A stretch of DNA of 36,743 bases from Verrucomicrobiales bacterium. Lineage in GTDB: Bacteria > Verrucomicrobiota > Verrucomicrobiia > Limisphaerales > UBA1096. A program made the translations under genes and the position numbers. Under the pieces are notes generated by a model. The model was not told the origin of the DNA and searched no databases. It was given only the letters and a program-made list of their open reading frames with translations. This document shows, piece after piece, positions 1-36,743 of this stretch (the stretch's first letter is position 1; each line of letters begins with the position of its first letter). The stretch covers positions 1 to 36,743 of the forward strand of contig NYYJ01000070.1 of assembly GCA_002686755.1 (NCBI GenBank). The letters run 5' to 3'.

Positions 1-37
1 TGGTAGCTTCTTCGATGGTATGTGCGTTGTAACTCAT
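1..37 (-). CDS. 5' end of an unidentified gene downstream of the FecR-like gene (partial)
   Basis: The first 12 codons (M-S-Y-N-A-H-T-I-E-E-A-T) of a reading frame that leaves the window. The ATG at 37-35 is preceded on the minus strand by a strong Shine-Dalgarno-like AAGGGAGG at a good distance, lying in the second copy of a 25-bp tandem repeat. It follows the sigma/FecR pair on the same strand and is probably co-transcribed with it. Too little is visible to name a product. Confidence 0.6.
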   Translation of the reverse strand, partial: MSYNAHTIEEAT

Positions 38-40
38 GGC

Positions 41-90
41 TGTACCTCCCTTGGCAGAAATTCAATGTGCCTCCCTTGGCAGAAATTCAA
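41..90. repeat. 25-bp tandem duplication spanning a stop codon and a ribosome binding site
   Basis: Positions 41-65 and 66-90 are the same 25 bp with one mismatch (position 44 versus 69). On the minus strand each copy carries GAATTTCTGCCAAGGGAGG. The upstream copy encodes the last residues of the FecR-like protein (E-F-L-P-R-E). The downstream copy supplies the TGA stop of that gene and the ribosome binding site of the next gene. Confidence 0.95.
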
Positions 91-1354
91 CATGGTGCAC
101 CTCCAGTTCGGCGCTTTCCATTTGGGACACTACCCAGATGTCGGTCAGTTCCGTGCCAACCGGGGACGAGCTTAATGATTTGTCGAGTGGCGCGAAGTCA
201 CTGATCGAAATATTAATTTTCCGTGTCTCGCCTGCTTGGCCAAGCAGGTCGCCTTCCAGTTTTTCAGTGTACTTGCCAAAGAACCCGCCTCTCCGCTTCT
301 TGGTAGTGATTCCGATATAGAGAGGATCCGTGGTTTTTGAGGTCAGGCGGATACTAAATCGAGAGCCTTTCTCGATCATGACTGGGGGTGAACCGCTGCT
401 GCGTACGGAGAAATTAGTGGCATGTATGGTTTTATTTTCGCCAATTAGTAAAGGCATGGCACGAAGGCGAACATCATTCTCCTCGTTTGATTTAAGCCAA
501 CGACCATGCACTGCCTCGGGGCAGGAGAGCATACCGCAGTTCCAATAGTTGACCGGCTCTGGCTGACGTAACGCAGTGAGCGCTTTCCGCTGGCTCATGG
601 TGATTATGGTTTGTTGATCTGCCCCCACATCGACCTGACTGGCGTCCGAAAGTCTTTCCGTGCTCACCGAGCCTTTGTTCACGTTGATGACTGAAATTTC
701 CTCGAACTTGGTCTCAACATCGAATTGTGCATTGGTGGTTTTGAGCCGTGCTGTTTCTGTAAGGATGGAAACAGGCCGGACGCCTTCTGGAGTGTTGATC
801 GTGGCCCAAAGGTTGCCGTATCGCAGCAGGAATGCCCGGTGGTTTTCGTCATGAATGAGCCGCATGCTCGAGCGACCCGAGAGTATCACGTGAGAGCCGT
901 CGTTGAGTTTCAAATTGACCCATGAACGGCTGGAGAGTGTCCGCAACTTATCACCGATCTTCAGCATTACGCCGGGCATCAACGCCGGTAGAGTGACACC
1001 GTCCGAAGCAAGGTGCTGATTTGGTCCGTGGGTGGCGACCACTTCAGCCCTGAGACCGCGGTCAGCAGATTGGAATGAGAACAAGAAGGAACCGGCCAAA
1101 ATCAGAATAATAGTGGCGGCGACGGCCCATTTGACCGGATTAAAAACGGGGCGGACAACCTTGGCAGGTTCACGCTGTTGTGCCAGGCGTTCGACGTCCG
1201 CAACGACCACCGCCTGCTCGGCGACTCCTCGTAGGAAAGATCGCGCCTCAGCGTTCTCCTTTAAAAGTTGGTTCAGGTCCGTCGTCTCACCCGAGGAAAG
1301 TTCCCCGTTCAAATGCCGCAGCAAACGTCCTTGTTGTTCTTGGTTCAATGCCAT
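62..1354 (-). CDS. FecR-like membrane protein, probable partner of the ECF sigma factor
   Basis: A 430-residue protein. The ATG at 1354 is preferred because it lies just after the sigma factor stop (1371); a longer frame would need a TTG inside the sigma gene. Residues 1-80 are a charged, probably cytoplasmic N-terminus that fits an anti-sigma-like segment. One membrane segment follows at about 92-112 (W-A-V-A-A-T-I-I-L-I-L-A-G). A FecR-like periplasmic region comes next, with the family feel of 'LKLNDGSHVILSGRSSMRLI'. The C-terminal third is not recognised. Family knowledge: FecR proteins transmit a periplasmic signal to a cytoplasmic ECF factor. The adjacent sigma gene supports that role, but the ligand is unknown. 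A palindrome core at 236-243 encodes L-G-Q-A near the C-terminus. The 3' end lies in a 25-bp tandem duplication that seems to have created the present stop codon. Confidence 0.8.
   Translation of the reverse strand: MALNQEQQGRLLRHLNGELSSGETTDLNQLLKENAEARSFLRGVAEQAVVVADVERLAQQREPAKVVRPVFNPVKWAVAATIILILAGSFLFSFQSADRGLRAEVVATHGPNQHLASDGVTLPALMPGVMLKIGDKLRTLSSRSWVNLKLNDGSHVILSGRSSMRLIHDENHRAFLLRYGNLWATINTPEGVRPVSILTETARLKTTNAQFDVETKFEEISVINVNKGSVSTERLSDASQVDVGADQQTIITMSQRKALTALRQPEPVNYWNCGMLSCPEAVHGRWLKSNEENDVRLRAMPLLIGENKTIHATNFSVRSSGSPPVMIEKGSRFSIRLTSKTTDPLYIGITTKKRRGGFFGKYTEKLEGDLLGQAGETRKINISISDFAPLDKSLSSSPVGTELTDIWVVSQMESAELEVHHVEFLPREAH
234..245. repeat. Palindrome copy with extended symmetry in the FecR-like gene
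   Basis: GCTTGGCCAAGC here sits in an 18-bp perfect palindrome (231-248), with CCT and AGG flanks instead of the usual outer CGC/GCG. Read L-G-Q-A on the minus strand. Confidence 0.9.
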
Positions 1355-1370
1355 TTGGTTAAGAGATGAT

Positions 1371-1892
1371 TTAACTAACCGCTTGATTGAGCTTTGTCTC
1401 AATGCAGTCTTTCAATGAGTTGTGCAGTCGGGAGAGTCGCTTGTAGATCGCGTCCAGCTTGGCCCCGAGTAGAGAGGCCACTTCTTCACAGCGTTGCCCG
1501 TCAAAGTAACGCAGCTTAAGCAATTCGCGCGATTTTTCAGGCAGTTCGTTGAGACAGTCGCGCAGCGCCTGGCTGCGGCCGCCCGCTTGGCCAAGCGCCT
1601 CGTCGGCCCACTCCGCCTCAAGCACATCGAGGATGGTTTCATCCAGCCTGACAGGCGCATTTTTTTGGCGCCGCAACCAGTCGATCCCCTCGCGCCGGGC
1701 CGTGATGAAGGCCCACGACATCAGCGCTCCGTCCGAGTCGAACGTCACCTCCTTGGCCAAGGCCTTGAGGGCGACATTCTGAAAAATATCCTCGGCCGCG
1801 TGGGCATCCCGGACTACCAGCCAGGCCGCCGCCGATACGCGATCGCGCTGGCCCATCAGCCGCTTCAAAATGTCCTGTTCAGAAAGCACCAC
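1371..1892 (-). CDS. ECF-type RNA polymerase sigma-70 factor
   Basis: A 173-residue two-domain sigma factor. Region 2 spans about residues 15-78, with the core-binding pattern A-A-E-D-I-F-Q-N-V and W-A-F-I-T-A-R-R-E. Region 4 spans about 108-165, with L-P-E-K-S-R-E-L-L-K-L-R-Y and a C-terminal helix-turn-helix ending in Y-K-R-L-S-R-L. Only GTG starts are available (1892 or 1889); no upstream ATG exists before an in-frame stop. The FecR-like gene follows 16 bp downstream, so the two form a sigma/FecR signalling unit. The linker between regions 2 and 4 carries a perfect 14-bp palindrome (1584-1597), translated A-L-G-Q-A. A second core copy at 1753-1760 encodes L-A-K in region 2. The sequence resembles the ECF groups common in Planctomycetota and Verrucomicrobiota; its regulon cannot be read from this window. 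Confidence 0.88.
   Translation of the reverse strand: MVLSEQDILKRLMGQRDRVSAAAWLVVRDAHAAEDIFQNVALKALAKEVTFDSDGALMSWAFITARREGIDWLRRQKNAPVRLDETILDVLEAEWADEALGQAGGRSQALRDCLNELPEKSRELLKLRYFDGQRCEEVASLLGAKLDAIYKRLSRLHNSLKDCIETKLNQAVS
1584..1597. repeat. Perfect 14-bp palindrome CGCTTGGCCAAGCG
   Basis: In the sigma factor linker between regions 2 and 4, read A-L-G-Q-A. Confidence 0.97.
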
Positions 1893-1928
1893 CGGTTTTA
1901 ATAACGAATCCCGGACGAAAAACCTGAC

Positions 1929-1958
1929 ATTTTATTTCGAAATTATCCACTTGGCCAA
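1929..1958 (-). promoter_or_regulatory. Possible promoter of the sigma/FecR operon
   Basis: On the minus strand, TTGGCC (1958-1953) and TAAAAT (1934-1929) are separated by 18 bp, 37 bp upstream of the GTG start. The -35-like hexamer is half of a palindrome copy (core 1951-1958). Each hexamer is an imperfect match and nothing else supports the call. Confidence 0.22.
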
Positions 1959-1971
1959 GCGCTTGACCAAT
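1950..1971. repeat. Palindrome copy plus a decayed copy 12 bp on
   Basis: CTTGGCCAAGCG (1950-1961) is followed in phase by CGCTTGACCAA, a one-mismatch second copy sharing the AAGCGCTT junction. It lies in the divergent promoter region between the sigma factor and the sugar dehydrogenase. Confidence 0.85.
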
Positions 1972-2074
1972 CGAACGGGTTACTCGGCTTGCTGCCGGAG
2001 GCATTACCGTTTTAAACGGGCTAGGAGTGGTTCAACGGTTTGACTTCCGGGGATTGAGTCCTTTTACTCCGCGC

Positions 2075-3304
2075 ATGTATTCACGTTTTTTCTCTGTTGG
2101 ATTGTCGCTGTTCATCGGCCTGAACGCCGCCGTGGCGGAGTTGCCGAAGGTGGGCTTAAAGCCGGTCTGGAAGGGCTTGGAGACCACCCGGCCGCTTTGG
2201 CTGGAGACCGCGCCGGATGGTTCCGGGCGGCTGTTTTGCCTGGAACAGGGCGGGGCAATCATCATTTTGCCAAGCGACAAACATGCGGTCCATCCCAAGC
2301 GGGAGGTGTTTTTCGACATCAGCGAGCGCAAGCCGTGGCGCGAAAATGAGGAGGGGCTGCTCGGCATGGCGTTCCATCCCAAGTTTGCCGACAACAGAAA
2401 GTTTTATGTCTACTACTCGCAGCAGAAGCCGAAGCGCAGCGTGATCAGCGAGTTTACCGTGGCCAAGGCGCACCCGAACAGGGCCGATATGGAGTCGGAG
2501 CGCGTCCTGCTCGAGTTCCCGCAACCGTATTGGAACCACAACGGCGGAGTGATGGTGTTCGGGCCGGACAGCAAGCTTTATGTTGCCTCGGGTGACGGCG
2601 GCAAGGCGAATGATCCGCACGACAACGCACAGAACTTGACCAACCTGCTGGGCAAGATTTTCCGGATCGATGTCGACTCCCGCACCGGCAAGCTTGCCTA
2701 CGGCATTCCGGCGGACAACCCGTTCGCCGGCCGCAAGGACGACGCGCGCGGCGAGATCTGGGCGTACGGCCTGCGCAATGTCTGGCGCATGAGTTTCGAC
2801 CGCGAGACCGGCGACCTGTGGGCGGCGGACGTCGGACAGAACAAGTGGGAGGAGGTCAACCTGATCACCAAGGGCGGCAACTACGGCTGGAACATCCGCG
2901 AGTCGTTTCACAAGTTCAAGGAGGATGGCCCGGCCAAGGGCGATTGGATCGACCCGGTGATCGAGTACGCCCACCACGCCGGGATCGAGAAGGAGTGCAA
3001 GTTCCCCGGCCACGGCTACGGCGTCAGCATTACCGGCGGCTACGTTTATCGCGGCGCGGCGATTCCGAAGTTGCGCGGCGCGTACGTGTACGGCGACTTC
3101 ACCACTGGCCTGATTTTTGCCGTTCGCCAAAAGGACGGCAAGGCGACCGAGCACGGCACCATTCACCAGCAGAAGGGCAAGGTGTACCAGATCGCCAGCT
3201 TTGGTGAGGACACCGCCGGCGAGCTGTACCTGCTGCCGCTGGTGGCCAACCCGGCGACCGAGCGCGACCCGGCGGGGAGTATTCTGCAACTCGTCGCCGA
3301 GTAG
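2075..3304 (+). CDS. Secreted PQQ-dependent sugar (glucose/sorbosone-type) dehydrogenase
   Basis: 409 residues from the ATG at 2075. A GTG at 2027 would only add 16 residues before a typical signal peptide (M-Y-S-R-F-F-S-V-G-L-S-L-F-I-G-L). The mature protein is a soluble six-bladed propeller of the GSDH family. It shows W-N-H-N-G-G with G-P-D-S-K-L-Y-V-A-S-G-D-G-G, then G-K-I-F-R-I-D-V-D, E-I-W-A-Y-G-L-R-N-V-W-R, A-A-D-V-G-Q-N-K-W-E-E-V-N and the late G-G-Y-V-Y-R-G. These proteins oxidise aldoses with PQQ in the periplasm; many environmental homologues have unknown substrates. It is divergent from the sigma operon and separated from it by 182 bp. The gene contains no copy of the palindrome, but two copies (3315-3328 and 3347-3358) follow its stop. 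Confidence 0.85.
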   Translation: MYSRFFSVGLSLFIGLNAAVAELPKVGLKPVWKGLETTRPLWLETAPDGSGRLFCLEQGGAIIILPSDKHAVHPKREVFFDISERKPWRENEEGLLGMAFHPKFADNRKFYVYYSQQKPKRSVISEFTVAKAHPNRADMESERVLLEFPQPYWNHNGGVMVFGPDSKLYVASGDGGKANDPHDNAQNLTNLLGKIFRIDVDSRTGKLAYGIPADNPFAGRKDDARGEIWAYGLRNVWRMSFDRETGDLWAADVGQNKWEEVNLITKGGNYGWNIRESFHKFKEDGPAKGDWIDPVIEYAHHAGIEKECKFPGHGYGVSITGGYVYRGAAIPKLRGAYVYGDFTTGLIFAVRQKDGKATEHGTIHQQKGKVYQIASFGEDTAGELYLLPLVANPATERDPAGSILQLVAE

Positions 3305-3314
3305 CCCGGGCCGG

Positions 3315-3358
3315 CGCTTGGCCAAGCGGGCGAAAAAAGGGTTGCCCTTGGCCAAGCG
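3315..3358. repeat. Two intergenic palindrome copies after the sugar dehydrogenase
   Basis: A perfect 14-mer at 3315-3328 begins 11 nt after the stop codon. A 12-bp copy with one outer base lost is at 3347-3358. Confidence 0.95.
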
Positions 3359-3414
3359 GCGAGTCAGCTTTGCTTCGGTTTAGCCGGTTTCACCAAGCGC
3401 AACCAACAAGCAAA

Positions 3415-4323
3415 ATGGCAGGAAAAATCAACCGGGTGGGCACGAGCCGACCCTCCACGGCCTCGCGGGTGGCCGCCGCCAAGGCGGCCCGGGCAGCCTC
3501 AGTGGATGCCGTGGGCGGGGTGCGCAGGGCCGACCCGGTGGGTGAGGTGGCCCGCCCCGAGAGCCCGGCCAGCATCGCGATGAAGAGCCTTGAGCTGGAC
3601 GGTGCGAAGGCGGCCGACCTGAAGGTGCGCGTCGAAGCCAACGAGCGGGCGCTGGACGACCTGCAAAAAGTCCAGAGCAAGGCCGGCGACATCGCGGACA
3701 AGGCCGCCGAGGCAACGCCGGAGGCGATGAGCGCCGCCGCCGGGCAGGTGGATCAATTGCTCGAGGAGGGCGTCTCCATAGCCAACCGCAAGGATGGTGA
3801 AGGCGATTTTCTGTTTGGCGGCGAACAGGCGAAGGACGCCCCGTTCGAGGCAAAGAAGGACGCCGCCGGGAAGATCACCGAGGTCAGTTATCGTGGCGAC
3901 AGCGGGGTGGGGGTCGATGAGCTTGGGAGCGGTTTCTCGGTGACGACGGACATCCCCGGCGAGAACGAAGGTGCCACCGGCGCGATCGGTCTGGTAAAAG
4001 ATTCGCGAACAGGCGGCGACCTGTTCGGCAACCTGATTTCCCTCCGCGACAACCTGCTGGCCAGCGAGAAGACGGCCATCGTCGAGCGCGACATCCCGGC
4101 GCTGAAGCGGGATGCCGAGCATCTGATCCAGCACTTCGGCGAGGTGTCGGCCAACCAGATGATGCTCGACACGGTCGTCGCGCTGGCCACAGACATTCAG
4201 ACGAAGGACGGCCAGGCAATGAGCACCATCGACAAGCTGGGCAACATTCAATACGCGCTGCACCGGGCGACGGTCGATAATCGCAACTTCATCCAGCAGG
4301 ATCCCCTACAGCCGATCAATTGA
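3415..4323 (+). CDS. Divergent FlgL/flagellin-like protein
   Basis: 302 residues from the ATG at 3415; the longer frame starts with TTG. The centre carries the hallmark of hook-filament junction protein FlgL, G-D-F-L-F-G-G-E-Q-A-K-D-A-P-F (about residues 135-149). The preceding long alanine-rich helix and the C-terminal helical stretch, with V-S-A-N-Q-M-M-L-D-T-V-V-A-L, also resemble the D1/D0 helices of the flagellin superfamily. The first 60 residues are unusual: rich in Ala, Arg and Pro, and not like the normal conserved FlgL N-terminus. FlgL assembles outside the cell after export by the flagellar type III system. No other flagellar gene is nearby, so this is either a displaced FlgL or a flagellin-like structural protein with another role. 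It has no palindrome copy. Confidence 0.62.
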   Translation: MAGKINRVGTSRPSTASRVAAAKAARAASVDAVGGVRRADPVGEVARPESPASIAMKSLELDGAKAADLKVRVEANERALDDLQKVQSKAGDIADKAAEATPEAMSAAAGQVDQLLEEGVSIANRKDGEGDFLFGGEQAKDAPFEAKKDAAGKITEVSYRGDSGVGVDELGSGFSVTTDIPGENEGATGAIGLVKDSRTGGDLFGNLISLRDNLLASEKTAIVERDIPALKRDAEHLIQHFGEVSANQMMLDTVVALATDIQTKDGQAMSTIDKLGNIQYALHRATVDNRNFIQQDPLQPIN

Positions 4324-4396
4324 CGGGGAACGCATCCCGCTTGTGATCCGGCTTGGCCCGGCGTAAAGTCGGCGGAGGTTCAAAAAATCATCCGCA

Positions 4397-5701
4397 ATGT
4401 CGCAGGTAGTCACCAAAGCGGGAAAGGCCCGTGTGCTTTCGGTGGTCATGGGGGGTGGCCAAGGGTCGCGCCTGTTTCCGCTGACCCGCGACCGCTCCAA
4501 GCCGGCCGTGCCGCTGGCGGGAAAGTACCGGCTGGTCGACATCCCCATCTCGAACTGCATCAACTCCCGGCTGAACGAGATTTACCTGCTGACCCAGTTC
4601 AATTCCGCCTCGCTGCACCGGCACATCTCCCACTCCTACAAATTTGACCATTTTTCGCGGGGTTTCGTTGACATTCTCGCGGCGGAGCAGACGCCGACGA
4701 GCGACTCATGGTACGAGGGCACGGCCGACGCCGTCCGGAAAAACCTGATTCACCTGCTGAACAACGACTTCGAGTACATGCTGATCCTGAGCGGTGATCA
4801 GCTGTACCGGATGGATTTTCGCGAGATCATCGCCTCGCACCTCGAGCGGGAGGCGGAGCTGACCGTGGCCACCATCCCGGTGAGCCGCGATCATGCCACC
4901 GGCTTCGGCATCATGCACAACGACGAGCGGGGCCGGATCAGTCGATTCGTTGAGAAACCCAGCACGCCGGAGCTGCTCGACTCACTCCGGCTCCCGGCTG
5001 CGCAGCTAGTCGAGCACGGCCTCGAGTCGGATCGCGACCATTACCTCGCGTCGATGGGCATCTACCTGTTCAACCGGCAGACGCTCGTCGAGCTGCTCGA
5101 GAACGAGATGACCGACTTCGGGAAGCACATCATCCCGCGCTCCATCGACACTCATGCCGTTTACTCCCATGTGTACCAAGGGTACTGGGAGGACATCGGC
5201 ACCATCCGCGCCTTCTTCGAGGCCAACCTCGACATGACCACGGCGTTGCCACAGTTCGACTTCTTCGAGATGGAAACGCCGGTTTACACGCGGCCGCGCT
5301 TTCTGCCGGCCTCGAAGATCAACGGGGCCGCGATTGATCAGGCCATCATCTCGGACGGCTGCATCATCGACCGTTCGCGGATCAGCCAAAGCCACATCGG
5401 CGTGCGGAGCCTCATCGCCCCGGGCTGCCGGATTCATCGCGCAATTCTGCTTGGCTCAAACAGCTACGAGACCGAGGCATCGAAGACCGCCAGCGACCGG
5501 GACGGCATCCCGCGCATCGGCGTGGGCGGCAACACGCGTATAGAAAACACGATCGTCGATAAAAACGCCCGCATCGGCGCCGACTGCGTCATCTCTCCCG
5601 ACGGCAAGCCGGAGCATCTCGACGGGGAGAATTATTTCATCCGGGACGGCATCGTGATCGTTCCGAAAAACGCCGTCATCCCGGACGGCACCGTGATTTA
5701 A
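4397..5701 (+). CDS. glgC: Glucose-1-phosphate adenylyltransferase (ADP-glucose pyrophosphorylase)
   Basis: A 434-residue full-length enzyme of glycogen synthesis that makes ADP-glucose and pyrophosphate from glucose-1-phosphate and ATP. The N-terminal nucleotidyltransferase domain starts with V-M-G-G-G-Q-G-S-R-L-F-P-L-T, followed by S-K-P-A-V-P-L-A-G-K-Y-R-L-V-D. Further family blocks are A-D-A-V-R-K-N, I-L-S-G-D-Q-L-Y-R-M-D, G-F-G-I-M and F-V-E-K-P, then Y-W-E-D-I-G-T-I. The C-terminal quarter is a left-handed beta-helix regulatory domain (G-C-I-I-D-R-S and similar hexapeptides). The sequence looks closest in style to the cyanobacterial/plant-like branch. The gene stands alone, with no other glg gene near. 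It lacks palindrome copies, but one perfect copy lies 9 bp after its stop codon. Confidence 0.93.
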   Translation: MSQVVTKAGKARVLSVVMGGGQGSRLFPLTRDRSKPAVPLAGKYRLVDIPISNCINSRLNEIYLLTQFNSASLHRHISHSYKFDHFSRGFVDILAAEQTPTSDSWYEGTADAVRKNLIHLLNNDFEYMLILSGDQLYRMDFREIIASHLEREAELTVATIPVSRDHATGFGIMHNDERGRISRFVEKPSTPELLDSLRLPAAQLVEHGLESDRDHYLASMGIYLFNRQTLVELLENEMTDFGKHIIPRSIDTHAVYSHVYQGYWEDIGTIRAFFEANLDMTTALPQFDFFEMETPVYTRPRFLPASKINGAAIDQAIISDGCIIDRSRISQSHIGVRSLIAPGCRIHRAILLGSNSYETEASKTASDRDGIPRIGVGGNTRIENTIVDKNARIGADCVISPDGKPEHLDGENYFIRDGIVIVPKNAVIPDGTVI

Positions 5702-5703
5702 GC

Positions 5704-5724
5704 GGCCAAGCGCTTGGCCAAGCG
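5704..5724. repeat. Perfect palindrome after glgC with a half copy in 12-bp phase
   Basis: The perfect 14-mer is 5711-5724, 10 nt after the glgC stop. The preceding GGCCAAGCG (5704-5712) is the right half of another unit. Confidence 0.9.
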
Positions 5725-5869
5725 AAGAGGTGGCTGGGGCGAAAATGATACGTGTAAGTATTATTTTGTTGCATAGGTCACGCAGCCCGGTAGGCTGGCG
5801 GGGCTGTTTGTCCTTGGCTGTTTCGGGGGATTTCCCTTTTGCCAAGCGCTACTTTTACTGAGATTTCAA

Positions 5870-8176
5870 ATGAAAACGCCAGTTTTTCTCGGTTTGAGCC
5901 TGGCTGCCGCTGCGGCAACGGCGGCCCCTGTCGAGGGTTGGCTCCACATGCGCGGGCCGCTGCAAACCGGCGTTTCGCTGGAGACTCATCTGCCGGACAG
6001 CATCCAGGCGGCGGACGCGCTCTGGACGGTCGATCTGCCGGGTCGATCCACCCCGACGGTGGCAAACGGACGACTCTTCGTTGTCGGTCATCTCGGCGAG
6101 GGAGCCGACCTGCAGGAGGGCGTGTTTTGCTTCGACGCTGAGACCGGCAAGCCTCTTTGGGAGCACAAGTTCAACGACTTCCTGAGCGATATCATCTACA
6201 CGCGCTACGCTTCCTCCAGCCCGACGATCGATCCCGAGACCGGCAACCTGTTCTTCCAGGGCACGCAGGGAATTTTCGCGTCGTTCACACCGGAAGGAAA
6301 AATGCTATGGCAACATTCGTTGATGGAGGCGCTGGGCCGGATGACTTTCCCGAATGGCCGCACTGCCACTCCGGTGGTCGATCGCGACCTGGTGATCACG
6401 CGCGGCATCATGGCCAACTGGGGTGCGCAGGGACCGCCGTGGGATCGCTTTTACGGCTTCGACAAAAAAACCGGCGAACTGGCCTGGGCGGCCAAGCCGG
6501 GCGGGCGGCCGAAGGACAGTTGCTTCTCATCACCGGCGCTTGGTTGGCTCGACGGCAAGCGCGTCTTTTACGCCACCACCGGCGACGGCAGCGTGGTCTG
6601 CGCGAACGCCCGCACCGGCGAGGCGATCTGGCAGGTGCCGTTGTTCAAGGCCGGCATCAACGCCTCGGTTGTCGTTTACAACGATGAGATCGTTGCGGCG
6701 ATCTACGGCACACCGTACGAGCCGGGGCAGATGGTCGGGTTCAAGATTCCGCAAGTGCAGCCGAAGGATGCCAACCCGGTAGTCATCGAGCGCAAACAGG
6801 TTGAGCTTTGGACGCAGAAAATCACCACCTCCACCAGCTCGCCGATCCTTGTCAGGGATACCATTTACGTCGTCGCCGAAAAGGGCGAATTGCACAGCGT
6901 CAACATCACGACCGGCAGGGAAAACTGGAAGATCAAACTTGGCATCGAGCAGCGCAACGCCTCGCCGCTGTTCGCCGATGGGAAAATCTACCTACCAATG
7001 CTCGAGAACCCGGCCGGTGAAGGCGGCGCGGCCAAAGGCGGCACCGGCACGCACGGCGCGTTTTACGTAATAAAACCGGGCAAAAACGAGGCCAAGATTT
7101 TGTCGCATGCGGTGCTCGACGGACGCTGTTTTGCCACGCCGTCCATTTACAACGGCAAGGTCTACGTGCAGACAACGAAGAAGCTTTACTGCTTTGGCCA
7201 AGCTGGACGGAGCCGCGGGCTGGCCAAACCGCCCTTGGCCAAGCGCTGGCCCGACGCTGGTGAAGCGACGCGGTTGCAGATCGTGCCGTCGGAAATCGTG
7301 CTCGCGCCGGGCCAAGCGGTCTCCTTCCGCACGCGCAAGCTCGATGCCAACGGCTTCCTCGTCGAGGAGGTGGACGGCTCGACGCTCAAGTGGGAGTCGT
7401 ACATCCCGCCGACGGCCAAGGTGAAGGCCCGCATGAACGCCTCGTTCAACGACCGCGGCCAGATCGTTGCCGACAAAAAAATGATCAGTTCCGCTGGTGC
7501 ATTCAGGGCGACGCTGGGTGGACTGACGGGCGTGATCCGAGGCCGTGTGCTGCCGGCGCCGCCGCTGAGTGAGGATTTCGAGGGCTTCAAGCTGACGGAG
7601 GACAGTCTTGTGGACGACGGCGTAAAATTCGCCTACCCGCCGCTGCCGTGGATTGGGGCGCGGTTCAAGTTCGAGGTGCGCGAGCGGGACGGCTCCAATG
7701 TGCTGCGCAAGACGATCGACAACAAGCGGCTGCAGCGCGCCACGGTGTTCATCGGAGAACAGGGTATGAGCAACTACACCGTCCAGGCCGATGTGCTGAC
7801 GGATGGCCGACGCAGGAAGATGTCCGACGTTGGTATCATCAACCAGCGCTACTACATCGTGTTAAAGGGTAACGAGCAGAAGCTTGAGATCAACTCCAAC
7901 CTCGACCGCATCCGGGTGCCGGAACGTGGCTCGCCGCCGAACTACCGGTGGAAGGCAAACACATGGCAAACAATCAAGGCGCGCATCGACGTGGCCGCAG
8001 ACGGCTCAGGCGTCGTCCGGGCCAAGGCCTGGCCGAGGGAGGAAGCCGAGCCGGAAGGCTGGACGCTGGAGTACCGACACGCCAAAGCCCACAAGAATGG
8101 CTCGCCGGGTTTATTCGGGTTTTCCCCGCAAATGCCGGTGTACATCGACAACGTCAAGGTGACGCCCAATCGTTAA
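5870..8176 (+). CDS. Secreted PQQ-like beta-propeller protein with C-terminal jelly-roll domain
   Basis: 768 residues with a clear signal peptide (M-K-T-P-V-F-L-G-L-S-L-A-A-A-A-A-T-A-A-P). Residues about 30-440 form an outer membrane assembly/PQQ-like propeller built from repeated D-A-E-T-G-K-P-L-W-type blades, such as 'DKKTGELAWAAKPG' and 'NARTGEAIWQVPLF'. A linker at about 440-480 contains two palindrome cores (7194-7201 and 7235-7242), translated F-G-Q-A and P-L-A-K-R, right at the domain boundary. The C-terminal region (about 560-768) looks like a concanavalin-like jelly roll (D-F-E-G-F ... Y-I-D-N-V-K-V). The substrate or partner is not evident and PQQ binding is not proven. The next gene, another propeller, starts 11 bp later, so the two are likely co-transcribed. 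Confidence 0.75.
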   Translation: MKTPVFLGLSLAAAAATAAPVEGWLHMRGPLQTGVSLETHLPDSIQAADALWTVDLPGRSTPTVANGRLFVVGHLGEGADLQEGVFCFDAETGKPLWEHKFNDFLSDIIYTRYASSSPTIDPETGNLFFQGTQGIFASFTPEGKMLWQHSLMEALGRMTFPNGRTATPVVDRDLVITRGIMANWGAQGPPWDRFYGFDKKTGELAWAAKPGGRPKDSCFSSPALGWLDGKRVFYATTGDGSVVCANARTGEAIWQVPLFKAGINASVVVYNDEIVAAIYGTPYEPGQMVGFKIPQVQPKDANPVVIERKQVELWTQKITTSTSSPILVRDTIYVVAEKGELHSVNITTGRENWKIKLGIEQRNASPLFADGKIYLPMLENPAGEGGAAKGGTGTHGAFYVIKPGKNEAKILSHAVLDGRCFATPSIYNGKVYVQTTKKLYCFGQAGRSRGLAKPPLAKRWPDAGEATRLQIVPSEIVLAPGQAVSFRTRKLDANGFLVEEVDGSTLKWESYIPPTAKVKARMNASFNDRGQIVADKKMISSAGAFRATLGGLTGVIRGRVLPAPPLSEDFEGFKLTEDSLVDDGVKFAYPPLPWIGARFKFEVRERDGSNVLRKTIDNKRLQRATVFIGEQGMSNYTVQADVLTDGRRRKMSDVGIINQRYYIVLKGNEQKLEINSNLDRIRVPERGSPPNYRWKANTWQTIKARIDVAADGSGVVRAKAWPREEAEPEGWTLEYRHAKAHKNGSPGLFGFSPQMPVYIDNVKVTPNR

Positions 8177-8187
8177 AATTTAGGCAG

Positions 8188-9795
8188 ATGATGAAAAACT
8201 TGAGAAATGTGATCGCGGCCGGCTTGGCCACCGGTTTATTCGGCGGCTCCGCCATCGAGGCGGCGGATTGGCCGCAGTGGGGCGGCAACACACTGGGCCG
8301 CAATATGTTCGCCGCCGGGGCCACCGGCCTGCCGGACAAGGTTGAGCCGGGCGGGTTCAAGCAGGGAACCGAGGAGGTCGATCTCTCCACCGCCAAGAAC
8401 GTCAAGTGGGTGGCCAAGCTCGGCACGCAAAGCTACGGCAACCCGACCATCTCCAACGGCAAGATTTTCGTCGGCACGAACAACGACTCGATGCGCGACC
8501 CGAAGCACGAGGGCGACCGCAGCATCCTGTTGTGCCTCGACGAAAAGAGCGGCGACTTCCTGTGGCAACTGGTCATCCCCAAACTCAAGTCTGGCAAGGT
8601 CAACGACTGGGAAAGCCTTGGGCTGCTCTCATCACCGACTGTGATCGGCAACCGTGTCTACGTGGTCAGCAGCCGTTGCGAGGTGCTCTGCCTGGACGTC
8701 GACGGCTTGGCCAACGGCAACGACGGCCCGTACAAGGACGAGGCCGTCTATGTGCATCTCGACACCGGCAAGCCGCCGGCCAAGCTGGGGCCGAAGGACG
8801 GCGACATCATTTGGCGTTACGACATGATGGACGAGCTGGGCGTGTTCCCGCACAATGCATCGAACTGCTCGGTCATCGTGGTGGGCGGCATGGTGTATGC
8901 CTGCACCTCCAACGGACAGGATTGGACACACTCCAACGTTCCTTCGCCTCTTTCCCCGAGCTTCATCGCGCTGGATGCCAAGACGGGTGAACTTCTCGGC
9001 GAGGACGACGCCGGCATCGGCCCGAACATTTTCCACGGCCAATGGAGCTCGCCCTCCTACGGCGTGGTCAATGGCAAGGGCCAGTTGTTCTTCGGCGGCG
9101 GCGACGGGATCTGTTACGCCTTCGAGCCGAAGCCGGTTTACGACGAGGATGAAGATCTCGACTTCCTCCGCAAAATCTGGTGGTACGATTCCAACCCACC
9201 CGAGTACAAGAAGGATGAGGACGGCAAGGTGATCAAGTATCCCGCCGCCGAGGGGCCGAACGAGATCAATTCCACGCCGGTGTTTTACAACGGGCGCGTC
9301 TACGTGGCCCACGGGCAGGATCCGGAGCATGGCGAGGGCGTGGGCCACCTCGTCTGCATCGATCCCACAAAGAAGGGGGACATCACCCAAAGCGGCACGG
9401 TCTGGTCGTACAAGGGCATCAAGCGCAGCATCTCCACCGTGTCGATCGATCCGGCCAACGGGCTGCTGTTTGTCGGCGATTTTTCCGGCTTCGTGCACTG
9501 TCTCGACGCCGACACCGGCAAGCTGCACTGGGTGTACGACATGAAGGCGCACATGTGGGGCTCGACGCTGGTGGCCGACGGCAAGGTTTATGTCGGTGAC
9601 GAGGACGGCGACTTCGTCGTGCTGGCTTCCGACAAAAAAATGAAGTTGCTCAGCGAGACCTATTTCCCGGCGCCGATTTACTCCACGCCGGTCGTGGCCA
9701 ACGGCATTTTATACGTGGCGACCCAGTCGCATCTGTACGCCGTGTACGACGAGGCCCGCGCCAAGGCCTCCACTGATCAACCGAAAACCAAATGA
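8188..9795 (+). CDS. Secreted PQQ-like beta-propeller protein
   Basis: 535 residues. ATG-ATG at 8188/8191 starts a signal peptide (N-L-R-N-V-I-A-A-G-L-A-T-G-L-F-G-G-S) ending near I-E-A-A-D-W-P-Q-W-G-G-N. The frame is open further upstream only because it overlaps the previous gene. W-P-Q-W-G-G-N is the common opening of PQQ-like dehydrogenase-type propellers. Blades repeat patterns such as C-L-D-E-K-S-G-D-F-L-W, A-L-D-A-K-T-G-E-L-L and C-L-D-A-D-T-G-K-L-H-W. It lacks the C-terminal domain of its neighbour. The function is probably periplasmic, either redox or scaffold. One palindrome core at 8707-8714 encodes L-A-N; an imperfect copy (9801-9814) starts 6 nt after the stop. Confidence 0.8.
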   Translation: MMKNLRNVIAAGLATGLFGGSAIEAADWPQWGGNTLGRNMFAAGATGLPDKVEPGGFKQGTEEVDLSTAKNVKWVAKLGTQSYGNPTISNGKIFVGTNNDSMRDPKHEGDRSILLCLDEKSGDFLWQLVIPKLKSGKVNDWESLGLLSSPTVIGNRVYVVSSRCEVLCLDVDGLANGNDGPYKDEAVYVHLDTGKPPAKLGPKDGDIIWRYDMMDELGVFPHNASNCSVIVVGGMVYACTSNGQDWTHSNVPSPLSPSFIALDAKTGELLGEDDAGIGPNIFHGQWSSPSYGVVNGKGQLFFGGGDGICYAFEPKPVYDEDEDLDFLRKIWWYDSNPPEYKKDEDGKVIKYPAAEGPNEINSTPVFYNGRVYVAHGQDPEHGEGVGHLVCIDPTKKGDITQSGTVWSYKGIKRSISTVSIDPANGLLFVGDFSGFVHCLDADTGKLHWVYDMKAHMWGSTLVADGKVYVGDEDGDFVVLASDKKMKLLSETYFPAPIYSTPVVANGILYVATQSHLYAVYDEARAKASTDQPKTK

Positions 9796-9800
9796 CCCGG

Positions 9801-9814
9801 CGCTTGGCCAACCG
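9801..9814. repeat. Near-perfect palindrome after the second propeller gene
   Basis: CGCTTGGCCAACCG has one mismatch, 6 nt after the stop at 9795 and just before the DUF3311 start. Confidence 0.9.
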
Positions 9815-9820
9815 CATTTA

Positions 9821-10051
9821 ATGAAAAAAGTTGTATACGGCTTGATCTTCCTGCTGGCCGTCATCCATCAGGATGTCTGGTGGTGGGACGACAACTCGTT
9901 GGTGTTCGGCTTCATGCCGCTTGGCCTGTTTTACCATGCGCTGTTTTCCTGCATGGCGGCCGGCGTCTGGGCGATGGCCGTCAAGTGGGCTTGGCCAAGC
10001 GACATCGAGCGGTGGGCCGAGTCGACTGACGAACAGGGGGGCGACCAATGA
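9821..10051 (+). CDS. Small DUF3311-type membrane protein
   Basis: A 76-residue protein with two membrane segments (about 5-20 and 28-52), with W-W-W-D-D between them and F-G-F-M-P-L-G-L-F-Y-H. This is the typical make-up of the DUF3311 family, which is found next to sodium:solute symporters and is thought to assist them. Its stop codon overlaps the symporter start by 4 bp (ATGA at 10048-10051), so translation is coupled. A palindrome core at 9991-9998 encodes A-W-P-S just after the second helix. It is the only copy in the window read in the Trp-Pro frame. Confidence 0.8.
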   Translation: MKKVVYGLIFLLAVIHQDVWWWDDNSLVFGFMPLGLFYHALFSCMAAGVWAMAVKWAWPSDIERWAESTDEQGGDQ

Positions 10052-11652
10052 TTGCCGCCCCGACACTGGTTGCGCTTGGCCAAGCGGCTGCCCCGGCGTC
10101 GCGCACGCCGCTCGTCGTGATCTGCCTCTACATGTGCCTGCTGTTTGCGCTGGGCTGGTTCTCGAGCCGGCTCTTCCGCGGGTCGAGCAAGGATTTCTTC
10201 GTCGCAAGCCAGTCGATCGGGCCGTTCATGCTTTTGATGAGCGTGTTCGGGACTACGATGACGGCCTTTGCGCTGGTTGGCTCCACCGGCAAGGCGTTCA
10301 GCCTCGGCATCGGCACTTACGGGTTGATGGCCTCCAGCTCCGGCTTGATTCACACCGCCTGTTTTTTCCTCGTCGGTATCCGTATGTGGAGCTTCGGCAA
10401 AAAGTACGGCTACGTGACGCAGATCCAGTTTTTCCGGGACCGCTTCGAGTCGAAGGCGCTTGGCTACCTGATGTTCCCAATTTTGGTCGGCCTGATCATA
10501 CCGTACCTGTTGGTCGGCCTGATGGGTGCCGGAAAATATATTTTCGGCGTAACCGTTGGGATGTTCCCGGAGACGTTTGCAGCTGGGGCGATTCCCGAGT
10601 GGTTGTCCGGATTGGTCATTTGTGCGGTGGTGCTGTTTTACGTCTTCTTTGGCGGGGTACGCTCTGCTGCCTGGGCGAACACTTTCCAAACCATCGTCTT
10701 CATGATCATGGGCTTGGTCGGATTCTACGTGATTGCGGATGCCCTCGGCGGACCGGCTGCCGCTTCTGAAAAGGCATTGGCCAACGCACCGGAAAAACTT
10801 TCGCGCGAGGGGTTGATGACCCCGGCGCATTTCATGAGCTACATGCTGGTTCCGTTGAGTGTCGGGATGTTCCCGCACCTCTTTCAGCATTGGCTGACGG
10901 CCAGGAGCGCAAAGTCGTTTCGGCTGACGGTCATCGCCCATCCGATCTGCATCATGATCGTCTGGGTGCCGTGCATCCTGATCGGCATCTGGGCCGCCGG
11001 CCTGTACGAGGCCAAGGAACTAATCGTGCCGCCGCCCAACGGCGATCCGAATCCGAACGCGGTACTCAGTGCCATGGTGAAGACGTTTATGAAAAGCAGC
11101 CCGCTCCTCATCGGCCTGTTTTCCGCCGGGGTGCTCGCGGCGATCATGAGTTCACTCGACTCGCAGTTTGTCTGCATCGGCAGCATGTTCACTAATGACT
11201 TTTTTGTTCCGCTAAAGGGTCAAGTTAGTGACAAACAGAAGGTATGGCTGGGACGCGGCTTCATCGTGCTCATCGTGCTGATCACCTATGTGATCTCGAT
11301 CTTTAAACCGCAGAATGTGTTTAACCTGGGCGTCTGGTGTTTCAGCGGGTTCGCCGCCCTGTTCCCCATCGCGTTCGCCTCGGTGTACTGGAAGCGCGTG
11401 ACGACAGTCGGCGTGTTTACCAGCGTCATTGCCACGGCCGTGACGTGGGCGTTGTTCATTTACGATGCGCTTGGCCGCGAGGTGGGCGAGCAGTGGTTTG
11501 GGGTGGAGGAACACGGCGAATACCTCATCGCCGGGGTGATGCCGGTGACTTTTATTTGCCTGGCCTCGGTGGTGGCTCTCGTTGGCGTATCACTGGCCAC
11601 CCGGCCGCCGAGCCGCGACACGATCGACAAGTTTTTCCCAGCCAACGGCTGA
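10048..11652 (+). CDS. Sodium:solute symporter (SSS family)
   Basis: 534 residues with about 12-13 hydrophobic segments. Family landmarks are G-W-F-S-S-R-L-F-R-G-S-S-K-D-F-F-V-A near the first loop, the F-G-T-T-M-T-A-F-A-L-V-G-S core, V-F-F-G-G-V-R-S-A-A-W-A-N-T-F-Q and the late A-A-I-M-S-S-L-D-S-Q. The substrate cannot be assigned from sequence; SSS members import sugars, amino acids, vitamins or short carboxylates with Na+. It is translationally coupled to the DUF3311 gene. A perfect palindrome (10073-10086) encodes A-L-G-Q-A in the extra N-terminal segment before the first helix, and a core at 10777-10784 encodes L-A-N in a loop. The next gene begins 39 bp on. Confidence 0.88.
   Translation: MIAAPTLVALGQAAAPASRTPLVVICLYMCLLFALGWFSSRLFRGSSKDFFVASQSIGPFMLLMSVFGTTMTAFALVGSTGKAFSLGIGTYGLMASSSGLIHTACFFLVGIRMWSFGKKYGYVTQIQFFRDRFESKALGYLMFPILVGLIIPYLLVGLMGAGKYIFGVTVGMFPETFAAGAIPEWLSGLVICAVVLFYVFFGGVRSAAWANTFQTIVFMIMGLVGFYVIADALGGPAAASEKALANAPEKLSREGLMTPAHFMSYMLVPLSVGMFPHLFQHWLTARSAKSFRLTVIAHPICIMIVWVPCILIGIWAAGLYEAKELIVPPPNGDPNPNAVLSAMVKTFMKSSPLLIGLFSAGVLAAIMSSLDSQFVCIGSMFTNDFFVPLKGQVSDKQKVWLGRGFIVLIVLITYVISIFKPQNVFNLGVWCFSGFAALFPIAFASVYWKRVTTVGVFTSVIATAVTWALFIYDALGREVGEQWFGVEEHGEYLIAGVMPVTFICLASVVALVGVSLATRPPSRDTIDKFFPANG
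10073..10086. repeat. Perfect 14-bp palindrome CGCTTGGCCAAGCG
   Basis: In codons 9-13 of the symporter, read A-L-G-Q-A before the first membrane helix. Confidence 0.97.
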
Positions 11653-11655
11653 TCG

Positions 11656-11669
11656 CGCTTGGCCAAGCG
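11656..11669. repeat. Perfect 14-bp palindrome CGCTTGGCCAAGCG
   Basis: Intergenic, 4 nt after the symporter stop (11652). Confidence 0.97.
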
Positions 11670-11691
11670 ATCCCTCGACAAGACATCTTTC

Positions 11692-12783
11692 ATGGCTGAT
11701 TTGAACGAATCCATCCAGAAGGCACGGGCGGCGCTCGACGCGCACACCGTCGAAATAGTGAAGTGGCATTTCTCGCCCGAGACCGGTTGCCCGTTCTGGC
11801 TCGACTGGGCCAGGGAGGCAGGCTGGAACCCGGCAGATGAGATCTCCTGCTTCGATGACATCATCGCGAAGTTCCCGCACTTCCAGGATGAATGGCTGCG
11901 CGACAAACAGCCAGAGGTGTGGGTGCCGCAGGAGTTTGCGGGCAAGCCGTTCAACATCTTCGAGACCGGTGGTACCACCGGCATGCCCAAGCAGCGGATC
12001 GGGTGGAACGATTACAAGGTGGATTACAGCGAGTTTTCCGATTCGCTGGATGACGCGGAGTTCCCCCGCGACCATTACTGGCTGATGGTCGGGCCGACCG
12101 GCCCAAGGCGGTTGCGGCTCTCAATCGAGCACTTGGCCAACGTACGCGGCTGCTCCTGTTACTTCGTCGATCTCGATCCGCGCTGGGTCAAGCGACTGAT
12201 AGCCGATAAGCAGTTTGACCAGGCCAAAGCTTACATGGAACATGTGGTCGATCAGGCTACGACAATAATGAAACACCGCGAGGTGAGCGCGCTGTTCACG
12301 ACGCCCAAGCTGCTCGAGTCTATCGCCGAGCGACTCGAGGACGAGGGCAGCAGCCTGTATGAGGCTGGCATCCGAGGCGTGTTCTGCGGCGGCACCACCA
12401 TGGATCCGCAATACACCCGCTTCCTCGTGGAGGAACTGCTCGAGAACAAGATCGGCTTTAAGCCGACCTACGGCAACACGCTGATGGGCTTGGCCAAGCA
12501 CAAGCCGTTCACGCCGGAGGACAAGTTTTCCATCACCTACCACGCGCCTCAGCCGCGGGCCGTGCTGCGTGTTGTCAACCCGGACACATCCGAGCCAGTC
12601 GAATACGAGGAATGGGGTCGCGTGGAATTGACCACGTTGACCAAGGAGTTTTTCATGCCGCGATTCTTGGAGCGTGATGAGGCCATCCGGCGACCGCCCA
12701 TCGAGTTGTACCCGTGGGACGGCGTGGCCGAGGTTCGTCCCTTCGGCGCAATGCAGAAAAAAATCGTCGAGGGTGTTTACTAG
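11692..12783 (+). CDS. Short adenylate-forming (ANL superfamily) enzyme, EhpF/LuxE-like
   Basis: 363 residues from the ATG at 11692; the longer frame would start with a TTG inside a palindrome. The phosphate-binding loop F-E-T-G-G-T-T-G-M-P-K-Q (about residues 91-102) identifies an acyl/aryl-adenylating enzyme. G-V-F-C-G-G-T-T and P-T-Y-G-N-T fit later ANL motifs. The protein is much shorter than acyl-CoA synthetases, like LuxE acyl-protein synthetase or EhpF of the griseoluteic acid/phenazine pathway. It probably activates a carboxylic acid as its AMP ester. The neighbouring aldehyde-dehydrogenase-fold gene (27 bp downstream) suggests the activated acid is then reduced. The true substrate is unknown and phenazine chemistry is not implied. 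Palindrome cores at 12133-12140 and 12490-12497 are read L-A-N and L-A-K. Confidence 0.68.
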   Translation: MADLNESIQKARAALDAHTVEIVKWHFSPETGCPFWLDWAREAGWNPADEISCFDDIIAKFPHFQDEWLRDKQPEVWVPQEFAGKPFNIFETGGTTGMPKQRIGWNDYKVDYSEFSDSLDDAEFPRDHYWLMVGPTGPRRLRLSIEHLANVRGCSCYFVDLDPRWVKRLIADKQFDQAKAYMEHVVDQATTIMKHREVSALFTTPKLLESIAERLEDEGSSLYEAGIRGVFCGGTTMDPQYTRFLVEELLENKIGFKPTYGNTLMGLAKHKPFTPEDKFSITYHAPQPRAVLRVVNPDTSEPVEYEEWGRVELTTLTKEFFMPRFLERDEAIRRPPIELYPWDGVAEVRPFGAMQKKIVEGVY

Positions 12784-12810
12784 TCCGACAATCCATCAAC
12801 TAAATTTATC

Positions 12811-14256
12811 ATGCTGAACATTCCCGTTTTACGCTGGGGCGAACCGTACGAGAGCCTCGAGACGGATGAGGTCATCCATCACCGCACAGGCGAGGTGCTG
12901 GCCAAGGTGGGCCAGGCCAATCCCGGCCTGCTCGCGCGCGATATGCGCAAGGCCGACCGGGCGCGCGAGTTGCTCCGTGAGATTCCGATTAAGGATCTTA
13001 TCGAGATGATGAAGAAGGCCGGTGACCTCTACCTCAATGCCACGTTGCCGCTCGGCGATGGCGAGCAGTCGCCCGACGATTTCGCGCGCCAACAGTCCGC
13101 CTCCACCGGTTTGCCGGAGCATATGTGCAAATTCAACATGGAGAAGAACCACTTCGTGTTGAACAATATGGACCAGATTTTCGACGCCCTCACCCGTGGG
13201 CTGGATCTTGAAATTCTCGAGCGCGGCTTTGGCGTGGAGGAACGCGGCGTGCCGGTGAGCTACCAGGCGCAATCGCCCGTGCTCGGCATGGTACTGCCCA
13301 GCAACTCTCCCGGCGTGCACACGCTATGGATGCCAGTCATCCCCATGCAGATCGGCCTAGTACTCAAACCAGGCCCGCAGGAGCCGTGGACGCCGTACCG
13401 CATGTTCGCCGCCTTCACCGAGGCCGGCGTGCCCAGGGAAGCCATCGGCATTTACCCCGGCGGCCCGGACATGGGCGCGGAGACCGTGGCGCGCTGCGGC
13501 CGCGTGATGATTTTCGGCAGCACGCAAACAGTCAAAAATTATTCCGGCAACGAGCAGGTGCAGGTGCACGGCCCAGGCTACAGCAAGATTTTGCTGGGCG
13601 ACGACGTGGTTGATCAGTGGGAAGACTATCTCGATTTGATGGCAGACAGCATTTACAAAAACAGCGGCCGCGGCTGCATCAACTGCTCCGGCGTCTGGGC
13701 ATCGCGTCACACGGAGGAAATAGCTGAAGCGCTCGCCGAACGCGTTGGCCCGTACGAGGTTAAAGACCCCACCGACCCCGAGGCTGGCCTCGCCGCTTTC
13801 ACCGTCCCCGGCCAAGCCGAGGCGGTTTGGGGCATGATCGAGGAAGGCTGCCAAGAGAACGGCACCACGCACGTCACCGAAAAGCATGGCGCGCGTCTCG
13901 AGCAATTAGAGCGGTGCGATTACATCCGCCCGACTATTCTTCACTGCGATTCGCCTGACCTCAAGATGGCCAACACCGAGTACATGTTCCCCTTCACCAC
14001 CGTGGTGAAATGCCCGCAGGAACAGATGATCAAAAAGATCGGCGGCACCCTCGTGGCCTCCGCCATCACCAACGACGAGGCGTGGGCCGCGCAGCTAACC
14101 GACGCCACCAACATTGATCGCCTCAACATCGGCCCCCTGCCCACCATCGCGCTCAACTGGCTCCAGCCCCACGAAGGCAGCATCGTCGATTTCCTGTTCC
14201 GCGCCCGCGCCTATCAGACCCCCGACGATCGCCTGAAGCGCATTTGCGGCAAGTAA
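12811..14256 (+). CDS. Aldehyde-dehydrogenase-fold oxidoreductase, acyl-reductase-like (EhpG/LuxC-type context)
   Basis: 481 residues. The NAD(P)-binding half includes L-G-M-V-L-P-S-N-S-P-G-V-H, A-L-K-P-type V-L-K-P-G-P-Q-E-P and F-G-S-T-Q-T-V (about 235-241). The catalytic cysteine is in S-G-R-G-C-I-N-C-S-G (Cys289, with Cys292 close by). The usual ELGGK segment with the general-base Glu is replaced by V-H-G-P-G-Y-S-K. In known families, loss of that Glu goes with thioester or acyl chemistry rather than simple aldehyde oxidation. Together with the adjacent adenylating enzyme this points to reduction of an activated acid to an aldehyde; this is inference. The gene contains no palindrome copy, but a perfect one (14262-14275) starts 6 nt after its stop. 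Confidence 0.72.
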   Translation: MLNIPVLRWGEPYESLETDEVIHHRTGEVLAKVGQANPGLLARDMRKADRARELLREIPIKDLIEMMKKAGDLYLNATLPLGDGEQSPDDFARQQSASTGLPEHMCKFNMEKNHFVLNNMDQIFDALTRGLDLEILERGFGVEERGVPVSYQAQSPVLGMVLPSNSPGVHTLWMPVIPMQIGLVLKPGPQEPWTPYRMFAAFTEAGVPREAIGIYPGGPDMGAETVARCGRVMIFGSTQTVKNYSGNEQVQVHGPGYSKILLGDDVVDQWEDYLDLMADSIYKNSGRGCINCSGVWASRHTEEIAEALAERVGPYEVKDPTDPEAGLAAFTVPGQAEAVWGMIEEGCQENGTTHVTEKHGARLEQLERCDYIRPTILHCDSPDLKMANTEYMFPFTTVVKCPQEQMIKKIGGTLVASAITNDEAWAAQLTDATNIDRLNIGPLPTIALNWLQPHEGSIVDFLFRARAYQTPDDRLKRICGK

Positions 14257-14261
14257 CCCAG

Positions 14262-14275
14262 CGCTTGGCCAAGCG
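14262..14275. repeat. Perfect 14-bp palindrome CGCTTGGCCAAGCG
   Basis: Intergenic, 6 nt after the stop of the aldehyde-dehydrogenase-fold gene. Confidence 0.97.
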
Positions 14276-14319
14276 GGGATGGCTTGTATAACAACGCAAA
14301 TAATATTTAAATCACATTG

Positions 14320-15111
14320 ATGCTGCAGGTCACCTCACTCACCAAAACCTTCCGCTTGGCCAGGAAGAAACGGGACAGCGCGGAACGGACTGATCCGCGG
14401 GAACGGGGCCGGTGGTTTCATGCGCTGGACGGCGTCGACCTTGGCGTGCAGCGCGGGCAGGTGCTTGGCCTGCTTGGCCAAAACGGCGCAGGTAAGACCA
14501 CGTTGCTGCGCATTCTGTCGACCTCGCTCAAGCCGGCGTCGGGCGTCGTGCTGTGCGACGGCGAAGACCTCACACGGGACCCGTTGGAGATCCGGAAACG
14601 CATCGGGTTCGTCTCCGGTAACACCGGGCTTTACGGCCGGTTGACGGCCCGCGAGATGCTTCGCTATTACGGCCGGCTGCACGGCATGGCCACCGCCGCG
14701 CTCGACGAACGAATCGGATTTCTGTCGCGGCGGCTGGACATGGAGCGGTTTCTCGATCAGCGCAACGAGACGCTTTCCTCTGGCATGCGGCAAAAGGTCT
14801 CCATCGCGCGGGCGCTGGTGCATGACCCGGAAATCCTGCTTTTCGACGAGTTGACGACCGGCCTCGACGTGGCTGCAGCGGAGTCGGTGCTCCAAGTCGT
14901 GACCGACTGCAGGGGGGAGGGGCGAACGGTGTTGTTTTCCACTCACCACATGGATGAGGTGGATCAGTTGTGCGACGGGGTGGCCATCCTTCACGAGGGC
15001 AGACTCTGCTTCGAGGGGGGCGTCGATGCGATGCGCTCAGAAACTGGCGAGTCGTTCTTAGACAAGGCGTTCCTGAAGCTGATCCGGCCAAAAACGGAGG
15101 AGACGCAATGA
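14320..15111 (+). CDS. ABC exporter ATP-binding subunit (NatA-like)
   Basis: 263 residues; ATG at 14320 (a TTG precedes it in frame). Walker A is G-Q-N-G-A-G-K-T-T (53-61), the signature is L-S-S-G-M (152-156), Walker B is I-L-L-F-D-E (172-177), and the switch histidine is in S-T-H-H-M-D-E. The residue after the catalytic Glu is Leu (D-E-L-T-T-G-L-D), where Pro is usual. The palindrome core 14474-14481 falls on the start of Walker A and encodes L-G-Q; the common family version is L-G-P-N-G. The stop overlaps the permease start by 4 bp and a GGAGG lies upstream of that start. Paired with a NatB-like permease, it forms an ABC-2-type exporter; the substrate is unknown (Na+, drugs or a secreted product are all possible). 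Confidence 0.88.
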   Translation: MLQVTSLTKTFRLARKKRDSAERTDPRERGRWFHALDGVDLGVQRGQVLGLLGQNGAGKTTLLRILSTSLKPASGVVLCDGEDLTRDPLEIRKRIGFVSGNTGLYGRLTAREMLRYYGRLHGMATAALDERIGFLSRRLDMERFLDQRNETLSSGMRQKVSIARALVHDPEILLFDELTTGLDVAAAESVLQVVTDCRGEGRTVLFSTHHMDEVDQLCDGVAILHEGRLCFEGGVDAMRSETGESFLDKAFLKLIRPKTEETQ

Positions 15112-16319
15112 AGGCAGGATTCCGGATCGTTTTTTTCAAGGAGATGCGGGACATCCTGCGGGATCGCAAGACGCTGCTGCTGATGATTGTCCTGCCGATC
15201 GTGGCCGTGCCGCTGCTGCTGAACCTGCTGATCGGGTTCGTGATGAAGCAGGAGGAGGAAGCCCGGACCGAGGTGCTCGAGTACGTCGTGTTCGGGGCTG
15301 CGCACGCGCCGGAATTGGCCAAGCGCTTTGCGGCGGCCGACGGCTTTGAGCAAGTTTCGCTTGGCTCGGCCGATGAACTCGCCGGGGCGATTCGAGAAGA
15401 CCGTATCGACTTTGGCCTGGTGATCCCGGAGCAGGCCGCGGCTCGGTTGAGCGACTTGGAACAGGCGACGATTGAGTTTCATTACGACAACGCGTCGGCG
15501 AGTAGCAAGGTCGAGGAACGCGTCGGCGACATGGTCGAGGCATTCAACGAGGAACTGACTGCTGAACGCTTGGCCAAGCTCGGTGTCTCATCGAGCCGAG
15601 AGCGGAAAGCCGTGCTCAAGCCTGTTCGGCTGGAGGAAAAGGGCACCGGCGACCTGCGGGAGGTCATCGGCGACCAGATCGGCGGGATGGTCCCTTATTT
15701 TTTCATCGCGTTTTGTTTCATGGGCGTGGTGTACCCGGCGATCCACCTTGGCGCGGGCGAGAAGGAGCGGGGCACGCTGGAGACGCTGCTGCTGGCGCCG
15801 ATCCCGCGGCATCAGCTTGTGATCGGGAAATTCCTCGCGGTGTTTAGTGGCGGGATCATCGCTGTGCTGCTGAACCTGGCGAGCGTCGGGACGTGGCTCG
15901 CCATCAAGGCCGGGGAATTCCGCGGAGTGCTGGGTTCGCTCATCGGCGCGATCGACACGCTGGACCTGGTGTTGTTGGCACTGATGTTGATCCCGGTTGC
16001 CGCCATGTTCGCCGCGCTGCTGCTGAGCGTTTCCATTTTCGCGCGCAACTCCCCCGAGGCCTCCACGCTGATCTCGCCGTTTGGCATCGTGCTGATCGTC
16101 CCGGCCGTGCTCGCCCTGCTGCCTGGCGTGGAGCTGAACTGGTTCTGGGCGTGGGTGCCGGTCACCAACGTCTCGTTGGCGATGAAGGAGCTGCTCAAGG
16201 GCACGATGGATTATTCCATGCTGCTGGCCATCTTCGCCTCAAGCACGTTGATCGCGGTCGGTCTGTTGTTTTTTTGCGCCAAGTGGTTCAACCGCGAAAG
16301 CGTCCTTTTCCGCGTGTGA
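15108..16319 (+). CDS. ABC-2 type permease (NatB-like)
   Basis: 403 residues from the ATG overlapping the ATPase stop. There is one N-terminal membrane helix after F-F-K-E-M-R-D-I-L-R-D-R-K-T, typical of NatB and other ABC-2 permeases. A long extracytoplasmic domain (about 45-185) follows, then six or so helices, with G-A-G-E-K-E-R-G-T-L-E-T-L-L between the first two of these. That last motif is the coupling element of this permease family. It works with the preceding ATPase. Palindrome cores at 15315-15322 and 15570-15577 encode E-L-A-K-R and R-L-A-K-L, both in the extracytoplasmic domain and not in membrane segments. A cluster of degenerate palindrome copies begins 3 nt after the stop. Confidence 0.85.
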   Translation: MKAGFRIVFFKEMRDILRDRKTLLLMIVLPIVAVPLLLNLLIGFVMKQEEEARTEVLEYVVFGAAHAPELAKRFAAADGFEQVSLGSADELAGAIREDRIDFGLVIPEQAAARLSDLEQATIEFHYDNASASSKVEERVGDMVEAFNEELTAERLAKLGVSSSRERKAVLKPVRLEEKGTGDLREVIGDQIGGMVPYFFIAFCFMGVVYPAIHLGAGEKERGTLETLLLAPIPRHQLVIGKFLAVFSGGIIAVLLNLASVGTWLAIKAGEFRGVLGSLIGAIDTLDLVLLALMLIPVAAMFAALLLSVSIFARNSPEASTLISPFGIVLIVPAVLALLPGVELNWFWAWVPVTNVSLAMKELLKGTMDYSMLLAIFASSTLIAVGLLFFCAKWFNRESVLFRV

Positions 16320-16434
16320 CCCCGCTTGGCCAGACGCTTGGCCAGGCGGAGCGATGGGCTGTGAACAAAAATGGCTGGTTCGGTGACGCGCTTGGCCTGA
16401 CAATGCCTTGGCCGCGCTACGGCGCGCGCAGGGA
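16320..16434. repeat. Cluster of degenerate copies of the CGCTTGGCC palindrome half
   Basis: The 115-bp gap between natB-like and purS contains CGCTTGGCCAG twice (from 16323 and 16335), CGCTTGGCCTG (from 16388) and CCTTGGCCGCG (from 16406). Each keeps the left arm and loses the right arm. No ORF or terminator is evident here. It looks like a decayed group of the window-wide repeat. Confidence 0.75.
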
Positions 16435-16671
16435 ATGAAAGCCAAGATTGTTATCACCCCCAAGAAGGCCGTGCTCGATCCGCAGGGCAAGACGGTGCAG
16501 GCCGCGCTGGAGCAAATGGGCCACGACGGCGTGAAGGCCGTCCACGTCGGTAAATACCTCGAGATCGAGTTGGAGGGCGATGCCGAGGCGTGGCGGCCGA
16601 AGATCGACGAGGCGTGCCACAAGCTGCTCAGCAACCCGGTGATCGAGGATTACCACTTCACCATTGAGTAG
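16435..16671 (+). CDS. purS: Phosphoribosylformylglycinamidine synthase subunit PurS
   Basis: 78 residues from the ATG at 16435 (just after GCAGGGA). The sequence [21 protein letters not shown] is the standard PurS opening. It is followed by L-E-I-E-L-E-G and N-P-V-I-E-D-Y-H-F. PurS is the small bridging subunit of the three-part FGAM synthase (PurS, PurQ, PurL) of purine synthesis. purQ begins 5 bp later; purL is not in the window. Confidence 0.92.
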
Positions 16672-16676
16672 GCCCA

Positions 16677-17405
16677 ATGCGCTTCGCTGTTCTTCAGTTT
16701 CCCGGCTCGAATTGCGATCAGGACTGTGTCCACGTGCTCGGCGGCGTACTTGGCCAACAGGCTGACTATCTCTGGCACAAGGAGGAATCGATCGGCGACG
16801 CCGACGCCGTGGTCGTGCCGGGCGGGTTCAGCTACGGCGACTATCTGCGCACCGGCTCGATCGCGCAGTTCAGCCCTGTGATGAACGCCGTGAAGGCGTT
16901 CGCCGATGGCGGCGGGCTGGTCATCGGCATCTGCAACGGGTTCCAGATTTTGTGCGAGAGCGGCCTGTTGCCGGGCGCGCTGGTGCGGAACCGGTCGCTA
17001 CAGTTCCGTTGTGAGCACGTTTACCTGAAGGTATCGACCGCCGATTCGCCGTTTACCCGCGAAGTGCCGGAGGGGAAGCTGCTGCGCGTGCCGATCGCCC
17101 ACGGCGAAGGCTGCTACTTTGCCGACGAGGCGACCTTGGCCGGATTACAGGCGAATGACCAAATTTTGTTCCAATACGCCACCGAGGCCGGGGAGTTGAC
17201 CGATGAGGCCAATCCAAACGGCTCGGTGCGGAACATCGCAGGTATCTGCAACGCAGGCCGGAATGTCTGCGGCATGATGCCCCACCCGGAGCGAGCCAGT
17301 GAAAATATCCTCGGCGGAGAAGACGGCCGGTTGATTTTCGACGGCATGCTCCGCCACCTCGAGACTGCGGCCGGCCTTGGCCAAGCCGCGGTTGCCGAGG
17401 CTTGA
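16677..17405 (+). CDS. purQ: Phosphoribosylformylglycinamidine synthase, glutaminase subunit PurQ
   Basis: 242 residues. This class I glutamine amidotransferase releases ammonia from glutamine for FGAM formation. The nucleophile is Cys86 in G-I-C-N-G-F-Q; the other triad members are His203 and Glu205 in M-M-P-H-P-E-R. The opening F-P-G-S-N-C-D-Q-D and [13 protein letters not shown] are PurQ-specific. It is coupled to purS. Palindrome core 16750-16757 encodes V-L-G-Q near the N-terminus. Core 17377-17384 encodes G-L-G-Q-A in the last ten residues, a tail beyond the conserved family end. Confidence 0.94.
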
Positions 17406-17551
17406 TGCTGCGGGTTTTTGGGGGTTGCTTTGGTGGAAAATCGAGGTAGCTTTGCCGTTCAGCGACCTGTGGCATCCCCCTCCCATCCCAGCCATGGGTC
17501 GTAGGCCGTCGGCAAACCTCCACACCCATCCCCTTGCCGGCGGCCGATTTT

Positions 17552-18397
17552 TTATCCCAGCTTGGCCAACGGCAACGCGTCATCGGCCACCGCGTCGATA
17601 TGCCGGTAACCGGGTCGCATCAACCAGGCCCAGACGCCGATGCCAAGCAGCGTGCCGGTGATGGTGTCCCAGATGAAGTGCTGCTTGGTGGTCATCACGC
17701 TGACGCACAGGCCAAGCCAAGCCGGCCAGAGCAGCCAAACCGCCACGGTCCAATTGCGTTGCAGCCACCACCGCGCCAACGCGGAGGCCATGACAAAACT
17801 CTGCGCGATGTGCAGGCACGGCCAGGCGTTGAACGGCTCGTCCAGGGTGTGGAACGCCTTGAACAGGAACTGATAAAGGGGCGTCATCTGCTCCATGTTC
17901 AACTGCCAGCGAAGGTCGATGTCCGCAGGCAGCAAGGCAAAGATTGGGTAGGCGATCCAGCTCGTCACCACCCAGGCCTGAGCCATCACCAGCGACTCGG
18001 CCCGACCGCGGTCGGTTTTTTGCGCTGCAAAAAACGCGCAGTAGTAGCCAAAGAGCGACAGGTAAAACCAGATCGTCCAGTCGATGGCCGGGATTTTGTA
18101 GTCGAGGAATCGGCCCTCGCTGTCGCGGAAGAGTGACTTCGGATCCCACGCCGTCCGCCCGTCCTGCTGCGAAACCTTAAGCGTGTCGCGCTGGGCCACC
18201 GTCTCCGCACTAATCGGCGTGTGTTCCGCCCAGGCCGCCAACCGGTTGATGACGATATACGGGCTGATGAGCAGCAGCACCCAAAAGAGCAGCAATACCG
18301 GGAAGAGCAGCCCGTTGGCCTTGTGGCGCAACCGCCATACCGGCCGCCAGAGGCGCCAGAACCGTGCCCCGAACGGGATGGTCGTATGATCGGCCAC
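17552..18397 (-). CDS. PAP2-superfamily membrane phosphatase/phosphotransferase (Aur1/Ipt-like)
   Basis: 281 residues from GTG at 18397, seven bases after the upstream sulfatase stop. The longer frame starts with a TTG in a palindrome inside that sulfatase. Six or so membrane helices are visible. The PAP2-type catalytic pattern appears as N-A-W-P-C-L-H-I-A-Q-S, then T-T-K-Q-H-F-I-W-D-T-I-T-G; the two histidines and the aspartate fit the family's H and HxxxD. The P-x-L-H-x-A variant is like inositolphosphorylceramide synthase-type members. A lipid head-group transferase or phosphatase is likely; the substrate is unknown. The C-terminus reads P-L-A-K-L-G, where L-A-K is a palindrome core (17562-17569). 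Confidence 0.7.
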   Translation of the reverse strand: MADHTTIPFGARFWRLWRPVWRLRHKANGLLFPVLLLFWVLLLISPYIVINRLAAWAEHTPISAETVAQRDTLKVSQQDGRTAWDPKSLFRDSEGRFLDYKIPAIDWTIWFYLSLFGYYCAFFAAQKTDRGRAESLVMAQAWVVTSWIAYPIFALLPADIDLRWQLNMEQMTPLYQFLFKAFHTLDEPFNAWPCLHIAQSFVMASALARWWLQRNWTVAVWLLWPAWLGLCVSVMTTKQHFIWDTITGTLLGIGVWAWLMRPGYRHIDAVADDALPLAKLG

Positions 18398-18404
18398 TGG
18401 CGGG

Positions 18405-19865
18405 TCAGCGCTTGGCCAAGCGGCCCGGCTCGCGCTGGCCTGTTCCCTTTTGGTTGTGGTCGCCAAGCTCTTCGCGCATCGCTTGGCCAAGCGCCTGCAG
18501 CCTGGCCAACACCTCCGGGTGCTTGTCCTTCACGTCGTTGGTCTCGCCGATGTCCTTCTCCAGGTTGAACAGCGACAGGCCGATCTTGTCCTGGCTGTAT
18601 GCGGTTGGGATGCCGCCGGTGCCGCCCGGCCTGCCTGCCATCGTGCGGTAGCCGTGCGGGAAGTGCAGCTTCCACTTGCCGGAGCGGATGGCCTGCAACT
18701 GCCTGCCATAATAAAAATAATACGCCTCCTGCGGGCTTTGGTCGCTGGTGCCCTTGACGAGATTGATAATGCTTTTACCGTCGATCTTGTGGTTCGGCAG
18801 TTCGGCCCCGATCAACTCCGCGACCGTTGGCAAAATGTCGATCGTCATCGCCGGCGTGCGGCAGACGGTGTCGGCCGGTACGGTTCCGGGCCACCACATG
18901 AGCGTGCTTTCACGGCAACCACCGTCGAACATCGTGCCCTTGCCCTCGCGGAGCGGCGCGGCCGAGCCGGCGTGGTCGCCGTAACTCAGCCACGGGCCGT
19001 TGTCGGAGGTGAAGATGACGAGCGTGTTTTTGTCGAGCTCGTGTTTGCGGAGCGTGTCGAGGATCCGGCCGACGCTCCAGTCGACCTCCATCATCACGTC
19101 ACCGAACAGGCCGGCCCCGCTTTTGCCCTTGAACTTGTCGGAGACATACAGCGGTACGTGCACCATCGAGTGCGGCACGTAGACGAAAAATGAACGCTCC
19201 TTGTTTTGCTCAATGAACGCGACGGCGCGCTCGGTGTATTGCGTGGTGAGCTGCTCCTGGTCTTTGCCGGAAACCTGCGCGTTGATGATTTCGTTCCTGT
19301 CGATGAGCGGCAGGTGCGGCCACCGCTTGAGGCGCTGCTCCATCGGCAGGTGCATCACGCCGGGATGGTACGGCCACATGTCGTTTGAGTACGGCAGGCC
19401 AAAGTAGTCGTCGAACCCGTGCTGCATCGGCAGGAACGGCTTGTGATGGCCGAGGTGCCATTTGCCGTAGATGGCCGTGGCGTAGTTTTTCTGTTTGCAG
19501 ACCTCGGCCAGCGTCATCTCGCTGGCGTTGATGCCATGCTTCGCGCTGGGGCCAAGCGCGCCAAAGATGCCGACGCGCACATTGTAGCAACCGGTGAGCA
19601 AGCCCGCGCGCGAGGCACTACAGACGGCCTGCGTCACGTAAAAGTCGGTGAACTTGCGGCCCTCCTTGGCCATGCGGTCGAGGTGAGGTGTGGGGTATGC
19701 GGTGGCTCCGAATGGGCCGATATCAGCGTAACCCATGTCATCCATGAAAATGACAACGACGTTGGGCGGCCGCTCGGCGGCGGTAATTTGAGTCGGTGAA
19801 ATCAGGCCAAGCGCAACGGCCGCGATCAACCCGCAAAATGATGTAATCCGGATGGCAATGTTCAT
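18405..19865 (-). CDS. Secreted sulfatase (formylglycine-dependent, S1-type)
   Basis: 486 residues. ATG at 19865 begins a signal peptide ([20 protein letters not shown]). The longer frame adds 24 unlikely residues. The metal site is I-F-M-D-D-M-G-Y (Asp42, Asp43). The formylglycine motif is C-S-A-S-R with T-G downstream (Cys82). G-K-W-H-L-G and F-T-S-D-N-G-P-W complete the active site. Such enzymes hydrolyse sulfate esters, often of algal polysaccharides. The final 35 residues carry two perfect palindromes: A-L-G-Q-A (18480-18493) and a C-terminal R-L-A-K-R (18409-18422), the latter directly before the stop. They lie beyond the conserved domain. It is followed at once by the PAP2 gene and preceded by a second sulfatase 68 bp upstream. 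Confidence 0.9.
18409..18422. repeat. Perfect 14-bp palindrome CGCTTGGCCAAGCG
   Basis: Encodes the C-terminal R-L-A-K-R of a sulfatase, directly before its stop codon. Confidence 0.97.
18480..18493. repeat. Perfect 14-bp palindrome CGCTTGGCCAAGCG
   Basis: In the same sulfatase tail, 71 bp from the previous copy, read A-L-G-Q-A. Confidence 0.97.
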
Positions 19866-19933
19866 AGGTCGGGCGAACCCTTCCGCAAAACAGGCCGCTT
19901 GGCCAGCCGTTTTCCGCTTTGCCAGCCGCGCGG

Positions 19934-21445
19934 TCATTTGGCCTGTTTACGGTAATATGCCTCGAGGCGTCGGGTCATTTCGGCTTTGTCGGGACGGGGC
20001 CGTTCACGCACCGGCAGTGCTTGACCATCTTCCCGGCTGAACTCGTCGAGTGTACGGAATCTGGGCTCGGTGTCTCCTGTTTCCTGCTGCCACTTGGCCA
20101 AGGTGCGGCGGAAGCGTTTCAGCCGTTTGGCCTGTGCGGGGTCGGCGGCGAGATTCTTCAATTCGAACGGATCGGCTTGGACGTCATACAACTCCTCCCT
20201 GGCCCGCGGTTGAATGAAGGTGTTCTTCTGTGCATCGACAAGTCTGTCCTCCTTACGGAGCCGGATCATTTCACGATAAGCCACTGAGCGCACGACGTCG
20301 GCCGGTGGTGTATTGGGCAGATCATTGTAAAAGTTGCGGATGTACTTGAATCGCCTGTTGCGGACTGCGCGGACGCGATCCTCGTAGTCATGCCAGTTGC
20401 GTTCCGCGAACACGAAGTCGCGAATGCTCTTTTTCGGATTGCGCAGCAGCAGCAGGAAGCTGCGCCCCTCGAAAACCTTCGGTGTCGACAAACCGGCCAG
20501 TTCTAGGAACGTAGGCGCGATGTCGACCGAGCTGACCAGTCTGTTGCAGCGACTGCCGGCGTCAACACCCCCCGGCCAGTGGACGATGAATGGCGTTTTG
20601 ATGCCGCTGTCGTACAGCGTTGTCTTATCACGCGGGAACGGCCGGCCGTTGTCGCTTATGAACAGCACGAACGTGTTATCGACGGCATTCTGTTCTTTGA
20701 GTTCGGCTATGACCGCGCCAACGAAGCGGTCTAGTCGCGTGATCTCATCGTAGTATAGCGCGTAGTCGCGACGCGATTCAAACGTGTCGGCGACGTATGG
20801 TGGGAGGCGAACATCCCCGGGTTTGTGAGGCTGCTCGAGGATACCCTCGTCGTAGTCGCGGTGCGGATCGAGCGCGGCGAGCCACAAGAAAAACGGCTTG
20901 TCCCTTGGCCGGGACTTGAGCAATGGCAACCACTGGTCGCAGCCGCTGCGGGCGTCGCCGACTGCCTTTTGCACAATCTTTCCGGCCTTTGCTGCCTTGC
21001 CGGTGGGCAGTTGAAAGCCGGACACGTCGGCTTCGCGGACTTCGTCAAAGCGATCCTTTACCGCGTCACCGAGATGCCACTTTCCTGCCGCTGCGGTCCA
21101 ATAGCCGGATGCCTTAAGCAACTCGACGAACGTGAGCCGGTCGGCAGGTAACGGCCAGTGTAGCTGCTCGGCGTCGGTCTGGTGAGGGTAGGTGCTGGTG
21201 ATGAGGCTGGCCCGGCTCGGGCTACAGGAGCTAATGGTTAAAAAGGCGTTAGTAAACTGCATACCGCCCTCAGCTAAGCGATCTAGATTGGGTGTGCGGA
21301 CGCCGGGATTGCCGGTGCATCCGAGGTCGTCCCAAGCCAGGTCGTCGGCAATGATCAAAACAATGTTTGGCCGCGAATCTGCTTGGCCAAGTGCTGTCAC
21401 AGTCAAGCAAGCGGATACCAAAGAAAACAGAGAGAATCGGCTCAT
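19934..21445 (-). CDS. Secreted sulfatase (formylglycine-dependent, S1-type)
   Basis: 503 residues. A signal peptide ends around T-A-L-G-Q-A-D-S, so the palindrome core (21383-21390) encodes the residues at the likely cleavage site. The metal site is [10 protein letters not shown] and the formylglycine motif is C-S-P-S-R (Cys74). Later blocks are A-G-K-W-H-L-G and [10 protein letters not shown]. The C-terminal region is heavily basic. It differs clearly from the neighbouring sulfatase, so the two are not a recent duplication. Another core (20094-20101) encodes T-L-A-K-W-Q near the C-terminus. Activation requires a formylglycine-generating enzyme encoded elsewhere. Confidence 0.9.
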
Positions 21446-21466
21446 TTTGGTGCAGAGGATTGTGAC

Positions 21467-22480
21467 TCAGGCAATGTCCGATCCCGAGTCTTTTCGTTCA
21501 TCATCCAGCTGCGCAAGCAGGTCGCAGAGCGCCGCTAATCGTGGGGTTTCGACCCCAGCGGCTTGCGCCTGGCCAAGCGGCAGGCAAAAGAGCGCGTCCA
21601 GTTCCAACGGCAGACCGCGCTCGAAATCGATCGGTGTCGAGGCACGGTATGCTTTCATGACGCGGGTTCGATTGCGCTGATACTCGCCAAGACTGGGCGA
21701 GAGATTGTGACCAAGCGCGCGGCCCGTGGCGATGACCTCGTTCATTAGTTCCGTGACGAGTTGCTCCCACGGACCGTTGTCGAGCAGGGCGTCCGTAGCG
21801 AGGCAGGGGCCGATGGGCTGCCCGGGGTCGAGTTGCCCGGCGAGCACGGCCTCGAGTCCCGCTGCGCCGACAACGCCGAGTCCGTTGAAAGGAATGTTCC
21901 AGACCAGTTTCTCCCAGTGCGCCCGTTCGAGGTCGGGCGACACATCGACCGGGATGCCGGTGGAGCGGATCAGCGCGGCGACCGCCCCGGCCATCTCATC
22001 CGGCGGGCCGCCGTGGCGGCCGATGACGATCTTGCCGTGGGCGATGTGATGGATGACGCCCGGCTCGACGCGGTTCAGGCAGACAAAGCACATTCCGCCG
22101 AGGATCGGTCGGTCTGGAAATAGGGCCGAAAGCTTAGTCTCGTTGCCCAGCCCGTTTTGCAGCGTCAGCAGGACGGTCTGCTCGCCGACCATCGGCGTCA
22201 GCAGTTCAGCGAGGCGGTGGTTCGCCGTCGACTTGAGCGCGACGACCACGAGGTCGCATGGGCCGATTTCCCCGGGCGATCTGGCGGCCTTTGGATGGGC
22301 ATGAAAATCACCGTCCGCGCTCCGAATATGCACGCCATCGTTGCGAACGGCGTCGTAATCTGAACGAAGCAAAAAATGCACATCGCGGCCAGTTTGGCAC
22401 AAATTTGCCCCGTAAAAGCTGCCCACAGCGCCGCAGCCGACCACGCCGATCTTGTCGAACCTGTCTCCGTTCGTCCCCAT
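21467..22480 (-). CDS. panE: 2-dehydropantoate 2-reductase family protein
   Basis: 337 residues. The Rossmann start is I-G-V-V-G-C-G-A-V-G-S-F-Y-G (about 11-24). The family continues with L-Q-N-G-L-G-N-E, G-M-C-F-V and the catalytic-lysine block H-W-E-K-L-V-W-N-I-P-F-N-G-L. PanE reduces ketopantoate with NADPH in coenzyme A synthesis. Several paralogues in the family act on other ketoacids, so the specific role is tentative. The gene starts 10 bp after the HU terminator hairpin. No promoter is obvious, so transcription may arise inside the HU 3' end or by read-through. A one-mismatch palindrome sits near the 3' end (GCCTGGCCAAGCGG, about 21567-21580), read P-L-G-Q-A. Confidence 0.8.
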   Translation of the reverse strand: MGTNGDRFDKIGVVGCGAVGSFYGANLCQTGRDVHFLLRSDYDAVRNDGVHIRSADGDFHAHPKAARSPGEIGPCDLVVVALKSTANHRLAELLTPMVGEQTVLLTLQNGLGNETKLSALFPDRPILGGMCFVCLNRVEPGVIHHIAHGKIVIGRHGGPPDEMAGAVAALIRSTGIPVDVSPDLERAHWEKLVWNIPFNGLGVVGAAGLEAVLAGQLDPGQPIGPCLATDALLDNGPWEQLVTELMNEVIATGRALGHNLSPSLGEYQRNRTRVMKAYRASTPIDFERGLPLELDALFCLPLGQAQAAGVETPRLAALCDLLAQLDDERKDSGSDIA

Positions 22481-22490
22481 CGATGCACAA

Positions 22491-22522
22491 AAAAAGCGCC
22501 CAGCAAAACGCGGGCGCTTTTT
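22491..22522 (-). terminator. Rho-independent terminator after the HU gene
   Basis: A perfect 11-bp stem (22491-22501 with 22512-22522), whose GC part is GCGCCC/GGGCGC, closes a 10-nt loop. A-runs become a U-tract on the minus-strand transcript. The same structure also ends in a T-run on the plus strand. It lies 18 bp beyond the HU stop and 10 bp before the panE start. Confidence 0.85.
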
Positions 22523-22540
22523 ATTGGAATGAGCTAAACG

Positions 22541-22831
22541 TCAGCTGGCGATGGAGTCCTTCGCGGCCTTGGCCACGGTGAACTTCACCACGCGCTTAGC
22601 GGGGATGTGGATCGTCTCGCCGGTGGCGGGGTTTCGTCCCATGCGAGCTTTCCGGTCAACCAGCTTCAGCTTCCCAACACCCGGGAACGTGAAAGCACCA
22701 GTCGACTTGGTGCTCGAGATGGCCAAGTCAGCCAGGTTGGCCAGTAGGTCGGTGGCCTGTTTCTTCGTGAGACCGTTTGCCTCGGCAACAGCCGCGGCGG
22801 TCTGTGATTTCGTCAATGGTTTGTCTGACAT
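22541..22831 (-). CDS. hup: HU-family DNA-binding protein
   Basis: 96 residues. It has the helical N-terminus (L-T-K-S-Q-T-A-A-A-V-A) and F-P-G-V-G-K-L, then the DNA-binding arm G-R-N-P-A-T-G-E with I-P-A-K-R-V-V-K-F-T. All are diagnostic of the HU/IHF family. HU is a small dimeric nucleoid protein that bends DNA. It is monocistronic: a strong terminator follows, and a 237-bp gap precedes it that contains a perfect 16-bp palindrome. The window's iterated palindrome is absent from this gene. HU versus IHF subtype cannot be settled. Confidence 0.93.
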   Translation of the reverse strand: MSDKPLTKSQTAAAVAEANGLTKKQATDLLANLADLAISSTKSTGAFTFPGVGKLKLVDRKARMGRNPATGETIHIPAKRVVKFTVAKAAKDSIAS

Positions 22832-22870
22832 ATCGTTATTGATGATACGGGTTATTATTACTCCTTGTAG

Positions 22871-22886
22871 CAGTGGTGCACCACTG
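22871..22886. promoter_or_regulatory. 16-bp palindrome upstream of the HU gene, possible operator
   Basis: CAGTGGTGCACCACTG is a perfect palindrome, 39 bp upstream of the HU start. It is unrelated to the iterated CGCTTGGCCAAGCG. It lies just downstream of a candidate -10 hexamer, where a repressor site or 5'-leader hairpin would act. Confidence 0.45.
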
Positions 22887-22893
22887 GCAGTCG

Positions 22894-22922
22894 GTTTTAC
22901 GAGCGGCCTCCGGGCTTCGCAA
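22894..22922 (-). promoter_or_regulatory. Possible HU promoter
   Basis: On the minus strand TTGCGA (22922-22917) and TAAAAC (22899-22894) are 17 bp apart, each matching four of six consensus bases. The predicted start would fall in or beside the 16-bp palindrome. Confidence 0.25.
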
Positions 22923-23068
22923 GCAGAAAAACCAATAAAAATGAACTATTTTTCACCTTGTTTGAGCCCTGTTATTTGACCCGGGGAACCGGTTTGGAGC
23001 TCTCCATCCCCTTGAGTCGGAACAAGCTGTGTAGTGCCTTGGCGACAGTCCGGATCAGCTCAATTAAT

Positions 23069-26000
23069 TTAGCGACTCAAAAAAAGACCGGTTGCCACCC
23101 CACGCTGGCTCACGGCAAGGTCGGGTTGCCCGTCCTCGTTAAAGTCGGCAGCCACCACCGCGCGCTGCTCTCCGTGGAGCATGATGCCGCTTTCAGACGC
23201 AGGCACGGTGGAGAAATTGCCGGTACCATCGCCACGCAGCAACAGACCCCTGCCACTGTCATAACGCGAGTGGCGATCGCGCACACCGAAGTCATTTTGC
23301 GTCAGGAACAAATCAGCCAAGCCATCGCCGTCAAAGTCGTTGGCACACAGGCCATACGCCGGTGAGAACTGGGCGGCATCCAGTAGTGGACGCATCTCAA
23401 ACCGCCCTTTTTTATTTAGGAAAACAGCATTCGAAAGAGTCCGAATTCCGAGCGATTTCATCTCGTGAAACGCCGGGCCGATGATATTTGGGAGAACCGA
23501 GGCGGCGAACACACCATTGTGTGTGATCCTTTCCTGTACCTGCGGGAAGGTTTTTGTGAACACATCCAGTTTGCGGATCGGTTTCCATTGGTTGGTCACC
23601 GTGTCGGCGAATGCCTCGGCAATCTCCATCACGCCATCCCCGTCGGCGTCGCCGTAAAACAACCGGACCGGCTTAGGGTACAACTCGTAGGCCGTGTTGC
23701 GGCCGGCGTTGCTCGCGGCGATGTCGAGCCTGCCATCGCCGTCAAAGTCCGCCAGTGCCACCCCGTGCCACAAACCGGTGTGCTGGGTCAGGCCCCACGG
23801 CTCGCTTGCGTCGATAAACGTGCCCCCCTCATTGAGCAGCAGCATCACGCTGCCCCATTCGCAGGCAAGCACGAGGTCGGGGTCGCCGTCGGCATCGATG
23901 TCGCCGGCGGCGCAACCGCTCACGAGCCCGGCCTTGGCCAAGGGCGAGCCGACGAAGTTGCCGCTTTGGTTGATGAACAGTTGCGATGGAGCTGCGACCG
24001 GAAATTGGCCAAGCGACGAGCCGCCGCCGATGAACAGGTCCATGTCTCCGTCTCCGTCCGCGTCGAGCGCGGCGGCGCAGCTAGGCATGCCGTCGAAGGC
24101 CAGGCGCTTGGCCAAGCGCAGCCGCCCGGTGGCGACGGTGTAGAGCATCGACGGCTCGGAGAGGTGGAGCAGTTGCAGCGCTTGGCCATTGTTGAAAACA
24201 ACCACCCCTGTTCCGCCCACCGGCAGAGAGTTCGGCGACTCGGCGAATCGTCCACGGCCGTCGTTGATTAGGAGCAACAGCCGGGCGTCGAGGGTGTCGG
24301 TGATGATTAAGTCTCGGTCACCGTCACGGTCAATATCTGCGGCAGCCAGGGCCGGCCCGGCTTGGTTCAGGCGGCGCGGCAGCCCGGGCTGGATAGTAAA
24401 ATCATCGTCAAAGGTCGCTAGATGAGCATGCACAATCTGTTCGGTTGAATGAGTGAAAAGTGGCTTTTTTTCGCTTTTTTTTCGCTTTGCTGGCTGGAAA
24501 TCGGACGGTTGGATGTCGTACAGCCGTCCCGGCATGGCGTTGGGCACGGTGGTGCGTGTGCCGTCCCGCCAATCGACCTCAATGGTGAACATTTTGCCAG
24601 CTTGGGCGGCGAAGGTACGCTGCGCTTGGTCGCCGCTAACGTATCGGCCGCCGCTCATGATTTCCTGCGACTGGGGCGCTTGGCCAAGAGTGCCGATGAT
24701 CCGGATGCGGCTACCGGTGCCTTCGGTGTTTTTGCCGGGGCCGGAAAGGCGGATGGCGACCCGGGGCGCGGCGGCATTGTTTCGATAAAGCAGCGCCGGC
24801 CCTTTGAGGCAGTTGACCACGACGTCGAGATCACCGTCGTTATCGAGGTCCCCGAGCGCCATGCCGTTTCCGTCATGCGCGTCGTCGAAACCCCACCGGG
24901 CACCGACCTCCTCAAAGCGAAGGTTGCCCAAATTCCGGAAGGCGACGTTAGGCGTGTCGAGCGGGGGAAAGAGAAAGATGGTCTTGCGTTTCTGCGCCAC
25001 CGACAGGTTGCCGAGCCGATTGATGCGGATCTGCGTGTCTAGGTCATCGGTGTCGAATTCGAACCCGTTGGTGACAAGGATGTCCTCCCAGCCGTCGAGA
25101 TCGACATCGAGGAAGATGCTGCTCCACGACCACTCGGTAGCGGCCACGCCGGAGAAGTAGGCAGTCTCCGCGTAGGTGCCGTCCCCGCGGGCCACATACA
25201 GGCAATTGCGCCGGCTCTGCGGCCGGTGCGTGAAGTCGCCCGGTGCAATCTTCGCGCCGGGGACCGTGCCCTGCTGCGTGAGCCGCCGCTCATGGCTGCG
25301 GCTGAGCATCTCGACCACGAAAAAGTCGTCGTGGCCGTCACGATTGATGTCTGCAAAATCCACACCCATCGAAGAATAGCTGAGCTGCCGGAGCGACAGC
25401 GGGGAAATCTCGCGGAAGTTCCCGGTGCCATCATTGATCCAGCATCGATCCTCGGTGAATCCGTCGTTGGCGATGTACAAATCGGGGGCGCGATCGCCGT
25501 TCATGTCGCGGAAAATCACACTCAAGCCCTGGCCGCGATACGGCCCGGCAAGCAGCCTGCCGTCGTGTGTCCGGAACCTGTCATCTGTCCAATCCAGTCG
25601 CGAAAACCGGCCGTTTCCGTCGTTCAGGTAGAACTCATCCGGCTCGCCGTATTCAAACATCTGGTTGTCAATGAGCTTGATCCGGCTCGCGTACCGACCC
25701 CGGACCGTGAGCGTTCCATTGGTGCGGACAATGTCGAGTTTCCCGCCGTCCTTGAGCACCGACTTGGCACCGTAGTTGGCAATGTAAAGGTCGAGGTCGC
25801 TGTCGCCGTCGATGTCGGCGAGGGCGATTGAACTGCTTCCGTAGCGCGTGCCGATCCCGGCGTTGACGGTGGCGTCCGTGAACGCGCCGCGGCCGTCGTT
25901 GCGAAAGAGCCGGTTGGGCTGGCCCATCGCCGTGACCAGTAGGTCGAGGTCGTGATCGCCGTCCACATCGGCAAACACCGCCCCGGTGGAGAACTGCCCC

Positions 26001-26434
26001 GGACAGGCGGTGCCGCTCGCCGAGGTGGTATCCTCAAACCGCCAGCCGCCGAGGTTGCGATACAACCGGTTGTCGCCGTCGAGCCGGCAGAGGTATACGT
26101 CGCACAGGTCGTCGCCGTCATAGTCGCCCAGAGCGACGCCGGACCCGTTCAACAGGTTTTTGTTCGCGATGAGGATCGCTGTTGAAAGGGTGTTCGTGAA
26201 CTGCACGCCGGTCTGTGCCTGGGGCATGCGCGTGAAGCCGGGTTGGCCGGTGCCGGGGTCGGCCAGCCCTGCCCAGTGATGGTCGCCCTCCTCCTGCCAC
26301 TCCAACGCAACGCCCTTGGCCAAGCCTAACTCGGCGGCGAGCAGCAGCGTGGCCAGACCTCTCGAAACTGGACTTTTTGCGGAAAATAAATCCGTGAAAA
26401 TCCTTGAAATCTGTGTCTGGGAAACAGCAGTCAT
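23069..26434 (-). CDS. Large FG-GAP/VCBS repeat protein with ASPIC/UnbV domain (CRTAC1-like)
   Basis: 1121 residues. The ATG at 26434 overlaps the methyltransferase TGA by one base; the frame stays open upstream only through that gene. A weak signal-like hydrophobic stretch is at about 28-45. Two integrin-type propellers are built of Ca-binding D-x-D-G-D-x-D-L repeats (for example D-V-D-G-D-H-D-L-D-L-L, D-L-D-N-D-G-D-L-D-V-V), covering roughly residues 60-540 and 690-1110. Between them an ASPIC/UnbV domain (about 545-640) ends at G-R-L-Y-D-I, followed by a lysine-rich linker. Such proteins are secreted or surface proteins, abundant in this type of bacterium, with unknown ligands. Five palindrome cores lie in it, three within one 180-bp stretch (23934, 24005, 24108). 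Confidence 0.85.
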   Translation of the reverse strand: MTAVSQTQISRIFTDLFSAKSPVSRGLATLLLAAELGLAKGVALEWQEEGDHHWAGLADPGTGQPGFTRMPQAQTGVQFTNTLSTAILIANKNLLNGSGVALGDYDGDDLCDVYLCRLDGDNRLYRNLGGWRFEDTTSASGTACPGQFSTGAVFADVDGDHDLDLLVTAMGQPNRLFRNDGRGAFTDATVNAGIGTRYGSSSIALADIDGDSDLDLYIANYGAKSVLKDGGKLDIVRTNGTLTVRGRYASRIKLIDNQMFEYGEPDEFYLNDGNGRFSRLDWTDDRFRTHDGRLLAGPYRGQGLSVIFRDMNGDRAPDLYIANDGFTEDRCWINDGTGNFREISPLSLRQLSYSSMGVDFADINRDGHDDFFVVEMLSRSHERRLTQQGTVPGAKIAPGDFTHRPQSRRNCLYVARGDGTYAETAYFSGVAATEWSWSSIFLDVDLDGWEDILVTNGFEFDTDDLDTQIRINRLGNLSVAQKRKTIFLFPPLDTPNVAFRNLGNLRFEEVGARWGFDDAHDGNGMALGDLDNDGDLDVVVNCLKGPALLYRNNAAAPRVAIRLSGPGKNTEGTGSRIRIIGTLGQAPQSQEIMSGGRYVSGDQAQRTFAAQAGKMFTIEVDWRDGTRTTVPNAMPGRLYDIQPSDFQPAKRKKSEKKPLFTHSTEQIVHAHLATFDDDFTIQPGLPRRLNQAGPALAAADIDRDGDRDLIITDTLDARLLLLINDGRGRFAESPNSLPVGGTGVVVFNNGQALQLLHLSEPSMLYTVATGRLRLAKRLAFDGMPSCAAALDADGDGDMDLFIGGGSSLGQFPVAAPSQLFINQSGNFVGSPLAKAGLVSGCAAGDIDADGDPDLVLACEWGSVMLLLNEGGTFIDASEPWGLTQHTGLWHGVALADFDGDGRLDIAASNAGRNTAYELYPKPVRLFYGDADGDGVMEIAEAFADTVTNQWKPIRKLDVFTKTFPQVQERITHNGVFAASVLPNIIGPAFHEMKSLGIRTLSNAVFLNKKGRFEMRPLLDAAQFSPAYGLCANDFDGDGLADLFLTQNDFGVRDRHSRYDSGRGLLLRGDGTGNFSTVPASESGIMLHGEQRAVVAADFNEDGQPDLAVSQRGVATGLFLSR
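24104..24119. repeat. Perfect palindrome extended to 16 bp
   Basis: GCGCTTGGCCAAGCGC in the second propeller of the FG-GAP protein, read R-L-A-K-R-L. Confidence 0.97.
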
Positions 26435-27027
26435 CAGCGTTCCATTCTCCACTCGTTCATTAGCTCCTTCCCGGTGCGGCTTTCGTAGGAGCGGGGTGTC
26501 CAGCGGCGGAGCAACTCGAACGACCCGCCGAATCGCTCGTCCAGCTCGGCGGCCGTACTGCTGAACGGCGGCTCGCCGTTGTCTTCGGTGATCATGTAGT
26601 TGACCGCGAGGTAAAGCCCACCCGGCTTGAGCCAGCCACGGAGGGCCTTCGCGTAATCGCCGCGCCGCCCCGGCGGGATGGCGCAAAAGAGCGTGTGCTC
26701 AAACACAAGGTCATACTGCTGGTGTGGCGTGTCGCCCAAAAAGTCACCGATGCGGTGGTCGATCTCGAGGGCTTCCGCCTTGGCCAAGCGCTTGGCCAAA
26801 GGCACGGAACTGGGGGCGATGTCGAGCCCGGTCACTATCCAGCCAGCCCGGGCCAGGGCGCGGGCATCGTGGCCGTGGCCGCAGCCGGGCACGAGCGCCT
26901 GGCCAAGCGGGGCTTCAGGGCATTCCGCGAGATAATCGACCAAGCCGGGCGACGCCTCGCCGTGATCCCAGAAGGTGTCGTTGGCCCGGTAAAGCGCTTC
27001 CCAATCCCTGTCGTCGTTGATTTGCAT
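26434..27027 (-). CDS. SAM-dependent methyltransferase, TPMT-like
   Basis: 197 residues from the ATG at 27027. The opening W-E-A-L-Y-R-A-N-D-T-F-W-D-H-G-E-A-S-P-G-L is characteristic of the thiopurine methyltransferase branch. The SAM motif is A-L-V-P-G-C-G-H-G-H-D (45-55) and the second acidic motif is V-T-G-L-D-I-A. These small enzymes methylate thiols, selenium or tellurium oxyanions, or halides. Its stop overlaps the start of the FG-GAP gene by one base. Two palindrome cores 12 bp apart (26780, 26792) give V-P-L-A-K-R-L-A-K-A-E-A, and a one-mismatch copy near 26898 gives P-L-G-Q-A just before the SAM motif. The long upstream extension of the frame, antisense to the next gene, is rejected. 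Confidence 0.82.
   Translation of the reverse strand: MQINDDRDWEALYRANDTFWDHGEASPGLVDYLAECPEAPLGQALVPGCGHGHDARALARAGWIVTGLDIAPSSVPLAKRLAKAEALEIDHRIGDFLGDTPHQQYDLVFEHTLFCAIPPGRRGDYAKALRGWLKPGGLYLAVNYMITEDNGEPPFSSTAAELDERFGGSFELLRRWTPRSYESRTGKELMNEWRMER
26779..26799. repeat. Two palindrome cores in 12-bp tandem inside the methyltransferase
   Basis: Cores at 26780-26787 and 26792-26799 share the AAGCGCTT junction. The 12-bp period keeps the frame and gives L-A-K-R-L-A-K. Confidence 0.95.
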
Positions 27028-27069
27028 TGACCCTGTCCGCAGAGCGGTTAGGAACTTGGCCGAGTTTCT

Positions 27070-27981
27070 ATGAAGAATCAAATCCTTGCTGGGCTCATTG
27101 TGGGCATGATGGTCGCGACTCCGGTTTGGGGCGCGAAAAACAAGGTCGTGAAAATCGGGGAACGCCCCGAGAGTGTGACCAAGGGATTCGGCGGCAAATA
27201 CTACGTCACAGTGATGAACTCCCCCGACAAGGAGGGCGACGCAGTGATCAAGGTGCTCGACGGCGACAAGTCGAAGGTCTTCGCCAAGGGACTGAACGAG
27301 CCGAAGGGCATCGCCTTCACTGGAAAATATCTCGTCACCGCCGACCAGACGCGTGTGATGAAAATCGACCGCAAGGGCAACGTCAGCGTGCTGGCGGACA
27401 AGAAGGATTTCCCGCGCGAGGTCAGCTTCCTCAACGACGTGGCCGCATCGCACGATCGCAAGAGCGTGTACGTGACCGACATGGGCGCGATCAGCAAAAT
27501 GTTCGACCCCGACAAGGAGCGCACACTTTGGCCGCTCGACAGCAAGCAGGCCAAGGAACTGCCGGCCCAGGGTTGTGTGTACAAGATTTCGGTCGAGGAC
27601 GGGAAGATTACCGACGCCATCGCCCCCGGGCAGGCGAACATGCCGGGGCCGAACGGCGTGGGCCGCTCCGGTAAAACAGGCCTGTTGATGGGCGACTTCT
27701 TTACCGGCAACATCGTGCGCAAGACGGCGAAGGGCAAACTGCGCGTCATCACCAAGGGGCTGCGCGGCGCGGATGCCGTCGACCCGGACGGCAAAGGTGG
27801 CATCTACGTCTCGAGCTGGACACAAGGCAAGGTTTGGAAATTGACCAACAACGGCAAAAAGAAAGAAGTGGTCCTCGAGGGCCTCAAGTCGGCCGCCGAC
27901 TTTTTCGTCGACCGCAAGGCGAAGAAGCTGATCGTGCCGGACATGCTCGCCGGGACGCTGATTTTTGTTGATATCAAGTAG
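27070..27981 (+). CDS. Periplasmic SMP-30/NHL-like beta-propeller protein
   Basis: 303 residues with a signal peptide (M-K-N-Q-I-L-A-G-L-I-V-G-M-M-V-A-T-P-V-W-G). The rest is a lactonase-like six-bladed propeller. Repeated elements include P-K-G-I-A-F-T-G-K-Y-L-V-T-A-D, N-D-V-A-A-S-H-D-R-K-S-V-Y-V-T-D, G-P-N-G-V-G and G-G-I-Y-V-S-S-W. The SMP-30/gluconolactonase fold binds a metal and may hydrolyse lactones, but the metal ligands are not certain here. It is divergent from the methyltransferase (42-bp gap) and has no palindrome copy. Confidence 0.72.
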   Translation: MKNQILAGLIVGMMVATPVWGAKNKVVKIGERPESVTKGFGGKYYVTVMNSPDKEGDAVIKVLDGDKSKVFAKGLNEPKGIAFTGKYLVTADQTRVMKIDRKGNVSVLADKKDFPREVSFLNDVAASHDRKSVYVTDMGAISKMFDPDKERTLWPLDSKQAKELPAQGCVYKISVEDGKITDAIAPGQANMPGPNGVGRSGKTGLLMGDFFTGNIVRKTAKGKLRVITKGLRGADAVDPDGKGGIYVSSWTQGKVWKLTNNGKKKEVVLEGLKSAADFFVDRKAKKLIVPDMLAGTLIFVDIK

Positions 27982-27983
27982 CC

Positions 27984-28049
27984 AAAGCCCGTTTGATTTG
28001 CGCCTCCGGGTGGCACGGCCACTGGCCTACTGCTCGGGGGCTTTTTGTT
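27984..28049 (+). terminator. Terminator or attenuator immediately before trpS
   Basis: AAAGCCC (27984-27990) can pair with GGGCTTT (28038-28044), followed by a T-rich tail to 28049. An inner hairpin GTGGC/GCCAC (28010-28014 and 28018-28022) lies in the loop. The tail abuts the trpS ATG (28051). It may end the upstream propeller gene or attenuate trpS; the long loop makes a simple terminator less certain. Confidence 0.4.
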
Positions 28050-28050
28050 T

Positions 28051-29016
28051 ATGATCATACTTTCAGGAATCCAGCCGTCGGGCACGCTGCACGTGGGCAA
28101 TTACTTCGGCATGATGCGCCCCGCGATCGAATTGCAGGAACAGGGCGAGGCGTACTACTTTATCGCCAACTACCACTCGATGACGTCGGTGTTCGACGCC
28201 GATGAGCGGCGCAAAAACACGATCGGCGTCGCACTCGACTTTCTTGCGTGCGGGCTCGACCCGGCCAAGTCGGTCTTCTTCCGGCAAAGCGATGTGCCGG
28301 AGGTGTGCGAACTGACTTGGCTGCTGACTACACTCACGCCGATGGGCCTGCTCGAGCGGTGCCACAGCTACAAGGACAAGATGGCCAAGGGCCTCTCGCC
28401 TAACCACGGCCTGTTCGCCTACCCGGTTTTGATGGCGTCGGATATTTTGATTTACGACTCCAACATCGTGCCGGTCGGCCGCGACCAAAAGCAGCACGTC
28501 GAGGTCACGCGCGACATCGCGATCAAGTTCAACCAGACCTACGGCGAGACGTTTGTGATCCCGGAGCCGCAGATTCGCGACTCGGTGGCGGTCGTCCCCG
28601 GCACGGACGGCCAGAAAATGAGCAAAAGCTACGGCAACACCATCGACATTTTCGGCGAGGAAAAGCCGCTGCGCAAAACCATCATGCGCTTGGTCATGGA
28701 CAGCCGCCCACCCGAGGAGCCCAAGCCGGACGCCGACAAAAACATCGCCGTGCAACTGCTCCGCCTCGTCGCCCCGGAAGTCGTGGCCAAGGATTGGGAG
28801 GAACGCCTACGCGCCGGCGGACTGGGCTACGGTGACCTGAAAAAGGCGCTGTTCGAGCAGTACTGGGAGTTTTTTGCGGAGGCCCGAGCCAAGCGCGCCG
28901 AACTGGAGAACAATCTCGATTTTGTGAATCAAGTCCTGAAGGAAGGCGCTGAAAAGGCCCGCGAACGGGCGACCACGGTTCTCGACCGCGCCCGCAAAAA
29001 CTGCGGCTTGGCCTGA
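28051..29016 (+). CDS. trpS: Tryptophanyl-tRNA synthetase
   Basis: 321 residues from the ATG at 28051 (TTG two codons earlier is less likely). This class I synthetase charges tRNA-Trp. The HIGH equivalent is T-L-H-V-G-N, preceded by the family's S-G-I-Q-P-S-G. The KMSKS loop is G-Q-K-M-S-K-S-Y-G-N. P-V-G-R-D-Q-K-Q-H-V-E and P-V-L-M-A-S-D-I-L are TrpS-specific. Length is normal. It has no palindrome copy, as in several other conserved genes here. It converges on ccsA with only 6 bp between the stop codons. Confidence 0.95.
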   Translation: MIILSGIQPSGTLHVGNYFGMMRPAIELQEQGEAYYFIANYHSMTSVFDADERRKNTIGVALDFLACGLDPAKSVFFRQSDVPEVCELTWLLTTLTPMGLLERCHSYKDKMAKGLSPNHGLFAYPVLMASDILIYDSNIVPVGRDQKQHVEVTRDIAIKFNQTYGETFVIPEPQIRDSVAVVPGTDGQKMSKSYGNTIDIFGEEKPLRKTIMRLVMDSRPPEEPKPDADKNIAVQLLRLVAPEVVAKDWEERLRAGGLGYGDLKKALFEQYWEFFAEARAKRAELENNLDFVNQVLKEGAEKARERATTVLDRARKNCGLA

Positions 29017-29022
29017 CTACAT

Positions 29023-31053
29023 TCAGACGCCGAGGGCGTTGAGCAGGTAAAAGAAAACCCCGGCGGCGCTGGCGACGATCACGAGTCCTTCCACGACCAG
29101 CAGCGCGACGGGCGGCAGGCCAAGCGCGCCGCCTTGGCCGGTCGGTTTGCCAGCTTGGCCAAGCGTACCGAGCATCAGGCTGCCGGTCATCACGACCAAC
29201 TGCGCGCAGACGAACACCATCAGCCAGGCGAACGCCTTGTCCATGAAGCCGTACGAGTGCAGGCCGATGCCTAGCATGTTTGTCCCGAAGAAAGACCAGG
29301 CGGTGACAGCGTTGCCGAAGATCGCCATGGCGACGAGGCCGCGCTCGCGGATCAGCCCGCCCCATCGCGCGTGCAGGATGGCGGCGTTCCAAATGACGAC
29401 CATCAGAGCGCCGTTCTCTTTCGGGTCCCAGCCCCAGAACCGGCCCCACGACTGGTCTGCCCAGATGCCGCCCAGCACCGTGCCGACAAAGCTGAACAGC
29501 GTCGCAAAACAGACGATACCGTAGATCATCTTGGTGAGCGCTGTGCGGTTGGCCTTGTTGAACGGCACTTTGTTGGACACGAAGTCGCGCACCACAAAGA
29601 CAATCGCGAGGAAGCCGGCGACGAACGTGGCCGAGTAGCCGATGGTGATGATCACCACGTGAGTCGCGAGCCAGAAGTTGGTGTCGAGCACGGCCTGCAG
29701 CATCTCCATCGTGTCGCCGCTAAGCGAAAGCCCTCCGGCGACGAGCAGCGTGACAAAGCCGACCGCGCTGGCGACGACGTTCCCGATGCCGTCCCGGTAA
29801 ATGCGCTCGAGAATCAGCCCGAGAATCACCGCACCCCAGCCGACGAACACTGCGGCGGAGTACAGATTGGTCACCGGCGGACGGCCCTCGAGCCACATGC
29901 GGAAGATCAGCCCGGAGGTGTGGATGACGGCGGCCAGTGCGATCAGATTGTAGGCGGTGCGGTTGGGCCACTTGGCCAAGGTCAGCCAGCCACCGCAAGC
30001 CAGCAGGAAGGCCAGCACATAGAGGATTTCGCACTTGTAAAACGGGTCGAAGTTATTGAATGCAAACTCTTTGCCCGTTTTGCCAAGCGCGGTGCTGTGT
30101 CCGTTTTTTCCGAGATAATCGCGGTAACCGGCAAGGGCATTGTTGAATTCCTCGGGCTTGTCGTTTTTGTAGGCGGTGAGCATCCCGGCGTACGCCTTGG
30201 CGGCGGGATCGATTTCAATTTTCCAGTCGTTGTCCGCTGCCGCAGCGTTGGTGATGCTGTGAAACAGGCTCGAGTTGAGCGAGCGCCAACTGGCATTGCT
30301 GTCGTTCCCCGGCGGGATGACCCGGGGCCAAAACATCACGCCGCCCCGGTCCCCTTCATGTGCCCCGGGTTCGAGCAGCTTGTCGATCAATCCGGTGAAC
30401 TGGTGGTGATCTTCCTCGTCATGCTCGGCGCCGGTTTCGTGTGCCCGGGCGGCAGCCATTCCGATCGGGAAAATCTCCTCGAACTGTTTCAACTCGCCGG
30501 CAAAATCGACCGAGCGCTGCGGCCGGAAGCTCTTGGCCAAGCGTTGGTAAATCAGCAGTGAGTCGGCGACCGCCTTCAGCGATTTTTCGTACGGCGTGCG
30601 CAGCGAGACCTCCTTGGAGTGGATGCGCCCGCTCTCCCGGGCCAGGCGCTCGAAGTTGTTGCCGGCAGTGATGTCGTTCACCGAGAAATGTTTCTCCTCC
30701 TTGGCCAAGCGGAGGTGATCCTTGATTTCCTCGTTATCGATGCGGAACACCGGCCGGGTGCGGGCCACGTCCGGCTTGGCCGCCAGTTCCAGCAGCCATT
30801 CGATCGCCGGGATGGTTTCCACCTCGCCGCCGTCCCGGGCGTAGCGGCCGGTGGACTTGTGGCGGATGACCTGCATGGCGTTCCGGGCGGTCGCATCGAT
30901 CGGCTGGATGCGCCCGTCGAGCAGCACCGGCAGGCGTCCGAAGCCGTACAGATCCGGCTGACCGTCGGCGACGCTGGGCATGCGCACCAGCCCCATCAAG
31001 GCCCACAAGGCCATGACCGTGACTGCAACGACCGGGACGGACAGCTTTTTCAT
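29023..31053 (-). CDS. ccsA: Cytochrome c maturation protein CcsA/ResC (System II)
   Basis: 676 residues. One N-terminal helix is followed by a long periplasmic region (about 30-340) and then eight or so membrane helices. The heme-handling WWD signature reads W-G-R-F-W-G-W-D-P-K-E-N-G-A, with histidines in A-V-I-H-T-S-G and G-I-G-L-H-S-Y-G. With ResB it forms the System II heme exporter and cytochrome c synthase, which attaches heme to CxxCH proteins outside the membrane. Its start overlaps the resB stop by 4 bp. Palindrome cores at 29155, 29972, 30533 and 30701 encode T-L-G-Q-A-G-K, T-L-A-K-W, R-L-A-K-S and R-L-A-K-E; two of them are in the periplasmic region. Confidence 0.9.
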   Translation of the reverse strand: MKKLSVPVVAVTVMALWALMGLVRMPSVADGQPDLYGFGRLPVLLDGRIQPIDATARNAMQVIRHKSTGRYARDGGEVETIPAIEWLLELAAKPDVARTRPVFRIDNEEIKDHLRLAKEEKHFSVNDITAGNNFERLARESGRIHSKEVSLRTPYEKSLKAVADSLLIYQRLAKSFRPQRSVDFAGELKQFEEIFPIGMAAARAHETGAEHDEEDHHQFTGLIDKLLEPGAHEGDRGGVMFWPRVIPPGNDSNASWRSLNSSLFHSITNAAAADNDWKIEIDPAAKAYAGMLTAYKNDKPEEFNNALAGYRDYLGKNGHSTALGKTGKEFAFNNFDPFYKCEILYVLAFLLACGGWLTLAKWPNRTAYNLIALAAVIHTSGLIFRMWLEGRPPVTNLYSAAVFVGWGAVILGLILERIYRDGIGNVVASAVGFVTLLVAGGLSLSGDTMEMLQAVLDTNFWLATHVVIITIGYSATFVAGFLAIVFVVRDFVSNKVPFNKANRTALTKMIYGIVCFATLFSFVGTVLGGIWADQSWGRFWGWDPKENGALMVVIWNAAILHARWGGLIRERGLVAMAIFGNAVTAWSFFGTNMLGIGLHSYGFMDKAFAWLMVFVCAQLVVMTGSLMLGTLGQAGKPTGQGGALGLPPVALLVVEGLVIVASAAGVFFYLLNALGV

Positions 31054-32669
31054 GCGGCGGCCTTTCGTCTTTTGTTGAACGTGAACAGGTGGGTCAGGAA
31101 CTGGATCAGCATGCCCAGCCCCACCATCGCACAGGAGATGTACGGTGTCATCCAGCCGGGATTACGCACGACCTGCAGGACGGTGGCCTTGGGGTTCTTG
31201 GGATCGAAGCTGGCCTGAAAATAGGTTTTGCCGTGGGTGCGCAGCGGGTGGTTCATCCAGATGTTCACCTCGCGTTCGGCCCCGGTGGCGCGTTCGCGCA
31301 CAATGACAAGGCTGGAGAAGTTCCGTGCCTTTTCGGTGCCCTGAAACTTGTCGTGTTTGAAGTCGACCAACTCGATGTCGTACGGCGTGTAATGGCGCGT
31401 GAAGCGCAGCGCCAACTCATACTCCTTACCGTCGTGCTCGAATGTCTGCTCCGGGATCGGTGTCGTCAGCGCGCCGAACATCGCGGCGACCATCCACGTG
31501 CCGAGGTCGGCGCCGTCGGTCGATTTCAGCCGCAGGTAGGCGGCGGGGAAGTTGACTTCCTCGAGCGACGTGACTGAGTCCTTCGGGGTGGAGGCGAGCT
31601 CGCGGCCCTTGCCTTCCGTGGCCCGGCTTTTCTCCGCTTGGCCAAGCGAGACGAGGTCGGAGTTGGTGTAAAAGTCGAGCACGGTCACCTCGAACGGCAG
31701 GGTGCCCATCCGGTGGGTGGTGCCTTTGCCAAGCGCCCCGGCCGGGATGGCGGCGACGGTGTCGGTGTCCGACCGGCTTTTGTCGATGATCACCAGTTCG
31801 CAGTCGCTGCTGCTGATGGAGTAGCCTTTGGCCTGCCCCTCCACGAGCCGGAGGTTGCTTTCGACCTGGTACTTGTCGGTGACCAATTGGCCCAGCAGCA
31901 TGAGGATCAGCCCGGCGTGAGTCAGGAAGATGCCGATTTTTTTCCGCGAAAAGGTGAACCGCTGGAAGTGGGCGGCGAGCAGATTGACCAGCAGCACGAT
32001 GCCGACGAGGTAGCCGCCGACGAATGGAAACTGGAACATCACCGGATAACGGGCCGAGCGGACGTACTCCCGGAAGGCTTCCTTTTCCCGCATCACCGCT
32101 TCGGTGTCGCCGGTGATCTTGTAAAACCACATCTCCGGCAGCGAGCGGTAGGAGAGGGAATGGATGACACCCAGCGTCGTCGTCGGCCGGCCGTCGCGCG
32201 TACCGCTCAACTCGACGTAGGTTCCGCGGTTGCCGTCCACCTCGAACGGCTGCGTTGCCTCCGCGAGTTGGTCTTGGCCAATCCCCCCCAGGCCAAGCTG
32301 GCCGCGCCACCGGTTGACGTTGTCCAGCAGCCCGGTGCCCTTGGCCAGCTTGGTGACCGAGATGACCGCCTTGTCGTCGCCGTGTTGTGCCTCGAAATTG
32401 ATGAGGCTGAACTGCGCCGGCTCCGTCTCGTTCCAGTGCGCTGGCGGTTGCCACTCGGAGCCGCCGAGCCGAATCTGCGCCCAGCCCGCGCCGCCGATGC
32501 TTTCCGGCACGAGGAAGTAGCTGCGGAAATATTTTTTCTGTGCGTCGTACAGTCCCTGATCGACCTGCGCCAGCGTGCCGACAAACACCAGCACCATCGC
32601 CGCAATCAGGCAGACCACAGTCAGGCGCAGCGAGCACCAAAACTGAACGAATAGCTTGAGGAACGGCAT
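31050..32669 (-). CDS. resB: Cytochrome c maturation protein ResB with an inserted domain
   Basis: 539 residues from the ATG at 32669, which overlaps the upstream stop by one base. The ResB plan is present. TM1 (about 8-34) ends in G-T-L-A-Q-V-D-Q-G-L-Y. TM2 (about 215-235) is G-G-Y-L-V-G-I-V-L-L-V-N-L-L-A-A-H, and TM3 is about 245-263. A large periplasmic domain follows, then TM4 and a basic tail. Between TM1 and TM2 lies an extra domain of about 140 residues (about 67-205), with N-V-N-R-W-R-G-Q-L-G-L and W-F-Y-K-I-T-G. It is homologous to the two domains of the preceding gene and is not usual in ResB. A perfect palindrome (31635-31648) encodes S-L-G-Q-A-E-K. Works with CcsA. Confidence 0.87.
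   Translation of the reverse strand: MPFLKLFVQFWCSLRLTVVCLIAAMVLVFVGTLAQVDQGLYDAQKKYFRSYFLVPESIGGAGWAQIRLGGSEWQPPAHWNETEPAQFSLINFEAQHGDDKAVISVTKLAKGTGLLDNVNRWRGQLGLGGIGQDQLAEATQPFEVDGNRGTYVELSGTRDGRPTTTLGVIHSLSYRSLPEMWFYKITGDTEAVMREKEAFREYVRSARYPVMFQFPFVGGYLVGIVLLVNLLAAHFQRFTFSRKKIGIFLTHAGLILMLLGQLVTDKYQVESNLRLVEGQAKGYSISSSDCELVIIDKSRSDTDTVAAIPAGALGKGTTHRMGTLPFEVTVLDFYTNSDLVSLGQAEKSRATEGKGRELASTPKDSVTSLEEVNFPAAYLRLKSTDGADLGTWMVAAMFGALTTPIPEQTFEHDGKEYELALRFTRHYTPYDIELVDFKHDKFQGTEKARNFSSLVIVRERATGAEREVNIWMNHPLRTHGKTYFQASFDPKNPKATVLQVVRNPGWMTPYISCAMVGLGMLIQFLTHLFTFNKRRKAAA
31635..31648. repeat. Perfect 14-bp palindrome CGCTTGGCCAAGCG
   Basis: In the periplasmic domain of ResB, read L-G-Q-A. Confidence 0.97.
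32298..32334. repeat. 37-nt direct repeat, copy in resB
   Basis: Matches 32909-32945 in the upstream gene at 36 of 37 positions (mismatch at 32322 versus 32933). It encodes the N-V-N-R-W-R-G-Q core of the shared domain. Confidence 0.93.
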
Positions 32670-33808
32670 CACGGCTTGGGAAGCTGGATGGTTTGAATGA
32701 ACTCCATGAATGCGCCTTTCTCGGCGGTGACCACCGCGCTTGGCCCGCTCATTTTGTAAAACCAGGTCTGGCCGTCCGCCGGGTGGAATACGCTCAACGA
32801 GGCGCTGGTCTCGCCGATGGCCTCGACGAGCGTGGCCGGCGTCCCGCTGATGGTCACCGTCGTGGTCGCCTTGGCCAGGCCGGCGGCATCGACCGGCGGA
32901 AGGCCGGACTGGCCGCGCCACCGGTTGACGTTGGCCAGCAGCCCGCCGACATCGCCGGGGAAGGTCATCACCGTGATCTCCGCCTTGCCGTTCCCGGCGG
33001 TGAAGTTGCCCAAGCGCATCGAGGTCGGCGGCTTGGCGGCCCAGCCGTCCGGCTTGGCCCACGTCGGCGCGGCCGCCGCCGGAGGGGGTGCGGGGGGACG
33101 CGCTGCATCGGCCTCGGCCATCAGCCGGTCAAAGTTCACCTCGCTGGCCCCGGGTTGAAACTGCAGCGTGGCGAGAAAATTAGTGAAGGCGCCGTAATGC
33201 GGCTCGATCGCCCCGGCCGGGCCGGACAGCTTGAAGAACCAACCCACTTGGCCAAGCACCAGCGACGCGGTGACGATGCGCGGCGGGGTCTCCTGTCCCG
33301 CGAGCGGTTCGGTGCCGGCGATGTCGTACAACCGCCCGTCGTGTCCGCCGATCTCGATCGGCTTGGCCAAGGTTTGCAGCGTGGCGTCGTCCGCCGGGCC
33401 AAGGCCGACCTGCTTGCGCCACATGTTGACGATCATCGGGTTCTCCGCCAGCCGCGCCGGCAGCGGGATGGCGCTGACCCCGGCGTTGCCCGGCAGCACG
33501 AAGGAGAAAGTCGTAAGGCTTGTTGCGTCCGTGGTGTCGGTCCAGCCGTCCGGCTTGGTGAACCGGATCAGCGAGTCCGGGGCTGGCTTGGCCGGGGAGG
33601 GTGGAAGTGCGGCGGCCGTGGGCGGCGGGACCGGGTTTTCCCTTGGGACATTGTAGGTGCGCACCTCGCCGCTGTTGCCGGAAAAAATCTCGAACAGCAA
33701 CACGGCCAGCAGCATGACGACGATGAATGCGCCGTCCCGTAAATAGTTGGGCTGTGGTTTCTCCACGCGGACAGGCAGAGGGACGCGCCGGGCGGACGAC
33801 TCATTCAC
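32669..33808 (-). CDS. Membrane-anchored protein with two copies of an uncharacterised domain
   Basis: 379 residues from a GTG start (ACGGG just upstream). There is a single N-terminal membrane anchor (about 27-42) and a Pro/Ala-rich stretch. Two related domains follow (about 85-216 and 252-377). Each opens with K-P-D-G-W, has a central W-R-x-Q-x-G-L, then W-F-[FY]-K-[LM]-S-G-P, and closes with G-A-F-x-[EN]-F. The same domain is inserted in ResB, the next gene, whose start overlaps this stop by one base. I do not recognise the family. Position as first gene of the System II operon and the shared domain suggest a periplasmic partner of ResB/CcsA; this is inference. Palindrome cores at 33248 and 33363 are read V-L-G-Q-V and T-L-A-K-P. 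Confidence 0.75.
   Translation of the reverse strand: MNESSARRVPLPVRVEKPQPNYLRDGAFIVVMLLAVLLFEIFSGNSGEVRTYNVPRENPVPPPTAAALPPSPAKPAPDSLIRFTKPDGWTDTTDATSLTTFSFVLPGNAGVSAIPLPARLAENPMIVNMWRKQVGLGPADDATLQTLAKPIEIGGHDGRLYDIAGTEPLAGQETPPRIVTASLVLGQVGWFFKLSGPAGAIEPHYGAFTNFLATLQFQPGASEVNFDRLMAEADAARPPAPPPAAAAPTWAKPDGWAAKPPTSMRLGNFTAGNGKAEITVMTFPGDVGGLLANVNRWRGQSGLPPVDAAGLAKATTTVTISGTPATLVEAIGETSASLSVFHPADGQTWFYKMSGPSAVVTAEKGAFMEFIQTIQLPKP
32909..32945. repeat. 37-nt direct repeat, copy in the gene upstream of resB
   Basis: Partner of 32298-32334. Such identity over codons that could vary silently suggests a recent duplication or gene conversion between the neighbouring genes. Confidence 0.93.
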
Positions 33809-33924
33809 CCCGTTCCCGGCGGACGGGAGAGACTACCGGCGAACGCCCGTTTGGCAACCCTCTTTGCATCGCCAAAGCCGGTCATTTTTTGCACTCTGCC
33901 CCCGCGGATGGAGACGCCGCAGTC

Positions 33925-34695
33925 ATGGACGATCTGTTTTATCCGGGGCCGTTCGAGTTTCGCATGGGGCTGGAGCGAGGCGAGCCGGGGGCGTTTTTCT
34001 GCGCCTGGCCCGGCGACGAGGCGCTCCTGGCCAAGCGCGGGCAATGCCTCGCCGGGCACCCCAAGCGCCACGACGTCCTGCTTCCGGAGGGCGAGCCGTT
34101 GCGGGCGGAATTCACCCGGATGCTGGCCGAATGGGGCGTGGCGGCCAAGCCGGCAGCGCTTGGCCAAGCGATCGCGCCAGACTGGTTGCTGCTCCAGCCC
34201 ACCGCCGCCGGGATGCCGGTGCTGCTCGGCGGCTGCGTCTGTTTTCCGTCGTCGTGGGCGTTCGAGGAGAAAGTCGGCCGGCCGCTCGACTGGATTCACG
34301 CCGTCGTCCCGACGCTCAACGAAAAACTGGGTGAAAAAGCAAGGAGCTTTCTAACAAAGCTGCAGCTTGGCCAAGCGTGGCTACGCGCTAACTGGGGTCT
34401 CACCGCCAGTCCGGAACTCAATCAGCACCCGGCGCTTGGCCTGCCCGGCCTCACGCCGGACGTCGGCTTGGAGGGAGTGTGGTTTCGCGTTGAGCGGCAG
34501 GCATTGGTTGCGCTGCCGGAGACCGGCGGCATTCTGTTCGGCATTCGACTGGAGGTGGTGCCGTTGGCCAGGCTCCGGGAAAACCAACCGGCCCGCGCCG
34601 GCCTGCTCGAGGCCCTCGAGACCATGCCCGACAAGATCGCCGACTACAAAAACCTCACCCCGGCCCGTGGGCAACTGATCCGGCTTTTGCGCTGA
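33925..34695 (+). CDS. DUF3445-type heme-dependent oxidative N-demethylase family protein
   Basis: 256 residues from the ATG at 33925; an upstream extension is antisense to the divergent gene and unlikely. Family blocks are D-W-L-L-L-Q-P, G-G-C-V-C-F-P-S-S-W-A-F-E-E-K-V-G-R-P-L, I-H-A-V-V-P, L-R-A-N-W-G-L and R-V-E-R-Q-A-L-V-A-L-P-E-T-G. The characterised member is a heme-containing demethylase subunit; the substrate here is unknown. The C-terminus meets the convergent small ORF with no intervening base. A perfect palindrome (34157-34170) and a core (34367-34374) are read A-L-G-Q-A and Q-L-G-Q-A; a one-mismatch copy near 34027 gives L-L-A-K-R. Confidence 0.78.
   Translation: MDDLFYPGPFEFRMGLERGEPGAFFCAWPGDEALLAKRGQCLAGHPKRHDVLLPEGEPLRAEFTRMLAEWGVAAKPAALGQAIAPDWLLLQPTAAGMPVLLGGCVCFPSSWAFEEKVGRPLDWIHAVVPTLNEKLGEKARSFLTKLQLGQAWLRANWGLTASPELNQHPALGLPGLTPDVGLEGVWFRVERQALVALPETGGILFGIRLEVVPLARLRENQPARAGLLEALETMPDKIADYKNLTPARGQLIRLLR
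34157..34170. repeat. Perfect 14-bp palindrome CGCTTGGCCAAGCG
   Basis: In the DUF3445 gene, read A-L-G-Q-A. Confidence 0.97.
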
Positions 34696-34914
34696 TCAAG
34701 CCACGGCTGCCATGTCGCGGCGGTCGCCGGATTGCCGCGCCCAGTCGGCGTAACGCCACACCACTTCGCCCTCCCAGTAAACGTCGGTCCGATAATCCTT
34801 CGCGATCTCGATGGCGTCGCTGATTTGACGCCGCTTCGACGCGCCGCCCTTCCGCTTTGTTGACAACTTAAGCCCCATGCCGGCTGACGAAGCAGCAACA
34901 GGGCCAATGTTCAC
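34696..34914 (-). CDS. Small uncharacterised protein
   Basis: 72 residues from a GTG that overlaps the acpS stop (GTGA), or 60 residues from an ATG at 34878 (M-G-L-K-L-S-T-K-R-K). Basic N-terminal half; the end has V-Y-W-E-G-E-V-V-W-R-Y-A-D-W. Those aromatic residues and the coupling to acpS make it credible, but no family is recognised. Its stop codon abuts that of the convergent DUF3445 gene. Confidence 0.42.
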   Translation of the reverse strand: MNIGPVAASSAGMGLKLSTKRKGGASKRRQISDAIEIAKDYRTDVYWEGEVVWRYADWARQSGDRRDMAAVA

Positions 34915-35300
34915 CCGTCGGCCCGTTTTTCGAGGAGGGCCATCGCGGTGGCCTGATGGGCGGTGTGGCTGAGGCTGAGATGGATCACCCCTCCGCCGCG
35001 CGACTCGAGCAGCGCCTGGCCGGTGCCATGGAGGATGACGTACGGCGCGCCGGAGTCGCGCTTGGCCACTTCCATGTCGTGCCAGCCCAACTCGGCGCTG
35101 ATGCCGGTGCCAAACGCCTTCGAGATCGCCTCCTTGGCGGCGAAACGCGCGGCCAGGCTTGGGGCGGGGTCTTTGTGCCGCAGGCAGTATTCGATCTCGG
35201 CGGGGAGCAGGATGCGCTCGATGAATCGGTCGCCGAGTCTCTCGTGTGAGTCGCGGATGCGCCCGATCTCGACGGTGTCGATGCCGATGCCGCCGATCAT
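34911..35300 (-). CDS. acpS: Holo-[acyl-carrier-protein] synthase
   Basis: 129 residues. AcpS transfers 4'-phosphopantetheine from CoA to the acyl carrier protein. Motifs are [12 protein letters not shown] at the N-terminus, [17 protein letters not shown] in the middle (catalytic Glu in K-E-A) and L-S-L-S-H-T late. The start overlaps the pdxJ stop by 4 bp (ATGA), the classic pdxJ-acpS arrangement. The longer open frame reading back through pdxJ is an artefact. Only a decayed palindrome (near 35059) lies inside. Confidence 0.94.
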
Positions 35301-36043
35301 CCCGCCGACGGGTAGCCGTCCATCAGCCGGAGCATTTCGCTCACCGCCGGGGCAAGGCCGACGGTGACGGCGCGACTGACGATGCTGTGGCCGATGTTCA
35401 GCTCGTTGAGGTGCGGCACGGCAAAGATGCCTCGGGTGTTTTCGTAGTTGAGGCCGTGCCCGGCGTTGACGCCGAGGCCAAGCGACTTGGCCAGTTCGCT
35501 CGTCTTGGCCAAGCGCTCCAGCTCGGCGGCACGCTTGGCCCCGTCGCCGTACGCCTCGGCGTAGGCGCCGGTGTGCAGCTCGATGAACGGGCTGCCGGTC
35601 GCTGCGGTGGCCTCGATCTGCGCCGGGTCGGGGTCGATGAACAGGCTGACCTCGATGCCGGCTTGGCCAAGCGCGGCGGCGGCTTCGGTGATGGCGTCGG
35701 CCTGGCTTACGACATTCAGCCCGCCCTCGGTCGTGACCTCGGCGCGGTTCTCCGGCACGAGGCAGACGGCCTCCGGCTTGAGGCGCAGGGCGATGTCGAT
35801 CATCTCCGGCGTGGTGGCCATCTCGAAGTTGAGGCGCGTGGTCACCGCGTTGCGGATGGCCCAGATGTCGCGGTCGAGAATGTGCCGGCGATCCTCGCGC
35901 AGGTGGGCGGTGATGCCGTGCGCGCCGGCGGCCTCGGCCTGCCGGACGGCGTCGACCGGGCACGGCTCGCCGTGGTCGAGGCCGCGATACCGCGCCTGCC
36001 GCAGCGTGGCGACGTGGTCGATGTTGACGCCGAGTCTGAGCAT
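35297..36043 (-). CDS. pdxJ: Pyridoxine 5'-phosphate synthase
   Basis: 248 residues. PdxJ condenses 1-deoxyxylulose-5-phosphate with 3-amino-1-hydroxyacetone phosphate to form vitamin B6 phosphate. Family blocks: [52 protein letters not shown] and V-N-A-G-H-G-L. Two palindrome cores are present, A-L-G-Q-A-G-I (35663-35670) and R-L-A-K-T (35505-35512). Both sit in alpha helices and appear to replace residues without changing length compared with the E. coli enzyme as I recall it. Coupled to acpS. Confidence 0.95.
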
Positions 36044-36056
36044 CGGGTTTGGGGCG

Positions 36057-36743
36057 TTACTTTTTGTTCGCCGGTTTCGCGGGCTTCTTCGGCTTGGGCG
36101 TGCGCTTTTTCTCCGGGGCCGGCGGCCACTCGAGCGTCGGCGTGGGGAAACGGGGGTTGTCGATCCAGCGGGTTAGCAGGGCGAGCTCGAGCGCGGAGAG
36201 GCCAAGGTGCGACTTGCGGGTGATCGTCAGCCGGTTGCCGTCGATGACGGCGTCGGTGATGGTGTTGCCGAGCTTCGGCCCGAGCGCGGTGAGGAACGCG
36301 ATGCCGGGGGTGTCGTTGACGAGTTGCTCGCGCCGGTCGGAGAGGATGGCGGCGAACTGGATCAGCAGGTTCCATTTCTCGAGCCGCTGCCCGGTGATCT
36401 CCCAGTTGTAATAGACGAGGCCGTCCTTGCCGGTGAACTCGTCGAGCATCGCTTTCGGGATCGGCTTCTTGATCGGATCCGGCGGGAAGACGCCGCCGAC
36501 GAGGTAGCCGGCGTCGTCCGAGTTCCCGACGGTGACGTACGGCGCGAACAGCGGCACGTTGCCCCACGTGAGGGCCGGCTTCTCCGTGTCATGCTCGATC
36601 TGGCCGATGAATTTCTCGCCCCGGCCACCCGGTTTGCGGAAGTCATCCACGCGCTTGGCCAAGCTGGCGATCGTCGCCCCGGGGTCGTCCACCTTCACGG
36701 AGAAAAACGACTGGAACTTGGTGCGCGCCTGCGACCAGGCGTA
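36057..36743 (-). CDS. Uncharacterised protein, N-terminus outside the window
   Basis: The frame is open to the window edge ([18 protein letters not shown] at the edge), so the gene continues upstream. At least 228 residues are visible. A GTG at 36698 is an internal codon, not a convincing start. The protein is soluble-looking with [19 protein letters not shown] and ends in a lysine/proline-rich tail ([12 protein letters not shown]). It is not recognised. The gene lies 13 bp before pdxJ on the same strand, so possibly co-transcribed. A palindrome core at 36655-36662 encodes S-L-A-K-R. Confidence 0.7.

What the first reader, a model, noticed from the sequence alone, without database searches (positions are those of the whole stretch)
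236..36662. A 14-bp highly iterated palindrome pervades the window (48 cores, 11 perfect copies)
Seen: TTGGCCAA occurs 48 times in 36.7 kb, about once per 765 bp, where about 0.4 is expected by a rough independent-base estimate. The consensus extends to the perfect palindrome CGCTTGGCCAAGCG. Copies lie in genes of unrelated function on both strands. Established: cyanobacterial HIP1 (GCGATCGC) behaves this way, while DNA uptake sequences, Chi and KOPS are not symmetrical. I know of no family with this sequence. Inference: it may be a HIP1-like element maintained by a modification or repair enzyme acting on TGGCCA/GGCC, a nucleoid or segregation protein site, or a self-spreading sequence. A dedicated recognition protein would make it a system.
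Basis: partly seen in the sequence, partly recalled or inferred. Interest (0 to 1): 0.95.

Follow-up and report, generated by a model that had tools for sequence, protein, structure and literature searches.

The report
Genome-wide palindrome, likely DNA uptake tag
A group of uncultured marine bacteria (Verrucomicrobiota) carries about a thousand copies per genome of one 14-letter palindrome that has even reshaped their proteins, and because it fades in the lineages that lost their DNA-import genes, it is probably a self-recognition tag for taking up DNA from relatives, a kind of tag so far known from only two bacterial families.

Summary
The window has 48 TTGGCCAA and 11 CGCTTGGCCAAGCG; the 3.5-Mb genome has 988 copies of the 14-mer, against 0 for its reversed control. 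The consensus is about 16 bp (SCGCTTGGCCAAGCGS). It is confined to one genus-level group of marine Verrucomicrobiota.

Sites arise by point substitution, turn over quickly, are held synonymously, and change proteins: LAKR and LGQA are enriched 20-30 fold.

Density instead tracks natural-transformation genes. Where the ffh locus can be read, comEC is missing in the four poorest species and intact in nine richer ones (p=0.0014, phylogeny ignored; a further species, G004, has a truncated comEC yet many copies). dprA is found in 0 of 5 poor and 12 of 16 rich species; pilT in all 21. Poor species G009 and G020 keep the motif-derived peptides but have lost much motif DNA.

Best reading: a palindromic DNA-uptake sequence spread by molecular drive. 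Uptake itself is untested.

The parts
1584..1597 (.). perfect 14-mer CGCTTGGCCAAGCG
3315..3328 (.). perfect 14-mer
5711..5724 (.). perfect 14-mer, overlapping a second partial copy upstream (GGCCAAGCGCTTGGCCAAGCG)
10073..10086 (.). perfect 14-mer, within SSF transporter gene
11656..11669 (.). perfect 14-mer, between genes
14262..14275 (.). perfect 14-mer, between genes
18409..18422 (.). perfect 14-mer, at the end of a sulfatase gene
18480..18493 (.). perfect 14-mer
24105..24118 (.). perfect 14-mer, in FG-GAP/ASPIC-type gene (RLAKR); same codons in G015, CTG in most other species
31635..31648 (.). perfect 14-mer, in ResB-like gene
34157..34170 (.). perfect 14-mer, in HODM-like gene (ALGQA)
234..245 (.). 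12-mer copy GCTTGGCCAAGC
9989..10000 (.). 12-mer copy
12488..12499 (.). 12-mer copy
15568..15579 (.). 12-mer copy
29153..29164 (.). 12-mer copy, in ResC-like gene (LGQA); core present in 5 of 15 aligned species
34365..34376 (.). 12-mer copy, in HODM-like gene
35661..35672 (.). 12-mer copy, in pdxJ
36653..36664 (.). 12-mer copy
1752..1761 (.). 10-mer copy CTTGGCCAAG
1950..1959 (.). 10-mer copy
3347..3356 (.). 10-mer copy
7234..7243 (.). 10-mer copy
17376..17385 (.). 10-mer copy, end of purQ
20093..20102 (.). 10-mer copy, sulfatase gene
21382..21391 (.). 10-mer copy, sulfatase gene
23933..23942 (.). 10-mer copy
24679..24688 (.). 10-mer copy
26315..26324 (.). 10-mer copy
26779..26788 (.). 10-mer copy, first of an overlapping tandem pair (CTTGGCCAAGCGCTTGGCCAA)
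26792..26799 (.). 8-mer core, second of the tandem pair
29971..29980 (.). 10-mer copy, ResC-like gene
30532..30541 (.). 10-mer copy, ResC-like gene
30700..30709 (.). 10-mer copy, ResC-like gene; AT-rich synonyms in low-density species
33247..33256 (.). 10-mer copy
33362..33371 (.). 10-mer copy
35504..35513 (.). 10-mer copy, pdxJ
7194..7201 (.). 8-mer core
8707..8714 (.). 8-mer core
9804..9811 (.). 8-mer core
10777..10784 (.). 8-mer core
12133..12140 (.). 8-mer core
14474..14481 (.). 8-mer core
15315..15322 (.). 8-mer core
16750..16757 (.). 8-mer core, purQ
17562..17569 (.). 8-mer core, PAP2 gene
24005..24012 (.). 8-mer core
32274..32281 (.). 8-mer core, ResB-like gene

Best explanation
The palindrome S-CGCTTGGCCAAGCG-S is a DNA uptake sequence. 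A sequence-specific DNA receptor on the type IV pilus uptake machine, inferred and not found, would bind it, probably as a symmetric dimer. DNA carrying it would be imported through ComEC, protected by DprA and recombined into the chromosome. Because fragments with the motif are imported more often, point mutations that create or complete it spread by molecular drive. The motif therefore accumulates to about one core per kb, most densely between genes and wherever proteins tolerate it, and it changes amino acids. When a lineage loses comEC and dprA the drive stops and the copies decay by ordinary mutation. Shown here: genome-wide abundance, lineage restriction, origin by substitution, holding of sites, protein scars, near-absence of the tested methyltransferase classes, and association with comEC and dprA but not pilT. 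Inferred: the uptake bias itself and the receptor.
For: Abundance and graded 16-bp consensus. Restricted to one genus of marine Verrucomicrobiota; close pairs of copies found in 84,980 genomes only in Verrucomicrobiota; no motif-rich virus found. Sites are substitutions, not insertions: 0 of 330 gaps at motif columns in sequences lacking it. Motif codons are conserved synonymously (pooled 0.81 against 0.58 expected), not significantly so in G009, G020, G001 or G019; Leu before GGC-CAA is CTT in 93% against 12%. The 14-mer is 5.8 times denser between genes than in them. Proteins show scars: LAKR 23x, LGQA 32x. Where the ffh locus is assembled, comEC is intact in nine species (148-511 12-mers per Mb) and missing in the four poorest (2, 4, 45, 114 per Mb); in three of these ffh abuts vanZ directly (p=0.0014). 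dprA is in 12 of 16 rich and 0 of 5 poor species (p=0.006); pilT in 21 of 21. The rooted tree implies at least three separate losses and an ancestral motif. Poor species G009 and G020 keep LGQA enriched 18x and 11x, but only 53% and 49% are encoded by the motif, against 84-85% in rich species, with near-identical codon-usage expectation. Terminal gains:losses are 21:3 in comEC+ and 0:2.5 in G009+G020.
Against: No uptake experiment exists and no receptor was identified. Known uptake sequences are not palindromes and are not reported from this phylum. G+C content also falls in three of the four comEC-lacking species; G009 (57% G+C) and the codon-usage-matched comparison reduce but do not remove this confounder. 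Only about three independent losses, and the p-values ignore phylogeny. G004 has a truncated comEC but a high density (348 per Mb), though its assembly is error-prone. Seven species could not be scored at the comEC locus. dprA absence in G009 and G020 was not confirmed by gene order, and dprA is also unseen in four rich but incomplete genomes. G011 (comEC+) shows no excess of codon conservation.
Confidence: 0.66

Rival explanations
1. HIP1-type element created and maintained by an orphan DNA methyltransferase together with methylation-directed mismatch repair (Elhai's model).
For: Palindrome with a short core (GGCC) typical of methyltransferases; density close to one per kb; Elhai 2015 (PMC4390886) found a putative cognate methyltransferase for the over-represented sequences of cyanobacteria.
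Against: PF00145 in 1 of 21 species, on a motif-free stretch; PF01555 in none; PF02384 only three marginal hits near 20 bits; the same searches rang in 10-13 of 14 control genomes; no deamination signature; a 14-16 bp consensus is longer than such sites.
Confidence: 0.1
2. Binding site of an abundant nucleoid, segregation or recombination protein (Noc/ParB-like or Chi-like in role), held by selection on binding.
For: 16-bp contiguous palindrome with information falling off from the centre, like a homodimer site; genome-wide; a recombination role would also fit coupling to competence and G+C.
Against: Copies are clustered and not evenly spaced (82 of 323 gaps under 200 bp against about 57 expected; 73 against 117 at 200-800 bp); selection on each of thousands of sites strong enough to change amino acids is hard to justify; does not by itself predict loss together with comEC and dprA.
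Confidence: 0.17
3. A by-product of G+C content: the motif rises and falls with G+C (mutation bias or biased gene conversion), and the competence genes were lost independently.
For: Density rises with G+C across the genus; AT-rich species (40-42%) have almost none.
Against: Other palindromes of the same composition are not enriched; other genomes of the class lack it; G010 and G003 exceed species of equal G+C; motif use for LGQA/LAKR falls in G009 and G020 although codon-usage expectation is unchanged. G+C may modulate, but cannot create, the motif.
Confidence: 0.05
4. Mobile or copied repeat, inserted as a unit.
For: Tandem overlapping copies exist (26779-26799, and near 5711).
Against: No indels at 330 aligned cells; ordinary codons aligned across species; no flanking conservation beyond 16 bp.
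Confidence: 0.01

Closest known systems
DNA uptake sequences (DUS of Neisseriaceae, USS of Pasteurellaceae)
   Same: About one copy per kb; arise by point mutation, not insertion (PMC1626085); commoner in permissive positions (PMC7811141, PMC2397512); held while flanks change; coding copies alter proteins; decay fits loss of competence genes.
   Different: Perfect 14-16 bp palindrome instead of a non-palindromic 9-12 bp core; phylum Verrucomicrobiota; no receptor or uptake assay.
HIP1 (GCGATCGC) and alternate HIPs of cyanobacteria
   Same: Highly iterated perfect palindrome in coding and non-coding DNA at about one per kb; lineage-specific; falls in some lineages (PMC4390886).
   Different: Different sequence and longer consensus; cognate methyltransferase classes essentially absent from the genus; density tracks comEC and dprA.
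Noc-, ParB- or MatP-type chromosome sites (from general knowledge)
   Same: Contiguous palindromic sites spread on the chromosome for a homodimer.
   Different: Those number tens, with regional bias; here there are thousands, in every ordinary contig examined.

Membership tests
DNA uptake sequence (DUS/USS) | Strongly over-represented genome-wide, about one per kb | tested here: met
   1.1 cores per kb, 988 perfect 14-mers per genome
DNA uptake sequence (DUS/USS) | Copies arise by mutation in place, not by insertion | tested here: met
   0 gaps in 330 cells
DNA uptake sequence (DUS/USS) | Under-represented in coding and in newly acquired DNA | tested here: met
   14-mer 5.8x denser between genes. 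For new DNA the evidence is thin: absent from the G008 methyltransferase stretch and from compositionally odd contigs, which may be misbinned
DNA uptake sequence (DUS/USS) | Species carries natural-transformation genes (ComEC, DprA, type IV pilus) | tested here: met
   Own genome: comEC at C13, dprA at C66, pilT at C75 and C49
DNA uptake sequence (DUS/USS) | Motif declines when competence is lost | tested here: met
   exception to be checked: G004
DNA uptake sequence (DUS/USS) | DNA with the motif is preferentially taken up | not testable with these tools
   Needs a transformable culture or purified receptor
DNA uptake sequence (DUS/USS) | Cognate receptor (ComP-like minor pilin in Neisseria) | not tested
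   No pilin survey was made
HIP1-type element with methyltransferase | Highly iterated perfect palindrome | tested here: met
HIP1-type element with methyltransferase | Genome encodes a methyltransferase able to modify the site | tested here: not met
   PF00145, PF01555, PF02384 essentially absent from 21 species; D12 class not searched
Chromosome segregation or nucleoid site | Regional bias (origin or terminus) or even spacing | tested here: inconclusive
   Spacing is clustered, not even; contigs too short for origin-terminus mapping

The most novel reading that the evidence does not exclude
A third, independently evolved DNA uptake-sequence system, the first in Verrucomicrobiota and the first built on a perfect palindrome, so that the uptake receptor reads DNA as a symmetric dimer without regard to strand; and, by extension, that methyltransferase-independent HIPs elsewhere may also be uptake sequences.
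Probability: 0.6. Interest if true: 0.92.

Novelty: new variant of a known kind. Interest (0 to 1): 0.86.

Why it matters
Uptake sequences are described from two families of Proteobacteria (PMC7811141), and highly iterated palindromes from cyanobacteria, where their function is unsolved. Here a HIP-like palindrome without the usual methyltransferases decays where comEC and dprA are gone, which joins the two problems and makes the HIP question testable. It would mean that a marine lineage practises self-selective transformation, show how molecular drive rewrites proteins (tens-fold excess of LGQA and LAKR), and give a DNA barcode for assigning contigs in metagenomes.

Tried and rejected
Methyltransferase or mismatch-repair origin: three methyltransferase classes searched over the genus. 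Insertion or mobile repeat: no indels. Codon or amino-acid usage artefact: synonymous shuffle. Phage carriage: the 11 viral contigs with a close pair of motifs are at background density. Wide spread in the order: two other families (G297, G055) have the motif only on a few contigs, probably misbinned. Even spacing as for a repair-range requirement: spacing is clustered. Literature: no paper in the library reports this motif or an uptake sequence in Verrucomicrobiota (one search listed only 30 of 690 papers that contain the letters). An alignment of one sulfatase was out of frame and was dropped from all later counts.
Full report
OBSERVATION. The counts are exact: 48 TTGGCCAA, 36 CTTGGCCAAG, 19 GCTTGGCCAAGC, 11 CGCTTGGCCAAGCG in 36.7 kb. 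The same holds over the whole 3.50-Mb, 197-contig genome: 988 exact 14-mers and none of the reversed control, 1539 of the 12-mer against 3 for its control. On 429 kb of the genome TTGGCCAA is 52 times and CTTGGCCAAG about 600 times above a dinucleotide model. Information extends 8 bp on each side and falls steadily outwards (consensus SCGCTTGGCCAAGCGS).

WHO HAS IT. All but three of the genus's 21 species carry it, from 144 to 1837 copies of the 12-mer; three have 6-13; 37 genomes from other families of the order have 0-10. In 286 genomes of the class only this one has more than 8 of the 14-mer. A scan of 84,980 species genomes for two nearby copies hit 35 stretches, all in Verrucomicrobiota MAGs, many with marine-looking isolate names (MED711, ALOHA, Arabian, FRAM, NIOZ; one submitted as Pedosphaera sp.). 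Viral contigs with a close motif pair are at background density.

HOW SITES COME AND GO. In codon alignments of window genes from 16 congeners, motif sites are ordinary homologous codons, mostly in LAK(R) and LGQ(A) peptides. They arise by point substitutions, often in parallel, and never with a gap (0 of 330). Codons inside a motif are synonymously conserved more than the same codons elsewhere (0.81 against 0.58 pooled over motif-rich species; CTT 0.82 against 0.28), whereas towards G020, G001, G019 and G009 the excess is not significant (G011, which has comEC, also shows none). Codon choice depends on context: Leu before GGC-CAA is CTT in 93% against 12% elsewhere. Synonymous shuffling removes 90% of sites (377 to 35), and the peptides themselves are in excess: LAKR 23x, LGQA 32x, RLAKR 102x, ALGQA 122x. 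The motif is denser between genes than inside them (2.6x for the core, 5.8x for the 14-mer), and the frame that would encode Trp-Pro is avoided. A strong force therefore creates and holds the motif, and pays for it in amino acids.

NOT METHYLATION, AS FAR AS TESTED. Elhai (PMC4390886) found a putative cognate methyltransferase in all cyanobacterial genomes with highly over-represented sequences. Here PF00145 is found only in G008, on a 3-kb stretch without a motif; PF01555 nowhere; PF02384 only as three marginal hits. The same searches rang in 10, 11 and 13 of 14 control genomes. One-off sites show no C-to-T excess. The D12 class and phosphorothioation were not searched.

THE COMPETENCE LINK. 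ComEC (PF03772, full length with DUF4131) was found in nine species, all motif-rich. Because these genomes are 61-93% complete, absence was checked by gene order: comEC lies between ffh and a vanZ-like gene. Among species where this locus is assembled, comEC is intact in G000, G003 (split over contigs), G007, G008, G011, G013, G015, G016 and G018 (148-511 12-mers per Mb). It is missing in G001, G019 and G009, where ffh abuts vanZ directly, and in G020, where an endonuclease-I/trypsin-like gene follows ffh (2, 4, 114 and 45 per Mb). The separation is complete (p=0.0014, phylogeny ignored; p=0.009 counting G004 as comEC-minus). G004 keeps only 143 N-terminal residues of comEC and a dprA in two frames, but its ffh is also broken, so this is either recent loss or assembly error; its density is high (348 per Mb). 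DprA is found in 12 of 16 motif-rich and 0 of 5 motif-poor species (G001, G005, G009, G019, G020; p=0.006). PilT is found in all 21, so incompleteness or loss of the whole pilus is an unlikely reason.

DIRECTION. A tree rooted with Ffh of nine outgroup genomes puts the AT-rich, motif-poor clade beside the motif-rich G003-G015-G010 group, G009 near G007, and G020 elsewhere. The motif is thus most simply ancestral to the genus, with at least three declines. Fossils agree: in G009 and G020 the peptide LGQA is still 18x and 11x in excess, but only 53% and 49% of copies are still encoded by the motif, against 84-85% in motif-rich species, although codon usage predicts about 3% in all (p from 0.003 to 1.6e-5). 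On terminal branches parsimony gives 21 gains and 3 losses in comEC-plus species but 0 gains and 2.5 losses in G009 plus G020. The gene set is anchored on this genome, which may inflate its own gains.

MECHANISM. These are features recorded for uptake sequences: origin by mutation (PMC1626085), excess in permissive places and rarity in constrained or new DNA (PMC7811141, PMC2397512), and accumulation by molecular drive without any benefit (Maughan et al. 2010, as cited in PMC7811141). I infer that a receptor on the pilus binds the palindrome, ComEC imports the DNA and DprA loads it for recombination. Neither uptake bias nor receptor has been shown. The main confounder is G+C content, which also falls in three of the four comEC-less species; the codon-usage-matched result for G009 and G020 argues that it is not sufficient. 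A cytoplasmic protein whose role is tied to recombination remains the strongest rival.

NOVELTY. No paper found in the library reports this motif or an uptake sequence in this phylum. PMC7811141 names only Pasteurellaceae and Neisseriaceae as having strong preferences. If right, this is a new variant of a known kind (a palindromic uptake sequence in a third lineage), and it bears on the unsolved role of HIPs.

Noticed in passing
L037 (G000:C21), L041 (G000:C25), L042 (G000:C26): Three contigs of the window's genome have 0, 0 and 1 TTGGCCAA in 29 kb and a deviant tetranucleotide profile; probably misbinned. The motif works as a barcode for membership.
   Followed up: partly
L162-L166 (G297, G055, other families): A few contigs in genomes of other families carry the motif with the same flanks (0.4-0.65 cores per kb) while the rest of those genomes has almost none; likely misbinned contigs from the genus.
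   Followed up: partly
L171:2987-4366: In G020 the place of comEC beside ffh is taken by a gene with trypsin and endonuclease I domains.
   Followed up: no
L191 (G004): comEC reduced to its first 143 residues directly against ffh, dprA in two frames, but ffh also frame-broken: recent loss of competence or assembly error.
   Followed up: partly
L197:1231-2418 (dprA of this genome): dprA itself encodes a tandem LGQALGQA, peptides typical of the motif, inside a competence gene.
   Followed up: no
genus-wide (G000-G020): The genus spans about 40-63% G+C in sampled DNA; in the AT-rich clade neither the motif (above about 2x) nor the competence genes were found.
   Followed up: partly

What the first reader, a model, noticed from the sequence alone, without database searches (positions are those of the whole stretch)
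26779..26799. 12-bp-period tandem copies suggest an in-frame growth mechanism
Seen: overlapping copies sharing AAGCGCTT occur at 26780/26792, at 1950-1971 (second decayed) and at 5704-5724 (first partial). A 12-bp unit adds exactly four codons (L-A-K-R). Inference: slippage or unequal exchange at the palindrome may create new copies that then decay.
Basis: partly seen in the sequence, partly recalled or inferred. Interest (0 to 1): 0.55.

Follow-up and report, generated by a model that had tools for sequence, protein, structure and literature searches.

The report
Helically phased genome-wide palindrome
The 12-base repeats are two overlapping copies of a ten-letter DNA palindrome found about once per thousand bases in one group of bacteria, and neighbouring copies sit on the same face of the DNA helix, as if one protein grips several of them at once.

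Summary
The repeats are real, but the 12-bp array is a side effect. The feature is a highly iterated palindrome, CTTGGCCAAG (extended GCGCTTGGCCAAGCGC): 2619 copies in the 3.5-Mb genome against 16 for the reversed letters. It is abundant in 18 of 21 genomes of one Verrucomicrobiota genus, low in 3, and near background in 37 other families of the order. Neighbouring copies are helically phased: 747 pairs 14-250 bp apart peak at 10.46 bp (power 72.5; jitter-null maximum 9.2 of 500). Phasing is motif-specific, holds in coding and non-coding pairs, and is absent from HIP1 in a Nostoc plasmid. Extended sites sharing GCGC lie exactly 12 bp apart; flank sharing times the general short-range excess accounts for the 12-bp pairs. 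The focal pair shows no net length change in 9 of 9 relatives; of 12 aligned pair loci, 8 show substitution only, one a 12-bp gain, one a 12-bp loss, two are messy. Growth by slippage is real but minor. Best reading: sites of an unidentified multivalent DNA-binding protein. Four methyltransferase families are nearly absent, against the methylation model for HIP1.

The parts
26779..26799 (.). focal pair: two TTGGCCAA palindromes 12 bp apart sharing GCGC (perfect 20-bp palindrome 26780-26799)
   Evidence: arose by substitution, no net length change in 9 of 9 relatives
26434..27825 (-). ORF containing the focal pair (TPMT-like methyltransferase domain at residues 272-439); the pair reads L-A-K-R-L-A-K
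1950..1971 (.). palindrome plus a one-mismatch copy 12 bp on, between ORFs
5704..5724 (.). truncated copy plus full palindrome 12 bp on, directly after the stop codon (5701) of the GlgC-like ORF
16323..16345 (.). decayed 12-bp-period pair (CGCTTGGCCAGA x 1.9)
14462..14479 (.). 9-bp-period variant (TGCTTGGCC x 2), another spacing
3317..3356 (.). two CTTGGCCAAG copies 30 bp apart just after the stop codon at 3304
7194..7242 (.). two TTGGCCAA copies 41 bp apart (near four helical turns) inside an ORF
23933..24116 (.). three copies (TTGGCCAA at 23934, 24005, 24108)
235..36663. all 36 CTTGGCCAAG (48 TTGGCCAA) copies across the window; individual positions are listed
   Evidence: 10-mer counted on both strands 72, against 0.26 expected from a second-order Markov model

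Best explanation
CTTGGCCAAG, with preferred flanks giving GCGCTTGGCCAAGCGC, is a genus-specific highly iterated palindrome. It is most likely the recognition site of a dimeric DNA-binding protein that contacts several sites at once. SHOWN: about one site per kb, in genes and between them; conservation above background; differences between species mostly by substitution; neighbouring sites within about 250 bp fall on the same helical face (period 10.46 bp); pairs are depleted at about 0.3-1 kb; four common DNA methyltransferase families are nearly absent from the genus. INFERRED: a multivalent protein bridges, loops or wraps DNA between same-face sites, and selection keeps sites that fit; the role is probably chromosome organisation. 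The 12-bp pair is the closest packing of two extended sites, because the GCGC flank of one serves as the flank of the next. Once two near-identical sites lie 12 bp apart, occasional 12-bp slippage gains or loses a copy.
For: Abundance: 2619 vs 16 control in G000; 41-3274 in 20 congeners; 0-39 in 37 other families. Phasing: 747 pairs, best period 10.46 bp, power 72.5; best period of a 2.1-30 bp scan is 10.46 in G000, 10.46 in G008 and 10.48 in G015; G004 sample 31 pairs, power 10.7 at 10.46. Jitter null maximum 9.2 of 500; 727 flank-dissimilar pairs still 69.9; all three classes of distance modulo 3 are phased. Same-gene pairs n=513 |z| 0.32, non-coding n=63 |z| 0.34, mixed n=133 |z| 0.27. Of 457 hexamers the top nine are sub-words of the motif; best of 382 unrelated words is 8.4. 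Range: phased to about 255 bp, excess 1.4-1.7x up to 213 bp; pair correlation about 0.6 at 300-1000 bp and about 1 beyond 1.5 kb. Conservation: 97 of 128 G000 sites kept in G008 vs 38.9% of all 8-mers; 45 of 87 in G015 vs 19.7%; 330 of 643 over all comparisons. 12-bp pairs: 31 observed vs 11.2 from density times flank preference (2.8x), the same factor as other short in-phase distances (4.87 vs 1.73).
Against: No protein was identified. Two small samples do not show the period: G003 (38 pairs, best 2.1) and the pooled rest (38 pairs, best 8.82). The 172-213 bp bin is weak (power 1.9). Congeners share many sites, so the species are not fully independent. Sites with an in-phase neighbour are only slightly better conserved (2.40x local expectation vs 2.02x with no neighbour and 2.03x antiphase). 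12 bp is itself 1.5 bp off one turn. The peak 0-20 bp after stop codons (5.9-7.1 per kb) and its palindromic flanks (first 25 examples printed) suggest an extra RNA-level use.
Confidence: 0.6

Rival explanations
1. DNA uptake sequence: the palindrome marks self DNA for a competence receptor and spreads by uptake-driven recombination, as in Haemophilus and Neisseria (comparison recalled).
For: Density near one per kb, genus-specific, differences by substitution, enriched after stop codons in longer palindromes. ComEC family PF03772 found in 9 of 21 genomes, in 3 of 3 of those at least 90% complete, and in 0 of the 4 lowest-copy genomes.
Against: Known uptake signals are not palindromic (recalled), and uptake alone does not predict same-face phasing over 250 bp. 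ComEC was not found in 12 of 21, though many of those genomes are incomplete.
Confidence: 0.17
2. Slippage or unequal exchange at the palindrome is the main source of new copies.
For: Clean 12-bp gain at L202:8182, 12-bp loss in G014 at the locus of L141:539, and the G004 trpC triple. Gaps of exactly 12 are 18 of 486 near sites and 66 of 8924 elsewhere, with non-independent rows.
Against: 8 of 12 aligned pair loci without length change at the pair; non-shared sites differ by substitution in 286 and by gap in 27 comparisons; most sites are single (1846 of 1943 counted as having no exact copy 12 bp away); no outward extension of the period.
Confidence: 0.06
3. Methylation-linked highly iterated palindrome, made and kept by methyl-directed repair, as Elhai proposed for HIP1.
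For: Same class of element and similar density; Elhai links HIPs to methyltransferases (PMC4390886: abstract, the first of eight parts and search passages seen).
Against: PF00145 in 1 of 21, PF01555 in 0 of 21, PF02086 in 0 of 21, PF02384 in 3 of 21 at borderline scores, while 10, 11, 4 and 13 of 14 control genomes matched. The model does not predict helical phasing, and HIP1 in a Nostoc plasmid is not phased.
Confidence: 0.08
4. Protein-level or codon artefact: amphipathic helices such as L-A-K-R-L-A-K impose the spacing.
For: 76-83% of counted sites are coding in G000, G008 and G015, and frame offset 0 (L-A-K) is commonest.
Against: Non-coding and cross-gene pairs are phased too, frame combinations (0,0), (0,1) and (1,1) are all phased, distances not divisible by 3 are phased, and unrelated hexamers are not.
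Confidence: 0.03
5. Transcription-terminator or RNA hairpin element.
For: Peak 0-20 bp after stop codons; printed examples sit in longer palindromes.
Against: Most sites lie inside genes (661 of 830 in G000) and RNA hairpins do not predict helical phasing.
Confidence: 0.06

Closest known systems
HIP1 (GCGATCGC) of cyanobacteria and alternate HIPs (Elhai 2015, PMC4390886)
   Same: Short palindrome at about one per kb, far above expectation, with palindromic extensions and clustering at short range (HIP1 1.5-1.9x between 14 and 250 bp)
   Different: Different sequence and phylum; helically phased (|z| 0.31, n=747) where HIP1 is not (|z| 0.03, n=174); none of the four methyltransferase families tested is shared by the genus
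DNA uptake sequences of Pasteurellaceae and Neisseriaceae (recalled)
   Same: Density, lineage specificity, post-stop inverted repeats
   Different: Palindromic single unit and same-face phasing
SeqA binding to pairs of hemimethylated GATC sites and LacI-type looping (recalled)
   Same: Protein binding to two sites favoured on one helical face
   Different: Thousands of copies of a longer palindrome; no sign of methylation enzymes; protein unknown here

Membership tests
HIP1 / highly iterated palindromes | Palindrome of 8 or more bases, far over-represented genome-wide, near one per kb | tested here: met
   2619 vs 16 control in 3.50 Mb
HIP1 / highly iterated palindromes | Sequence GCGATCGC (HIP1 proper) | tested here: not met
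   Motif is CTTGGCCAAG
HIP1 / highly iterated palindromes | A cognate DNA methyltransferase in genomes rich in the palindrome (Elhai abstract) | tested here: not met
   PF00145 1/21, PF01555 0/21, PF02086 0/21, PF02384 3/21 borderline; other families not tested and genomes incomplete
HIP1 / highly iterated palindromes | Copies arise by nucleotide substitution (title of a work cited in PMC4390886) | tested here: met
   286 substitution vs 27 gap differences among 643 comparisons
HIP1 / highly iterated palindromes | No helical phasing (measured here on HIP1, not a published criterion) | tested here: not met
   Phased here, HIP1 not (one 1.04-Mb plasmid plus 50 kb of another)
DNA uptake sequence | Preferential uptake by a competence receptor | not testable with these tools
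   Needs an uptake assay
DNA uptake sequence | Competence channel ComEC present | tested here: inconclusive
   9 of 21 genomes, incomplete assemblies
12-bp tandem repeat / minisatellite | Copy number varies by whole units between relatives | tested here: inconclusive
   Clean in 2 of 12 aligned pair loci, plus one triple with a single ortholog
12-bp tandem repeat / minisatellite | Arrays of three or more copies are usual | tested here: not met
   1 triple among 52 pairs at 12 bp (the triple counts as two of them) in 1.95 Mb

The most novel reading that the evidence does not exclude
A bacterial chromosome carries a genome-wide set of palindromic sites whose neighbours are held on one helical face, written through coding sequence at the cost of amino-acid choice. 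That would be a sequence-specific chromatin-like architecture built by an unknown multivalent protein, in a genus that lacks the methyltransferases thought to explain such palindromes.
Probability: 0.45. Interest if true: 0.9.

Novelty: new variant of a known kind. Interest (0 to 1): 0.77.

Why it matters
The function of highly iterated palindromes is an open question. Helical phasing is a physical fingerprint that a neutral repair bias does not predict, and it gives a direct route to the binding protein: a phased two-site probe. It also shows that thousands of sites can be imposed on coding sequence by what looks like a DNA-level constraint. I found no description of this motif in the library: a search for the literal 8-mer gave 690 papers, of which I saw only the first 20 listed, none on this subject; searches on over-represented palindromes in Verrucomicrobiota, on helical spacing and on uptake sequences showed nothing on it in the listings seen. 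Most subscription papers are not in that library.

Tried and rejected
Slippage as the main origin: rejected for the focal pair and 7 other loci, but kept as a minor process after one search showed 12-bp gaps that my first two checks, limited to few loci, had missed. An early impression that arrays never exceed two copies was wrong: a triple exists in G004.

Generic genome periodicity: ten control words and 382 unrelated hexamers show no comparable peak. A+T content around sites shows period 3 and only a trace at 10.4.

Alternative palindromes in the three low-copy species: none strong; the sampled stretches are A+T-rich (0.41-0.43 GC) and two of the three (G019, G005) list the same 8-mer among their over-represented palindromes.

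Full report
THE OBSERVATION. The unit, however, is not a 12-bp repeat but the palindrome CTTGGCCAAG, present 36 times in the 36.7-kb window.

SCALE. CTTGGCCAAG occurs 2619 times in the 3.50-Mb genome, against 16 for the same letters read backwards, which is also a palindrome. In 20 other genomes of the genus it occurs 41 to 3274 times. The three lowest are G001 (41), G019 (43) and G005 (57). In 37 genomes of other families of the order it occurs 0 to 39 times. Four congeners match public records by equal size and counts: a Verrucomicrobiales bin (PL34863bin_23), ETNP1_MAG_26, UBA673 and a bin from ERR599062. UBA673 is placed only as unclassified Verrucomicrobiota in NCBI; that the group is marine would be my guess from the bin names.

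HELICAL PHASING. Over 1.83 Mb from ten species (1943 TTGGCCAA sites) there are 747 pairs 14-250 bp apart. Their distances show a period of 10.46 bp with power 72.5. G000, G008 and G015 give 10.46, 10.46 and 10.48 as best periods of a 2.1-30 bp scan (powers 27.5, 19.1, 18.3). Two small sets do not show it: G003 (38 pairs) and the pooled rest (38 pairs). A further sample from G004 (31 pairs) has power 10.7 at that period. Moving each site by up to 15 bp gives at most 9.2 in 500 trials, and removing pairs with similar flanks leaves 69.9. The signal is in same-gene pairs, non-coding pairs and mixed pairs, and in the three frame combinations with more than 30 pairs. Among 457 common hexamers the nine most phased are all sub-words of the motif (36 to 105); the best of 382 unrelated ones reaches 8.4. 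Phasing is lost beyond about 255 bp. Sites are in excess below about 200 bp and depleted at 300-1000 bp, then return to random by about 1.5 kb.

CONTEXT AND CONSERVATION. With simple gene calls made in the script, sites run at 0.90-1.14 per kb in genes and 1.45-2.06 per kb between them, with a peak of 5.9-7.1 per kb in the first 20 bp after stop codons. Many of the 25 post-stop examples printed sit in longer palindromes. G000 sites are kept in 97 of 128 cases in G008, where 38.9% of all 8-mers are kept, and in 45 of 87 in G015, against 19.7%. Over all comparisons 330 of 643 are kept; the rest differ by substitution in 286 and by a gap in 27.

THE 12-BP PAIRS. Because the preferred flank is GCGC, one site's right flank can serve as the next site's left flank, at exactly 12 bp. 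In stretches not chosen for holding a pair, 31 pairs are seen, against 1.73 from density alone and 11.2 once flank preference is included; the remaining 2.8-fold excess equals that at other short in-phase distances (4.87 against 1.73). 29 of those 31 pairs have GCGC in the middle. The focal pair aligns with no net length change in 9 of 9 relatives; none of the nine has both copies intact. Of 12 pair loci with at least one aligned relative, counted by merging orthologous entries by eye, 8 show no length change at the pair, one (L202:8182, G015) is 12 bp longer than in 7 of 7 relatives, one (L141:539) lost 12 bp in G014 while 5 other relatives kept full length, and two intergenic-looking loci changed by 13-18 and by 6-34 bp. 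A triple in the trpC gene of G004 is 12 bp longer than the only ortholog held. Slippage is therefore real at existing pairs but is not how most pairs or sites arise.

COMPARISON. The closest known element is HIP1. HIP1 sites in Nostoc sp. UHCC 0926 plasmid pn1 plus 50 kb of a Trichormus plasmid (704 sites, 174 pairs) show no helical phasing (power 0.1 at 10.46 bp). Elhai links HIPs to methyltransferases (PMC4390886; abstract, first of eight parts and search passages seen). Here PF00145 is in 1 of 21 genomes, PF01555 in 0, PF02086 in 0, and PF02384 in 3 at borderline scores. General dinucleotide periodicity near 10-11 bp is known in many genomes (PMC7537859; abstract and section list seen), but that concerns dinucleotides, and unrelated words here lack the signal.

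LIMITS. The genomes are incomplete, the samples are stretches, the species share ancestry, and no binding protein was identified. The protein model is an inference from phasing, conservation and spacing.

Noticed in passing
L130:19631-19775 (own genome): A stretch of about 145 bp matches many places in congeners, an interspersed repeat apparently distinct from the palindrome.
   Followed up: no
L408:353-386 (G004, trpC): Three copies at 12-bp period reading ERLAKRLAKRLAK, 12 bp longer than the one ortholog held.
   Followed up: partly
post-stop regions, sampled G000, G008, G015 stretches: Sharp peak of the motif 0-20 bp after stop codons, often inside longer palindromes that look like hairpins.
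   Followed up: partly
G001, G005, G019: Sampled stretches of the low-copy congeners are A+T-rich (0.41-0.43 GC) and the genomes keep mild enrichment (41, 57, 43 copies against 1 each for the control), so copy number may track base composition.
   Followed up: partly
coding sites, G000, G008, G015: Frame offset 1 (W-P) is used 457 times and offset 2 (G-Q) only 70, against 741 for L-A-K, so the motif puts tryptophan-proline into proteins (sums; dipeptide counts).
   Followed up: no
window 41-90: A 25-bp unit repeated twice at 96%.
   Followed up: no
genus, ComEC search: ComEC found in 9 of 21 genomes and in none of the four with the fewest copies.
   Followed up: no

Follow-up and report, generated by a model that had tools for sequence, protein, structure and literature searches.

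System II of cytochrome c assembly, in which ResB helps to attach heme to cytochromes, has few known parts. Among its helpers, ResA/CcsX and CcdA are extracytoplasmic or membrane partners of ResB-CcsA. The ResB encoded in the stretch of DNA analyzed here (36,743 nt in total, referred to as the window) was compared with the CcsB/ResB part of H. hepaticus CcsBA (7s9y/7s9z; PMC10663686) and, within the part of the published description used, resembles it in topology, PF05140 match, transmembrane (TM) His, and periplasmic beta-rich part. The two differ in the loop between TM1 and TM2, which in the window carries a PsbP-like domain of 140 aa; no such domain is mentioned for CcsBA in that part of the description (PMC10663686).

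On the minus strand of positions 29023-33808, three overlapping genes code for a 379-aa protein, ResB, and CcsA. Three homologous domains of ~140 aa were delimited in their products, A and B in the protein upstream of ResB and R in ResB itself. The features are as follows.

32669-33808, minus strand: upstream protein, 379 aa, with a cytoplasmic N-tail, TM anchor, Tyr-x-Val-Pro-Arg/Lys-Glu motif, domain A, linker, and domain B
33689-33745, minus strand: predicted TM anchor, residues 22-40 of the upstream protein, from the AlphaFold2 (AF2) helix and comparison of N-termini, at the position of the lipoprotein signal and Cys in relatives
33152-33568, minus strand: domain A, aa ~79-222 of the upstream protein, PsbP/Mog1-like by alignment and AF2/Foldseek
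32675-33067, minus strand: domain B, aa ~245-379 of the upstream protein, PsbP/Mog1-like, closest kin of R
31050-32669, minus strand: ResB (CcsB), 539 aa from the ATG with the insert included, by PF05140 and AF2/Foldseek to 7s9y
32037-32459, minus strand: domain R, aa ~61-212 of ResB, PsbP/Mog1-like insert between TM1 and TM2
32298-32334, minus strand: stretch of R coding for NVNRWRGQLGL, identical at 36 of 37 nt to 32909-32945 in domain B
32909-32945, minus strand: counterpart of this stretch in domain B, by DNA comparison
29023-31053, minus strand: CcsA (ResC), 676 aa, PF01578 (E 8.9e-25), matching 7s9y

The stop codon of the upstream gene overlaps the resB ATG by 1 nt (TGATG) and the resB stop overlaps the ccsA ATG (ATGA), and these overlaps suggest translational coupling of the three genes. 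Sequence comparison found the catalytic motifs of CcsA intact, with the WWD motif SWGRFWGWDPKE and candidate P-His/TM-His segments, and the conserved His residues of ResB-CcsA themselves are retained. The N-terminal ~260 aa of CcsA (window ~30260-31053) matched neither the Pfam model nor the solved CcsBA sequences, and the match to 7s9y begins at aa 264, although CcsA is not fused to ResB. ResB was recognized by PF05140 with 52.7 bits (cut-off 24.6). In its AF2 model, calculated from 47 sequences, helices span residues 14-38, 219-237, 242-267, and 508-538 and strands lie within 269-502, giving the four-TM topology of CcsBA with a periplasmic beta-rich domain before the last helix.

An earlier sequence-only reading had proposed that one domain occurs three times across ResB and its upstream neighbor. 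Local alignment scores were 148 for A/B, 110 for A/R, and 190 for B/R, the maximum among shuffled sequences being 54-63 (1000 shuffles each); the corresponding blastp E-values were 1.9e-15, 9.2e-8, and 2.3e-20. The motifs WRxQxGL and WF[FY]K are common to the copies, which end in GAFTNF, GAFMEF, and EAFREY. With these values and the single fold described below, the proposal is borne out, and the coordinates and motifs previously given for the three segments hold.

AF2 modeling of the upstream protein with 43 homologues was confident for A and B (pLDDT 92-98 in most blocks, mostly 94-98 in A); R, for which the insert was covered by nine sequences, was modeled less confidently (pLDDT mostly 64-94). 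Rather than different folds, AF2 predicts one for all three segments, with the same order of elements (E-E-H-H-E-E-E-E-H: two strands, two helices, four strands, and a C-terminal helix). With the upstream protein model, Foldseek retrieved CyanoP (2xb3, E 1.1e-5, prob 1.00), spinach PsbP (2vu4), LpqN, DcrB, EagT6, and Tsi3. With the ResB model, the core matched CcsBA 7s9y (E 2.4e-18) and the insert matched 1tu1, EagT6, and CyanoP. For the PsbP-fold matches, TM-scores by target length were ~0.5-0.65, each referring to one domain of a two-domain predicted model. None of the Pfam and NCBIfam models recognizes A, B, or R. The PsbP, DUF1795, and Lpp-LpqN profiles of Pfam gave no match above cut-off in any copy or in the 43 members, the best stray match being Lpp-LpqN at E 0.14 in one member, and a sequence search of solved structures returned no relative of the domain. 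The models thus place the domain in the PsbP/Mog1/DcrB fold, yet outside those sequence families. The domain had been called unnamed, which is right for its sequence family and wrong for its fold, already known. Conserved residues of the domain are W, P, GW, NVNRWRGQ, and WFYK; in the family alignment, Cys is essentially absent and nowhere conserved, and no His or Tyr ligand is common to all members.

A short TM1-TM2 loop is usual, though not defining, for ResB, and the window ResB lacks it: its loop measures 182 aa, and 179-186 aa across the genus (nine complete records including the window), against 33-56 aa in ResB of other verrucomicrobial families. The earlier statement that a typical ResB passes from TM1 to TM2 without such a domain agrees with the ResBs examined outside the genus. 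R was also present in a tenth, cut record of the genus. Of 21 draft genomes covered by a further search of the genus, 16 have ResB, with frames of at least 539 aa except for two (350 and 280 aa) that were probably cut by contig ends. No insert was found in any of the ResBs seen outside the window's genus; a 695-aa frame in one genome of the order-level survey, considered as a second insert lineage, was rejected, its ResB having a short loop. The insert is an addition to the ResB family, the core of which was not lost. R follows the conserved YFRSYF, and this site, the positively charged cytoplasmic ends, and the AF2 helices are consistent with a periplasmic location on the same side as A and B. 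Mean identity among nine genomes was 60% for R, 60% for A, and 78% for the ResB core, so that R evolves faster than the core.

Phylogenetic analysis recovered R as a single clade (support 100), sister to the B domains of the genus and within the B part of the tree, with an SH-aLRT value of 91, not above 95. In a sparser tree, R was placed among the B domains of related Limisphaerales families. Derivation of R from domain A was rejected, as the tree joining R and A failed the AU test (p 0.0035). A His in the strand that precedes WFYK points independently to an origin of R from B in this lineage: it is present in 20/20 B and R copies of the genus and in 0/120 others. Taken together, the trees and this residue argue that R arose once, from the C-terminal domain B of the partner, and they uphold the earlier suggestion that a duplicate from the operon partner was inserted into ResB. 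Contact with heme or substrate is a candidate function of this His, the only lead towards the docking role suggested before.

The identity of 32298-32334 with 32909-32945 at 36 of 37 nt, also reported before, is real. It encodes NVNRWRGQ, the most conserved peptide of the domain family, in GC-rich codons, and therefore does not date the duplication. Of the 12 codons shared within the match, 11 agree, where local codon usage would predict ~5/11; for this peptide, the nine relatives examined show agreement at 4-9 of 10-12. When the entire domain is considered, codons coincide at 23 of 46 shared residues, an ordinary level. Recent duplication or gene conversion as a reading of the match was rejected, since the conserved motif and codon usage explain it; a small local gene conversion may have occurred there. 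The insertion into ResB is shared by the whole genus and is an old event rather than recent copying.

Scanning the GTDB genomes for a profile of the domain gave at least 582 relatives, of which the best 80 were examined. At nearly all of these 80 loci, a domain protein with one or two copies directly precedes ResB, followed by CcsA; exceptions to this order were mostly cuts at contig ends. A phylum-wide sample of 79 Verrucomicrobiota genomes contained the domain in 24, all of which carry ResB (24/24), and in none of the 31 genomes without ResB (Fisher p 4e-7). Domain and ResB are adjacent on one strand in 21 of the 24. The remaining three come from a single family, in which a weaker, lipoprotein-like relative of the domain lies away from ResB (for example at 1734-2330 of locus L106). 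Half of the ResB-bearing genomes in this sample lack the domain, which is therefore not essential to System II as such. In an order-level survey, 55 of 58 genomes had the domain. A Phycisphaerales genome shows the identical order of domain protein, ResB, and CcsA on a 966-kb contig, so the arrangement may extend to Planctomycetota; domain records in Elusimicrobia and Polymorphobacter bins may be contamination.

Some loci deviate in their gene structure. At seven of them, from several Opitutales, ResB and CcsA share one open frame of 1028-1385 aa; these are apparently natural fusions, and the domain lipoprotein still precedes them. At locus L085 (4155-5139), two overlapping frames together encode ResB, owing to a frameshift or an error in sequencing. 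The window's own genome also has a distant lone copy of the domain (L023:1411-1944; 29509-29940 of its contig), a 177-aa protein with a signal peptide that no Pfam model matches. Its gene neighbors a TIM-barrel-like one, and many genomes of the order have similar genes of ~180 aa. A 985-aa frame with a distant copy in another genome was set aside as a chance extension of a ~180-aa gene.

Outside the window's genus, a strict pattern of a lipobox Cys with a YxVPKE-like motif a few residues after it matched 63 of 71 relatives, and 5 of the remaining 8 had Cys and motif when inspected by eye. Judged from these N-termini, the upstream protein outside the genus is a lipoprotein with one or two domain copies. 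In the window protein and its genus the lipobox Cys is gone and the YxVPKE-like motif is kept; instead, these proteins share a conserved N-tail, VEKPQPNYxRDG, and a hydrophobic helix (33689-33745 in the window), predicted to be a TM anchor that replaces the lipid anchor. This exchange and the ResB insert occur in the same genus.

Conserved gene order and natural fusion are classical signs of protein contact. The conserved operon order and the natural fusion in the window's genus accordingly lead us to infer that the lipoprotein touches ResB-CcsA. We consider it likely, at roughly two chances in three, that the lipoprotein belongs to the System II synthase as an extrinsic subunit or acts as its assembly factor, and that part of this lipoprotein has been built into ResB; it is probably a new part of the heme-attachment machine. 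The domain would be an extracytoplasmic protein-interaction module of PsbP/Mog1 fold, and the one- or two-domain lipoprotein would work with ResB-CcsA much as CyanoP and PsbP, seated on the lumenal side, do with photosystem II. In the window's genus, domain B would have been duplicated into the periplasmic TM1-TM2 loop, making the third copy a covalent part of the synthase, and the partner would have swapped its lipid anchor for a TM helix. The most probable placement has the domains leaning on CcsA and the small periplasmic part of ResB, beside the heme/CXXCH site, where they would stabilize the complex or wall the apocytochrome entrance. A PsbP-like partner could provide walls or a lid for the small, unfused ResB-CcsA complex. 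Any effect on heme attachment, substrate presentation, or heme contact is speculative. The fuller version, a Verrucomicrobiota-wide System II subunit in which a PsbP-fold lipoprotein walls the ResB-CcsA active site and is partly fused into ResB in one marine lineage, is more tentative, with chances slightly below even.

The domain could instead handle substrate, binding unfolded apocytochrome c around CXXCH and presenting it to the ResB-CcsA active site, with the extra copy in ResB as a second hand at the entrance. It is extracytoplasmic, encoded beside the synthase gene, and was added to ResB on the periplasmic side, and among its fold relatives are the EagT6/SciW chaperones, which bind other proteins at their transmembrane segments (PMC7773334). 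However, the conserved W, P, GW, NVNRWRGQ, and WFYK look as structural as substrate-binding, and there is no conserved Cys for thiol chemistry; we regard substrate handling as unlikely. An extra heme station, in line with the earlier suggestion and with the His of the genus' B and R copies as a heme ligand or close to heme, would suit a complex that handles heme and a residue invariant in 20/20 of these copies. This His is nevertheless absent from 120 other copies, and ResB-CcsA retain their own conserved His residues. Lacking Cys and any His or Tyr ligand common to all members, the family is poorly suited to redox or heme-ligand chemistry, and direct heme ligation by it was rejected on these grounds. 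To our knowledge, PsbP-fold proteins are not known as heme binders, and a heme station appears very improbable.

Alternatively, the gene order may be a relic of history and the insert a decoration that ResB tolerates and that does nothing for cytochrome c assembly, as ResB of other families works without it and half of the sampled ResB-bearing genomes lack the domain. Such a decoration would have to be reconciled with an insert present in every full-length ResB of the genus at 60% identity and with the association of domain and ResB (24/24 versus 0/31), which makes it rather improbable. The window genome is a fragmented draft of 197 contigs, which might point to an artefact of assembly or gene calling, or to chance similarity; yet the same architecture occurs in ten records including the window and in further genomes, the blastp E-values are as given above, and the insert lies in one continuous frame without stops. 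Its replication in other genomes refutes this reading, which retains practically no probability.

As a family tied to ResB-CcsA across Verrucomicrobiota and lacking a Pfam or NCBIfam entry, the lipoprotein is a candidate new part of System II. The natural fusion in one genus, which belongs to the marine Verrucomicrobia, supports contact with ResB and locates it at the periplasmic TM1-TM2 edge; if the partner is indeed a subunit partly fused into ResB, the fusion fixes where it binds. A search of the openly accessible literature on Verrucomicrobia with ResB or CcsA/CcsB found no paper linking the two.

Among known helpers, ResA/CcsX has a thioredoxin fold with CXXC, whereas the window domain is essentially without Cys. 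DcrB, LpqN/MTC28, and the DUF1795 proteins (EagT6, SciW) share its fold by Foldseek but give no sequence-family match; DcrB and LpqN are envelope lipoproteins, and we know of no link of DcrB, LpqN/MTC28, or DUF1795 proteins to cytochrome c. CyanoP/PsbP (2xb3, 2vu4; PMC4220643) has the same fold and is extrinsic to a membrane complex on its extracytoplasmic face, as proposed for the window domain. Binding of CyanoP to an intermediate of photosystem II assembly (PMC4220643) would by analogy be a precedent for a role as assembly factor. The family tied to ResB-CcsA suggests in turn that redox membrane complexes beyond photosynthesis also use the PsbP fold as an extrinsic helper. Identity to CyanoP/PsbP is, however, ~13%, and the PsbP profile is not matched. 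Unlike CyanoP/PsbP, the window domains are in tandem, have resB-ccsA as partner genes, and include one copy inside a membrane protein. What is new compared with these systems is the pairing of a System II synthase and a PsbP-fold partner that has contributed one of its domains to ResB.
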